From Silene latifolia (Eukaryota; Streptophyta; Magnoliopsida; Caryophyllales; Caryophyllaceae), in NCBI RefSeq assembly GCF_048544455.1, contig NC_133536.1, positions 198,465,325-198,529,324 of the forward strand: DNA of 64,000 nt, written 5' to 3'. The position numbers and the translations under genes are program-made. This document shows positions 1-64,000 of this stretch, piece by piece. The notes below the pieces were generated by a model. The model was not told where the DNA came from and did no database searches. It saw only the letters and a list, made by a program, of their open reading frames with translations. Each line of letters opens with the position of its first letter. Within the stretch, counting starts at the first letter, position 1.

Positions 1-848
1 TATTTTTTATTATGCTACTGTGATGCATCCTCAAACACCACTTCACACACCCAAGTTAGTTGATCTAATTTGGAGGCTAGTCTTTTTGTCAAGACAAGAC
101 TCTGTAAATGTCAGAGAGTTGGCATGATTAATAATCGTACCTTGTAACAATGAACTCTAAGGCCTAAGTGCAAATTCAGGTCACTCGACTCAGATTCAAT
201 GACATGTCCTTTTGCAATGCAGCTAAAATATTCGCTATTATTGGCGTTCAAGTTCCGTGTTAAAAGTTAAAGAAGATGCTCTTTAAACTATTTACTTGTC
301 TCATTTATTGTGTAATTATAGACTTATATTTTGTAGTGCTTAACTTACGGGACAAAGTGGCTGTACTCTGAGTCTCTGATCACATGGATGAAGCATAGAT
401 GGCTACATACGTCTCACTTCCTCCCTTGCCTTGCAGCAGGGGTGGTGAGAGGGGAGGGGTAGAATCATTGGTATAAATTGATGATGTCAATTTGAGCCAA
501 CCTCCTAACTGAGCATTCTATGTATAGGGTGGCCTAGTTTATTGGGTGCGCTTGTTACTGACCTTAGAACCGTGAATTACACGAGTTTAATTTCCAAAAT
601 TTTAATAAAGCCTTGAGGGTTTCTGAAAAATATCTGGTTACAAGTCCATAATGCTACTAAGACCGGTACTAATGTGGTAATGACTGGGCATTATGTATAT
701 TCTATGCTTTAGCCAGCATAGTGGGCTCAAAGTCTTAAAGAGTATCCTTTGCAAGTATTTCTCTTATCATACATCATCTTACGTTACGATACGACTATAA
801 AATCGGGATTCTGCTTGTGACTTGTGTTTTACCATGCATTATGAACAG
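1..848. other. Intronic or upstream DNA of the APX-R gene
   Basis: No coding exon was recognised here. The first visible APX-R exon opens at 849 in the middle of a codon, so an earlier exon must exist. None of the expected upstream peroxidase sequence (distal histidine helix) appears in this stretch, so the earlier exons probably lie outside the window and this is intron. Confidence 0.5.
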
Positions 849-2091
849 GACACAAGAACTTGTAGCATTGTCTGGGGCCCATACAATTGGCACTAAAGGT
901 TTTGGAAGTCCTGTTGAATTTGATAATTCATACTACAAAATCCTACTTGAGAGGCGTTGGGTATCATCAGGTCAGTCATCCTACATCTTATAAACCTTTT
1001 TCAGTACGATCCTATAGTTTCTAACTTTTCGGATCTGAAAAGTAAAACAAAAAGAAAAGAGCAAAGGTAATGGAAGTTCGATTGTTGTATACTGATCCAG
1101 AACACTTGCAGGATCTTCTGTCTTAATGGGTAAAAATACCAGTAGAAAAACATTTATTATCGGTGAGGTGGATTTAAAGAGAAAACCTTGAACAATTAAA
1201 ACATATAATAACCATAACATGGCTGGAAATTTATACGATAGTAACAATTGATTAGGAGAAAAGAGCAAATATTGCTAGTTTAGAATTTAGATGTTTAGTG
1301 TAAACTTCTGAAACCGGGCGATTTGCAGTTTTCACAAGTGTAGATGAAAGGTTTCCATGGACGAATTTCGTTGTAGCTGGGTTGAGTTGTTTCTTTAGAT
1401 TTTAATAGTTTCTGAAATTATTTATTTTCTCGGTTTTTGAACTCTCCACCTCAATGCAGGTGGAATGTCGGGTATGGTTGGACTTCCTTCAGATCGTGCA
1501 CTGGTTGAGGATGAAGAATGCTTAAGGTCAGTCATTAGTTTTTCCTTCATGTAATGGTTTCACCAAAACATTTCTGCAAGGAGTAATTTTTAGAAGACAT
1601 TTTTTTCCACGTTTGGCCGTCAAAAGTGTGTTCCCTTGATTCCTTGAATCGAGCAGTTAACTCAGAACTAATGAATGTGGCAAGAACATTACTATCAACT
1701 CTACATGACTAGCATTTACTCCGTAACTATCAATTTGGTACTCTTTAGGTGTAGCATACTAATACAGCAACATCGTTTGAAACGTAATCCACCATTTTTG
1801 TGCTGTTGGTATTGACTGATTTGTTCACATAAAGATCGGGTAATCATTTCCGTGTAGTCTAATGATTACACAAAAAGATTGGTGCAGCAATCATTCAAAA
1901 TGAGTTGCTTTTCTTGTGTCGACATCGACCACATCATTCTTCAGCTTTCACAGATGTCCTGACGCATGACAGCAATGCTTTTCTGCAGATGGATTACAAA
2001 ATACGCGAAGGATCAAAATCTGTTTTTCGATGATTTTAAGAATGCTTACATCAAGTTGGTCAATTCGGGCGCAAGGTGGAAATCTTCATGA
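849..2091 (+). CDS. APX6: Ascorbate peroxidase-related protein, C-terminal three exons (partial)
   Basis: Three exons (849-970, 1460-1526, 1989-2091) join in phase across GT-AG introns to give 96 codons and a TGA stop. The first exon holds the proximal heme-ligand motif LVALSGAHTIG, whose histidine binds heme iron. It is followed by KGFGSPVEFDNSYYKILLE and, in the next exons, GMVGLPSDRALVEDEECLRW and a tail ending NSGARWKSS. This order and the tail match the plant APX-related class (APX-R, Arabidopsis APX6) better than classical cytosolic APX, by memory of the family. Members are heme peroxidases tied to hydrogen peroxide control, in plastids or cytosol. The N-terminal part with the distal histidine is not in the window. 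The reading frame is clean and looks like a working host gene. Confidence 0.85.
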
Positions 2092-3142
2092 TCCTACACA
2101 GCTATCGTTTCTAATCATTGGTTTGTGAGAATCATTTGGAACACGTTTGGTCGTATATCACCATCCTGATAAGTGTGTTGCACTTCACTGCTGCTGACAA
2201 GGCCAAGAGTGAGCACATCCTCGAGTTTTAGTCCTAAATCTTGTTCTTCACATTATCACTTTACATCCTATTATCACCCTTGTGGTGGGACCCTCGCCTA
2301 GCGGGACGCCATCATGCAGCGGGCTACCCTTTTTTTTTATAGTTAAGGGACCAATATGCTAGTATGGGACTAATATAGTACGGGTAATATGTATACAAAC
2401 GGAAATTTCCGACGATATTTTAAAATGGCCTTGTAACGAAGCTTGTATGTATGGCTTGAAATGCATCATAAATTTTGAGGGTTTGTCTATTCTCATTTAG
2501 GCTTTACTGTTGTTTTTTTGGTGATTAACTAGAAAACAAAACATAACATGTGTGTATTGTCAGTGTTTTGTAGAACCTAGTAACTTTGAGACAAAAAAAT
2601 TCATAAATTTTGTAGATTTTTTTTTAATCAGTATAAACAAGTCTACATTTTTTGTTTTGTGCAATCTATGCAAAAGGATCCATAATAACGGGTCATTTTG
2701 CGTCACAGTCTCGCAAGTCAAGATTTACGGGTGTTGATCCAAAAAAAAATGGGAATAGCTCTGTTTGTGTGTGTATGACTGTATTTATGTGAATGAAATT
2801 GACATTGTCATTGAATGTATTTAAGAGGCTTTGTAAGGTAGCAGCACTAGAGAACTCCCTACAGATTCCTTTAGTCCGTCAATCGTAGCGACCTAAGTGA
2901 CATAAGTACCAGTGTACCACCTGGCCATGTGCTTCTTGTAACGCTATGCTAGACTATTTTCAATTACCCACACGATTACAAAGTATCTAGGTATGTGGGG
3001 ATCTAACTTCTAAGAAGCAAATTAAACCCGCTGAATCATTATTAGAGGTTAAATTCAAATTATCGGCACATGAAGCTGTCTCGAGCCTGAGTTCTTGAGT
3101 TTTATTTTCGTTATTTCAGTACATTTTAAGAAACTATATCAG
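2092..3142. other. 3' flank of APX-R; no gene seen
   Basis: AT-rich DNA holding the likely 3' UTR of APX-R. Short open frames here have no family resemblance. No RNA gene or clear transposon was recognised. Confidence 0.5.
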
Positions 3143-3152
3143 ATGAGAAGCG

Positions 3153-3268
3153 TTTTTTTTTTTTGGTGTAAAAAGTCATAAGGGTGATTTTGATATTGAC
3201 GAGGTTTGAGCTCAGGTTACAAGCACACTTCTCAATCTCTTATGACTTTTTAATTAAGCTAATTGACA
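3153..3268 (-). mobile_element. SINE-like retroposon with 10-bp target duplication
   Basis: A 116-bp insertion is flanked by the perfect direct repeat ATGAGAAGCG (3143-3152 and 3269-3278). On the minus strand it ends in ACACC followed by a run of A, as expected for a poly-A-tailed retroposon. Inside, on the minus strand, GAGCTCAAACCTC resembles a diverged pol III box B. The short length, A-tail and target duplication fit a plant SINE; the box A match is weak. Confidence 0.6.
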
Positions 3269-3278
3269 ATGAGAAGCG

Positions 3279-5263
3279 TAGTTAAGATAAAATGAGACAC
3301 ACCATGCGATTGCTTTGTGCTACATGGGTGCCCATTTCAGCAAAACTATTTGAGAAAGAGATGTAATAATATAAAATCTTGGACCATAAAAACCAGTAAA
3401 AAACCATCTCTTATCTAAGTATTAAGAGATACGTGGTAACATTTTATCTTAATCGTCATATTTTTAATGGTACCCGTATTGACTTAGTGAAACACAAACT
3501 CTCAAAAGACCTACATCTACCAAGTTTCAATTAAGGATAAGTTTTCTTTAACAAATTTAACATGCCGTGTTCTTGGTTTTAAATATCTGACACGACACCG
3601 ATACACGACCAAGTTATAAAAGTTGTGGAAGTATTTGACCACATTATGAGGTGATATTATCTGAATTTAGCGAGACTAGATCGTGACAACCGATAGCGCC
3701 ACCGCAACCGTGACCAATACCAAGATTTAATATTGCAGTATTGCACCATACCGATCCGAATGAATTAAAATAAACTTATAAAACATGAACTAAACTCAAC
3801 GAAAATTAAGTTCCCTTTTTTTAACAGAAAAAAACGTAATTTACAATCGGCCATCTATAATCAACCGTTGCTTTCCATCTTCTGTCACTAGAAATAATAT
3901 AACAAACGCAACCTCATTTATATTTTGTTAATGAGTCGCATGTTTCCTGAAATTGGTCGTGTGTAACATATTACGTGACCTAAACAAATGAATTTTGAAA
4001 CCTCAACAACCCCTTTGTGTTCCCCCAACTCTCAACTCTCAAGTTTCAAACACACTACACTCCACTACTCCAGTCACCATATTCAACAAAAAACTGCTAC
4101 TTTTCAACTTCCCCTTTTCTTCCCATTTTGAATCATAAACAAAAACAAAAACAAAAACCACCCAATTAAAATTAATTTCAAGCAAAAACCCACCAAAAAT
4201 GTAGGATTAAATCACTGTTTTTTTCACTCCCAAACATAAATTTACCCATCTCAATCTCAACTTCCTTTGTCCTTAAACAGTAAATAACTGCTTACAATCT
4301 CATTTTTTTTATCTCACTCAGATCAACTTTGTTTTTCTCAACAATGCTACTTTAATTCCCAGGTTATCATTATATTTCAATCAATTTTAGTTACTAATAA
4401 AGTTTTGATTTTGTGTTCTTTTTTGGGTATTTGTTGATTTGTATTTTGAGTTGGGTTTAATATATACTTATGGAGTTTGAAGATCTGTTAATTTTATTTT
4501 TTTTGCTTAATAAAGTATGTGTGTTTTGCAGTGAGTTTGGTTTTATATTGTTTAGTGAAGTTGTTGATATTCTTGTGTGCTGTTTGATTACTTGAGATAT
4601 AATAACTTTGATCTATGTTTGTTCTACATGATTTTTGGTAAAATGGTAGGACAAATTCTTATATAAAGCGGTTTTACACTAAATTAGTGAGACGTATATA
4701 TGTGAAACCGTTTTCCCTAAGACTGAATGGGTAAGCCAAATTCTGCAAGTATTGCAAGTATTTCAGGTTGATTTTCTGCAAGTATTCTTAATTTATGGTT
4801 AATATGAATGAATGTGTTAAAGGTGTACATTTCCTGTAAGCAACAGTTTTTGGTAAAAATCAGGATATATTAGTACACATACTTCCTATCAATTTGGAGT
4901 TAGAGATTAGTATGAAATGCCACAAAATATCATAGCAAAATCAGTCTTTTGCGGAGAGACAGTTCTGATAAGCTGCTGCCTGCCTGTGAATGTTATTAAT
5001 AGGCTTATTATTGATCATTCTTGAGCTTTGTTTTGTGCTGAATGGATGATTACATATCGATATTTTGGCATCGTACACCAGTCTTCAGAGAGATATTAGG
5101 TGGAGTAATGAAATTTGAAATGAGTTTAAAATTGGTCAGAATAATGATTGTTGGGTGAATTTTTGGCTGTCTTCCTTTCTGGCTTCACGGGTTATTTTAC
5201 ATGTATACCCCCTCAACTGTTCGAAAGTAACAGAATATGTTAATGTGCAGTGGCTAGTGGCTC
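3279..5263 (+). promoter_or_regulatory. Promoter and 5' UTR region of the WVD2-like gene
   Basis: About 2 kb with no coding sequence. CT- and A-rich leader-like DNA lies at roughly 4020-4380, including an ACAAAA microsatellite near 4140. A good acceptor (tgtgcag, ending 5250) sits 13 bp before the start codon at 5264, so the 5' UTR very likely carries an intron. The transcription start was not located. Confidence 0.45.
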
Positions 5264-8200
5264 ATGGATGCTGGCAACATTAGCTACAGTTGTGAGGTCG
5301 GTGCTGTTGATCAGAATGGCAGCCTTACAGAAAACCATGGCTTAGGACCAAACAGTGTTGCGGAGGTGATAAACGGAATTCGTGGCTGTAGTATGGTGGA
5401 TGTAGGTCCTGATGCTATCCCGGAAGTTATAGGAGAATCAATTGGTAATAAGGTGGTTGAACCTTGCATTCAAGATGTGGACGGGCTAACTATGGTACAT
5501 GTGGAAACCAATGGTTCTCCTGCTTTAGAGGTGCATTATCTATCTTTGTCGTAGGATTGCCAAATTCCTCATTTGACTTTGGTGATCAAGTGATGTCAGA
5601 CGTTATTTTTTATTATATCATTGTTAAATTTTTTGAGTATTGTATGGGTTGGAGGGAGTATTTGGCATATCTCACATTTTTCTTATCTGTACTCTTGTTT
5701 GTAGAAAGTGGAAACGAAGGGAAGTAGGGAGCCCAAGCCACAAAAGAGTCAAGGTAGAGGCAGAAGTGACAAACCTGCGACCATTAAAAATACTACACGA
5801 CCTTCAGTTAAGGTGACTAACAGTACCATAGAAGTTAAAAGAACTTCAAATGGTACTCTGCCTGCAAAAATACGACCAAAACAGGCAGTTGTGATGAACA
5901 AATCTATTAATGATCAAGCAACTAATAGTGATTTGAGCAAGAGCAAAAAGATTACATCTGCAACAAGTAATGCTTGCAAAGATGAGGTAGTTGTTGCCAT
6001 TATATTTCGATTCTGTGATTTGTGTCTTTGATATTCTCCTTTTTCCTATCTTTGAAAAAAATGGATTCTTTTGAATTTGTAGTAAGCTACATTTTCAGTT
6101 TTGTGACATTAGGTTTCTCTTTTCTGCAAATTGCAGTTGCCCGAGTCTGAGACGTCTAGCTCTGGTAATTTGATGCAGTCTGAAGACAGTGTGTATGTTC
6201 TCTTTTTCCTCCAACAGAAGTTGTTCTATATATAGTCCCACAACATCCTCATCTGGTGTAGATGATATATTGGCTTCAGTTAGTTATTTCGTAGTTATCT
6301 ATACAAGCTCTATCCCATTTTTATTGTCGCCATTGGACTTTTTATCAAATTTATGTAGGTATGCGATAAAATATTGTGTGATTTGATTTATCGAAAAAGT
6401 ACTTTCATATTATAATTTAAACAGTTAGTCACGGTCTTAACTTAAAGATGAGAAAAATGTCACCATTTTACTCTGATAAAAAGTGACCATTTAATGATAA
6501 AAAGTTATACCTAAAATGGTCACTTTCTAACAATAAACTGATGGTAACTTTTTATGAGGAAATGTTTGCATTTTATTGTAAAATGGTCTCAATTAATCTG
6601 TCATAACTTCAGACAGATTCAGTCGTCTGAAATGAGAATTTTCGTAAATAAATTAGGTTGCAGTTGGTGTGTATTTTGAGAAAATATTGGTCAATGTTAA
6701 CATCGCTTGACCGCAACAATCCATGGGGACTAAATAATTGGGACCGAGCGAATAGTAACTTCACTCTTTTTGACTGCAGAGAGAAGTCAACGCTGAAGCC
6801 TGTACGGAAAGAGCCGTCCGTTAAAGCTGAAGTAGATAGTGAATCCGTCGAGTATCCTTTTCTGTTGTTGACCATAAATCCATAATCACCATATTTCTTT
6901 TACTTTCTTTTCACTCTTTTAGCAAGTAAAAAGCAACAAAAAGTTATATCAGATTATCCTTAAGTACTTTGCAGAAGTGCCGCTGAATCTGATGCCAAGT
7001 CTCATAAGGTGGGCAAACTTCCAGCGTATGATTTCAACTTTAGGTGTCATGAACGGGCTGAGAAAAGAAAAGAGGTTAGTCATCTTCTTATTTGTTGTTG
7101 GATGCCAATCTTGCCTTATGATTCTGTAGAATGTTCATATCTTGTTCTTTCCTCAGTTCTACACAAAACTCGAGCAAAGAATTCATGCACAAGAAATAGA
7201 GAAAACTAACCAGCAAGCAAAATCCAAGGTGATTCGTTTTTCTCAAATCTTATGGTTTTACTGCATTGGGATGCACTGTTCTTTCAAAGTATTGATCATG
7301 TTATGTGTGTGCAGGAAAGTCAGGAAGCTGAGCTTAAGATGCTTCGGAAAAGCTTGAACTTCAAAGCAACACCAATGCCCAACTTCTATCAGGAACCATT
7401 ACCTCCTAAAATGGAATTAAAAAAGGTAGAATCGGCATTTACCACCTTTCGATTAATTTAGAGCTGGTTATTTGACTGTTGAGCAGTCTTTAGGCAGTAC
7501 AACCGACTACAGTTTTTATGTAGACTGGCTAATCTATGTCTGGAGCCAAAAGGTTAAAAGTCTGTTGTGAGGCTCATCTAGCGGTTTTATACTTTCTTTG
7601 ATGAATATGTTATGTCCTTCACGGAAACCCGGCCACTCCCACAATATGCATACGTTATGCCCTTTGACCGCTATTTTCTCACAATGAACAAATTTTACCA
7701 CCTTTTAATACAAGAATGAAATTAGTTGTTTTGAAACGTGCTTTAGGTGTGGGCTTAGTTCTCTTTTCAATGGATGTTCTTCTGCATTTTCATTATACCA
7801 CCTGATTTTATGTGGAAATCTATTATCTGAAAATGTCACTTGATACATCAAATTTTTGTGAAGGTCAATATCTTATGAGATCATTCTGTTAGTCTGTCAC
7901 AATATTTTGTTACACTGAATATGAGTTGTGAATATGTACCATAGAGTGGTGAAACTGAATGCAGCGCGCTTTTTTGGTACCATATTGGAAAGCTTTATGT
8001 ATAGAAGCATAATGTTTAAAACACTATTTTCAATCTCTAAAATTTAGAAAATAGAATAGACTGCCATACTTTCGTAATTCCCCCATAGCATCATTAAGAC
8101 ATTAATCTTGGATTCTCGCTGGTTTCCCCTTCTTTTGGTAGATAGCTGACATGTACAAGCGTGAGTGCGGAACTTACATATTCAATGAGAGCCAGTTGTG

Positions 8201-9021
8201 TGGTGGCCACGACGGTGTTTTTTGTGTAGTTGTTGTCTTATTATAGTCACCGTGGTTATCGATGGTGCCAAATAGGGTCACAATCTTTGTTACTCAAATC
8301 TGGCTGCATGTGGCATGATGTGTGTCGAATTGTCAGGTGAAAAATTCATTTTTTGCCTGAAATGTAATGTCAAGTGCTCAATTGTCATGCCGACATAGGT
8401 CACAATATTCTCCAAAGCGCATGTTTTGGTGCCAATGCATCTTTGCTTCGCCTGGGAAGATGCTTCCTCTTTTCTAACTCAAGTTTCATGTTGCAGATAC
8501 CGACCACCCGTCCCAGATCACCTAGGCTTGGTCGAAAAAAGAACCCTTCCTTAGTGTCAGTGGAACGAGATAGTGATGGAACACATCGACCAGGGAGACT
8601 GAGTCTAGATGAGAAGGCAATCTCCCAACAGAAGCCTAGTCAAGGACCCAAGTCAATCCAGTCTAAACAGCCTCAGAGGAAGTCTCTCCCTAGATTGCCC
8701 TCCGAGAGAACTAGGCTCTCAAAAACCAGTGTCAAGGCCACTCCAACTCAAGCACCGGATAATCTGACAAATGAAACTCCCTCTACTGCCTGCCTAGACG
8801 AGGAAGTTTCACCTCCTATCACCGAATTTATTCCTATTGCACGACCTGATGACGAGGAAGTTCACGTTGCTGACTTGGAAGCCATGCCTATTGCCCGTGT
8901 CGTGGAGGAAGATCATCTTTCTCAAGCAGACGAAGCTCATCACGGATCTGAGAATGGATTTGTTGTTGAAGATGAAACCAATGGAAGACTAGAGCAAGGA
9001 CTAGTTACATCCGAACTCTGA
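5264..9021 (+). CDS. WVD2-like protein with TPX2 domain (microtubule-associated)
   Basis: Eight exons join in phase with GT-AG borders: 5264-5530, 5705-5986, 6137-6192, 6780-6851, 6975-7074, 7157-7228, 7315-7425 and 8497-9021. They encode about 494 residues. The C-terminal TPX2 domain spans about residues 244-335, with [24 protein letters not shown], the family core [23 protein letters not shown] and [13 protein letters not shown]. This order is diagnostic of the WAVE-DAMPENED2-like (WDL) family. These proteins bind and bundle cortical microtubules and affect anisotropic growth and organ twisting. The N-terminal 180 residues are low-complexity, basic in exon 2; the last 100 are acidic. The length suits the longer WDL members. 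The start is the first ATG after the 5' UTR intron acceptor. Which WDL paralogue it is was not decided. Confidence 0.88.
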
Positions 9022-9325
9022 AGGGTAGGATTGGAATATTTGGGCTGCACAAATGGTAGTCTGAACATGAATATGAAGTCACACTGTCCATATATTGGTG
9101 AGGTTTGGTTGTTTTTACGCTTTTTAGATTTGCTAGTCTCGTCATTTGCACTTCCTGGATTGTCTGCCTTGATATATGCTTTTGTTCGATTTTTAATTAT
9201 ATATGGCATTTGATCTGGTTTTGGGTGAATTTTGAGATGACTGTCTCTTGGTTTTAGCTTTTGGTATACATGACTCAGAGATGAATCGCGTAGTGCTGCT
9301 AAGCCTGCTATTACCAAGCCATCCA

Positions 9326-10560
9326 CTAGGCTACCAATGAAATAGGAAGTCGCTGGCATGCTAACAAAAACAGAGCCGGTGCATACAAGATTATATTCAA
9401 CGTAGATTCATTTGAATGATTTCGGGTATAATCTTTTAGGTATTGGCTATTAGATCCTTTGTCTTCATCTTCATCTTCTGTCTGATCACCAATTTCAGCA
9501 ACAGGTTCGGGTGTTGAAATTAACTTGGGCTCACATACAATTACGAAATCAAAACTTGTATACTGCGACTTCATTTCCATAGGATTGCCTTTGTGGATAT
9601 CATAAACCCATAACTCTTTATCATTTAAATAAACAATTAACTTCCCACTCCGCATGAATCCTAGGACATTCATATAATTTATCGATCTACAATCGTCAAC
9701 CATATTCATGTATGGAAACGTGAACATGTTAGTCCACGATTGTGAATTTCCCATACTCTTTCATCATCCAAATCTCTAAATTTGCACAAGCGATATCATG
9801 TAGAACACAACTAAGTTGATTTTCTCCATCTAGTGTCGCTAAACCGAGCATTTTTTTTATCACCACTCGCATCCGGCCCTGCCAATTTCTTAAACTTCTC
9901 TTCGTTCAAATCAAAGTAGAAAATATCCTTTTTTCACAATCGGATCTATAAAATCGTAGTATTGGATAATCCAATGAGGTAAACCACAAATAACCCTTCC
10001 TATGTCGCCAACGAATAACTTCTTATCCAGTAACCGGAATTCTGTTTGTATTAACTGTCGTCTTTCTCTACGGTACTTGAAATTGTAAAAGTAAACTTGC
10101 ATGCATCCGTTACCTCCATAGCTTACACCAGCGTCAAAATATTCTGGTGTAACAGGGAGGCTCTGATACTCGAACCCAACCACCATAACGTACTCATTCT
10201 TACTACTATCGTAACTCAACCCAAATAAAAAGCGATGAGAAAAATTACTTTTAAAGTTAAGTACCGCATTATGTTCAACTCGAATAAATGAGTGTTCTTT
10301 AGTTAAAGGGTTCCACAATATCAACTTGTTATTATACAATATCGCCACCAAACCATTACAAGATCCCAAAAGTGTTACGAGCTCCGTTTCATCTTCATCA
10401 CGTTTTCGAGTATAATATCCCAGCGGGTCAATATCGACTATATTACCATTACTAGGACTTAATTAAGGTGTAAAAATTAAATTCATTAGATCCATAAGAA
10501 TGGTAATTGTGTTTGAACAAGATTATATGATCACCTTTGAGTTGACGAAGATTTTTATTA
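9326..10560 (-). pseudogene. F-box/FBA-type protein pseudogene (N-terminus lost, frameshifted)
   Basis: Read on the minus strand, the fragments have the order of an F-box associated (FBA) protein: a stretch like LFKHNYHSYGSNEFNFYTL near 10540, then GSCNGLVAILYNNKLILWNPLTKEHSF, FGLSYDSSKNEYVMVVGFEYQ, FYFDLNEEKFKKLAGP, CANLEIWMMKEYG, SWTNMFTFPYMN and SGKLIVYLNDKELWVYD. No F-box is present at the N-terminus. The frame changes at least twice between 9755 and 9911, once next to an A-run on the minus strand, and stops separate the pieces near 10440. It is a different F-box subfamily from the KIB/DUF295 genes further right, and lies tail-to-tail with the WVD2-like gene. Confidence 0.75.
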
Positions 10561-10771
10561 TACTCCTCTGTTCCGGTCATTTGTTGTCCTTTTCTATTTT
10601 GGGGTGTCTAAGTCGTTTGTTGTCCTTTCTATTTTAAGAATGAATTTGATGTATAATTTGATCATTTATACTCAATTTATTCTACTTATCATCTAGTAAT
10701 TGACCTCTCATATTTCTTGGTCTTTGTGCCAAACCAAAGGACAACAAATGACCGGGACGGAAGGAGAAGTA
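10561..10771. mobile_element. Stowaway-like MITE
   Basis: A 211-bp element with terminal inverted repeats of about 30 bp: TACTCCTCTGTTCCGGTCAT at the left and its near complement, with GACAACAAATGACCGGGAC, at the right, next to TA. The same family recurs at 19379-19568. No coding capacity. Confidence 0.8.
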
Positions 10772-12348
10772 AATAGAGTCCATGTAAAGGATATGAGTTG
10801 GCAAGCTTCTCCTCTAAGGATGATGATACAACTGTCATATCTGAGCCTCAAAACACAGCCGCCAAAACCAGACGATTACAAGGCATGACTGTATCTGCAG
10901 GATGATGGTTTCATTGTAAATAGGAAAAGTCTAGAATAGCCTCTTGTTCCAAGTAGGACTCAGGTTGTTAGAAGTCTGTTACATCTTGTAACTAATTCCG
11001 TAAATCCAGGGAGTTAGTTAGAGCTTGTTAGAGATATTTTCTATAGAATGTTCTAGAATACAATTGTATATAAACAGGTTGTACAGTTCATTTTTATAAT
11101 TAATTCAATCACAACCTTTATAAACAGGTTGTACAGTTTAATTATGTTTCCTTAAATGTCCCTTCAGGAACATTTGATGAAATTGGAATGATACATAACA
11201 GATTAGCTTGACCCATCGCAAGGATGACGCACATGTTTCCTAAAATAATAGGACCGTATACTCTACACTATACAGTCTACTGGAATTCTGCACAGAAGCC
11301 CAGCAGATAAGCGCACTCGACCCGACCCAGTCCCAAATCCAGCCCAATGAATATGAACAATTAAATTTTATGGGTTGTGGTAACCATGGTCGACATTTTT
11401 CAAATAACTCATAGACAGACTAGAAGCTTAAAAACCCGGAGTAAATCGAGTTATAAACATATATACATTTAGAATATAAAGAATGTATCGTCTTCCTGAA
11501 TTTATGTGTTATGTGTTATGATATCTCGATATATTTCAACAAATATATTATTTTCCTAAATTCATATTCGTTGATGTTGATATATCCAAGAGACTTTGTC
11601 GTACAAATACATCAATTTCTTACACAATGTTCACATCTAACCAAAGAGTTGTAGTTTTTTAGAAAAATAAAAAATAAACATCCAAATTCCAAACACAAAC
11701 GGCTAATTTGTCAAATAATTGCGACATAGGAACAAGTACGAGTATTAAATAAGGAAAGTAAAAATACAAACGCACTTTGTATTTTGTTTTTTATTTAATT
11801 TCAAGTGTGCTTAATAGTTTATCTCACACAAATTTAGCGTTACTATTTTTTTCTAATTCTAACAATAATTTATTGAATCATTAACATTATTTCTTTTAAG
11901 CGATTGTAAATGTAGTTTATTTACAAAATATATATATAGCTGTTTCAAAACACGAATATTAGTAGTTTGAGTATGTTACTTACTACTCATTCTCTACTAC
12001 ATATGATATAAGGTCTTACTCTTTTGTTATTAATAATGTTACAGAGTCCTCTGTTTATTTTATTTACTTGCTTGCTTCTAAGGTTCAACAAGTTTAGTGA
12101 TTTTATTGTATTTATGGATAGTTTCCATATTACGTTTTATACGTCGGTGTATGGTAATATTGAGTTAGGGTTTTTGGTATCTCTTAGCATGTATATATAT
12201 ACAATACCATATTTTCCCATATACCTTGTAATTGTAACGCAAGTCATATCAATACAATATCATATTTTCCCATATACCGTTTCTACATAATAATTTATTG
12301 TTGTTGCGTAAACTTAGATACTTCAAATTTGTTGCTGCGAGTATATAT
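10772..12348. other. Intergenic DNA upstream of the first KIB F-box gene; possible LTR remnant
   Basis: AT-rich intergenic DNA. A stretch from about 10976 (TGTTAGAAGTCTGTTACATC) to about 11140, with TATATAAACAGGTTGTACAG followed by a second copy of AAACAGGTTGTACAG, looks like part of a decayed LTR, but no second end or target duplication was found. The motif CATATTTTCCCATATACC occurs twice just before the gene (about 12208 and 12262). Confidence 0.35.
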
Positions 12349-13533
12349 ATGGCAGCGGACTGGTCTACATTGCCTCTAGATCTTCTCGCCACAATTGTAC
12401 TCAAGTTGGAAACGTTTGAAGATTTTATTTATTTTTCGGCAGTATGTCATTGGTGGAATCATGTTTCGTCCTCAACAAAGCATCAGTGGAGGGCAATACC
12501 AATGCCATGGCTTTTACTTGCTGAAAACAATAAGAATAATCCCGATTGTGTTCGCAAGATTTTAAATCTTTCTAATAACAAGTGTTATAAATTCACACTC
12601 CCTGAGACATTTGGAGCAAGGTGTTGGGGTTCGCCTTACGGTTGGATTGCAATGATTGACCGTAACTTTGATGTTCAATTGTTTAATCCAATCACTAAGG
12701 CTCAAATTCACTTCCCTTGTTTAAAACCCTTAGATTCAGGTATTGCGGCTGATGAGAGTGTTCAAAATTATCAGAGTTGGTTTTTGGGTTGTTTTGCGAA
12801 CAGGCTGATTGTGCTTAAAGTGCCTCAAAATGATGATTATAAGTTTGTTGTTCTGGTAATTCATGAGTATTACCAAAGCCTTGCTTTCGCAAGGCAAGGT
12901 GATCAATCGTGGACGCCAATATTCGTCAAATCAAGAGTTAAGATGGTTGATATTGTGGGTATGGAGGATAAAGTATTTGCTTTGTATGAAAATGGATCAA
13001 TTGTATTTTGGAATGTTAAGAAATTCAACGCTCATAAGCTTATAAAACCAAAACGAGCTGCATATTCACCGCGTGATCGTATTTTCGTGGAGTTTAATAG
13101 AGGTTCAAATCAAATATATTTGGTACGATCAGGTAGTGATCTCCTCGTGGTGTTAAGGTACATAGAGGAAGTTGGGAATGCTGATGATACTGATTATGAT
13201 TACGACATTGTTTATCGAACAATTGGGTTTGAGGTGTACAAACTTAATCGTAAAGCCAAAATTTGGGAGGAAATTGAAGATTTGGGGGAAGTGGCATTGG
13301 TCGTAGGCGGTAATTCTTCCATGTGTATATTTGTAGCACATGCGAAAGGATTACAACGTAATTGCATATATTTTAGTGATGATCAATATGTGTTTTGGAG
13401 AAGAGTAAGAGAACATGGTGGACATGATACGGGTGCGTGTGACTTCAAGAGTGGCAAAATATGGCCTATTTATCAAGGTGATGATATGCGTTCATCATTT
13501 TCCCCACCTACCTTATTTATACCCCAACTCTAA
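12349..13533 (+). CDS. F-box/KIB (DUF295) protein, intact
   Basis: A single exon of 394 codons. An F-box lies at about residues 3-45 (DWSTLPLDLLATIVLKLETF, then VCHWWNHVSS). The KIB/DUF295 beta-propeller region follows, with PWLLLAENN, DCVRKILNLSNNKCYKF, LPETFGARCWGSPYGWIAMI, VQLFNPITKAQIHFPCL and the C-terminal NCIYFSDDQYVFW, GGHDTGACDFKSG and SPPTLFIPQL. F-box proteins of this kind are expected to bind SKP1 through the F-box and recruit substrates to SCF ubiquitin ligase; the Arabidopsis KIB group is the best-known example. An in-frame ATG lies 51 bp upstream (12298), but every other copy in the window starts at the MA(A/S)D motif, so 12349 is preferred. This copy is the most divergent of the intact ones and has only a short acidic stretch (DADDTDYDYD-like) before the FEVYKL strand. 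Confidence 0.9.
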   Translation: MAADWSTLPLDLLATIVLKLETFEDFIYFSAVCHWWNHVSSSTKHQWRAIPMPWLLLAENNKNNPDCVRKILNLSNNKCYKFTLPETFGARCWGSPYGWIAMIDRNFDVQLFNPITKAQIHFPCLKPLDSGIAADESVQNYQSWFLGCFANRLIVLKVPQNDDYKFVVLVIHEYYQSLAFARQGDQSWTPIFVKSRVKMVDIVGMEDKVFALYENGSIVFWNVKKFNAHKLIKPKRAAYSPRDRIFVEFNRGSNQIYLVRSGSDLLVVLRYIEEVGNADDTDYDYDIVYRTIGFEVYKLNRKAKIWEEIEDLGEVALVVGGNSSMCIFVAHAKGLQRNCIYFSDDQYVFWRRVREHGGHDTGACDFKSGKIWPIYQGDDMRSSFSPPTLFIPQL

Positions 13534-13683
13534 TTTTTAATTGGTTCCTTACGGATGTAACTTGTAGTAAGAGATACGGAGTATTTTGGCGGTATGTTGT
13601 ATTAGTCGAATAATGAGTTGAGTTTATTGCAATAAATAAATGATTATGTTCTTTACGTTGTGTATTTCGTCTTTGCATGATAC

Positions 13684-13734
13684 TACTGCCTCCACAAACT
13701 TATTTTTTTCCGAAACAAATTTATGGAGGGAGTA
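13684..13734. mobile_element. Very short Stowaway-like MITE
   Basis: Fifty-one bp with inverted ends TACTGCCTCCACAAA and the complement of TACTCCCTCCATAAATTTG, and almost no interior. It fits a collapsed Stowaway element. Confidence 0.5.
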
Positions 13735-13753
13735 CATTTCTACAAATGAAAGC

Positions 13754-13756
<3 letters not shown>

Positions 13757-13794
<38 letters not shown>

Positions 13795-13972
13795 GTGTTG
13801 ATCAGGAGTATCTCTATCGATAGTTGGGAGAATCTCTTTCGGGGTACTGAAGGCAATTTAATGGGTTGCCCCTCTCAAGTTTGGCTTTTCATTCGCAAAA
13901 GTCAGGAATCGAATGTCTTACAACTTGTTTAAGAAATAAAAATCCTTACCACTCATATCAGCCAACTTTGGG
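13757..13972 (-). mobile_element. SINE with 13-bp target duplication
   Basis: A 216-bp insertion flanked by aaatgaaagcgag (13744-13756) and aaatgaaggcgag (13973-13985), a 13-bp target duplication with one mismatch. On the minus strand it ends in a run of about 37 A. Near its minus-strand start, TGATATGAGTGGTAAGG resembles pol III box A, and ACATTCGATTCCTGACT resembles box B, about 50 bp downstream. A-tail, promoter boxes and duplication together identify a SINE. A truncated relative lies at about 14864-14965. Confidence 0.82.
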
Positions 13973-14012
13973 AAATGAAGGCGAGTTTGTTAACAACAAA
14001 AATATGTACCCC

Positions 14013-14486
14013 TGTCTAGACCTTGCAAAAGCAAACCGACCCGATTGACCAGACCCGAAAAGTCTGACCCGAGACCCGAAGTGACCCGAACTATATCACC
14101 CGAATGTGACCCAAAAACCCGAATTGACCCGACCCGACCTGAACATGAACCAAGCTTTGTTGACCCGAACTGGCCTGACCCGAAAATGACCTGATCCGAA
14201 ACCACCAAACGCGAAAATGACCCGACAAAATATAACTCTAATTGAAGCGAAAAGACTTGAAATGACAATTTCTCTATTATTCAGTGACCCGAAAATGACC
14301 CGACCTGAAACAACCCGACTTGCTTGACCAGGAACTGACCCGACCAACAAACCCGAAATAGACCCGAAATCCGAAATAACCCGTCCCAACCCGAGTTAAC
14401 TCGAAATCAATGAGAAACTCGAGCTGACCCGACCCGAATTGACCCAACCCAAATCCACCGTTGACCCGTTTTACCCGGTCTACTGG
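14013..14486 (-). repeat. Degenerate GACCCGA-rich dispersed repeat, copy 1
   Basis: About 470 bp dominated by variants of GACCCGA and GACCCGAA. The same ordered sequence, not just the same motif, occurs in reverse complement at 50051-50464: for example tgacccgagacccgaagtga, then cacccgaatgtgaccc, then an island including tctctattattca. So it is a defined repeat family, not a random simple repeat. It is not coding. Confidence 0.75.
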
Positions 14487-14835
14487 CCATGTCCCCTTAT
14501 GGATGCCATATTCCCGTGTCACAAGACGCCGAGTCAAACAACGACTTTGCTTCTTACATGACACTAGAGGCACAATTCTACTTCAGACAACTTTTATAAT
14601 TGAATGAGTATAGTCCTAATTCCTAAAACACTGCAAAAAGTGTTAAGGCGACATGGAATGATATCGAGTTTTGTTAAAAGCCTAGTTTTAAAACACGAAT
14701 TCTTGCTTATAACGGTATTATACGTTTTAAGGTAAAGACGAATCAAAATTATCCATGTATGATAAATAAAAGAAAAGTAGAATGCATCGATAAAGGTAAG
14801 AGATTTGTCCTAAACACAACAAGCACATGTTAGCT

Positions 14836-15096
14836 TCCTCATGACTAACACAATAAGCAAGCATGGATTCTTTACCGACAGTTGGGACAATTTCCTTCGA
14901 AATACTGAAGTCAATTTAACTTGTTTAAGAGATGAGAGTCCTTACCATTCACACCAGCCAACTTTAGTAAATTCAGACTTTGCTAATAATCTGACAATAA
15001 GACAAACACTTGTAGTGCAAGATAACAATGAGATAAAAAACTTTGGTGTAATTCTTAACTTCCTAATGACTAACACAATAAGCAAGCATGGATTCA
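14836..15096. repeat. Truncated SINE relic between 37-bp direct repeats
   Basis: A 37-bp sequence (cttcctcatgactaacacaa, continuing to catggattc) occurs here twice with one mismatch, ending about 14871 and 15096. After the first copy lies a minus-strand relative of the SINE at 13757 (ttgggacaatttcc, ccttaccattcacaccagcc). No gene is present. Confidence 0.55.
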
Positions 15097-15406
15097 TTCC
15101 CTCTTTTCCTCCTTTAACCAATACACCACATGTAAGACTACAACCCACTATTCTAATTAAGCCAAATAGTGGGTTCTTCATTTAGAAGGGTTAGATTGCT
15201 AAGCCACAAGGAAAACCTAATTAAGAGCACTAGACATAATTTCAAACAAGAGGCGATGCTAGGATAAATCTTAAAAAATCTAAGCCAATTATTCAAGAGC
15301 ATATAAGTAAATTCTTACTCTCAAAGTTCGAATTTTAAACGAAGATAAAAAATTTACAAGCTTGCTTCCTAAAATTCCACTTTACTAAGCCATAAAAAGG
15401 AGTGAT

Positions 15407-16049
15407 GCACTAACTTGATGGATAACATACAAGAATGATCAAATCTAACATTCATTGAACTAATATGACATTTAAATGAAGGAAATTACAATAAAGGTAA
15501 TGAGAGAGGTAAATGAATCCTTACAATGCTTAAGATGTTGTCACTAGTTCAAAACAACCAAGATAGAAAGCTTAGCCTTCTATAATTTGATTACAAACCA
15601 ACAAATAAAGAAAGATTAGCATAAAAATTGGAAAAGATTAGGTTTTTTGATTATCTAACACAAGTTCTAAATTGCTGAAAGTGGAAGTGAAATTTAAGAT
15701 CTCAAATCCTAGGCCTATATAGTGCAGCACTAACTTGATGGATAACATACAAGAATGATCAAATCTAACATTCATTGAACTAATATGACATTTAAATGAA
15801 TGGAAATTACAATAAAGGGAATGAGAGAGGTAAAGGAATCCTTACAATGCTTAAGATGTTGTCACTAGTTCAAAACAACCAAGATAGAAAGCTTAGCCTT
15901 CTATAATTTGATTACAAACCAACAAATAAAGAAAGATTAGCATAAAAATTGGAAAAGATTAGGTTTTTTGATTATCAAACACAAGTTCTAAATTGCTGAA
16001 AGTGGAAGTGAAATTTAAGATCTCAAATCCTAGGCCTATATAGTGCAGC
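15407..16049. repeat. Near-perfect 320-bp tandem duplication
   Basis: Two head-to-tail copies, 15407-15726 and 15727-16049, both start gcactaacttgatggataac and end tatagtgcagcac. Differences are a few single bases and 1-bp indels, so the duplication is recent. Each copy contains CCTAGGCCTATATAGTGCAG; no gene was recognised. The DNA from 15190 to 15406 and the next 220 bp (to 16270) show nothing further that I can name. Confidence 0.9.
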
Positions 16050-16272
16050 ACTACTCTCTAGGTTATACCTCAGAGTTAGGCCTTGATTTCACAAAAGACG
16101 GATTAAACAGTACATAATATGAAGGAATCGCAGGCTGCGGTGGGAACCGTAGGCTGCGGTTTTCTCTGGCTATAATTTAGCATAACAAATATGGCCTATT
16201 AATATGATCTTTCCTTAAGCTGTGATGGAATACACCGCAAAAATAGCAAATAAGAATATTAGTTTTATAATT

Positions 16273-16367
16273 TACTCCCTCCGGCTTGCTGTTTTCTTCT
16301 CATTTCATTATAATACTCCTCACATATATTAGAGAAACGGGAAGAAAATTAAAAGCCAGAGGGAGTA
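16273..16367. mobile_element. Stowaway-like MITE, 95 bp
   Basis: Inverted ends TACTCCCTCCGGCTTGCTG and the near complement aaaagccagagggagta, with TA at both borders. Confidence 0.7.
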
Positions 16368-17086
16368 GCATTTATTTGGAGTATATTCTATGTTTATAAT
16401 GTATATATATCGAAAAATAAAGTCGAAAAATATACCAATAAAATTTGAAAAATATCACAACAATCTCTATCAAATTAATTTATCAAATTATTTATTCTAA
16501 GTTAGAATAAAATAATAATCACAAGTCTCCCTCATATCAGTTTAGCGATTTATCGAAATATTATAAAACAAAAGTATTCTACAAAATAAACATATGCAAC
16601 AACCGTGATCTCAAGATTCTCAACCTAATCACAAATTTCGCTCATATCATTTTTTTTTAAAAAAAAACAACTTTACTAAATTACGTATATTTCATAACTA
16701 AAAAAAACTGTTAAGATCAATATTTCTGAGATTAAAAGATTTCTTAAAAATATGAAAAAATATCAGCGTGTAAAATCAGAATGATTTAGCATATCCCAGA
16801 TTTTATTATGCGATATTTTGAGATTTAATACTCCATAAATATCATTTTCATGTATAAGAAAGAGAACATCTAATCTGGGTTTCCAACGTTTTTTAGAGAG
16901 CACAAAATGATGGATGAGTAGTTGAGTACCATTTACATTCATGGTAAGTTCCATTAGTTGTCAGGAACATTGTTGTTTCTATCTACTAACAATTTCAACG
17001 TGATATTTCAAAATAATTTCTATGATCACATTTTCTTACCGTCTTTTTTCTCTATTTCAGAGTCAGCCTTCCATGGCTTTATAAAG
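16368..17086. other. AT-rich intergenic DNA, nothing recognised
   Basis: Very AT-rich. Short open frames on both strands lack family resemblance. No repeat structure beyond A/T runs was seen. Confidence 0.5.
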
Positions 17087-17329
17087 TACTACCTCCATTT
17101 TTTTATATATGACGTTTTACATTTACGAGGTAAGCCTTTGACTTTAATATTTATAAAAAATATATTTGTTCAAAAAATATAAAAATGGTACCATTAAATT
17201 CCTTACGAAAAACTCTTTCATATGAGTATACATATCATAATATTTAGCCTTATATTTTAAGAGATATTGAAAAGAGAAGGGAGTGTCTCAAAATGTGAGA
17301 AAGTCATATATAAAAAAATGGAGGGAGTA
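17087..17329. mobile_element. Stowaway-like MITE, 243 bp
   Basis: Inverted ends TACTACCTCCATTTTTTTAT and the near complement ataaaaaaatggagggagta; the match continues for about 30 bp. TA borders. Confidence 0.8.
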
Positions 17330-17639
17330 TGTACTTTCTTTTTAGCATTTATAAAATGTTGTTGAACTGTCACTATGGTCTTCGATTGCAATTTTGGTGA
17401 GCCTTTGTTTCACTTTCAATGACAATTGTCCATTATATCCCCATTTTACTTAAAGTCTTAAACCCCCATGGATGTACTAATTTAAAATTTTCTAAAATTT
17501 ACTAATAAATCCAAAAAATTGTTCGAAAACTAGTACTCCGTATTATATTAAAGCAATAACCGGTAGCTCCTTTGATCGCCACGTGCATCAGACGACTTCT
17601 TGCCATGTGTAAAATATAATTTTAATTGCATTTTTGTCA

Positions 17640-17875
17640 ACATTTAAATTCAATTCTCATACAAAAAAAATATGAGAACACTACTAAAGCCTTAATTGTG
17701 GTCATATATATGAGAAATTACGTTTAAAGCCACACAATCAAATTCGGCAAGTTTTTATTTTTGTTAAGCAATTCAAATCTCATATAAAAATTTGAAAACA
17801 CTATTAAAGCCGTAATTGTGGCATGACAATTACGTTTGAAGCTATACATTTAAATTGGGCAAGTTTTAAAAATAT
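17640..17875. repeat. Imperfect tandem repeat of about 120 bp
   Basis: Two similar units each contain a CACTA(C/T)TAAAGCC core, TAATTGTGG and AATTACGTTTRAAGC, and lead into a TTCGGCAAG/TTGGGCAAG motif. The repeat sits in the upstream region of the cysteine-rich peptide gene. Function unknown. Confidence 0.5.
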
Positions 17876-17949
17876 GGAATGAGCATATGCAATTACATAT
17901 TATTCTCCACCAAATTCGCAACAGGAAAAATATAACATCATCGTCATTA

Positions 17950-17957
17950 TATATAAA
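17950..17957 (+). promoter_or_regulatory. TATA box of the cysteine-rich peptide gene
   Basis: TATATAAA lies 68 bp before the ATG at 18025, a normal distance for a plant core promoter with a short leader. Confidence 0.6.
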
Positions 17958-18024
17958 CTACCTCTATGAGATTAAAGTTTAACCTGAAAAAAGTTGACAA
18001 AAACTCCTAAGCAAAAGCATAGCC

Positions 18025-18689
18025 ATGGCGACTACTAGATTTGTAGGCATCTTTATGTGCATGTTCCTTGTACTCTCCCTCCTCACCATCGTTAATGGTA
18101 AATTTTTATGTTCTTTTGTATTTTAAGATTGTTTTAATTTCGTTTTCGTACATCCCAAGTTTGACTTTTACCCTACACAAATTCTTACTTAAGACCGTCT
18201 TAAGTTAAGACGACACTCATAATCGATTTAAACAATTTTAAGAATTTTTTGCATTTTTTTTACTTAATTTTGTATATTTTCCTTTTTGTTTTGAGATAAA
18301 CTATTCTTACGGGACAATTTAACGCATGGAGTTCTCATTTTTTTCCCCATATATACGAATATATCCATCCAAAGTTGTTTTAGGACGATAAGTTCATAAT
18401 TGATATTGTTAAGTTATTTATTAGTCGTAAGTATAACACTCTTTTTACATAATTTTTTCCGGTGGTGTTACTTGCAGGAGGGCGAGATCCAGCGTGCGGA
18501 CCTGTGGTGGAAAATATAAATCATAAGTTAGGAAGCAGGAAATTGATAAATTTAAATAAGTGCAAGCACTTTGATAAAGATAGATGTATCAATGGGTTTG
18601 AATGTTGGTGTTGCATGCAATGGCCAGGCAGTTTAGCTCTATGTTATCGAACTCCAGAGAGATGCGAGTATTGTTGTGTCCCACCCTAA
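18025..18689 (+). CDS. Secreted cysteine-rich peptide, ESF1/MEG-like
   Basis: Two exons (18025-18097 and 18478-18689) encode 94 residues. Residues 1-24 form a signal peptide (MATTRFVGIF, then a hydrophobic run to LLTIVN), and the intron falls at its end, the layout typical of plant cysteine-rich peptide genes. The mature part has ten cysteines: PACGP, NKCKHF, DRCING, FECWCC, LCYRT, ERCEYCC. The C-x4-CxCC ... CYxTxxxC ... C spacing resembles the EMBRYO SURROUNDING FACTOR 1 / maternally expressed gene (MEG) peptides, which are seed-cavity signals or nutrient-transfer peptides. That assignment is by motif memory only; a defensin-like peptide of another class is possible. A TATA box and a poly-A-signal-like AATAAAA (about 18722) frame it. 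Confidence 0.75.
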
Positions 18690-19378
18690 ATTGTTAGTCC
18701 GTATCCCTTTGGGACTTAATATAATAAAAATTTAGTATTATTTACAGAATTCGTATTCTATCCTGATTTTATTAGTATTTTTGATGGTTATTTTACGTTA
18801 AGCATGTTCGGGACTTGTGAAAGTGCATGAAATAGAGACGAAAATAAATTGAAAACTGTATTGGTTCCGATTTGGAAGACTATCTCTTTATTGTTTATGA
18901 TGGTTCATCTTTTTTACTCCTCGATGCTAATTTACATAATGTGCTCCTAGCTTCATTCAACCGTTATATATTTTGAAATAGACAACCTCTTATCTACACG
19001 TTGAGTTATTTTGCTTATACCTTTGGCGGGTTTTTGTGATGATGATCGATCAATTGCTTGCTCTGACATGCATCCATGATTTAGAATCGTGTTAACTGTG
19101 TCACGAAATTGTCCTTAACTCAGCCGTCGCACTCCGAGTCGTGGTTATGTTGGTGATAGTTATTTTACAAGCTTTTTGTAGATATTTCATCATTGTTATC
19201 TATTTCATATCAAGTTAAGATTAATTCTATTTAGAATGATTAATTTGACCAATGCTATACAATGTTTAACAGCTTTTCATTGCCTGGTACAATGAATAAT
19301 CTTGTATATAATATACCTTGATTATAGCTTGATTTTATTATTATGTTCATATTCTGATTTTATTATGTTCATATCTTG
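18690..19378. other. 3' flank and intergenic DNA, no gene
   Basis: Contains the likely polyadenylation region of the peptide gene. No further gene, RNA or transposon was recognised. Confidence 0.5.
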
Positions 19379-19568
19379 TACTCCCTTCGTACAGGTCATT
19401 TGTTATCATTTGGTTTTGGAACAAATATCAAGGAAAGAGAACACCAATCATTACTAAATGACAAGTGGAATAAATTGAGTGTGAATTATCAAATTACTCA
19501 TCAAGTTCTTAATGACTAAGACATTTCAAAATAAAAAAGGACAACAAATGACCGGAACAGAGGAAGTA
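19379..19568. mobile_element. Stowaway-like MITE, same family as 10561
   Basis: Ends TACTCCCTTCGTACAGGTCA and the complement of TACTTCCTCTGTTCCGGTCA, each followed by TTTGTTRTC as in the element at 10561-10771. 190 bp, TA borders. Confidence 0.8.
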
Positions 19569-21173
19569 TATAATATCCCTTTATTATAGATTGATATGGT
19601 ATCTATTGTAATTCTCTTGATTAAGTGAATATAATACATTTTATATACATCTTTCAAATAGTCTCTAGGCTCTACCTACTTCCAACATCTTCATTAGCAT
19701 AAAAGGATTATTTGCCTCTATCTTTTGACAGTTGGAGGCAATTTGAGATATTGTCTTCTCAATCATTGCGAGTTTATCGTCAATTGTTTGACAATGTCTA
19801 CATCATAGCCTTCAAAGTGCGGCGAGGTGAATTGCGTTGATGTAGGCGTGAAAGGTTATAGGGTGAATGGAGGGAAAATAACCACAAATTAACAGCAAGT
19901 CTGCCAGATATTGAACAGATCTTATTTCATTACACCTCTTCATATTAATACTATGACAGCTGATCGAATGAATCATCGACAGGAGGATTAATATTATCCC
20001 TTTCCTTTCTTGGTTGCCCAAGTGTTTATTTGGTCAATCTGAAGCAAGATTTTAATATAATTTTTAGTATTAAACTTGAAAAATATGTCAGGTGTCTAAG
20101 ATCAGTAGAGTACGAAATTAGGGTATTCAATATTTGACAGTTGTTTAAATCACCTGGGTAAGGGTTACATTATTTACAATTAATCATATTTGGTTTTTGA
20201 ATTCAGAACAGTAGCTTACCCCAATCATGAATTTCCGGTGATCCTAAATTATTTTAAACGGAATTTTCTTATGGAATCTAAGACAGGCTATTGTTTATCC
20301 AATTTACAGCGGGTTAGAAAGGGACAAAGGTTAAAGGGTGCATATTTTCTATTCAAAAAAATTTGAATAGAAACATGAACTCGTGAATATACATATTTAA
20401 CCTGTTACAGGTGTGTAGACCTGCTACAAAACGATTACAAAAGAACCTTCCCGTTTTATATGGGTTCTATACCCGTAAATCTTTATCAATGACTCGAGTT
20501 TAATCGAACCTAAAAACAACCTACTAACTTAAAGTTCAAGTTTGGATCAACCCGTAAATCACATTAATTACTGAAAAATGTATATTTAAAATCAATTTAA
20601 AAATAAAATCATAATATGTTATAAATTTTTGTTGATGTTGTTATGCAATATTAAATATGAATAAGGAATATGATGTTTAAACATCATATTGTTGAAATTT
20701 CGGATATTTAATTGAATTCCATATATTTTTCTTTTCGGGATATTCAATTTTACAAATAAGATTATACATTCAGTTGTATAATAGTGTATTATACAACCAA
20801 GATACATTTATATGAGTTTATAGGTGTTTTTTTCGTTTCGAGTTTTCCATTTTTTTTCCCTTTTATGTTTAAGTGGATAAACTCATAAACTTTACAATAA
20901 AACCCATATTTTTTTAACGAAACTCATAAAATTTGTTTTAAATCTCGGATCCTACACAACCAGTTGTATTTTAACCAGTTGCTTTAATAAATCAGATAAA
21001 GATGCTACAAATATAAATTTTGAGCTCTCAATTTTTCCATGTCTATGCCCACTGGCCATGCATTTTATCTTATTCGTTAGGATCCCCATATAGTTGAAGA
21101 AGATGGGTTCGGTAATATGGTAGTCAGTTAACAAAATCACAACTTTTCATTGTATATATTTTATCATAACATT
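19569..21173. other. Intergenic DNA with a palindromic repeat motif
   Basis: No gene recognised. Near 20774-20801 the sequence folds back on itself (cagttgtataatagtgtatt, then atacaacc). A related cacaaccagttgtat lies at about 20957. The same motif borders the small element at 22590-22820, which suggests a family of short inverted-repeat elements. Confidence 0.4.
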
Positions 21174-21514
21174 ATACTCCCTCCTATCCACTTTTTTCTT
21201 CCCATTTGAAGTGGGCATGGAGATTAAGGAGAGGAGAGTATAATATTGATAAAGATATGAATGTGGTTTGATAATTGGAGAGAGGTATGAATAATTATGA
21301 TTAATATTAATAAAGGAGATGAGTGATGTTTGGTTATTGGAGAGAGGTAGGAATAATTAGAATTAAATATTAATAAATGATATAGTGGAGTTTGATGAGT
21401 GGAGAAAGATAGGAGTATAATATTAATAAAAACATTCTCAAAAAGGAAAGGGGAAAAAAACCTGAATAATCCGTTTTAGGAAATAGGGAAGAAAAGAGTG
21501 GATGGGAGGGAGTA
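21174..21514 (-). mobile_element. MITE, 341 bp, inverted partner of 21685
   Basis: Ends TACTCCCTCCTATCCACTTT and its near complement at 21514. The interior has imperfect repeats of ttggagagaggtatgaataa. The right third (cctgaataatccgttttagg) is the reverse complement of the left part of the element at 21685, so the two are the same family in opposite orientation. Confidence 0.75.
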
Positions 21515-21684
21515 CTAGTTAGTAGTATTTTTACATCACAAAAACTCCAGAGAGACGGTCTCTCAATAGCGTTATTGAGAAACCTCTTACATAATGAGGT
21601 GAGGGACCCATTTAATTTCTTTTTTCCCTATTATGTCTCCTACTAAATTAGTGGAAAACGGTCTCTCGTAAAACCTATAAAACC

Positions 21685-22014
21685 TACTCCCTCCTATTCT
21701 CCATTTTCTTCCCTATTTCCTAAAACGGATTATTCAGGTTTTCTTTCCCTTTCCTTTTTTGGAAACTTTTAATCTTATTTTATTCATTCCTCTCTCCTAT
21801 CACCAAACCCCAGCCAACTCACAATTCCTTATTTAATTCTTAATTATTCATTTCTCTCTCCTATCACCAAACCCCACCCAACTCACAATTCCTTATTTTA
21901 TTCATTCTCTCTCCTATCACCAAACCCCACCCAACTCACAATTCATACTTTATTCCCCTCCTTAATTCGTGTGCCCCCAATAAAGGGGAAGAATATGGAG
22001 AATAGGAGGGAGTA
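21685..22014 (+). mobile_element. MITE, 330 bp, inverted partner of 21174
   Basis: Ends TACTCCCTCCTATTCTCCAT and ATGGAGAATAGGAGGGAGTA are perfect complements over 20 bp. The interior has three tandem copies of a roughly 50-bp unit containing ctctcctatcaccaaacccc. The 170 bp between this element and 21514 carries agagacggtctctc and gaaaacggtctctcg, inverted motifs suggesting yet another small element. Confidence 0.8.
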
Positions 22015-22032
22015 TTAGTTTTACATAACCTA

Positions 22033-22600
22033 TGTGTGTTAGAATATAAGAAATATTGTAAATAGGAAAGTTAGTTATAAATTGCTAAGTTAGTTGAGCT
22101 GCTTCCTAATTACTAGGAAAGTTGTTTATAGTCTTTCGTATATAAGGGAAGCTTATACAATCATTGTAGTTACAAAATCATAATATCAAATACAATTCTC
22201 ACGATTACTGATTCTTCTCTCAAACATCTCTACAACATTATTTCTTCTTTGTTTAGCTTAGTCTTTTCACCATGAGTTTGTTCAAACTTCTTCATGGTAT
22301 CAGAGCAGGATTATCAACTTGATCCTATTTCTGTTTTCCTTTAGCTTCTGCATTTTTTTTCTTCTTCATATTCTTCATTCATATCTTCATAATTTTCATT
22401 CATATCTGCATATACCTTCATAACTTTCTTCTTCACATCTTCATATTAAATTTACTCATATATTCATCTTTTCATTTTCTTGAAACTTAAATACAAATCA
22501 AGAATGCCAGAAATAGAAAACGCAGTCAACGACAATGGTGTTGATGATCCTCATTATATTCATGCCTCTGATCTAACGCAGTCAAATACTATCCTACAAC
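22033..22600 (+). mobile_element. Ty1/copia fragment: LTR, primer site and start of gag (broken)
   Basis: An LTR-like stretch (22033-22294, TGTGTGTTAGAAT to CTTCTTCA) is followed at once by TGGTATCAGAGC (22295-22306), the initiator-tRNA-Met primer binding site usual in plant copia elements. A gag-like start (MPEIENAVNDNGV) lies at 22504. Only the left end is present, so it is a fossil; the right side is occupied by other repeats. Confidence 0.75.
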
Positions 22601-22820
22601 CAGTTGTATAATAGCATAATACAACTGTCTCAAAGTTATTGAGCTCTGTGACAAAGTTATTGAGCTATTTTACAAGTTATTGAGCTATTTTACAAAGTTA
22701 TTAGGCTTAATAATTACTCTGTTAAGCTCAATAATTTTGTACCATAGCCCGACAACTTTGTAACAACGCTCAATTACATAGAATAAGTTGTATATACAAC
22801 CAGTTGTATAATACATTGAG
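22590..22820. repeat. Short inverted-repeat element with CAACCAGTTGTATAATA ends
   Basis: Both ends carry the motif acaaccagttgtataata. Inside are three tandem copies of a unit with aaagttattgagctattt and a complementary agctcaataatttt further right. It sits within the copia fragment. The transposon class is unclear. Confidence 0.45.
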
Positions 22821-22879
22821 GTGGGGTGGGGTGGGGGGTTGTTAGGGGATAAAGGGGCTATAAGCCTCCTGAGAGTCAA

Positions 22880-23290
22880 TATTACGTAAAACGGTTACAA
22901 AAGGAAGGGCTAAGCTCGCCCTAAAACCACCCATAAGAATAGAATTGTCTTTCATCCAGAATTTTGCCATGGAGTTAACAACTGCATTGGCGGACCTGTT
23001 CTCGTAAGTTATCGTCAAAAATGGTAAGGCCCTTAATAGTTCCCTGTAATCAAGTAATATAATGTTTAGCTAGAAAGCAACAAGGTAGCGCATTCCCTAA
23101 AACCAATCGCACCACGTTCAAGCAATCTGAACAAAAATCAAACAACCCACAATGAGAGCTAGTATACGTGATTCCCTCTCTAATGGCGTGAAGATCAAAC
23201 TAAACGCCCCCTTAGAGCTTTAACATTGAAATCTAAAATTTTCAAATCATCACTTGATTCTGAAGTTATAGAGTCCGTCCAACTTGAAAT
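22880..23290 (-). pseudogene. LINE-type RNase H / reverse-transcriptase-like fragment
   Basis: On the minus strand, AIREGITYTSSHCGLFDF, CSDCLNVVRLVLGNALP and later DDNLRE and ANAVVNSMAKFW follow the order of the plant RNase H-like domain found at the end of many LINEs: an ALREG helix, a SDCLxVV strand and an (A)NxxADxxA-type helix. Stops and frame changes interrupt it, and neither the catalytic start of the domain nor the rest of a LINE is visible. It may also derive from a host RNase H-like gene. Confidence 0.5.
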
Positions 23291-23395
23291 GTAGAACTAA
23301 GTTTTTTTAACATAGGAAAAATTCTCAAATGGGTGGTCATCTTTAACCTTACTATTTTTAGCAGTATTAGTTGATTTTTGTGATATAGTAGTAAA

Positions 23396-24393
23396 CTAGT
23401 TTAGAACCCGTGCAATAAATGCACGGTATATATAATTTTTTATTTTTAATAAGATATATAAATAATAGTGGTATTCAATTAGTTGTTTAATTTTCTCGTT
23501 ATTTTATTTTGTTTGAGGAAAAAAAATTTAAAACTGAAAATTAATTTGAAAAATTAATTTAAGAGAATTGAGTAAATGCTGGAAATGTATTTCTTTAAAA
23601 AAAAATATTTTTTTTTATAATAGAAACTTAATGATTCTAGTTTATAAATAATCTCAATTTTTTTTGTTATGAATGTAATAAAAACGATTTATAGTTTTGT
23701 TTATACTTAGTATGACCTGTATGGATCTCAAATAATATCAATAATAAAAGATTTAGCAATTTATAATTTTATGTTATTTATATTTTACTTAAAAAATTAT
23801 ATTTTAGTGTTTAATGAGAATTATATAATTTGATGAAAATAATACTTTTAATGAAAAACATTATAAATACTAGTGGTATCCAATTAGTTGTTTAATTTTC
23901 TCGTTATTGTATTTTGTTTGAGGAAAAAAATATTAAAATTGAAAATTAATTTGAAAATTAATTTAAGAGAATTGAGTAAATGCTGGAAATGTATTTCTTT
24001 AAAAAAATTATTTTTTTATAATAGCAACTTAATGATTCCAGTTTATAAATAATCTCAAATTTTTGTTGTTATGAATGTAATAAAAACGATTTATAGTTTT
24101 GTTTATACTTAGCATGACCTGTATGGATCTCAAATAATATCAATAATAAAAGATTAGGAATTTATAAATTTATGTTATTTATATTTTACTTAAAAAATTA
24201 GAGTTTAGTGTTTAATGAGAATTATATAATTTGCTGAAATTAATAATTTTAATGAAAAACATTATAATTATTAACTTACTTATTTAGTTATTGCACATCT
24301 ATTCATTTAGATGATCACTACTTTTCTCATTTAAAAAATATGTTTTTTTGGAGGGAAAATATGTGAGCTCACCTATTCATTTAGTAAATAGGA
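23396..24393 (-). mobile_element. Non-autonomous Helitron, 998 bp
   Basis: On the minus strand the element begins TCCTATTTACTAAATG and ends with a hairpin (CCGTGCA, 5-nt loop, TGCACGG; plus-strand 23408-23426), then GTTCTAAA and CTAG. This is the Helitron 3' signature: hairpin about 10 nt before CTRR. It sits between A (23395) and T (24394). The paralogous segment at 58221-58400 has the same flanks joined directly (gtagtaaa then ttttg), an empty site that confirms both borders. The interior is two tandem copies of a 405-bp unit (about 23460-23865 and 23866-24270) and has no Rep/helicase. A relative lies at 48470. Confidence 0.9.
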
Positions 24394-24562
24394 TTTTTTT
24401 TTTTTGGAAAAGTTAAGATTCCATTATAATCAAAATCAACCCATACAATATTCTAAGGTTCATTATCAGTTCATAAACTATACATCTGAGGGAGTACCTC
24501 TTATTGTTTATTTTCCGAGTTTTATTTTAAAGTTTTTGAGTTCTGCTTTAGTATAAAGTTTT

Positions 24563-24753
24563 TGAGTAATAAAATATGCAATATTCTCGTATATATTTTG
24601 TATAGTCAGCCTTCCTTATTTGTAGTATACTCTACCTAACTTAGGATAGAATATCCCTTGATTTATGGGATTGCATTAGCTAACAATAGCAACGAGAATT
24701 GTATATATGGTTGAGATATTGAATGAATAAAGTCAAGGGTTTCACATCTAATA
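24563..24753 (+). repeat. 5' LTR of the copia element
   Basis: Matches 29144-29332 from tattctcgtatatattttgt to tttcacatctaata with only about three differences over the last 170 bp. Confidence 0.85.
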
Positions 24754-27700
24754 TGGTATCAGTAACCTTTTGATCCTACGCTTCCGCCCTATTTCTCTTC
24801 TTCTTCTTCCTTTTCTTCTCTCTCTCTGATCTTAACTCACACGCTTCACCATGACTAATAATAAAAAATCGTTTCATCCTGCTTACTCAGTCTCCAACAT
24901 CAAGAACTTCGTACAAATTACGCTCGAGAACGAGAATGTCCTTTATGCGTCATAGGCCGAACTCTTCCTCAATACGGCCCGGGCTTTCAATGTCATCGAC
25001 CATATTGAACTCCCAAAGGACTCTGTCACCGCTGAAACGGCCGAATAGGGTCGTCTCGACGCCATTGTTAAACAATGGATTTATAGTACGATCTCGCTTG
25101 ATCTCCTCCATACTATCCTTGAACCCGGTGCTTCCGCCAAGAAGACCTGGGATCGTCTTAAGGACATCTTTAACGACAATAAGCATTCTAGAGCCGTCAT
25201 GTTGGAGCAACAGTTCACTAATATACATATGGATAATTATCCAAATGTCTCATCTTATTGTCAAGCCTTAAAGATGGTGGCCGATCAATTGGCGAACGTC
25301 GGAGCCCCTGTTTCCGAGACTCGCCTGGTTCTTCAACTCGTTACCCATGTTTCTGCCGGGTACGACAACGTCGCCTCCATCATTCAACAACGCGACCCTC
25401 TGTCGCCCTTCTATACGGCACGGTCCACGCTTACCCTCGAAGAGAGCCGTCGGGCCAAAACCTCAACCGAAACCGCTGACTCGGTTCTGTACGCATCCCA
25501 GACGAAATCTGATGAGTCCTCTGATTCTCAAGCGCCATCGTCTAATCAACGGGGTGTTCAAAATTCGAATCGGAAAAAAGGTGGACGGAACAACCGTGGT
25601 AAAGGCAAGCAAAACGACGGTGATTCGAAATCCGATCAGAAGTCCGGTGGGTATCGTGGAAAGCAGCAGCAGCGGGGATCGCAAGGGACATGGACGTGAG
25701 TCCCCTATCCGGCGTGGCCGCAGCAGCAGTAGGGGTGGGCGGCTCCGCCCTATCCTTACCCTACGGTTCGGTACGGTCCGCCACCATCTTCTCAGGCTCA
25801 GGGGATACTCGGACCTCGGTCTCAACATGCTTTTGTTGCGCAGGCCTCTCCCTACGGGTCGACTCCGGAGGCGTTTGTACCCACTGACATTGCAGCCGCT
25901 ATGCAGACATTGTCGCTTCAACAGCCAAACGACAACTACTATATGGACACAAGGGCGTCGTCTCACATGACCTCGCATAACTGTACGCTCTCGTCCTATT
26001 CTCTTTTGCGTGATAAACGTCATATTTTAGTGGGAAATGGTAGTCAGATCCCCATTGTTGGTCACGGTGCTACAACCATCCCAACGCCTAAAGCCTCACT
26101 TAGTCTAAAAAATGTCCTTCATGTTTCCCATATAATTAAAAACTTGATTTCTGTTCGTAAATTCACAACCGGCAATAAAGTTTCTGTTGAATTTGACCCT
26201 GTTGGTTTTACTGTGAAGGATCTCAAGACGGGGACGCCGATTTTGAGAAGCAATAGCACGGCTGATCTCTACCCTCTCCAAAAATCCGACCAAGCCACTG
26301 ATACCGTACCTCACGCTTTCCTTGCCCTCCCCTCCTCCGCGTGGCACTCTCGTCTAGGCCACCCCAGCACGGAAATTTTTAATTCTTTATGCTCAAATAA
26401 GGACATTTCATGTCATCCAATTAAACGTTTATCGGTTTGTCATTCTTGTCAATTAGGGAAGCACATTAAACTTCCGTTTTATGCATCTTTTTCGAACTCT
26501 ATGTGCCCATTTGATATTTTGCATACAGATTTATGGACCTCACCCATTCTAAGCACTATGGGTCATCGTTATTACATTTTGTTTTTAGACGATCATACTA
26601 ATTTCTTGTGGACTTTTCCCCTCAAAAATAAATCTGACGTCTATTCTATTTTCACTACTTTTTATAATTTTCCATACCCAATTCAATCGTCAAATTAAAA
26701 CACTGTAATGTGATAACGGTCGTGAGTTCGATAATTCCCCATTACATAAATTGTTCGCTGACAAAGGAATGCTATTCCGATTTTCGTGTCCTCATACCTC
26801 TCCACAAAACGATAAGGCCGAGCGCAAAATCCGAACCATAAATAATATAGTCCGCACTTTGCTCCTTCATGTTAACATGCCCCTATCTATGTGGCATCAC
26901 GCCCTTGCCGTAGCTACGTACCTTCACAATATTCTTCCAAGTAAAGCTAATCGAAACAACTCCCCTACCTTGAGTCTATACAATCGGATACCGTCTTATG
27001 GTCATCTTCTCACTTTCGGTTGTCGATGTTACCCTCACATCCCCTCCTCCACCACGCATAAACTTGCTCCCCGTGCTATACCGTGTATTTTTATCGGCTA
27101 CCCGTCTTCCCACCGCGGTTACAAGTGTTTTGACCCTAAGACTCGGAAAGTTATAATAGCCCGTCATGTTACCTTCGACGAAACGATATTTCCCTTCGCC
27201 GACAATAACCAGGCTCTTCCAACTTCCTATGATTTTCTAGACTCTGGCCCATCTCCTGTTTTGACCCATCAGCTTTACCACACTCCCCTAGCCCAAACTG
27301 ATGAACCACACACTGAGCCCACCTCCCCCACGGCCCAGTCCCCATCATCAGCTCCTTTTACTCCCCCTGCGGACCAGACTCCCCCCTCGGCCCAATCCCA
27401 ACCTACGACCCAGTCCCCTCCTACGACCCAGACCCCTCCCTCGGTCCATTGCTCACCTACGGCCCAACCCCACTCACAACCGGACCCTGGACAACCACAT
27501 CCCAACCCGTCCCCTCAAATGGCAACCCGAGCTAAACATGGCATTTTTAAACCAAAACCGATATTTGATTTATGCGCCACAACTCAACCAACCGCATCTC
27601 CCTACAACGATGCCCCAAAACCGCACTTAGTAACCCTAATTGGAATCGTGCCATGCACGGCAAATTTGACGCACTCATTAAGAATAAGACTTGGGTACTT

Positions 27701-29143
27701 GTGCCTCGATCTCCCGATGTCAATATTACGCGTTGTTTATGGTTGTTTAAGCATAAATTTAAAGTTAATGGTGATTTGGAGCGCTATAAAGCTCGCCTTG
27801 TTGTGAATGGCAGGTCCCAACAGGTAGGTGTCGATTGTGATGAGACTTTCAGTCCCGTGGTAAAACCAGCTACTATACGGACCGTACTCAGTCTTGCGGT
27901 CAGTGAACATTGGCACATCCGTCAACTAGATGTCAAAAATGCCTTCCTTCATGGTCAACTAACGGAGACAGTTTATATGCACCAACCACCAAGGTTTCGC
28001 GACCGTAATAAACCTGACTTTGTTTGCCTTCTGAAAAAGTCCTTATACGGTCTCAAACAGGCCCCAAGAGCTTCGTACCAGCGGTTGGCACATTATGTCT
28101 CCACTGTCGGATTCCGTCATAGTAAGTGCGATAATTCGTTATTTATTTATAGTGGTGATGATGGCACAACATACATTTTATTATATGTCGCCGATATTAT
28201 TCTTGCTACATCCACCAGTTCGCTCCAAAAGACGATTATGGCTCAGCTTCACTCCGAATTCGCTATGACTGATCTCGGACCGCTTAATTATTTTTTGGGA
28301 ATCTATGCTATTCGACACTCCAAGGGTCTATTTCTTCACCAACATAATATGCTGAAGACATTATTGCCCGTGCTAATATGACTAAGTGTAAACCCGCTCA
28401 AACCCCGGTTGACACAAAGTCTAAACTTGGTGCGAATGCAGGTGCCCCCGTTTCCGACCCGACTATGTACCGGAGCCTGGCCGGAGCTCTCCAGTACCTT
28501 ACCTTCACCCGCCCCGATATTTCCTATGCCGTTCAGCAAATATGTCTCTATATGCATGATCCTCGAGAAGCTCATTATGGTGCTCTTAAACGGATTATCC
28601 GATATTTGCGTGGTACGTCACGTTTTGGTCTACATTTAACTAAATCTAATGTTACCACCTTAACCGCATATAGTGACGCAGATTGGGGTGGCTGCCCGAA
28701 TACTCGTCGGTCCACGTCCGGTTATTGTGTCTATCTCGGTGACAACCTTATATCTTGGTCCTCCAAACGTCAACCTACTATTTCACGTTCCAGCGCCGAG
28801 GCCGAATATCGAGGTGTCGCTAATGTCGTGGCCGAATCTTGTTGGCTACGCAATCTCCTTCTTGAACTCTGCAAACCGGTCAACAAAGCCACTATTTTTT
28901 ATTGTGACAATATTTCCGCAATTTACCTAGCCGGGAATCCCGTCAATCACCAACGTACCAAACACATCGAACTCGATATACATTTTGTACGAGAGAAAGT
29001 GGCTCTCGGTCAAGTCCACATCCGTCATGTGCCCTCTCGCTACCAATATGCGGACGTGTTCACCAAAGGATTGCCGAAAGTAATGTTCGATGATTTTCAT
29101 TCTAGTCTCAGCATACGTCCTCCTCCCGCTTCGACTATGGGGG

Positions 29144-29332
29144 TGTAATAGAATTTTAAATATTCTCGTATATATTTTGTATGGTCAGCCTTCCTTATTT
29201 GTAGTATACTCTACCTAACTTAGGATAGAATATCCCTTGATTTATGGGATTGCATTAGCTAACAATAGCAACGAGACTTGTATATATGGTTGAGATATTG
29301 AATGAATAAAGTGAAGGGTTTCACATCTAATA
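29144..29332 (+). repeat. 3' LTR of the copia element
   Basis: Partner of 24563-24753. It starts right after the purine tract. Confidence 0.85.
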
Positions 29333-29532
29333 TTGATCACATTTACTAAAACATTACACTAAAAAAATATAATATTGCTCAAAAGCTATATTTATAAATG
29401 GTAATGTGCTCAGAAAAAATGTGTATATGCTCAAAAACTACAAGGTCTGAGATACTACCTCAAATGCGTAATCCTTTTTCTCGGTTCAGTATCACCTTAG
29501 TTACTCTACATAAAAGTACCCAAATATTATTG

Positions 29533-29738
29533 TTTTTCTGTAGCACATACCAATGGATTGCAACGTAATTGCATATATTTCACTATGATTATCATTTTTT
29601 TTGGGATCAGTAAGAGAGCCTGGTGGACATGATACATGTGTCTTTGACTTCGAGAGTGGCGACATATGGCCATTCTACGAAGGTGATGATACCCGCTCAA
29701 TATTTTCCCCACCTACCCTGTTTATTCCCCAATTTTAA
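29533..29738 (+). pseudogene. 3' fragment of a KIB F-box gene
   Basis: Only the last 65 or so codons of a KIB gene are present, starting abruptly at tctgtagcacatacc. It matches the end of the gene at 43694 (CIYFT, REPGGHDT, FDFESGDIWPFYEGDD, SPPTLFIPQF) with a few changes, including a disturbed frame near the TDDYH position. The next 330 bp also match that gene's 3' flank. The fragment appears to be inserted next to the 3' end of the gene at 30184, because the equivalent place near 58450 lacks it. Confidence 0.8.
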
Positions 29739-30183
29739 AATGTTTTACGAGTTTTTTTAGTTAGTACGCTTTGAAACCAAAGTAATTAAGAAAATCAAAA
29801 GAAATATTTTGTCAACAAAGATTATGTTTTATCATGCGATTTCTTACATGAAATGAAGTCGTAGTTTGAGAGTTAGCGATGACTTCTAGTCTATTTTCTT
29901 TGTTATGAGACTCCTTTTTGTCTATCATTCGGATATATTGAATTCGCTTTTATTTTGGTTCCATTCAGATTGAATTGAGCTCCAAGTACTATTTAGCCTA
30001 CTCATATCATCAAGTGTTTGATTCATTAATTCAATACTTTCGTTTGATTTTTCAAGTTCAGAATTTATTTCAAGAGGTCTAAAAGTAAGTTACTTATAAA
30101 AAGTAGCTACAATTAATGGTATGCAATCGAATAAATTTTAAAATGTAGCTACAATTAATGGTATGCATTCGAACTACGATAAT

Positions 30184-31362
30184 TTAAAGTTGGGGAATAA
30201 AGAAGGTTGGTGGGGAAAATGAGGAGCGCATATCATCACCTTCGTAAAATTGCAGGACGTCAGTCTTGATGTCATAGAAACCCGTATCATGTCCACCCTT
30301 CTCTCTTACCAACCTCCAATACACATAATCATCATCTGTGAAATAAATACAATTACGTTGCAAGCCTTCGGCATGTCCGGTAGCAACGCACATGGAAGAG
30401 TTACCGCCTACAACCAATGCCACTTCCCCCAAATCTTTAGTTATCTCCCAAATTTTGTCTTTAGGTTTAAGTTTGTACACCTCAAAACCAATTGTTCGAT
30501 AAACAATGTCGTGATCGAAATCAGTATTATCTGCATTCCCTACTCCATCCTTGTATCTTAACACCAGGAGGAGCTCATTACCTGATTGTGCCATGTATAT
30601 TTGATTTATACTTTTGTTCAACTTCACGAAAACTAAATTGACATGCAGCGAGTAATCTGCTGGTTTTATAAGCTGCAGAGCGTTGAATTCGTCGACATTC
30701 CAAGATACAATTGATCCATCTTCATATAGCGCAAATACTTTATCCTCTATCGCTACAAGATCAACCATCTTAACTTCAGATTTGACGAATATGGGTGTCC
30801 ACTGTTGATCGCCTTGTCTAGCAAAAGCTAGGCCCTGGTAATACTCGTAAACTACTAGAACAACAAACTCGTAATTATTATTTTGAGGAACTTTAAGCAC
30901 AATAAGCCTGTTTGCGAAACAACGCAAAAACCAACTCTCGTAACTTTCACCACTCGTAGGTGGTGTACCACAATCTAAGGGTTTTAAACAAGGGAAGTGA
31001 AATTGAGCCTTAGTGATTGGATTCAACAATATAACATCGTAGTTACGGTCAATCATTGCAATCCAACCGTATGGCGAACCCCAACACCTTGCTCCAAAAG
31101 TTTCCGGGAGATACAAGTTGTAACGCTTGTTATTAGAAAGATTAAATATCTTGCGAACACAATCGGGATTATCTTTAGTGTTTTCAGCAAGTAAAAGCCA
31201 TGGTACAACTGGTTTAGCCTTCCATTGATGCTTTACTGAAGACGAAGCACGATTCCACCAACGACATGCAACAGAAAACTTAATAAAATCTTCGAAAGTT
31301 TGTAACTTTAATGCAATGACGCCAACAACGTCAAGAGGCAACATAGACCAATCTGCAGCCAT
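30184..31362 (-). CDS. F-box/KIB (DUF295) protein, intact, block A copy
   Basis: A single exon of 392 codons. The F-box lies at about residues 3-45 (LPLDVVGVIALKLQTFEDFI, CRWWNRASS). The KIB propeller region follows with VVPWLLLAENTKDNPDC, FGARCWGSPYGWIAMI, ILLNPITKAQFHFPCLKPL, VLKVPQNNNYEFVVLV, GEVALVVGGNSSMC, NCIYFTDDDYVYW, GGHDTGFYD and SPPTFFIPQL. It differs from the copy at 58556 at about 13 residues, mostly clustered between residues 85 and 145. Its acidic segment is short (VGNADNTDFDHDIV). It is transcribed away from the broken gene at 32570. An SCF substrate-receptor role is inferred from the family. Confidence 0.92.
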   Translation of the reverse strand: MAADWSMLPLDVVGVIALKLQTFEDFIKFSVACRWWNRASSSVKHQWKAKPVVPWLLLAENTKDNPDCVRKIFNLSNNKRYNLYLPETFGARCWGSPYGWIAMIDRNYDVILLNPITKAQFHFPCLKPLDCGTPPTSGESYESWFLRCFANRLIVLKVPQNNNYEFVVLVVYEYYQGLAFARQGDQQWTPIFVKSEVKMVDLVAIEDKVFALYEDGSIVSWNVDEFNALQLIKPADYSLHVNLVFVKLNKSINQIYMAQSGNELLLVLRYKDGVGNADNTDFDHDIVYRTIGFEVYKLKPKDKIWEITKDLGEVALVVGGNSSMCVATGHAEGLQRNCIYFTDDDYVYWRLVREKGGHDTGFYDIKTDVLQFYEGDDMRSSFSPPTFFIPQL

Positions 31363-32569
31363 TTACTAGAACAAAAAATATTGAAATAAGTTAAACATGG
31401 AATTTTAAAAGGACAAATATGATCATATAAGGATCAAGATTCAAGATTATAACTTGAATAAGTAAATAAAAGAGAAAGGAGAGAAGATGAAGGAAGATCT
31501 AAGAACTAACCTTGGTTATATACGAGTATATTACCTAAAATTAAAAGGTGGCTTTAAGGAAAGGCTTTCCTTAGTACAACAACCACTTGAAAATATTACT
31601 TCAAATAATTAAAGGGTTTTTCTAACATGATAATAAGCCAAGTAAGGAAAGTTTGTTGAGAATATTTCATGACAAATTAGAGTTTAAACTCATATTTACC
31701 ATAATTAGTTATATAATGTTGAAAAACTTTCTTTACTTAGATTATTATCATGTGCCCTAAGGGCACATGTTAGAAAAACCCTCATAATTAAAATACATAA
31801 TTTTCTAAAAACAGACACGCTAAGGAAAATTTTAACTTAGGAAAGACGGTTTCTTACGATTTTATTGATATACCATTTATTTGTGCCCTCTATGTGTCTT
31901 TTATTATACTCCCTTTTGTTATCACAAATTCTCATTCCAGACGGTCCTCTACACATAAGAAGAAAAATGGCGGTTTAATTCGATGTTGTCTCATACAGTA
32001 CATCGTAAAATAAAGTTCAAGAACAATAGCAGCAACGCTTATGAGGCTGTGTCCTATCGATAAAGATTGAGGTCCCTATGTAATACTCATTGATTCGTAT
32101 ACTATTAAAATTACTCATATCAGGTGTCCAATCGGTTATCAATTCAGATATTATAATCGGATTTATTTCAAATGATCTCTACAAATAAGACTCCTTTTAG
32201 GTGAAAGTTAGTGATGTAAAATTGTTTTATAAACTTCTTACCTAAAACGGCATTCCATGAAAAAATTATATTACGAATTCCTAGATTAAGGAAAGTAAAT
32301 CTGACTTACACTTTCAAGTTTCACCTAAAAAAATTTGGACCACAATTAAATAGATCAAGGAAAGTAAGTTCGACTTACACCCCAACTCGATTTCTCAGAT
32401 TATTAGTACTGCTCTTTCTTCGACACCAAGGTTTACTATTTCTGATTAATTAATTATGTTGAGGAGTTGTGTTTGTTAAATTAGTTTCCCTTTCTTTATA
32501 TTTCTCTTCTGTTTATATTCTTTTTGTGATATTTGAATCTAATATTTGCATTAATATTTCTGCTATTAG
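31363..32569. promoter_or_regulatory. Head-to-head intergenic region of two KIB genes
   Basis: 1.2 kb between divergent start codons. The right part (about 32220-32400: taaacttcttacctaaaacg, gattaaggaaagtaaat, aatttggaccac) is shared with the upstream regions of the genes at 46745 and 62649, so this is a conserved subfamily promoter. A MITE sits at 31613-31782. Confidence 0.55.
31613..31782. mobile_element. 170-bp MITE with inverted repeats of about 40 bp
   Basis: Ends AGGGTTTTTCTAACATG and its exact complement at 31766-31782, with similarity continuing through ataataa and aaggaaagttt. The flanks aataattaa and cataattaa differ by one base in nine, fitting a MULE- or hAT-type target duplication. 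It contains the palindrome CATGTGCCCT-A-AGGGCACATG. Confidence 0.7.
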
Positions 32570-33513
32570 ATGGCCGCCATTTGGTCTACCTTACCTCTCG
32601 ATCTTCTTGGTGTCATTGCGTTAAAGTTGGAAACTTTGGATGATTTTATTAAGTTTTCTGTTGTATGTCGTCGGTGGAATCGTGCTTCATCCTCAATTAG
32701 GCACCAGTGGAGCGCTAAATCAGAAGTACCGTGGCTTTTACTTGCGGAAAACACTAGTGATAATCCCGATTGTGTTCGCAAGATTTATAATCTTAGTAAT
32801 AACAAGTGTTACAATTTCAACCTCCCTGAGACTTTTGGAGCAAGGTGTTGGGGTTCACCTTATGGCTGGGTTGCAATGATTGACCATAACTTCAATGTTC
32901 AATTGTTTAATTAACAGTTCACATTCTTGATGTTGTGGGAATGGAGGATAAAGTATTTGGTTTATATGAAGACGGTTCAATTGTATCTTGGGATGTCAAG
33001 GAATTCAACGCTCTTGAGCATATAAAACCAGCAAATTATTCACAGTGTGGCCATAAATTTTTCCTGAAGGTTAATGGATGGACTGCAATCCTAACATATT
33101 TGGTACAATCAGGTAGTGATCTTCTCGCGGTGTCAAGATTCAACAGACAAGTGTTAATTGATGATGATATTGTTTACAATGTTGATTATTTTTGGAGGAC
33201 AAATGATTTTAAGGTGTATAGATTTAAAACTGAAGACAAAAGTTGGGAGAAAATTGAAGATTTAGGGGAAGTGGCATTGGTAGTAGGTGGTAATTCTTCC
33301 ATGTGTGTTTCTGTAACACATACCAACGGGTTGCAACCTAATTGCATATATTTCACTGATGATTTAGATATGTGTTGGCTATCAGTAACAAAGCCAGGTG
33401 GACATTATACGGGTGTCTTTGACGTCAAGAGTCACGAAATACGGCAATTTTACGAAGGCGATGATATGCACTCATCATTTGCCCCACCGATCCTGTTTAT
33501 TCCCCAATTTTAA
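32570..33513 (+). pseudogene. KIB F-box pseudogene with internal deletion
   Basis: The N-terminal 114 codons are normal: F-box WSTLPLDLLGVIALKLETLD, then LPETFGARCWGSPYGWVAMI and NVQLFN. At 32912 the reading frame stops and the sequence jumps to DVVGMEDKVFGLYEDGSIVSW. The intact copies have roughly 110-120 codons between these points, so about 330-350 bp were lost, with a frame change. The C-terminal part (about 192 codons, ending SFAPPILFIPQF) is open. The promoter-like upstream region is shared with 46745 and 62649. There is no matching gene in block B. Confidence 0.88.
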
Positions 33514-33738
33514 ATTAAATTATTGGTAGTTCGAGACATGCTATAAAATTCTTTCCGCCGTAATATAAGTGACTAGGTGTTAAAGGTTACAAATATCAGT
33601 TCGTTGTTAAATAGTACTCCGTATACTCCGGGTTTTGCTCCCTCCCTTCTGTTTCTATTTTTGAAAAAAAAAACATCGATATATAATAAGAGCATGTTAT
33701 TAAAATTAGAATTCATGGGCTGACTTCAACACCTTTTA
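33514..33738. other. 3' flank shared with block B
   Basis: The stretch from caaatatcagttcgttgtta to gggctgacttcaacacct recurs at 60330-60498, just upstream of the gene at 60722, marking the paralogous junction between blocks. Confidence 0.65.
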
Positions 33739-33947
33739 GGGATATTTTACGGTGTGCCCTTGTGATTTTTGGTTTTCTACATTGTACCCCTCCTTTTTTT
33801 TATATTCTATGGTGTACCCCTAAACTCTATACATTAGTCTATTTCATGACCTTATTTGTTGTCTTTGCTAACTTAGTTTCTTAAATGACATATTAAATCG
33901 TCAATTTATCATTCCAATTACTCGGTAACCCACTCATTTACTTATTA

Positions 33948-34764
33948 GGGGGCGTTTGGTTGGGGGGAATAAGGAAAGGGAAAGAGAATAAAAATGGCTG
34001 ATTCCTTTTGTTGTTGTTTGTTTGACACAAAGAAAGGGTAACCCATACCCCCCCTTACCCCCAAAACCATTCTCATCCTTACCCCTCCCCCCCTTGGGTA
34101 AGCCCATAACCCCATAATCCCTTCTTCCTCCTATTCCCTATTTCCACCACTCCCACCAACACCCACCACACCCTCTCACACCGTCAACCACTGCCACCTA
34201 CACCCTACACCCACCACACCGACACAACCACCACCAGGGACGCCGACACAACCACCACCAACGACGCCGCCTGTCCACGCTACCTCATATCCTCAACCAC
34301 TAAACACCACACCAACAACTTCAGTAACTCTCCCACCCCACCAACCACCACCAACACCTTCCTCGGCCACACCACTGCAACCGCCCGACGCCGGCCACAC
34401 CAGATCTGGTGTTTTAAGGGGTGGGGGAGGGGTTTTCGAAGGGTTGTGGTGTATTTTTTAGAATGAATAAGGTGTTTAGGGTCGGGATTGTGGTGTTTGT
34501 TGAGGGCGTGAGGCGCGGTGATTAGGTTCGCCGTGGGGTACCGTGAGGAAGATCGTCGGCGCCGCTATTTGTGATGGTGTCGGTGTAGATAATGGTGGCA
34601 GGTGGTGGGTAATTGTGGTGGAGGTGGTGGATGTTGGCTTTTAATTCCCTTTTCCTCTAATTGTCAACCAAACACCCAAGTATAATATGGGTGATCCCAT
34701 TCATTTCCCTCTCATACCCTTTCTTGATTTCATTCTCTTACCCTTTCCCGTACCAAACGCCCCC
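33948..34764. mobile_element. PIF/Harbinger-like non-autonomous element, 817 bp
   Basis: Inverted ends GGGGGCGTTTGGT and ACCAAACGCCCCC lie directly inside TTA on both sides (33945-33947 and 34765-34767). The 3-bp TTA duplication is the PIF/Harbinger hallmark. The interior is CCA/CAC-rich low-complexity DNA without a transposase. Confidence 0.75.
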
Positions 34765-34801
34765 TTAGTTCGTCGAATTACTCATGATTAGCCCACGAAA
34801 T

Positions 34802-37559
34802 TGTAACACCCCGGTTTATAAAAGAAGTCCTCGTCAAGACATTCTCTAATAAAACGGACTGTTACCATCTCGGTTTCCCGAGGTAGTGAATAACAAATTA
34901 AACTCCAAGGCAATTATATAATATTTTAACTTAATTATTACAAACCTCTTTTCAACTCGATTACAAGAACTGACATAAATAAAAGTGAAAGTCTTCTAGA
35001 TGATGATCTAGTCACTAAGTCGTCTGATCCAATGTCTCACGCCCATCAAGCTCCCGTCCTATCTCTTAAACCTGTCAAGACTGCTCCCCATAAAACGGAT
35101 CATCACAGGTGTTCACGAATACACAGGGTCAACCACGAGGTTGAGTAGGGAAAACAAAATAAGTACAACAACAAAATACATAACTCCATTTCCAATTCGT
35201 CACATCCTCCACCTCTCCATATCACACTCCGAATAATCTCCACACCGTATCACATACCCCGAATAATCTCCACACCGTATCACATACCCCGAATAATCTC
35301 CACACCGTATCACATACCCCGAATAATCTCCACACCGTATCACATACCCCCCCGAATAATCTCCACACCGTATCACATACCCTGAATAATCTCCACACCG
35401 TATCACATACCCTGAATAATCTCCACACCGTATCACATACCCCCGAATAATCAATGATATCATACTCAATACGATCATCCTCCAACTCCAATGCATATGA
35501 ATGTTCAAAATAAATTGATGCAAAACAATATATATAAATCAATGAACTCGATGAATCGTAAAATCATGCCGATTACCGATGTTGTGATATCATACTCAAT
35601 ACGATCAAATCAATCAATCACCTTTCCGAATATAAATGATAACGTAAAGCAACAACCAGGAATCAAGTCAACACAATCCAACAATGACGATAATAGGACA
35701 AGTGTATTTCCCTACCTCAAGTGCCAAAAATCCAATTAAGCGATCCGAAAATAAAGTAATGAATTTGATTATCGATCCTTCACGAATCCGCCACCTAAAA
35801 CAATTATAATATTTATAATTACCAACTACTAAATATAGAGATCTCTCAATTAGGAGTCTTCCCGAAATACAATCCCGACACCAACTTATGCCCGGCTGAT
35901 AATTAAAATAACCCGATTAGCATTTGACTCAACTTCCCAAAATAGACAGTTATTAAAGTATAGTTTCTTAAAATGGAAACTTCCCGATATAGTAACTTTT
36001 CCATTAACCCGTCTTTAATTAATTACTTATTATTAATTATTATTTTATTTCCAATAACTCGGGACTAAGCCAAATGATAATTAGAGTATTAAACGAATTG
36101 TGTGATTTAATAAAAACCCAAATCAATCATTGAACAGCTCAACAATCCCGACTCAAAACCCATCTTTAATTAATTTAATATCTCGGGAATTAAATTAAAT
36201 AACCGATATGATAATTAAAAGATCAAACGGATTATTCGATTAAGAGAAACCCGAATTAATTATTAATAAAAGTAATCTAGTGACGACAATTAATTTGTTC
36301 ACTAATAATAATACTAACCCTTTATTTTATAAATAACAAACCCGACTTATGCACTAATATTAAAACGCTTACAAAATATCACAATGGTTATCGTCCCGAC
36401 TCAATTACGAACTTGAAGCCACGCTTTGTACCTCATTTCAACCCGACCCCGACTACCCTTACCCACGACCGGAAGTAGCCACCAGCAGTGGCCGCCGCCA
36501 CTGCCACCGTGGTCCCCCCAACTGCCTGGACCCCACTGGACCTCACCACCGTGGTCGACTCAGGCCGGCGAGTCTGACCACGGTCACCAACATCACCGGA
36601 CGCAGGTGACAACCCCACAAAACCCCTCTGTTTTTCCCTTTATCACCACCGCAACCAACCACTACCTCCTGCCAAACAACCACTATCCTATTCGCCGTCA
36701 TGCATCGTACCCAGGTGTCGTGGCGCCGCCGGTTCGACCTCCCCCGAGTCCACGGTGGCGCCACCCCAAACTCAACCAATCTAACTCGCCTGAAACTGCA
36801 TTTAAACCCGTATGCTACCCCCTCAATCGCTGCCTCCTTTCTCTACCACCACCATCACCTAAAACCACCTCAACAGCCACCACCCTAGTCGACCCTTACC
36901 ACCCTACCCCCTGACTTTGCTATCAACCACCAGTAACGCTTCCCTAAGCCACGAAATGACACCCAAAACTCGACATAATAAAGAAAACAGAGGAAAGAGT
37001 TGGCTCTTACCTTATCCTGCCGCCATAACAGCCACCAGGGCTGTCCACGGCCGACGACAACCGCCAATTGGCCTTCCTTGCTGCGCCGTCACAACCCCTG
37101 CTCTCTCTCTCTCTCTCTCTCTCGTTTGCGTGAGGGGTGTGTAATCATGGAAGAGAATAGGTAGAGTTGTCGGGCTTAATAAGGAAGAAGAGGAACCATG
37201 AAGTATGGTTTGTATGGGTGTTTGAAGTAGGCGTGGAGTATGGTGCGGGAATTGATGTGAACAAGGGAGTATGGGTAGTATAGGGTTCATAAAATAATCA
37301 AGCATGCCTTTTGTTTGTCTCATGGGCACGAAACACCACCCTAATACGGTTTCCCATAATTATTTTGGGTCCGATGTTTAATTATTTAGTTTACCTTTCG
37401 AATCCTTATAAACCCGTCTTAATTAACTTAGCTCGATAACTTAACATAATTCTCGACTAACAATTAACCCGACATAACTAGTAATATAAATGTATAATAA
37501 TTAATATAAAATAATATCCGTTTAATTAATTTTATTATATAAAAATACGGGGTATTACA
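34802..37559 (-). repeat. LARD LTR, left (3' in element sense)
   Basis: Same length as its partner, with few differences. It contains a 30-bp minisatellite, a proline-rich-looking GC segment near 36430-36900 and a CT microsatellite near 37101. Confidence 0.92.
35228..35453. repeat. 30-bp minisatellite in the left LTR
   Basis: About seven units of a 30-bp sequence beginning gaataatctccacaccgtat. Unit joints vary (ctccgaa, ccccgaa, ccctgaa and a longer one). Confidence 0.9.
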
Positions 37560-38779
37560 GTCTTCCCCCCTTAAAATGAACTTCGTCCCGAAGTTCGCTC
37601 CCATACTCAAACCTCAAAATGGTATTGTATATCGTACTTACAAACGTCACGCATTTCTAACACGGTTAACTCACACTTTTGACACATCAATTAAACATAA
37701 CAAAAACGAAATGTTACATTCTGCCCTCCTAAAAATAAACTTCGTCCCGAAGTTTTAGCTCTTCTTTACTTAACCCAATTAACTACGACTAATAACTACC
37801 GGCGAACACAACTGTATAACAATTAAATCCTCATCTGAGAACACCATCATCTTTTCATCTCAATTCCGATCTCAAACTCGACATAAACTCATTAACCATG
37901 GTCGCACTGGACCGCAAACATATCTCCCGTAATCATCACTCGGCTCATAGGCCACTCATAACTCATTACCAGCAGTTTAATCAAACTCTCCTTTTACACA
38001 TCAATTAACTAACAGAAGTAGTAACAAAACATATAGAACTCATTTGCATACGTACCCTACAACTAAACGTCAACTTGGTCAACTATAACCTACAAACAAG
38101 TGCAAATTAAGCATCAAGATTTTACAATCCTCCCCAACTAGAAACATGGTTACGTCCTCGTAACCTTCATTATTATAACAACGGTCTCAAACTACTGCTA
38201 ACAACTTAAAAAGAATAAAAGGTTCTCAACTCACGTTCCAGATAACTGGTTCTTACCAAAGACAATCGATATACAACTCTTTCAAGGATGCTACCGTTAC
38301 CAGTAAAAAAAAAATCATTAGTAATTATTCACCTCACCAATCATTGTAATTTCATACCTTAGAATATAGGGGATCAATCACCATAAGGAAAGAATTAGGG
38401 TCAACACTTTGGTAAATCGATCTTATTAAAATTTATAACCTAATAGGTCCAATCCAACTTTCCTTTACACAATTGTACAAATTCAGGTCAAGACACAGAA
38501 TCACCGATAACAAATGAAGACAACCAGTTTCGCAGTACTTATCGTCCCAGAAATATTTTCAATTCTTATAACAAAGGGTTTAGGAATTATTCACAAATGA
38601 CGAATGCGCCTTGATTGACAAATTCTACAAACATATTGGTCGAGTCAAACAAGCGGGTAAACCTCGTTATTGGGAAGTTAACATACAAGACTATCATGCA
38701 TAAAATTTCGTTATTGGTATTAAATATGTTTAACTGCACTCAACACCATGACATACAAGGTTAATGTATTTAACGACAC

Positions 38780-38821
<42 letters not shown>

Positions 38822-39906
38822 ATTATTCGTTACCTGTCATGCTAATATCAACTTACCATGTTAACACGTAACTCATTTAAATCACCAAATCACATTTCCC
38901 GTTTCGACATTCGTAACCAACCACAACCCACCAATTCGCTATGTGAACGAACAACATGACTAACTTGACTCACCACTTGTGACTCCGTTCTAATTTCATT
39001 ACTCCAGACTTAGCAACTATCATGAAACCATTCAACCAGACACTAGCTGGAAATCTCCTACCGAATTTATACTCACACGACAAAATTTAGCTTCATTTTC
39101 AAACTTTTACTTTCATACTGGACGGTGATTAAATTTTCTTAACATAATCTTATAACAGGGCCGTCATAGAATCCATTTACAGCTTACTACAAACTCAAAA
39201 TCAGATAGACTTAATTCAATTCCTTTAAACAAAACAAGCTGAGGTGTGGACTCATATATTAGAATCTTACAGATTCAGCTTATTCATTTCAGTCCTATCT
39301 TTACTAATGAACGTCTATTACCTCAATCATCAGGATTTTAGTTGCACTTCTTTACTCAGTTATATTCACGACTCAATTAAACTTAACTATAACAACTATC
39401 ATTTAAACCAGCGCATATCATATGAATCATTAAAGGGTTATCCCATTATAATATTGCCAACATAGTTATCATGAACAATCTTTATTAAAATATAATTGCT
39501 AGTGACGACTCGAGAATATAGATATTTCAAATGTCGTATTATATCAAACAATTTCCTTTATATCATGCTCCTACAATTGCAAGGATCCCTTTAGTATTTT
39601 ATGACGGTATAATGATGAACATATCCATTAAGAATTAACAACACTGCTTATTATCATGTTATAGGTTTTAGGTTCAATTGAAATATTTGAATGCAATGAA
39701 GGTAATAAGTATAACTTTAGGCACACAACTCACATGAAAGTCTTGAAAACTCAGATGACACCCTACATGGGTGGACATTTAAACACGATCATTACCACCA
39801 TCCATGTGTAAACTTTTAAACAAAATTATTGTAAATATTCATGCGAGTATATTAGAGAAAAATTAAATTAACTTTTAACGCCATCCACTATGCTCTGATA
39901 CCACTT

Positions 39907-42664
39907 TGTAACACCCCGGTTTATAAAAGAAGTCCTCGTCAAGACATTCTCTAATAAAACGGACTGTTACCATCTCGGTTTCCCGAGGTAGTGAATAACA
40001 AATTAAACTCCAAGGCAATTATATAATATTTTAACTTAATTATTACAAACCTCTTTTCAACTCGATTACAAGAACTGACATAAATAAAAGTGAAAGTCTT
40101 CTAGATGATGATCTAGTCACTAAGTCGTCTGATCCAATGTCTCACGCCCATCAAGCTCCCGTCCTATCTCTTAAACCTGTCAAGACTGCTCCCCATAAAA
40201 CGGATCATCACAGGTGTTCACGAATACACAGGGTCAACCACGAGGTTGAGTAGGGAAAACAAAATAAGTACAACAACAAAATACATAACTCCATTTCCAA
40301 TTCGTCACATCCTCCACCTCTCCATATCACAGACCCTGAATAATCTCCACACCGTATCACATACCCTGAATAATCTCCACACCGTATCACATACCCTGAA
40401 TAATCTCCACACCGTATCACATACCCTGAATAATCTCCACACCGTATCACATACCCTGAATAATCTCCACACCGTATCACATACCCTGAATAATCTCCAC
40501 ACCGTATCACATACCCTGAATAATCTCCACACCGTATCACATACCCTGAATAATCAATGATATCATACTCAATACGATCATCCTCCAACTCCAATGCATA
40601 TGAATGTTCAAAATAAATTGATGCAAAACAATATATATAAATCAATGAACTGATGAATCGTAAAATCATGCCAGTTACCCGATGTTGTGATACCATACTC
40701 AATACGATCAAATCAGTCAATCACCTTTCCGAATATAAATGATAACGTAAAGCAACAACCAGGAATCAAGTCAACACAATCCAACAATGACGATAATAGG
40801 ACAAGTGTATTTCCCTACCTCAAGTGCCAGCAAATCCAATTAAGCAGTCCAGAAATAAAGTAATGAATTTGATTATCGATCCTTCACGAATCCGCCACCT
40901 AAAACAATTATAATATTTATAATTACCAACTACTAAATATAGAGATCTCTCAATTAGGAGTCTTCCCGAAATACAATCCCGACACCAACTTATGCCCGGC
41001 TGATAATTAAAATAACCCGATTAGCATTTGACTCAACTTCCCAAAATAGACAGTTATTAAAGTATAGTTTCTTAAAATGGAAACTTCCCGATATAGTAAC
41101 TTTTCCATTAACCCGTCTTTAATTAATTACTTATTATTAATTATTATTTTATTTCCAATAACTCGGGACTAAGCCAAATGATAATTAGAGTATTAAACGA
41201 ATTGTGTGATTTAATAAAAACCCAAATCAATCATTGAACAGCTCAACAATCCCGACTCAAAACCCATCTTTAATTAATTTAATATCTCGGGAATTAAATT
41301 AAATAACCGATATGATAATTAAAAGATCAAACGGATTATTCGATTAAGAGAAACCCGAATTAATTATTAATAAAAGTAATCTAGTGACGACAATTAATTT
41401 GTTCACTAATAATAATACTAACCCTTTATTTTATAAATAACAAACCCGACTTATGCACTAATATTAAAACGCTTACAAAATATCACAATGGTTATCGTCC
41501 CGACTCAATTACGAACTTGAAGCCACGCTTTGTACCTCATTTCAACCCGACCCCGACTACCCTTACCCACGACCGGAAGTAGCCACCAGCAGTGGCCGCC
41601 GCCACTGCCACCGTGGTCCCCCCAACTGCCTGGACCCCACTGGACCTCACCACCGTGGTCGACTCAGGCCGGCGAGTCTGACCACGGTCACCAACATCAC
41701 CGGACGCAGGTGACAACCCCACAAAACCCCTCTGTTTTTCCCTTTATCACCACCGCAACCAACCACTACCTCCTGCCAAACAACCACTATCCTATTCGCC
41801 GTCATGCATCGTACCCCGTGTCGTGGCGCCGCCGGTTCGACCTCCCCCGAGTCCACGGTGGCGCCACCCCAAACTCAACCAATCTAACTCGCTTTGAAAC
41901 GCATTTAAACCCGTATGCTACCCCTCAATCGCCGCCTCCTTTCTCTACCACCACCATCACCTAAAACCACCTCAACAATGACCACCACCCTAGTCGACCC
42001 TTACCACCCTACCCCCTGACTTTGCTATCAACCACCAGTAACGCTTCCCTAAGCCACGAAATGACACCCAAAACTCGACATAATAAAGAAAACAGAGGAA
42101 AGAGTTGGCTCTTACCTTATCCTGCCGCCATAACACCACCGGGGCTGTCCACGGCCGACGACAACCGCCAATTGGCCTTCCTTGTCGCTGCGCCACAACC
42201 CCCCGCTCTCTCTCTCTCTCTCTCTCTCGTTTGCGTGAGGGGTGTGTAATCATGGAAGAGAATAGGTAGAGTTGTCGGGCTTAATAAGGAAGAAGAGGAA
42301 CCATGAAGTATGGTTTGTATGGGTGTTTGAAGTAGGCGTGGAGTATGGTGCGGGAATTGATGTGAACAAGGGAGTATGGGTAGTATAGGGTTCATAAAAT
42401 AATCAAGCATGCCTTTTGTTTGTCTCATGGGCACGAAACACCACCCTAATACGGTTTCCCATAATTATTTTGGGTCCGATGTTTAATTATTTAGTTTACC
42501 TTTCGAATCCTTATAAACCCGTCTTAATTAACTTAGCTCGATAACTTAACATAATTCTCGACTAACAATTAACCCGACATAACTAGTAATATAAATGTAT
42601 AATAATTAATATAAAATAATATCCGTTTAATTAATTTTATTATATAAAAATACGGGGTATTACA
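39907..42664 (-). repeat. LARD LTR, right (5' in element sense)
   Basis: Partner of 34802-37559, adjacent to the primer site. Confidence 0.92.
40334..40555. repeat. 30-bp minisatellite in the right LTR
   Basis: About seven to eight units with period exactly 30, homogeneous with the ccctgaa joint, unlike the mixed array in the left LTR. Confidence 0.9.
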
Positions 42665-43164
42665 GAAATAGTATACGAAACTAACTAAAAGTTCAAAAAA
42701 ATCTTCATTATCATGCCATGACTCATAACATATGTTTTTAATAGTAGTTGGTGATTATTAAAAGTGATTTATGATGTTTCTCATATACAATGGTAATACA
42801 ACATTAATAAGTTAGAATAAAGGTCAAAGTATCGTCGTTTGATAATAATAAAGTTAATGAAGAGTTAAACGAGGTTATGAACGAGGTTATGATGGAGAAA
42901 AACTAAGAAGTTTAGAGGTACAACGTAGACTTAAAAAAAAAAGGAGGGGTATAACATAGGAAATCGAAAAACGCAGGATTACACGGTAGAATATCCCAAA
43001 AAAAAATCAAGTGTTAACAATAATAAATAATAAATAATTACATAAACATAACTTAAACAATGTACTTCCTCCTATTCACTAAAATCTTCAAAGACGAAAT
43101 ATAGTGGACATGATTTCCAACGAAATATCGAAAAAAAGAAGAGGATCAAATTACCTTTGTAGTA

Positions 43165-43408
43165 ATGACCTTACTTGAACAGGATCTTTCCTATAGGGTT
43201 GTACCTCTGTATCCTTGAGATCTACAGAGGCAGGTGACTGGGTGCATGTGGTTGATGAACCATTAGCCTTGCGACCAGAGCGTGATTGACAACGACTGGC
43301 CATCAATTGTAAGATATTGTAAGATTGTCGGTTCACTGTAGATGATCGTTCCCTAGACCATTACTGGGCTTGGGATGGTCGTAAGGCTGTCTGACACATC
43401 TAAAAAAA
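43165..43408 (+). mobile_element. Retroposed sequence of unknown origin with 17-bp target duplication
   Basis: A 244-bp insertion is bordered by aaattacctttgtagta (43148-43164 and 43409-43425) and ends with an A-run before the second copy. This is a LINE-machinery signature. The equivalent place upstream of the gene at 50838 (about 49070-49110) lacks it. I could not match the inserted sequence to a SINE or gene; an open frame on its minus strand (LQLMASRCQSRSGRKANGSS) is not recognised. Confidence 0.65.
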
Positions 43409-43693
43409 AAATTACCTTTGTAGTATGGAATTCCAAGACATTTACTATTAGAAATAGAAATACTCTGTATTACCTAATCAAAAAAAAAAAAAAAGAAATA
43501 CTCCGTATTAGGTAATCTCACTAGGTAATGATATCCAACTCGAGTCGATCAAGGAAAACAAAAACCTTAAAACGCACAACTTCTATTTAAGTTGTTAATT
43601 TAATCTTTTACATGTACATCGATCCCTTTTATCGTCTTTAAATTTCTTACAAAATACGTACTTGAATTTCTATTGTTTTGTTTCTAGTAAAAT

Positions 43694-44869
43694 ATGGCTT
43701 CCGATTTCTCGATGTTGCCTGTTGATCTTCTCGGTGTCATTGCATTAAAGTTGGAAACTTTCGAAGATTTTTTTGAGTTTTCTGCTGTATGTCGTTCATG
43801 GAATCGTGCTTCGTCTTCAGTAAAGCACCAATGGACAGCTACACCAATTGTACCATGGCTATTACTTGCTGAAAACAATCAGGATAATCCCGATTGTGTT
43901 CGCAAGATTTTTAATCTCAGTAATAACAAGTGTTATAAATTCAGTCTCCCTGAGACTTTCGGAGCAAGGTGTTGGGGTACGTCTTATGGCTGGATTGCAA
44001 TGATTGACCGTAACTTGGATGTTCAATTGTTTAATCCAATTACTAAGGCACAAATTCCTTTCCCTTCTCTAAAACCCCCACGTACTTATTTTAATCCTCG
44101 AAGTGGTGAAAGTTACCAGAATTGGTTTTTGGATAGTTCTGCGGACAAGGTGATTGTGCTTAAAGTACCTCAAAATGATCATTACGAGTTTGTTGTTATG
44201 TTAGTTCGTCAGCATTGCTATAGTGTAGCAATCGCTAGGCACGGCGACCAATGGTGGACATCTGTCTCCATCAAATCAAAAGGTCGGATGCTTGATGTTG
44301 TTGAAATTGATGATAATATATTAGCTTTATACAACGACGGATCAATTGTATCTTTGAATGTCAAGGAATTCAACGCGCTTGAGCATATAAAACCAGTAGA
44401 TTATTCACCGTGTGGCCATGAATTATTCGTCAAGTTCAACCGTGGGCATGTGTACCATACATATTTGGTCCGATCAGGTAGTGATCTCCTCGCAGTGTTA
44501 AGATACAGGGAACAAGTGGGTAATGAGAAAGACGATGATGATATTTTTTGTCAGACAATTGATTTTGAGGTGTATAGATTTAGAACAGTAGACAAAAGTT
44601 GGGAGGAAATTGATGATTTGGGGGAAGTGGCATTGGTCGTAGGTCGTAATTCTTCCATGTGTGTTTCTGTAGGACATACCAATGGATTGCAACGTAATTG
44701 CATATATTTCACCGATGATTATCATTTGTTTTGGGGATCAGTAAGAGAGCCTGGTGGACATGATACAGGTGTCTTTGACTTCGAGAGTGGCGACATATGG
44801 CCATTCTACGAAGGTGATGATATCCATTCAATATTTTCTCCACCTACCCTGTTTATTCCCCAATTTTAA
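43694..44869 (+). CDS. F-box/KIB (DUF295) protein, intact, block A copy
   Basis: A single exon of 391 codons. The F-box lies at about residues 3-45 (FSMLPVDLLGVIALKLETFE, CRSWNRASS). The KIB region has IVPWLLLAENNQDNPDC, LPETFGARCWGTSYGWIAMI, VQLFNPITKAQIPFPSLKPP, VLKVPQNDHYEFVVMLV, YLVRSGSDLLAVLRYREQVG, FEVYRFRTVDKSW, GEVALVVGRNSSMC, NCIYFTDDYHLFW and FDFESGDIWPFYEGDD. The acidic stretch is only EKDDDD. The last 260 residues are nearly the same as in the copy at 60722, while the first 130 differ at about 17 places. The upstream 150 bp are also shared with 60722. Confidence 0.92.
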   Translation: MASDFSMLPVDLLGVIALKLETFEDFFEFSAVCRSWNRASSSVKHQWTATPIVPWLLLAENNQDNPDCVRKIFNLSNNKCYKFSLPETFGARCWGTSYGWIAMIDRNLDVQLFNPITKAQIPFPSLKPPRTYFNPRSGESYQNWFLDSSADKVIVLKVPQNDHYEFVVMLVRQHCYSVAIARHGDQWWTSVSIKSKGRMLDVVEIDDNILALYNDGSIVSLNVKEFNALEHIKPVDYSPCGHELFVKFNRGHVYHTYLVRSGSDLLAVLRYREQVGNEKDDDDIFCQTIDFEVYRFRTVDKSWEEIDDLGEVALVVGRNSSMCVSVGHTNGLQRNCIYFTDDYHLFWGSVREPGGHDTGVFDFESGDIWPFYEGDDIHSIFSPPTLFIPQF

Positions 44870-45177
44870 AATGTTTTATCATACGAAGTACGATTTTTTT
44901 TTTAGTTACATGAAATGGAGTAGTCGTTTGAGGGTTAGCGATGGCTTCTGGTCTATTTTGTTTGTTAGGAGACTCCTTTTCTTCTATCATTCGATTATAT
45001 TGAATTCGATTTTATTTTTGTTCCATTTAGATTGAATTGAGTTCCAAGTACTATTTAGGCTACTTATATCATCAAGAGTTTGGTTGATTCATCAATTCAG
45101 ATATTTTCGTTTGATTTTTCAAGTTCAGAATTTATTTCAAGAGGCCTAAAAATAAGTCATTTATAGACGAAAGTTAG

Positions 45178-45396
45178 TGTTGGGTTTGTGCCTTGATTCT
45201 ATTATATAAACTCTCTAAGCTTCTACCTAGCAGTCATACCGTCTGAATCTGTAATCTGAAAACTCCTCACATATCAATAAAACTCTCTCCCTTCTGCCCT
45301 GTGGACGTAGCTAACACACCGTTAGTGAACCACGTAAATCTGTGCGTTTGTCTCTTTATTGTTTTTATCAGTTCTTTCTTGCTTTCTGTTATAACA
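45178..45396 (+). mobile_element. Solo LTR, copia-like, 219 bp
   Basis: Starts TGTTGGGTTTGTGCC and ends TTATAACA, with target duplication GTTAG on both sides (45173-45177 and 45397-45401). It has ATATAAACT and GTGGACGTAGC to ACCACGTAAATC, features common in plant copia LTRs. The paralogous flank at about 62190 lacks it. Only the LTR remains, so it is a fossil. Confidence 0.85.
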
Positions 45397-45485
45397 GTTA
45401 GTCTTGTAAAATACATGTATTCTACAAACTTGTTACGTAAGACCGCCTTAAAAAAAATGTATAAATAATAAATTCAGCGCCAATA

Positions 45486-45560
45486 ACTTCCGATTTCTCG
45501 ACGTTGCCTCTTGATACATCTTCTTAGTTCTTAGTATCATTGAACCAAAGATTGAATTAG
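45486..45560 (+). pseudogene. N-terminal relic of a KIB F-box gene
   Basis: acttccgatttctcgacgtt and gcctcttgat match the start of the MASDFSTLPLD-type genes, then degrade. The paralogous relic is at 62281-62350, so it predates the block duplication. Confidence 0.6.
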
Positions 45561-45635
45561 GTTTCGGGTACACAATTCAGATTGAGTGTTCCTTTAGTTG
45601 TGAAATTCCTTCTGTGCTATCATTCAGTTATAAAC

Positions 45636-46489
45636 TGTTGGAAATAGGGGCTACTATTTGCATAGTCTTTTTTCCATTTTGTCCCACATTGGTGAGGAAT
45701 AGTGTTTGTGTTGTGTTTATATATGACCACACTCCTTACCATATCACTAGTGGGTCATGGGAGGCTTTTGTGGAAGCTTTGCGAGGTGCTTAATTCAGCT
45801 CGCACACGCGCGCGCGCGCGTGCCCGTGCCCGAGCCCGGCCCGGCCCGGCCCGTGCCCGAGCCCGGCCCGGCCCGGATCCGGATCCGGATCCGGATTCGG
45901 GATTTGGGATTTGGGATTCGCCTGCGGCGGGCTTTGCCTATCTTTTTGGGCCAGAGCCGTTTGTTTTTGACTGAAGAGTACCAGTCTTTGTCATTGCTTG
46001 CTCTATGCACTAATCGTTAAGTCTTGTTGGTAGTCTTTGTTAGGCTCCCCGCACCGACCTGTTAGTGCCGATAGGCTCCTCTCCACTTGTGTAAATGCTG
46101 CATTAATAATGCTGCAGTGGACCTGCTCTTGACAGTGACTCGTTGATCTATTTTGCTATAAATAGATCAACATTCTTCAGCATTAATTACAACAGCAATC
46201 ACTCTCCCTTCTCTCTAATCTCTTCTTCTCTTATCTTCTCCTCTATAATTCCTGGGTGAAGTAATAGATTCTGTCGTTCCAAGTCTCACAGTTCCGAGTG
46301 GGCGAAACTGAGTTGGAGACTGTAGTGTTATCCTTGGGGAACTACCTAGGCACTAGGCGATCGCCACCACCACGGTCGTACCGGAATATAGTTTTCAAGG
46401 CAGTGGCTACCTTACCACGGCACTACTAATCGGGTTATTTCTATTCTGGTTTTCTTGCTTTTCATTGTTACTGCAGTTTACGACTAACA
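45636..46489 (+). mobile_element. Solo LTR, 854 bp
   Basis: Starts TGTTGGAAATAGGGG and ends GACTAACA, with target duplication TAAAC (45631-45635 and 46490-46494). It has a core promoter (CTATAAATAGATC near 46158) and a GC-rich stretch at 45805-45900 with CG, CCGGCC and GGATCC simple repeats. The equivalent site in block B (about 62390-62400) is uninterrupted. Only the LTR is left; the family was not decided. Confidence 0.82.
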
Positions 46490-46600
46490 TAAACTTCTTA
46501 CATAAAACCGCATTCCATAAAATAATATTTAAGTTGAATACCTAGATTAAGGAAATTAAATTTGACTGCTTACCCTATAACCTAAAAAAATTTGGACCAC

Positions 46601-46608
46601 TATATAAA
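46601..46608 (+). promoter_or_regulatory. TATA box of the KIB copy at 46745
   Basis: TATATAAA after tttggaccac, 144 bp before the ATG. The same box lies at the same distance in the paralogue at 62649. Confidence 0.55.
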
Positions 46609-46744
46609 AATTGATAAATCCCACAAGACTCCAACTCGAATTCGTCAGGCTCACGGTTACTATAAATTGTTTAATTAGTTGTGTTTGTTAAATTAATTTC
46701 ACTTTCTTTATTTTACTTTTCAGTTTATATTCTTTCTTTTTTAG

Positions 46745-48059
46745 ATGGCTGTCGATTGGTTTACGTTACCTCTCGATCTTCTTAGTTTCATTGTATTAAA
46801 GTTAGAAACTTTTGAAGATTTTATTAATTTTTCTGCTGTATGTCGTTGCTGGAATCATGCTTCTTCGTCAGTCAAGCATCAGTGGAGCGCTAAACCAAAC
46901 GTACCATGGCTATTACTTGCTGAAAACAATAAAGATAATCCCATTTGTGTTCGCAAGATTTTTAATCTTAGTAATAACAAGTGTTACAATTTGAACCTTC
47001 CGGAGACTTTTGGAGCAAGGTGTTGGGGTTCGTCTTATGGCTGGGTTGCTATGATTATTGACCGTAATTTCGATGTTCAATTGTTTAATCCAATTACTAA
47101 GGCACAAATTCCTTTCCCTTCTCTAAGACCCTTATATGACGGTGATGAGAGTGACGAGGATGATGAAAGTTATCGGCATTGGTTTTTGAGCAGTTTTGCG
47201 GACAGGCTCATTGTGCTTAAAGTACCTCAAAATAATAATTACGAGTTTGTTGTTCTGGTAATTCATGAGTATTACCAAAGCCTTGCTTTCGCTAGGCAAG
47301 GTGATCAATCGTGGACGCCAATATTCGTCAAATCAAGAGTTAAGATGGTTGATATTGTGGGTATGGATGATAAAGTATTTGGTTTGTATGAGAATGGTGA
47401 ATGGATCAATTGTATTTTGGAATGTCGAGGAATTCAACGCTCTTGAGCATATAAAACCAGCAGACTATTCACCATCTGGCCACGAATTTCTCGTGGACTT
47501 TAACACAAGGGGTGTAAACCACACATATTTTGTACGATCAGGTAGCGATCTCCTTGCGGTGCTAAGATATAGGAAAGAAGTCCGTGATGAGGATGATACT
47601 GATTACGATGATGAGGATGGCGATGATGCTGAACACAATGATGAGGATGATGCTGATCACGATAATGATGATGATAGTGATTACGATGATGAGGATGATT
47701 CTGATTACGATGATAAGGATGATTCTGGTTATTTTTCCAGGACAAATTATTTCGAGGTGTATAGATTTAAATCTGAAGACGAAAGTTGGGAGCAAGTTGA
47801 AGATTTAGGGGAAGTGGCATTGGTAGTAGGTGGTAATTCTTCCATGTGTGTTTCTGTAACACATGCCAACGGGTTGCAACGTAATTGCATATATTTCACT
47901 GATGATTTAACTATGTGTTGGAAAACATCAGTAAGAAAGCCAGGTGGACATGATACGGGTGTCTTTGACTTGAAGAATGGCAATATAAGGCGATTTTACG
48001 AAGGCGGTGATATGCACTCATCATTTGCCCCGCCAACCCTGTTTATTCCCCAATTTTAA
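46745..48059 (+). pseudogene. KIB F-box gene with acidic tract, frameshifted (block A copy)
   Basis: Starts MAVDWFTLPLDLLSFIVLKLE and follows the KIB order through VDIVGMDDKVFGLYENG. A 7-bp insertion (47398-47404, tgaatgg after an identical atgg) relative to 62649 then shifts the frame, and translation stops at 47444-47446. The rest is open in another frame from GSIVFWNVEEFNALEHI to SFAPPTLFIPQF. Between VLRYRKEV and the FEVYRF strand lies an Asp/Glu-rich tract of about 50 residues coded by GAT/GAG/GAC repeats. Without the insertion the protein would have about 435 residues, against 391-394 for copies without the tract. The block B partner is 62649-63899. Recent loss is likely because the rest is intact. 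Confidence 0.88.
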
Positions 48060-48469
48060 TTTATTGGTAGTTCCGGACATACAGTATAATTCTTGCGGCA
48101 ATAATATATGTCGGGTAGATGTTAGAGGTTACAAAGATTGAAAGTAGACGAATAGTTTAGTATTGAGCACTAAAAGGCATCAGTTCATTGTTGAATATAC
48201 TCCCTAGTTTGTAATTTGTCCGTCGAGGGTGGTAATGGACAATAACATTTGTATGCTACAAATGATTACCGAGTATTGAATTTTTACTCGTAGTAATCAG
48301 TCGAGGATAAACGATGAAGCAACCTCATGCATTTAATTAATTAAGAGTCTTTTATCTCGTTGTTGTCTCGGGTTATTACTCCTCTTCTATTCTTTATAAG
48401 TGTCGAATATACAGGGAATACAATTCTTGAAAATAACATGGATATAAATGTAATAGCATAATAGTGAAA
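48060..48469. other. 3' flank shared by the copies at 46745 and 50838
   Basis: Nearly the same 400 bp follows both genes (48060-48469 and 52197-52600), including taacatttgtatgctacaaa and gcatttaattaattaagag. This shows that the genes at 46745 and 50838 are products of a duplication that included their 3' flanks. Confidence 0.8.
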
Positions 48470-48930
48470 CTAGGTTTGACCCCGTGCATTAATGCACGGT
48501 TTATAAAGTTTTTTTATATTTGTACTAAATTAGATATATAATAGTGGTATCTCATTAGGTGTTTATTTTTCTCATCATTGCATTTTGCTTTGAGAAATAA
48601 AAAATTGAAACTGAAAATTAATTAAAAGAATTGAGTGGCATGTTGAAATGTATTTTTGTAAATAATATTTTTTTATACCGCAAAGTTATGAATCCAGTTT
48701 ATAAATTTTCTCAATTTTTTGTCTCAAAAGTAATTAAAACGGTTATAATTTTGTTTTATACAGAGTATGAGTCAAGTCATTCTCAAATAATAGAATCAGT
48801 ACAATATTTAGTAAATCATAGTTTGATACAATTTTTTTACTAAAATATTTTAATTAAAATATTATAGATTAGAGTTTACTCAAAAAAAATATAATTTGAT
48901 GAAAAGATTAATTTAAAAAAAAAAAAAAGA
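48470..48930 (-). mobile_element. Helitron relative, 3' end clear, other end not found
   Basis: On the minus strand it ends with the perfect 18-bp palindrome CCGTGCATTAATGCACGG (48482-48499), then GGTCAAAC and CTAG, inserted next to A (48469). The sequence up to about 48900 is a diverged single copy of the 405-bp unit in the Helitron at 23396 (aatagtggtat, ttttctc, ctgaaaattaatt). The corresponding place after the gene at 50838 reads tagtgaaat without CTAG. The TC end was not located. Confidence 0.7.
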
Positions 48931-49138
48931 TAATTTAATTCAGAATGTACACGCTGTTTTTTTCCCGAAAGTTGGGCTCTTTTAGACGGGTAAGAGACCA
49001 CTACAAAAAACTAAGAAATAGCATGATTTCGAAGGAAATACCAAAAAAACAAAGGATCAAAATACCAACCCAATTTTTTTATTTCAAAGACGGTATTATG
49101 GAAGTCCAAGACATCTACTTCTCGGTATTAGAAATAGG

Positions 49139-50599
49139 GAGTTAACCCAAAGAGAAGGACCTATACTATCAAATGTTTTCCAAGTAAGGACCTAAAATTC
49201 ATAACTTTACAGTTAAGGGACTCTAGACTAACACCGTTACTTTTTCCGTTACCATTGCGCATATTAATGGAAAAAAGAACAGAAAAATGGAATATATAGC
49301 ACTACACTGTTTTGTACGAAATTTGTTTGGTTTGTATAATCAAAATACACAATTCTTTCTCGTCTCTCTCCATCTCAATCTCTTCTTTACTATCTACTAC
49401 TCGTATATATAGCAAAAACGGGTGGACTATGAAGTATAAAGTCAGCTCATTTATGGTGAAATTGCTCAGTTTGAAACTGGCTCTTATTTGAATATGTATA
49501 TTGAAATCGTGGCCAAATTCGTATAAAAACCCGATAGCGGAATTCACATAACATTTTACCTTCACTAACTATAGCACATTCTAAATTTCCTTGTCATTTG
49601 AAAAAATTTTTTCGAAAGAAATACAGTTGCTCCTCAATCTAGAATTTCTTTACATTTGCTTGAGATTTTGTACTTTTGTACCAATCTGACATACAGCCAA
49701 TTTTTTGTTTAATAACTTAATACTCGTATACAACTATACATTAACTTGTACTTCGTCAATTTCTTATACAAGGTATTACGATCTGTAATAATTGATTTAT
49801 TGCTTCAAAGTTCAATCAATTTATGCTATTCGCCGGACACTTGGTGTGCAAACGGTAAAATCGTACCTTCACGTCAAATTTTCCGGGATTTCAGGCCAAA
49901 TTCTGAAAATCACCGTCTACTTCCACATATCAAAGCTTCTCATCGCAATCATTTTGCTTAGAGAATAGTGGTAATAGAATAGTTTAGACATTTTTCAATC
50001 ATAAAGACTTTGCTATGGTTTCTCTGTAGTTCTCTAAGTAAGTAAGAGTATACCTGATAAAACGGGTCAACGGGTCGGGTTCGGGTCAGGTCAATTCAGG
50101 TCTCTCGTTCAGTTCGTATTAATTCGGGTCGGGACGGGTCTTTTCGGGTTTCGGGTCTATTTCGGGTCAGCCGGGTCGGGTTGTTTCGGGTCGGGTCATT
50201 TTCGGGTCAATGAATAATAGAGAAATAGCCATTTCAAGTCTTTTCGGTTCAATTAGAGTTATATTTTGTCGGGTTATTTTCGGGTTTGGTGGTTTCGGGT
50301 CGGGCCAGTGCGGGTCACGAAAGCTCGGGTCATGTTCGGGTCGGGTCAGGTTAATTCGGATTTTTGGGTCACATTCGGGTGATGTAGTTCGGGTCACTTC
50401 GGGTCTCGGGTCAGCTTTTTTAGGTCGGGTCAATCGGTTCGGGTTGCTTTTGCCGGGTCTAAGTAAGAGACACAAGACAAGGTCATAACTCATATGGAGA
50501 GGAAATAAAGCCTCTGGTTTTATTTTGTTAACTGTAAAAAGTTCAAGTCCTTAACTGGAAAAAATAACAAAGTTTAGGTCCTTATCTTGGGATTAACTA
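49139..50599. mobile_element. Mutator-like (MULE) non-autonomous element, 1461 bp
   Basis: Long inverted ends (left GAGTTAACCCAAAGAGAAGG, right the complement of TAGTTAATCCCAAGATAAGG), similar over about 80 bp, are bordered by a 10-bp direct repeat TAGAAATAGG (49129-49138 and 50600-50609). Long TIRs with a 9-11 bp duplication are typical of MULEs. It sits about 240 bp upstream of the KIB gene at 50838; the comparable upstream region of 43694 lacks it. The interior holds a GACCCGA repeat and 700 bp of unidentified DNA, perhaps captured. Confidence 0.75.
50051..50464 (+). repeat. GACCCGA-rich dispersed repeat, copy 2 (as TCGGGTC)
   Basis: Reverse-complement copy of 14013-14486, colinear throughout. 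It lies inside the MULE. Confidence 0.75.
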
Positions 50600-50837
50600 T
50601 AGAAATAGGTAATGAGATATCCCAACTCAAATTTTTTATTTCCAAATTTTGATTCATTATATAGTATATTAATTCGAGTTGATTAAGGAAAGGAAAACAG
50701 AAACCCTTGAAGCACACAAATTCTTACAACCCTTACTGTATAGTCTATTTCACGTACACCCTTTTATCGTCTCTAAATTTCATACTACATACCGTCCTTG
50801 GAAATAAAAAATTCTCTATTGTTTGTAGTGTATGCAC

Positions 50838-52196
50838 ATGGCTTCCGATTTCTCAACGTTGCCTCTTGATCTTCTTGGTGTCATTGCATTAAAGTTGGAA
50901 ACTTTCGAAGATTTTTTTAAGTTTTCGGTTGTATGTCGTTCCTGGAATAGTGCTTCGTCTTCAGCAAAGCATCAATGGAAGGCTAAACCAATTGTACCAT
51001 GGCTATTACTTGCTGAAAACAATCAGAATAATCCCAATTGTGTTCGCAAGATTTTTAATCTTAGTAATAACAAGTGTTATAAATTCAGTCTCCCTGAGAC
51101 TTTTGTTGGAGCAAGGTGTTGGGGTTCGTCTTATGGCTGGATTGCAATGATTGACCGTAACTTTGATGTTCAATTGTTTAATCCAATTACTAAGGCACAA
51201 ATTCCGTTCCCTTCTCTAAAACCCTTATATGATGGTGATGAGTTTGATCAGAATGGTGAAAGTCATCAGCATTGGTTTTTGCGCGGTTTTGCGGACAGGC
51301 TCGTTGTGCTTAAAGTACCTCAAAATAATAATTACGAGTTTGTTGTTCTGGTAGTTTATGAGGATTACCATAGCCTAGTTTTCGCTAGGCAAGGTGATCA
51401 ATCGTGGACACCTGTCTTCGTCAATTCAAAATTTCGGAAATTTCGGATGTGTGATGTTGTGGGAATGGATGATAAAGTATTTACTTTATATTGAGACGGA
51501 TCAATTGTGTCTTGGAATGTCGAGGAATTCAACGCTCTTGAGCTTATAATACCAGCAGACTATTCACCATCTGGCCATGAATTTCTCGTGGAATTTAACA
51601 CATGGCGTGTAAACCACACATATTTTGTACGATCAGGTAGCGATCTCCTTGCAGTGCTAAGATATAGGAAAGAATTCGATAATGAGGATGATACTGATTA
51701 CGATGATGAGGATGATACTGATTACGATGATGAGGATGAGGATGATGCTGATCACGACGATGATACTGACCACGATAATGCTGATCAAGATGATACTAAT
51801 TACGATGATGAGGATGAGGATGAGGATGATGCGGATGATGTTGATCACGATAATAAAGGTGATTCTTATTATTTTTGCAAGACAAAAGATTTCAAGGTGT
51901 ATAGATTTAAATCTGAAGACAAAAGTTGGGAGAAAATTGAAGATTTAGGGGAAGTGGCATTGGTCGTAGGTGGTAACTCTTCCATGTGTGTTTCTGTAAC
52001 ACATGCCAACGGGTTGCAACGTAATTGCATATATTTAACTGATGATTTAGATATGTGTTGTCTATCAGTAACAAAGCCTGGTGGACATGATACGGGTGTC
52101 TTTAACTTCAAGAATGGCAATATATGGCAATTTTACGAAGGCGATGATATACACTCATCCTTTTCTCCGCCAATCCTGTTTATTCCCCAATTTTAA
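50838..52196 (+). pseudogene. KIB F-box gene with acidic tract and one premature stop
   Basis: Open for 218 codons from MASDFSTLPLDLLGVIALKL through the KIB region to DKVFTLY, then a TGA (51492-51494) stands where paralogues have GAA (Glu, as in LYEDGS). The same frame continues open from DGSIVSWNVEEFNALELI to the normal end SFSPPILFIPQF, so a single codon separates it from an intact gene of about 452 codons. An Asp/Glu tract of about 60 residues (NEDDTDYDDEDD-like) precedes FKVYRF. An extra Val (ETFVGARCW) sits in the conserved ETFGARCW motif. The ATG two codons upstream (50832) is also in frame; 50838 matches the family. Confidence 0.88.
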
Positions 52197-52591
52197 TTTA
52201 TTGGTAATTCCGGACATGCAATTTACTTCTAGCGGCAATAATGTATGTGGATTAGATGTTAGAGGTTACAAAGATTGAAGGTAGACGACTAGTTTAATTT
52301 TGAGCACTAAAAGGCATCAGTTCATTGTTGAATATACTCCCTAGTTTGTAATTTGTCCGTCGAGGGTGGTAATGGACAATAACATTTGTATGCTACAAAT
52401 GATTACCGAGTATTGAATTGAATTGTTACTCGTAGTAATCAGTCGAGGATAAACGATGAAGCAGCCTCATGCATTTAATTAATTAAGAGTCTTTTACCTC
52501 GTTGTTGTCTTGGCTTATTACTCCCTTCTATTCTTTATATGTGTCCAATATACAGGGAATCCAATTCTTGAAAATAACATGGATATAAATG

Positions 52592-55500
52592 TAGTAGTGA
52601 AATGGGTATGGTAAATTACAAAGTTAGTATCGTAAAATGGTAATTTTAGGATACGACACAATCAATGTTGAAAATCTCATAAATCAAGTATGGGAGAATG
52701 CACAATCAATTTGGAAAACTATCCCATGACTAAATTGGGAATTACCATTTGCTTCTTTTGAAGCACTAACTCCAACAATCCCCTACATGATTCAAAAGAA
52801 GTGAACAAGAATAGCTGATATAAGGCAACGGAACGTAAGTCTTAAGATGACAATGTTCCTGAGGAATTGAATTGTCACCCAGTGCATACAATTACCTGCT
52901 ACAGCCGTATTGAGTTGCTCTCGGCATTGGACTCTCCACGGTGGTTTGTAACGGATAACTGCGCACAAACCTGCATTCGAATCTGTGTTCGTCCTCGCGA
53001 AATGTCATATAAGGTGCCCCTCACATGCCTGGGATCTCGTGAACGCTCTAGAGGTCCTAAAGCCTAAGAACCTCATAGGGGGTAGGGCATTTCCCCCACA
53101 TTCACATAAGTAACTCCATCAGGTTTGACTGTCACAAACCATCCTTAAACAAGGACTATGGACTTATTAAGAGCTTAACTCAACCTTCCTCACATGACAG
53201 AAAATAGCTCAATATATAGAAAAAATACTACATCACTTTTATTAAAATAGGAATGGTAGTAGTATTACAACATGAGATCCTCGTGACTTCGTTTGACCCA
53301 TTGAACTTGGTAAACCCAAGTGGGGGAGCCCCGTCACGATTCACTCCCAATAGGCTTTAAACCCATTCCTTGTGGTGCCACCAACACCAACTTCTACCAT
53401 GGCCATTGGTAGGAGGATCTCAATATCCTCTTTACAATTTACGTACGTACTATCATGATATCACATTGTGTAAGGGATCTCACTGCCCACTTACAATTCA
53501 CAACCTTTGTGAACCCATTATCCGATCAGATTATCCATCACTCTTGATAATCTGCCAAAAAACCTAATGCTTCAGATTATGATGCATGACAATTAATGGA
53601 GTCAAAATATTCCCACAAAGGAATACAACCAGCACTTAGCCATTCAGCTTTTTATCCTGCAAATTTCTCACAATATATTCATACTCCATTACATATTCAA
53701 CAATGTAGTTGTGCATCTATAACTTGCATGATATAACATTATGAAAGACACCGTTTGTCAAATAAATATCATAATTATTCGACGTTCAATGAAAATGTAA
53801 ACTCATTCCCAAAGATACAATTGTTTTCATGGATTGGCTTACAAAAAACCATGGTGTCCATCTACTTATAACAACGATATAAGTTATATCATATCTCTCA
53901 CAACGCATACAAACATCATATATATGAATGTAACAACCTTTCCACCAATTTCATCTTGTCATGTATAAACTCAAGAATACATCTTAAATAACTCATATAT
54001 TAGTGATCCAATTATCACAAATAATATCCGTTAAAGAAACATCGCCAAAATCAAAACCAAATAAATATAGATTATGCGTCTTTTACCCTTTCTTGTTTTA
54101 ATATAAGCACTTAAACCAAATAAAACGTAATTAGTCCAACACATGTATTATGGAACAACCATACATAAATCCTTATTCGGAGAAATAAGTTTATACAATC
54201 TCAATGTCAGAGTATTCACATCTATCTACCAATCCCATGTAATTGTCATTATAACCACTTCCAACACTGAAACCCAATATTTTACGACAAAAATAAAGGA
54301 AGTCTTACCTTTGCTAGACACCCCCACAAGCCTTGACTTATCTCAAAGTCTTAGCTAGGCAAACATCCTCTAATCGGACCAATCACTCTCATAAGAATTG
54401 ACAAAGTAATCTTACATAAAGTTTATAAAATGTCCGACTCAATTCAACAACAAAACTTCAAAGCAGTGGAAATGGTCAATATTTTATAGCTCAAGGCTAA
54501 CATTCAAGATGACATAAGATGATGATAGAAAAATACGCTCCATATATTTCCATATATATCACATAAGGAATACGTTTTTTCACAACTTAGAGAGGAAACA
54601 CAACTTTTCAAAGTTTACTCAAATAATAGGTATAGAACACTTACCTACTTCCCCCACATGTTGTCATACTATACATAAGTGACAACACAACAATAAAAAA
54701 GTCATGAATATATTGATCTGATCAATCATATAAACACATTAAACAACATCTTTATATAATTGGTATGATGCATAAATGTCCATTAACAAAAATTCTCACC
54801 CATGTACAGCTTACAGAGTTACAGTAGCACATACTGACATACATTACACTACACCGTCAAATTTCATCTATCCATCAATTCTATCTGATTGACATAAACA
54901 AATCTAAACATGTTACCAACCGCCAAATTAAATCACTGACCCAAAACCTCAAAGACAGTATCAAAGTTTGCAAATGTCTACTAGTCTTACTGGGTGCATA
55001 TACTGATAGAAGCCGTCTATTTTCTGTCTAAACAATGCACGTTGATGCTTACATTTAACACACATGTAGCACGTTAATAATGTTTAGATATCTAGCTATG
55101 AATGGCACTTCCTTTTATCATAGATTGCATATGAAGTAAATCAATTCTCCGCTAATTCATGTGCATTGCTAACAAATTCTATCAAACTCCGTATATCTTA
55201 ACCGAAAAGTTTAAATTAATAATAACAAAACTTTGGTAACATGCAAACCTCAAAATCACAAATAACTTAGAGAAATCACACGTACTCTGTAACAAACATG
55301 ACGGTTTTAATTTAACTATCAAAAATCACGTTAACTTTTAGCAACCCAAAACAAAATGCACTTCACACAACCTACATCACCCAACACTTACACAGATTAC
55401 AAATTACGATATGCTTGGGTTGAAAAAATAGGTTTTGAGCATGTGTGAAAAAAACAAATGTGAGTTTCAAAATAATAGTACTTATCTATGAACATTAAAT

Positions 55501-58220
55501 TTTGTTATTTCCCACTTCAGCTATGGGAGATGAGTTAAGCATTACGCTGTATCGTCTGCATCTATCACTTTGGTACAAACATCGCCGCCAATTAGGCAAG
55601 AACAAGAATATCGTAATCGCGCAAGCAAGCATAACAGAGAAGCAAGCCAAAAGTCGAAACATAGTGTTAGAACACATTTGGTTGATGATGTCAAGTTTCA
55701 TTTGTTATTTAATTGTTTGCTTCTTAGTTAAATTGTTTAGCAAAATTGAAGCTATTGATGATCAATCAAAGAGTCCACAAGTTAATCAAAGTAACAAGAT
55801 GATCAAGATGAAGGCAAGACAAGAAAGCCCATTGCCTAGAATGAATGTTGTAAACGAGGTAGTTAAACATATCCTCTTTATGCATAAGTGATTGCAAAAC
55901 CATGCAACAGTTCCTGTGACTGTTGCACCATGGTTTCTGGTACTAACGTATGGAGAATTTTCGGGAAAATTCACAAGTGCTTGAAATTCTTTAAAAAGTT
56001 TTTTTATGTTCAAGTGGAACATTATTTCAAAACTGAAGAACAAAAAAAAAAGAACAAAAAGAATATGCTTGCACAATAATTTAAAGATGCCAATCCCATT
56101 TGTGCAAGTTGTTTTTCATGCTAAAAATAGGACTTATGCTTTTTCCATTTGTGGCAAAATTGTGAGTTCCCATAAATTTTATGGAAAACACTCCTTTGCT
56201 TCTGAAAATTACAGCCACGTTGAGCCTCACAAATCTGATTGTTCTTTTATAATTTTAAATGAAAATGCATACTAAAAACCTATGGACATTAGATTAAAGT
56301 AGTGTTAAGATCCTTCTCTTACACACTACCTTTCTCTATAAATAGCCACTTCATTTATCATTTATTGGAAGACTTTTCAGAACACTCATTGTAAAACATT
56401 TGCAAAATCATTTCAGCATTTTAAGCTTTGTTCTTCAAATATTTGCAAAACCGTTTTCTGTTTTCAAAAGTCTTCACTTGTTTTTCAAAGTCAGAAAATC
56501 TCCAAGTATCGCGTTAAACTTAAGCTGTTGCATACGAATATGTTCAATGATTCTCGTGTTTAGGTCTTAATTGTAATCTCCATGTTCTTAAGTGAAACAC
56601 TGAGATTTTGACTCTGTAAACCGTTGAGATAGAACTTTAAGTCTTGAAGCGGAGTAGCTTTGAGCAAGGGAAAGTCTTGAAGCGGAGTAGCTTCAAGCAA
56701 TTGCAACCGGAGTAGGTTGGCGAGTTATTTTCATTGTAAGGGGTTTAGTTAAGTTTGAGTAAATTTCTAAACAAGCAATAAAATAACGGTTGGACGTAGG
56801 CTCCGGAGTAGGAGCTGAACCAATTTTTAAAACATCGTCTTGTTTGTTTACTTACTTTTACATTCGTTTATCCTTTGCATTTTTATCTACCTATCTCGTT
56901 GCAGTCTTTGTGCAACGATTCATCATCTTGTTGCATAGACTGCTTTGTCTGTTTGTGAACTTACAATCCATTAAATTTCTCAAACTCGTACCTAATAGAT
57001 CTTACTTGTGTTAGTCATTAACCAAGTAAACGAGAAAATTTTTAAAAGGTACACCTAATTCACCCCCTCCCCCTCTTAGGTGTTTATCGTTCTTAACTCT
57101 TCACATAGCCAAATGTCATTAGAAATCTCAACCCCCTTTTCACCGCCAACAAAAACCGATGGGGAAATATAATGGCTGGATTAAAATAAATGACGATGAA
57201 AGAAAGGAAACGCAAAATTACTCCATAAACCTCATTAATGGTAAGAGCAACTGACCCTAGGAGGAAAGAGGATAAGATTAATAACTAATACAACACTAGT
57301 TGACAAAGGTTCAAAATGAAATTTATATTCCGTCTCATAACGTTTGACTATTTTACTTCTTACTCGATACATTTAACACAGAATTCATACGTTTAAAAGA
57401 TCTTTGCAAGCAAAATCACAAATACAAATATGGCTAATTATTTATAATCAAAAAGTTTATCTTATTTTATAGTCTTACTGTCAAACTTGTGCATGAATTG
57501 TATGTCTGCATACACGTACTTCATGACAAATCAAAAGGTTAATGAGAAGGACAGTTCATTCCTACTGGACAAACCAATCCTTGGTATATATTATTGCTCA
57601 TCGCAACAAAATTTATAAAGGATACAAGAAAATTCGACTTTTGGTGATGAATAAGTAGAAATAGACATCGCCATATCGCCTTAGATAAAAATTTAAAGAG
57701 CAAAATTTTTCAAATTTTAACTTTAGATTATAGGCGGTATGACTGTTAGACGAACAAAGAAAAAATAGACTTACAGAACTTGAAAGGAAAGATGTCGTGG
57801 CGTGATAGAATCACTGCCCTAAAGTTGAATTTGCCCCGCTCGATACACACGGCCTCTTGGCAACCAACCCCCAGGGTTACACGACGTCCGAGTCTAAGGT
57901 GTACGACAAAGACTCAGAATGAGGACTACTTGCAGAACGTTGCCAAATATCAGCTTTATACAAGAGAAATATTTTAGAGAGGAATAAACGAAAGAATGAT
58001 TGTTTCTTTTTTGTGTGGTAGGGATGGGTTTATATAGTAGTGAAATGGGTATGGTAAATTACAAAGTTAGTATCGTAAAATGGTAATTTTAGGATACGAC
58101 ACAATCAATGTTGAAAATCTCATAAATCAAGTATGGGAGAATGCACAATCAATTTGGAAAACTATCCCATGACTAAATTGGGAATTACCATTTGCTTCTT
58201 TTGAAGCACTAACTCCAACA
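52592..58220 (-). mobile_element. Non-coding LTR-type element bounded by identical 186-bp repeats (probably broken)
   Basis: The 186 bp at 52592-52777 recur, apparently identically, at 58035-58220, in direct orientation. Read on the minus strand they begin TGTTGGAGTTAGTGC. A purine tract (gtaggggat, minus strand) adjoins the 52777 border, and a TATATAAACCC promoter-like motif follows the right copy on the minus strand. This suggests the U3 parts of two LTRs. No gag or pol domain was seen in between and no standard primer site was found, so it is a non-autonomous or decayed element. A solo LTR is nested at 55665-57103. The repeats are incomplete as LTRs. Confidence 0.55.
55665..57103 (+). mobile_element. 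Solo LTR, SIRE/Maximus-like copia, 1439 bp
   Basis: Starts TGTTAGAACACATTTGG and ends AACTCTTCA, with target duplication CATAG (55660-55664 and 57104-57108). It has the SIRE-like opening TTGATGATGTCAAGT, a TATA box (CTCTATAAATAGCC near 56331), paired motifs ccggagtagg and gcggagtagctt, and the CCTAATTCACCCCCTCCCCC stretch near its right end typical of this lineage. No internal region remains, so it is a fossil. Confidence 0.85.
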
Positions 58221-58555
58221 CAACTAAGTTTTTTTAACAAAGGAAAAATTCTCAAATGGATGGTCATCTTTAACCTTACTATTTTTAGCAGTATTTAGTT
58301 GATTTTTGTGATATAGTAGTAAATTTTGTTTTTTTTTTTTTTTTTTTTTTTGAAAATGTAAGATTCCATTATAATCATCAAATCAACCCATATATTCTAA
58401 GGTTCAGTATCACCTTAGTTACTCTACATAAAACTACCCAAATATTATTGTTCAGCCAATTGCTTACACGTCAAATTTTTGACTAAAAACTATTACATCG
58501 AATAAATTTTAAAAAGTAGCTACAATTAATGGTATGCAATCGAACTACGATAATT
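58221..58555. other. Block B left flank, empty Helitron site
   Basis: Matches 23295-23395 joined to 24394-24480, and further right 29490-29530 and 30100-30183, i.e. the left side of block A without its Helitron, copia and F-box-fragment insertions. A T-run lies at about 58329-58351. Confidence 0.85.
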
Positions 58556-59734
58556 TTAAAGTTGGGGAATAAAGAAGGTGGGTGGGGAAAATGAGGAGCG
58601 CATATCATCACCTTCGTAAAATTGCAGGACGTCAGTCTTGATGTCATAGAAACCCGTATCATGTCCACCCTTCTCTCTTACCAACCTCCAATACACATAA
58701 TCATCATCTGTGAAATAAATACAATTACGTTGCAAGCCTTCGGCATGTCCGGTAGCAACGCACATGGAAGAGTTACCGCCTACAACCAATGCCACTTCCC
58801 CCAAATCTTTAGTTACCTCCCAAATTTTGTCTTTAGGTTTAAGTTTGTACACCTCAAATCCAATTGTTCGATAAACAATGTCGTGATCGAAATCAGTATT
58901 ATCTGCATTCCCTACTCCATCCTTGTATCTTAACACCAGGAGGAGCTCATTACCTGATTGTGCCATGTATATTTGATTTATACTTTTGTTCAACTTCACG
59001 AAAACTAAATTGACATGCAGTGAGTAATCTGCTGGTTTTATAAGCTGCAGAGCGTTGAATTCGTCGACATTCCAAGATACAATTGATCCATCTTCATATA
59101 GCGCAAATACTTTATCCTCTATCGCTACAAGATCAACCATCTTAACTTCAGATTTGACGAATATGGGTGTCCACTGCTGATCGCCTTGTCTAGCAAAAGC
59201 TAGGCTCTGGTACCACTCGTAAACTACCAGAACAACAAACTCGTAATTATTATTTTGAGGTACTTTAAGCACAATAAGCCTGTTTGCGAAACAACGCAAA
59301 AACCAACTCTCGTATCTTTCACCACTCGTAGGTGGTGTACCACAATGTAAGGGTTTTAAACAAGGGAAGTGAATTTGAGCCTTAGTGATTGGATTAAACA
59401 ATTGAACATCAAAGTTAAGGTCAATCATTGCAATCCAACCGTTAGGCGAACCCCAACACCTTGCTCCAAAAGTTTGCGGGAGATACAAGTTGTAACGCTT
59501 GTTATTAGAAAGATTAAATATCTTGCGAACACAATCGGGATTATCTTTAGTGTTTTCAGCAAGTAAAAGCCATGGTACAACTGGTTTAGCCTTCCATTGA
59601 TGCTTTACTGAAGACGAAGCACGATTCCACCAACGACATGCAACAGAAAACTTAATAAAATCTTCGAAAGTTTGTAACTTTAATGCAATGACGCCAACAA
59701 CGTCAAGAGGCAACGTAGACCAATCTGCAGCCAT
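58556..59734 (-). CDS. F-box/KIB (DUF295) protein, intact, block B copy
   Basis: A single exon of 392 codons, sister of 30184-31362, with about 13 residue differences. The F-box is WSTLPLDVVGVIALKLQTFE with CRWWNRASS. The KIB region has LPQTFGARCWGSPNGWIAMI, VQLFNPITKAQIHFPCLKPL, VLKVPQNNNYEFVVLVVYEW, EVYKLKPKDKIWEVTKDLGE, NCIYFTDDDYVYW and SPPTFFIPQL. Where the two differ, this copy more often keeps the residue shared by the other genes (FDVQLFN rather than YDVILLN), so the 30184 copy has drifted or been converted more in that region. It is head-to-head with 60722. Confidence 0.92.
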   Translation of the reverse strand: MAADWSTLPLDVVGVIALKLQTFEDFIKFSVACRWWNRASSSVKHQWKAKPVVPWLLLAENTKDNPDCVRKIFNLSNNKRYNLYLPQTFGARCWGSPNGWIAMIDLNFDVQLFNPITKAQIHFPCLKPLHCGTPPTSGERYESWFLRCFANRLIVLKVPQNNNYEFVVLVVYEWYQSLAFARQGDQQWTPIFVKSEVKMVDLVAIEDKVFALYEDGSIVSWNVDEFNALQLIKPADYSLHVNLVFVKLNKSINQIYMAQSGNELLLVLRYKDGVGNADNTDFDHDIVYRTIGFEVYKLKPKDKIWEVTKDLGEVALVVGGNSSMCVATGHAEGLQRNCIYFTDDDYVYWRLVREKGGHDTGFYDIKTDVLQFYEGDDMRSSFSPPTFFIPQL

Positions 59735-60721
59735 TTACTAGAGGAAACAATATTGAAGTAAGTTGAACATGGAAGCCCGGAACAAACCTAAGCTTCCTCT
59801 TATAAGATTGCGCTCACAAATACTATCTCCCTCTCCTTAATTAACCTAGACTAATATTAGGACCTTTATATAGATTTATTCCACCCTAAATAAGAGATCT
59901 AGACTAATTAGGAAACAAAGAATATTAGGAAATTAAACAATTAATTTCCAAAATCTGTATTAGGAAACAAGCTCAAAGACTAAACAAACTAGGAAAGTGC
60001 ATGGGACCCACTCACTTTCCACAAACTCGCGTATAGCAAAGTGAGCCATACTACATACTCAATCACGAAAGTCGGTCATGGCCTCATGGCATCATATAGC
60101 CATGCGACTCGCGAGACTTACGGGTCATTGCTTCGTCTTTTCATCCTTAGCTTATCTCCGGCTTCTTGCCTTTACTTAATTCGTATTCGACACAAATTCA
60201 AGGCACAAGATTGCCATTGTAGCCATTGTAGGTGGTCCAATAGATGAAACTATGACAATCAATGTTGGAATTAGATTCAGTACAATGCCGGAATAATGTG
60301 CGGCTTGTCTGGGTGTTTGATTTTGTACAAATATCAGTTCGTTGTTTACATAGTACTCCGTATACTCCGGGTTTTGCTCCCTCCTATTCTTTATGTCATG
60401 GATTATTACTCCCTTCTATTTCTATTTTTGAAAAAAAAACATCGATATAAGTGATGATATTATTAAAATTAGAATTCATGGGCTGACTTCAACACCTTAA
60501 GTAGCTGGCTTGAACAAAAAAAAAAAAAAAGAAATAGTCCGTATTAGGTAATGATATCCCAACTCTAGTCGATCAAGGAAAACAAAAACCTTAAAACGCA
60601 CAACTTCTATATAAGTTGTTAATTTAGTCTTTTACATGTACTTCGATCCCTTTTAATTATCGTCTTTAAATTTCATACAAAATACGTACTTGAATTTCTA
60701 TTGTTTTGTTTCTAGTACAAT
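59735..60721. promoter_or_regulatory. Head-to-head intergenic region, block B
   Basis: 987 bp between divergent ATGs. From about 59775 to 60330 the sequence has no match in block A, where the broken gene at 32570 would be expected; its origin is unknown, though ctttatatagat on the left and its composition hint at an LTR-like insert. From 60330 it matches the 3' flank of 32570 and then the upstream region of 43694. Confidence 0.5.
60608..60615 (+). promoter_or_regulatory. TATA box of the KIB gene at 60722
   Basis: TATATAAG 114 bp before the ATG. The copy at 43694 has the weaker TATTTAAG at the matching place, so the two promoters may differ in strength. Confidence 0.5.
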
Positions 60722-61897
60722 ATGGCTTCCGATTTCTCGATGTTGCCTCTTGATCTTCTTGGTGTCATTGCATTAAAGATTGAAAACTTCGAAGATTATA
60801 TTAAGTTTTCTGTTGTATGTCGTTCCTGGAATAGTGCTTCGTCTTCAGTAAAGCACCAATGGACAGCTAAACCAATTGTACCATGGCTATTACTTGCTGA
60901 AAACAATCAGGATAATCCCGATTGTGTTCGCAAGATATATAATCTTAGTAATAACAAGTGTTACAATTTGAACCTTCCGGAGACTTTTGGAGCAAGGTGT
61001 TGGGGTTCGTCATATGGCTGGGTTGCAATGATTGACCGTAACTTGGATGTTAAATTGTTTAATCCAATTACTAAGGCACAAATTCCGTTGCCTTCTCTAA
61101 AGCCCCCACGTACATATTTTAATCCTCGAAGTGGTGAAAGTTACCAGAATTGGTTTTTGGATAGTTCTGCAGACAAGGTGATTGTGCTTAAAGTACCTCA
61201 AAATGATCATTACGAGTTTGTTGTTATGTTAGTTCGTCAGCATTGCCATAGTGTAGCCATCGCTAGGCATGGCGACCAATTGTGGACACCTGTCTCCGTC
61301 AAATCAAAAGGTCGGATGCTTGATGTTGTTGAAATTGATGATAATATATTAGCTTTATACAACGACGGATCAATTGTATGTTTGAATGTCAAGGAATTCA
61401 ACGCTCTTGAGCCTCTAAAACCAGTAGATTATTCACCGTGTGGCCATGAATTATTCGTCAAGTTCAACCGTGGGCATGTGTACCATACATATTTGGTCCG
61501 ATCAGGTAGTGATCTCCTCGCAGTGTTAAGATACAGGGAACAAGTGGGTAATGAGAAAGACGATGATGATATTTTTTGTCAGACAATTGATTTTGAGGTG
61601 TATAGATTTAGAACAGTAGACAAAAGTTGGGAGGAAATTGATGATTTGGGGGAAGTGGCATTGGTCGTAGGTCGTAATTCTTCCATGTGTTTTTCTGTAG
61701 GACATACCAATGGATTGCAACGTAATTGCATATATTTCACTGATGATTATCATTTGTTTTGGGGATCAGTAAGAGAGCCTGGTGGACATGATACAGGTGT
61801 CTTTGACTTCGAGAGTGGCGACATATGGCCATTCTACGAAGGTGATGATATCCATTCAATATTTTCTCCACCTACCCTGTTTATTCCCCAATTTTAA
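60722..61897 (+). CDS. F-box/KIB (DUF295) protein, intact, block B copy
   Basis: A single exon of 391 codons, sister of 43694-44869. The F-box is FSMLPLDLLGVIALKIENFE with CRSWNSASS. The KIB region has CYNLNLPETFGARCWGSSYG, KLFNPITKAQIPLPSLKPP, VLKVPQNDHYEFVVMLV, FEVYRFRTVDKSW, NCIYFTDDYHLFW and FDFESGDIWPFYEGDD. About 17 of the differences from 43694 fall in the first 130 residues and only about eight in the other 260. The NLNLPETFGARCWGSSYGWV stretch is instead that of 46745/62649, down to a long shared DNA run. Gene conversion from that subfamily is the likely cause. The short acidic stretch is EKDDDD. Confidence 0.92.
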   Translation: MASDFSMLPLDLLGVIALKIENFEDYIKFSVVCRSWNSASSSVKHQWTAKPIVPWLLLAENNQDNPDCVRKIYNLSNNKCYNLNLPETFGARCWGSSYGWVAMIDRNLDVKLFNPITKAQIPLPSLKPPRTYFNPRSGESYQNWFLDSSADKVIVLKVPQNDHYEFVVMLVRQHCHSVAIARHGDQLWTPVSVKSKGRMLDVVEIDDNILALYNDGSIVCLNVKEFNALEPLKPVDYSPCGHELFVKFNRGHVYHTYLVRSGSDLLAVLRYREQVGNEKDDDDIFCQTIDFEVYRFRTVDKSWEEIDDLGEVALVVGRNSSMCFSVGHTNGLQRNCIYFTDDYHLFWGSVREPGGHDTGVFDFESGDIWPFYEGDDIHSIFSPPTLFIPQF

Positions 61898-62280
61898 AAT
61901 GTTTTATCATACGAAGTACAATTTTTTTTTTAGTTACATGAAATGGAGTAGTCGTTTGAGGGTTAGCGATGGCTTCTGGTCTATTTTGTTTGTTAGGAGA
62001 CTCCTTTTCGTCTATCATTCGATTATATTGAATTCGCTTTGATTTTGGTTCCATTCAGATTGAATTGAGCTCCAAGTACTATTTAAGCTACTCATATCAT
62101 CAAGTGTTCGATTGATTTATCAATTCAGATATTTTCGTATGATTTTTCAAGTTCAGAAGAGGTCTAAAAATAAGTCATTTATAAACAAAAGTTTAGTCTT
62201 GTAAAATACACGTATTTTACAAACTTGTTACCTAAGACAGCCTTAAAAAAATTGTATAAATAATAAATTCACCGCCAATA

Positions 62281-62350
62281 ACTTCCGATTTCTCGAAGTT
62301 GCTTCTTGATCCATCTTCTTACTTAGTATCATTGAACTAAAGATTGAATT
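62281..62350 (+). pseudogene. N-terminal relic of a KIB F-box gene (block B)
   Basis: acttccgatttctcgaagtt and the following text match the relic at 45486; it is a trace of a gene lost before the block duplication. Confidence 0.6.
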
Positions 62351-62504
62351 AGGTTTCGGGTACACAATTCAGATTGAGTGTTCCTTTAGTTATAAACTTC
62401 TTACATAAAACCGCTTTCCATAAAAAAATTATTTAAGTTGAATATCTAGATTAAGGAAATTAAATTTGACTAATTACACTATAACCTAAAAAAATTTGGA
62501 CCAC

Positions 62505-62512
62505 TATATAAA
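62505..62512 (+). promoter_or_regulatory. TATA box of the KIB copy at 62649
   Basis: TATATAAA 144 bp before the ATG, same spacing and context as at 46601. Confidence 0.55.
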
Positions 62513-62648
62513 AATTGATAAATCCCACAAGACTCCAACTCGAATTCGTCAGGCTCACGGTTACTATAAATTGTTTAATTAGTTGTGTTTGTTAAATTAA
62601 TTTCACTTTCTTTATTTTACTTTTCAGTTTATATTCTTTCTTTTTTAG

Positions 62649-63899
62649 ATGGCCGTCGATTGGTTTACGTTGCCTCTCGATCTTCTTAGTTTCATTGTAT
62701 TAAAGTTAGAAACTTTTGAAGATTTTATTAATTTTTCTGCTGTATGTCGTTGCTGGAATCATGCTTCTTCGTCAGTCAAGCAGCAGTGGAGCGCTAAACC
62801 AAACGTACCATGGCTATTACTTGCTGAAAACAATAAAGATAATCCCAATTGTGTTCGCAAGATTTTTAATCTTAGTAATAACAAGTGTTACAATTTGAAC
62901 CTTTCGGAGACTTTTGGAGCAAGGTGTTGGGGTTCGTCTTATGGCTGGGTTGCTATGATTATTGACCGTAATTTCGATGTTCAATTGTTTAATCCAATTA
63001 CTAAGGCACAAATTCCATTCCCTTCTCTAAGACCCTTATATGATGGTGATGAGAGTGACGAGGATGATGAAAGTTATCGGCATTGGTTTTTGAGCAGTTT
63101 TGCGGACAGGCTCATTGTGCTTAAAGTACCTCAAAATAATAATTACGAGTTTGTTGTTCTGGTAATTCATGAGTATTACCAAAGCCTTGCTTTCGCTAGG
63201 CAAGGTGATCAATCGTGGACTCCAATATTCGTCAAATCAAGAGTTACGATGCTTGATATTGTGGGTATGGAGGATAAAGTATTTGGTTTGTATGAGAATG
63301 GATCAATTGTGTCTTGGAATGTCGAGGAATTCAACGCTCTTGAGCTTATTAAACCAGCAGACTATTCACCATCTGGCCACGAATTTCTCGTGGACTTTAA
63401 CACAAGGGGTGTAAACCACACATATTTTGTACGATCAGGTAGCGATCTCCTTGCGGTGCTAAGATATAGGAAAGAAGTCCGTGATGAGGATGATACTGAT
63501 TACGATGATGAGGATGATGATGATGCTGAACACGATGATGAGGATGATGCTGAACACAATGATAAGGATGATGCTGATCATGATAATGATGTAGTCCGTG
63601 ATGAGGATGATACTGATTACGATGATGAGGATGGCGATGATGCTGAACACAATGATGAGGATGATGCTGATCACGATAATGATGATGATGATAGTGATTA
63701 TGATGATGAGGATGATTCTGATTACGATGATAAGGATGATTCTGGTTATTTTTCCAGGACAAATTATTTCGAGGTGTATAGATTTAAATCTGAAGACGAA
63801 AGTTGGGAGCAAATTGAAGATTTAGGGGAAGTGGCATTGGTAGTAGGTGGTAATTCTTCCATGTGTGTTTCTGTAACACATACCAACGGGTTGCAATAA
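62649..63899 (+). pseudogene. KIB F-box gene with the longest acidic tract, 3' end cut off
   Basis: Open for 416 codons from MAVDWFTLPLDLLSFIVLKLE through the whole propeller region to CVSVTHTNGLQ. Paralogues continue RNCIYFTDD and another 55-60 residues to FIPQF. Here the match ends at about 63896 and a TAA follows at once, so the conserved C-terminus is lost to an insertion or rearrangement whose other side lies beyond the window. The Asp/Glu tract is about 90 residues (63483-63745) and contains an internal duplication: VRDEDDTDYDDED starts both halves (63477 and 63594). It does not share the 7-bp insertion of its block A partner. A shortened protein could still be made, so calling it a pseudogene is a judgement. 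Confidence 0.8.
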
Positions 63900-64000
63900 T
63901 ACGATTCCCATATCTTGCTCCAACAGCTACTTTTGTATATATGGTAGTGAATGTATATTTACCTTATTTGATTTATTTTATAGCTGTTATAATTCTTTCC
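63897..64000. other. Unrelated sequence joined to the truncated KIB gene
   Basis: The last 104 bp match none of the KIB 3' ends in the window. They begin taatacgattcccatatctt. Too little is visible to identify the element. Confidence 0.5.

Follow-up and report, generated by a model that had tools for sequence, protein, structure and literature searches.

A KIB F-box gene cluster of Silene latifolia, probably enlarged by joint duplication of one block and reshaped by transposons, gene conversion and gene death

The window, that is, the whole 64-kb stretch of Silene latifolia DNA analyzed here, contains a cluster of intronless KIB-type F-box genes, with pseudogenes and relics, interspersed with transposable elements. 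All sequence comparisons of the cluster copies were made within it. The features are as follows.

12349-13533, plus strand: K1, intact KIB-type F-box gene of 394 amino acids, not part of the duplicated block (PF03478, E = 1.2e-45)
23295-23395, plus: left part of block A, 97% identical to 58222-58323
23396-24393, minus: Helitron-like element in block A, 998 bp, with a CTAG end and a CCGTGCA..TGCACGG hairpin, inserted between A and T
24566-29333, plus: Copia retrotransposon, long terminal repeats (LTRs) 96.3% identical, with copia-type gag, gag-pre-integrase and SH3-like domains
29531-30098, plus: R1, 3′ end of a K3/K7-type gene with 3′ flank, in block A only, 95-96% identical to the K3/K7 coding end
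30184-48059: block A as delimited in a preliminary description, K2(-) K3(+) K4(+)
30184-31362, minus: K2, intact KIB gene, block A position 1 (PF03478, 1.4e-44), 97.6% identical to K6
32570-33514, plus: P1, KIB pseudogene in block A lacking codons ~115-197 (about 80 codons deleted), found by tblastn
33734-43002: stretch with 93-bp inverted repeats at its ends (33734-33826 versus 43002-42909, 77.7%), containing the next element and absent from block B
34802-42664, minus: LTR retrotransposon, 7.9 kb, with 2.76-kb LTRs and target duplication GAAAT
43694-44869, plus: K3, intact KIB gene, block A position 2 (PF03478, 6.8e-46; F-box, 2.8e-4)
45178-45396: solo LTR in block A, target duplication GTTAG, empty site in block B
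45487-45556, plus: N-terminal KIB relic of block A, of which 29 bp (45487-45515) are 96.6% identical to the start of K5
45636-46489: solo LTR in block A, target duplication TAAAC, empty site in block B
46745-48059, plus: K4, KIB pseudogene, block A position 3, with a 7-bp insertion, a frameshift and an acidic repeat insert
50838-52196, plus: K5, chimeric KIB pseudogene between the blocks, stop codon near 51494
52589-58220: 5.6-kb element covering the junction of the K5 flank with block B; its direct terminal repeats, 189 bp each, are 99.5% identical
58222-58452, plus: left end of block B, matching 23295-23395, 24394-24468 and 29483-29534
58556-63896: block B, K6(-) K7(+) K8(+), pairing one to one with block A
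58556-59734, minus: K6, intact KIB gene, block B position 1 (PF03478, 3.7e-44)
60722-61897, plus: K7, intact KIB gene, block B position 2 (PF03478, 7.1e-47; F-box, 2.1e-4)
62282-62348, plus: N-terminal KIB relic of block B, recognized by homology and translation
62649-63896, plus: K8, broken KIB gene, block B position 3, whose homology ends at 63896, followed by a stop, with a large acidic repeat

Outside the cluster proper, exons at 5258-9018 resemble a TPX2/WAVE-DAMPENED2-like protein, a possible single-copy synteny anchor. On the minus strand at 9329-10462 lie remains, split by frame breaks, that resemble an F-box-associated-domain protein of another class; a Pfam search with the piece at 9911-10369 gave no match. 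A U6 spliceosomal RNA match at 11158-11259 scores just over the gathering threshold. At 43165-43400 there is a retroposed U3 snoRNA. It matches the plant-specific Rfam model at full length, has an A tail and a target duplication of 17 bp (AAATTACCTTTGTAGTA), and lacks the promoter element normally found upstream. The related DNA preceding K5 (about 49040-49130) has no U3 copy.

KIB proteins combine an F-box with a PF03478 β-propeller (formerly DUF295) and act as SCF substrate adaptors. PF03478 was matched at E values of 1e-34 to 7e-47 in K1, K2, K3, K6, K7 and K8, and partially in both open reading frames (ORFs) into which K4 is broken and in K5, there in the 5′ ORF. The F-box (PF00646) scored above the Pfam cut-off in K3, K4, K5, K7 and K8, and K1 gave an F-box-like match below threshold. 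No F-box match was obtained for K2 and K6, though their N termini align closely. Ka/Ks between subtypes is 0.3 to 0.5, indicating purifying selection, and Ks between K1 and the cluster genes is ~0.47 to 0.53. An AlphaFold2 model built with six sequences only had a pLDDT of 34, too low to use, and a sequence search found no solved structure among relatives. By analogy with the family, the five intact proteins are probably substrate adaptors of SCF E3 ligases, with the F-box end on SKP1 and the propeller holding the target. Arabidopsis KIB1 ubiquitinates BIN2 (PMC12111011). The cluster proteins resemble the KIB1-4/DUF295 family (Arabidopsis KIB1, AT4G12810; PMC12111011) at the family level, in the PF03478 β-propeller domain and, for K3, K4, K5, K7 and K8, in the F-box. 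Unlike KIB1-4, some cluster copies have a long insert of acidic Asp/Glu repeats, reaching ~90 residues. This coding minisatellite lies in the propeller region (K4, 47585-47731; K5, 51677-51851; K8, 63482-63744), differs in length among the three and is nearly absent from K3 and K7.

K1, K2, K3, K6 and K7 are intact, while K4, K5, P1 and K8 are broken, each by a different lesion; in K5 the stop codon sits at the matching place of the gene. Since K8 does not have the K4 insertion, the two position-3 copies died independently. The relics translate as 'SDFSTLPLDTSS' in block A (from 45470, plus strand) and 'SDFSKLLLDPSS' in block B (from 62265, plus strand). The start of R1 (29531) and the end of K8 (63896) fall within ~33 bp of the same gene position, possibly a recurrent breakpoint or else chance. 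Viral and prokaryote collections contained no loci related to the cluster.

The order and orientation of K2(-), K3(+) and K4(+) are repeated in K6(-), K7(+) and K8(+), as the preliminary description had it, and its claim that intergenic DNA, promoters and an N-terminal relic are common to both blocks also held. In self-comparison of the window, collinearity of the two blocks extends from 23295/58222 to 47879/63896; spacers, promoters and gene relic are homologous and in the same order, so that homology crosses the gene borders. Five collinear matches lie far above chance (E from 0 to 1e-36): 30126-31402 with 58497-59774 (K2/K6, 97.6% identity), 33588-33735 with 60326-60498, 43479-45182 with 60515-62201 (K3/K7, 94.2%), 45398-45608 with 62193-62400 (relic, 92.4%) and 46489-47879 with 62392-63896 (K4/K8). 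Homology around K2/K6 ends ~40 bp upstream and ~58 bp downstream of the ORF and gives way to rearranged DNA, a point against copying as one block; 551 bp at 59775-60325 are block B's own sequence. Two simplifications in the preliminary description need correction: the left limit of the block is not 30184 but further out, where 23295 corresponds to 58222, and a plain two-block picture leaves out K5 between the blocks as well as P1 and R1 within block A.

Divergence of the shared noncoding DNA is uniform. Gap-free mismatches between the blocks number 7/225 in the left pieces, 7/98 in the K2 flanks, 8/142 in the spacer piece X, 12/187 upstream and 17/298 downstream of K3, 13/204 in the middle piece and 6/255 upstream of K4. 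These seven pieces, drawn from both ends and the middle of the blocks, are homogeneous (pooled 70/1409 = 5.0%; chi-square p = 0.205), although the piece upstream of K4 (2.4%), set against the K3 noncoding pieces (6%), is the lower (p = 0.019). An older intergenic split, considered from the raw 78% identity of the 33588-33735 match, was rejected, as its gap-free count of 8/142 is in line with the rest. Ks is 0.033 (0.012-0.058) for K2/K6, 0.082 (0.050-0.117) for K3/K7 and ~0.04 for K4/K8. The three synonymous counts are borderline for a single age (p = 0.05), and the synonymous divergence of no pair differs from the noncoding rate (p = 0.09 to 0.62); the spread in Ks thus gives no clear argument against a common origin. 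Trees of three gene partitions likewise pair K2/K6, K3/K7 and K4/K8, with the K3/K5/K7 node open at the 5′ end. We therefore accept a joint duplication, on homogeneous noncoding pieces, borderline synonymous counts and the agreement of every pair with the noncoding rate. At rates in common use for plants, 7e-9 to 1.3e-8 per site per year, 5% divergence would correspond to ~2 to 4 million years, a figure that is only indicative.

Several elements can be placed in time against the duplication. The element at 23396-24393 has the CTRR end, nearby hairpin and A/T insertion without duplication of a Helitron, is non-autonomous judging by its 998 bp, and is absent from block B, which reads straight through the site. 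Block B has clean empty sites for this Helitron and for both solo LTRs, which were therefore inserted after the duplication. The 34802-42664 element, within a 9.7-kb stretch missing from block B, has paired TG..CA LTRs, a 5-bp target duplication and a primer-site motif (TGGTATCAGAGC) adjoining its LTR on the minus strand; no gag-pol was seen in it. Its LTRs differ at 31/2750 sites (1.1%) compared to 70/1409 (5.0%) between the blocks (p = 3e-13), so it is younger than the blocks. The LTR divergence of the Copia element (3.7%) does not separate it in age from the blocks (p = 0.59). Later insertion into block A, as the preliminary description proposed, thus stands for the three empty-site elements and the nested LTR element, but the amount of ~17 kb does not: the surplus of block A is ~12.4 kb for 30184-48059 and 18.9 kb counted from 23295, and 17 kb is about the total span of 30184-48059. 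Not all of this surplus is proven insertion, as block B seems to have lost pieces. It is missing ~30 bp next to the second solo-LTR site, as well as the stretch that carries the Copia element, and short microhomology at the joints makes these look like deletions. A match of 48458-48924 to 23385-23858 (73%), taken as a spacer shared after K4 or a third repeat unit, was rejected; both begin with the same Helitron end and are dispersed element copies. At 52589-58220, two marks of an LTR retrotransposon, an exact 5-bp target duplication at the repeat ends and a primer site, were looked for and not found, and no long ORF was recognized.

An alternative hypothesis is that the blocks are two alleles of one locus that the assembly placed one after the other, the plant being highly heterozygous. 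An allelic repeat would show identical geometry, transposon presence or absence together with ~5% noncoding divergence is also typical of divergent plant haplotypes, and the joint lies under an element without a target duplication. Even so, ~5% is high for alleles, and K5, P1, R1 and K1 are other, older copies in the cluster, from which it follows that real local duplication certainly occurs at this locus. We consider such an artifact unlikely, though it is the chief risk to the reading given here.

The pairs themselves are blurred by gene conversion, the likely source of the scatter in Ks. In K7, nucleotides 219-289 agree with K4 at 20 polymorphic sites in a row (permutation p = 0.0005 over 28 tested pairs). 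At most sites of this tract where they differ, K3 agrees with K5; nucleotides 219-301 of K7 were probably converted from a K4/K8 type. Much of the high Ks in the 5′ part of K3/K7 (0.124), considered as a counterargument to joint duplication, is this tract. Mismatches between K3 and K7 fall to 2/426 in the 3′ part compared to 43/750 in the 5′ part (p = 6.5e-7). K5 has a K3-type promoter and 5′ part and a K4-type 3′ part and 3′ flank (mosaicism, p = 0.0002): it groups with K3/K7 over nucleotides 1-300 (support 96/97) and with K4/K8 over nucleotides 621-1176 (98/97). Nucleotides 447-716 of K1 resemble the K4/K8 type (p about 0.005). The K5 chimera, the K7 mosaic, a divergence ranging from 0.5% (3′ part of K3/K7) to 6% (K3 flanks), and K4/K5 3′ flanks about as diverged as the blocks (5.7%) fit a stepwise origin, in which several smaller unequal exchanges and conversions in a pre-existing array could have produced the same pattern, but noncoding divergence is homogeneous across the blocks, at either end and in the middle, and the relic and spacers keep the same order, which makes this improbable.

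Joint duplication of one block, followed by transposon insertion, conversion and gene death in a KIB birth-and-death cluster, is therefore the probable history. Collinearity establishes two copies of the block; we infer the exact crossover, and likewise, from the window alone, the ancestral state of the locus. A single tandem or near-tandem duplication would have copied KIB(-), KIB(+), the gene relic and KIB(+), giving blocks A and B. The Helitron, the solo LTRs and the nested long-LTR element then filled block A, and block B may have lost pieces, as the microhomology joints suggest. Exchange among paralogues made the mosaic genes, as the statistics show, and the differing lesions of K4 and K8 show independent breakage at position 3. 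The mechanism, described earlier as visible, is so only in part, with the duplication joint hidden under the later 5.6-kb element and conversion explaining much of the difference from pair to pair. We speculate, with little confidence, that recombination between copies of this element helped to make or reshape the duplication and that the cluster keeps swapping KIB-subtype segments into new substrate-binding mosaics.

Tandem duplication is the main source of young plant F-box copies, many of which turn into pseudogenes (Hua et al. 2011, PMC3030570). As in the birth-and-death evolution and genomic drift of that account, four of the nine substantial copies here are broken, and relics occur beside them. 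In contrast to that picture, what was copied here comprises several genes, and tracts of conversion and insertions that can be dated are read directly from the sequence of one genomic window. The cluster is ordinary F-box birth-and-death evolution, unusually legible. While it changes no general view, it provides a worked example of F-box expansion, in which 40 kb display the copying of a block, insertions that are dated, tracts of conversion and genes that died independently, and with it conversion in a plant F-box cluster could be calibrated against the age of a duplication.
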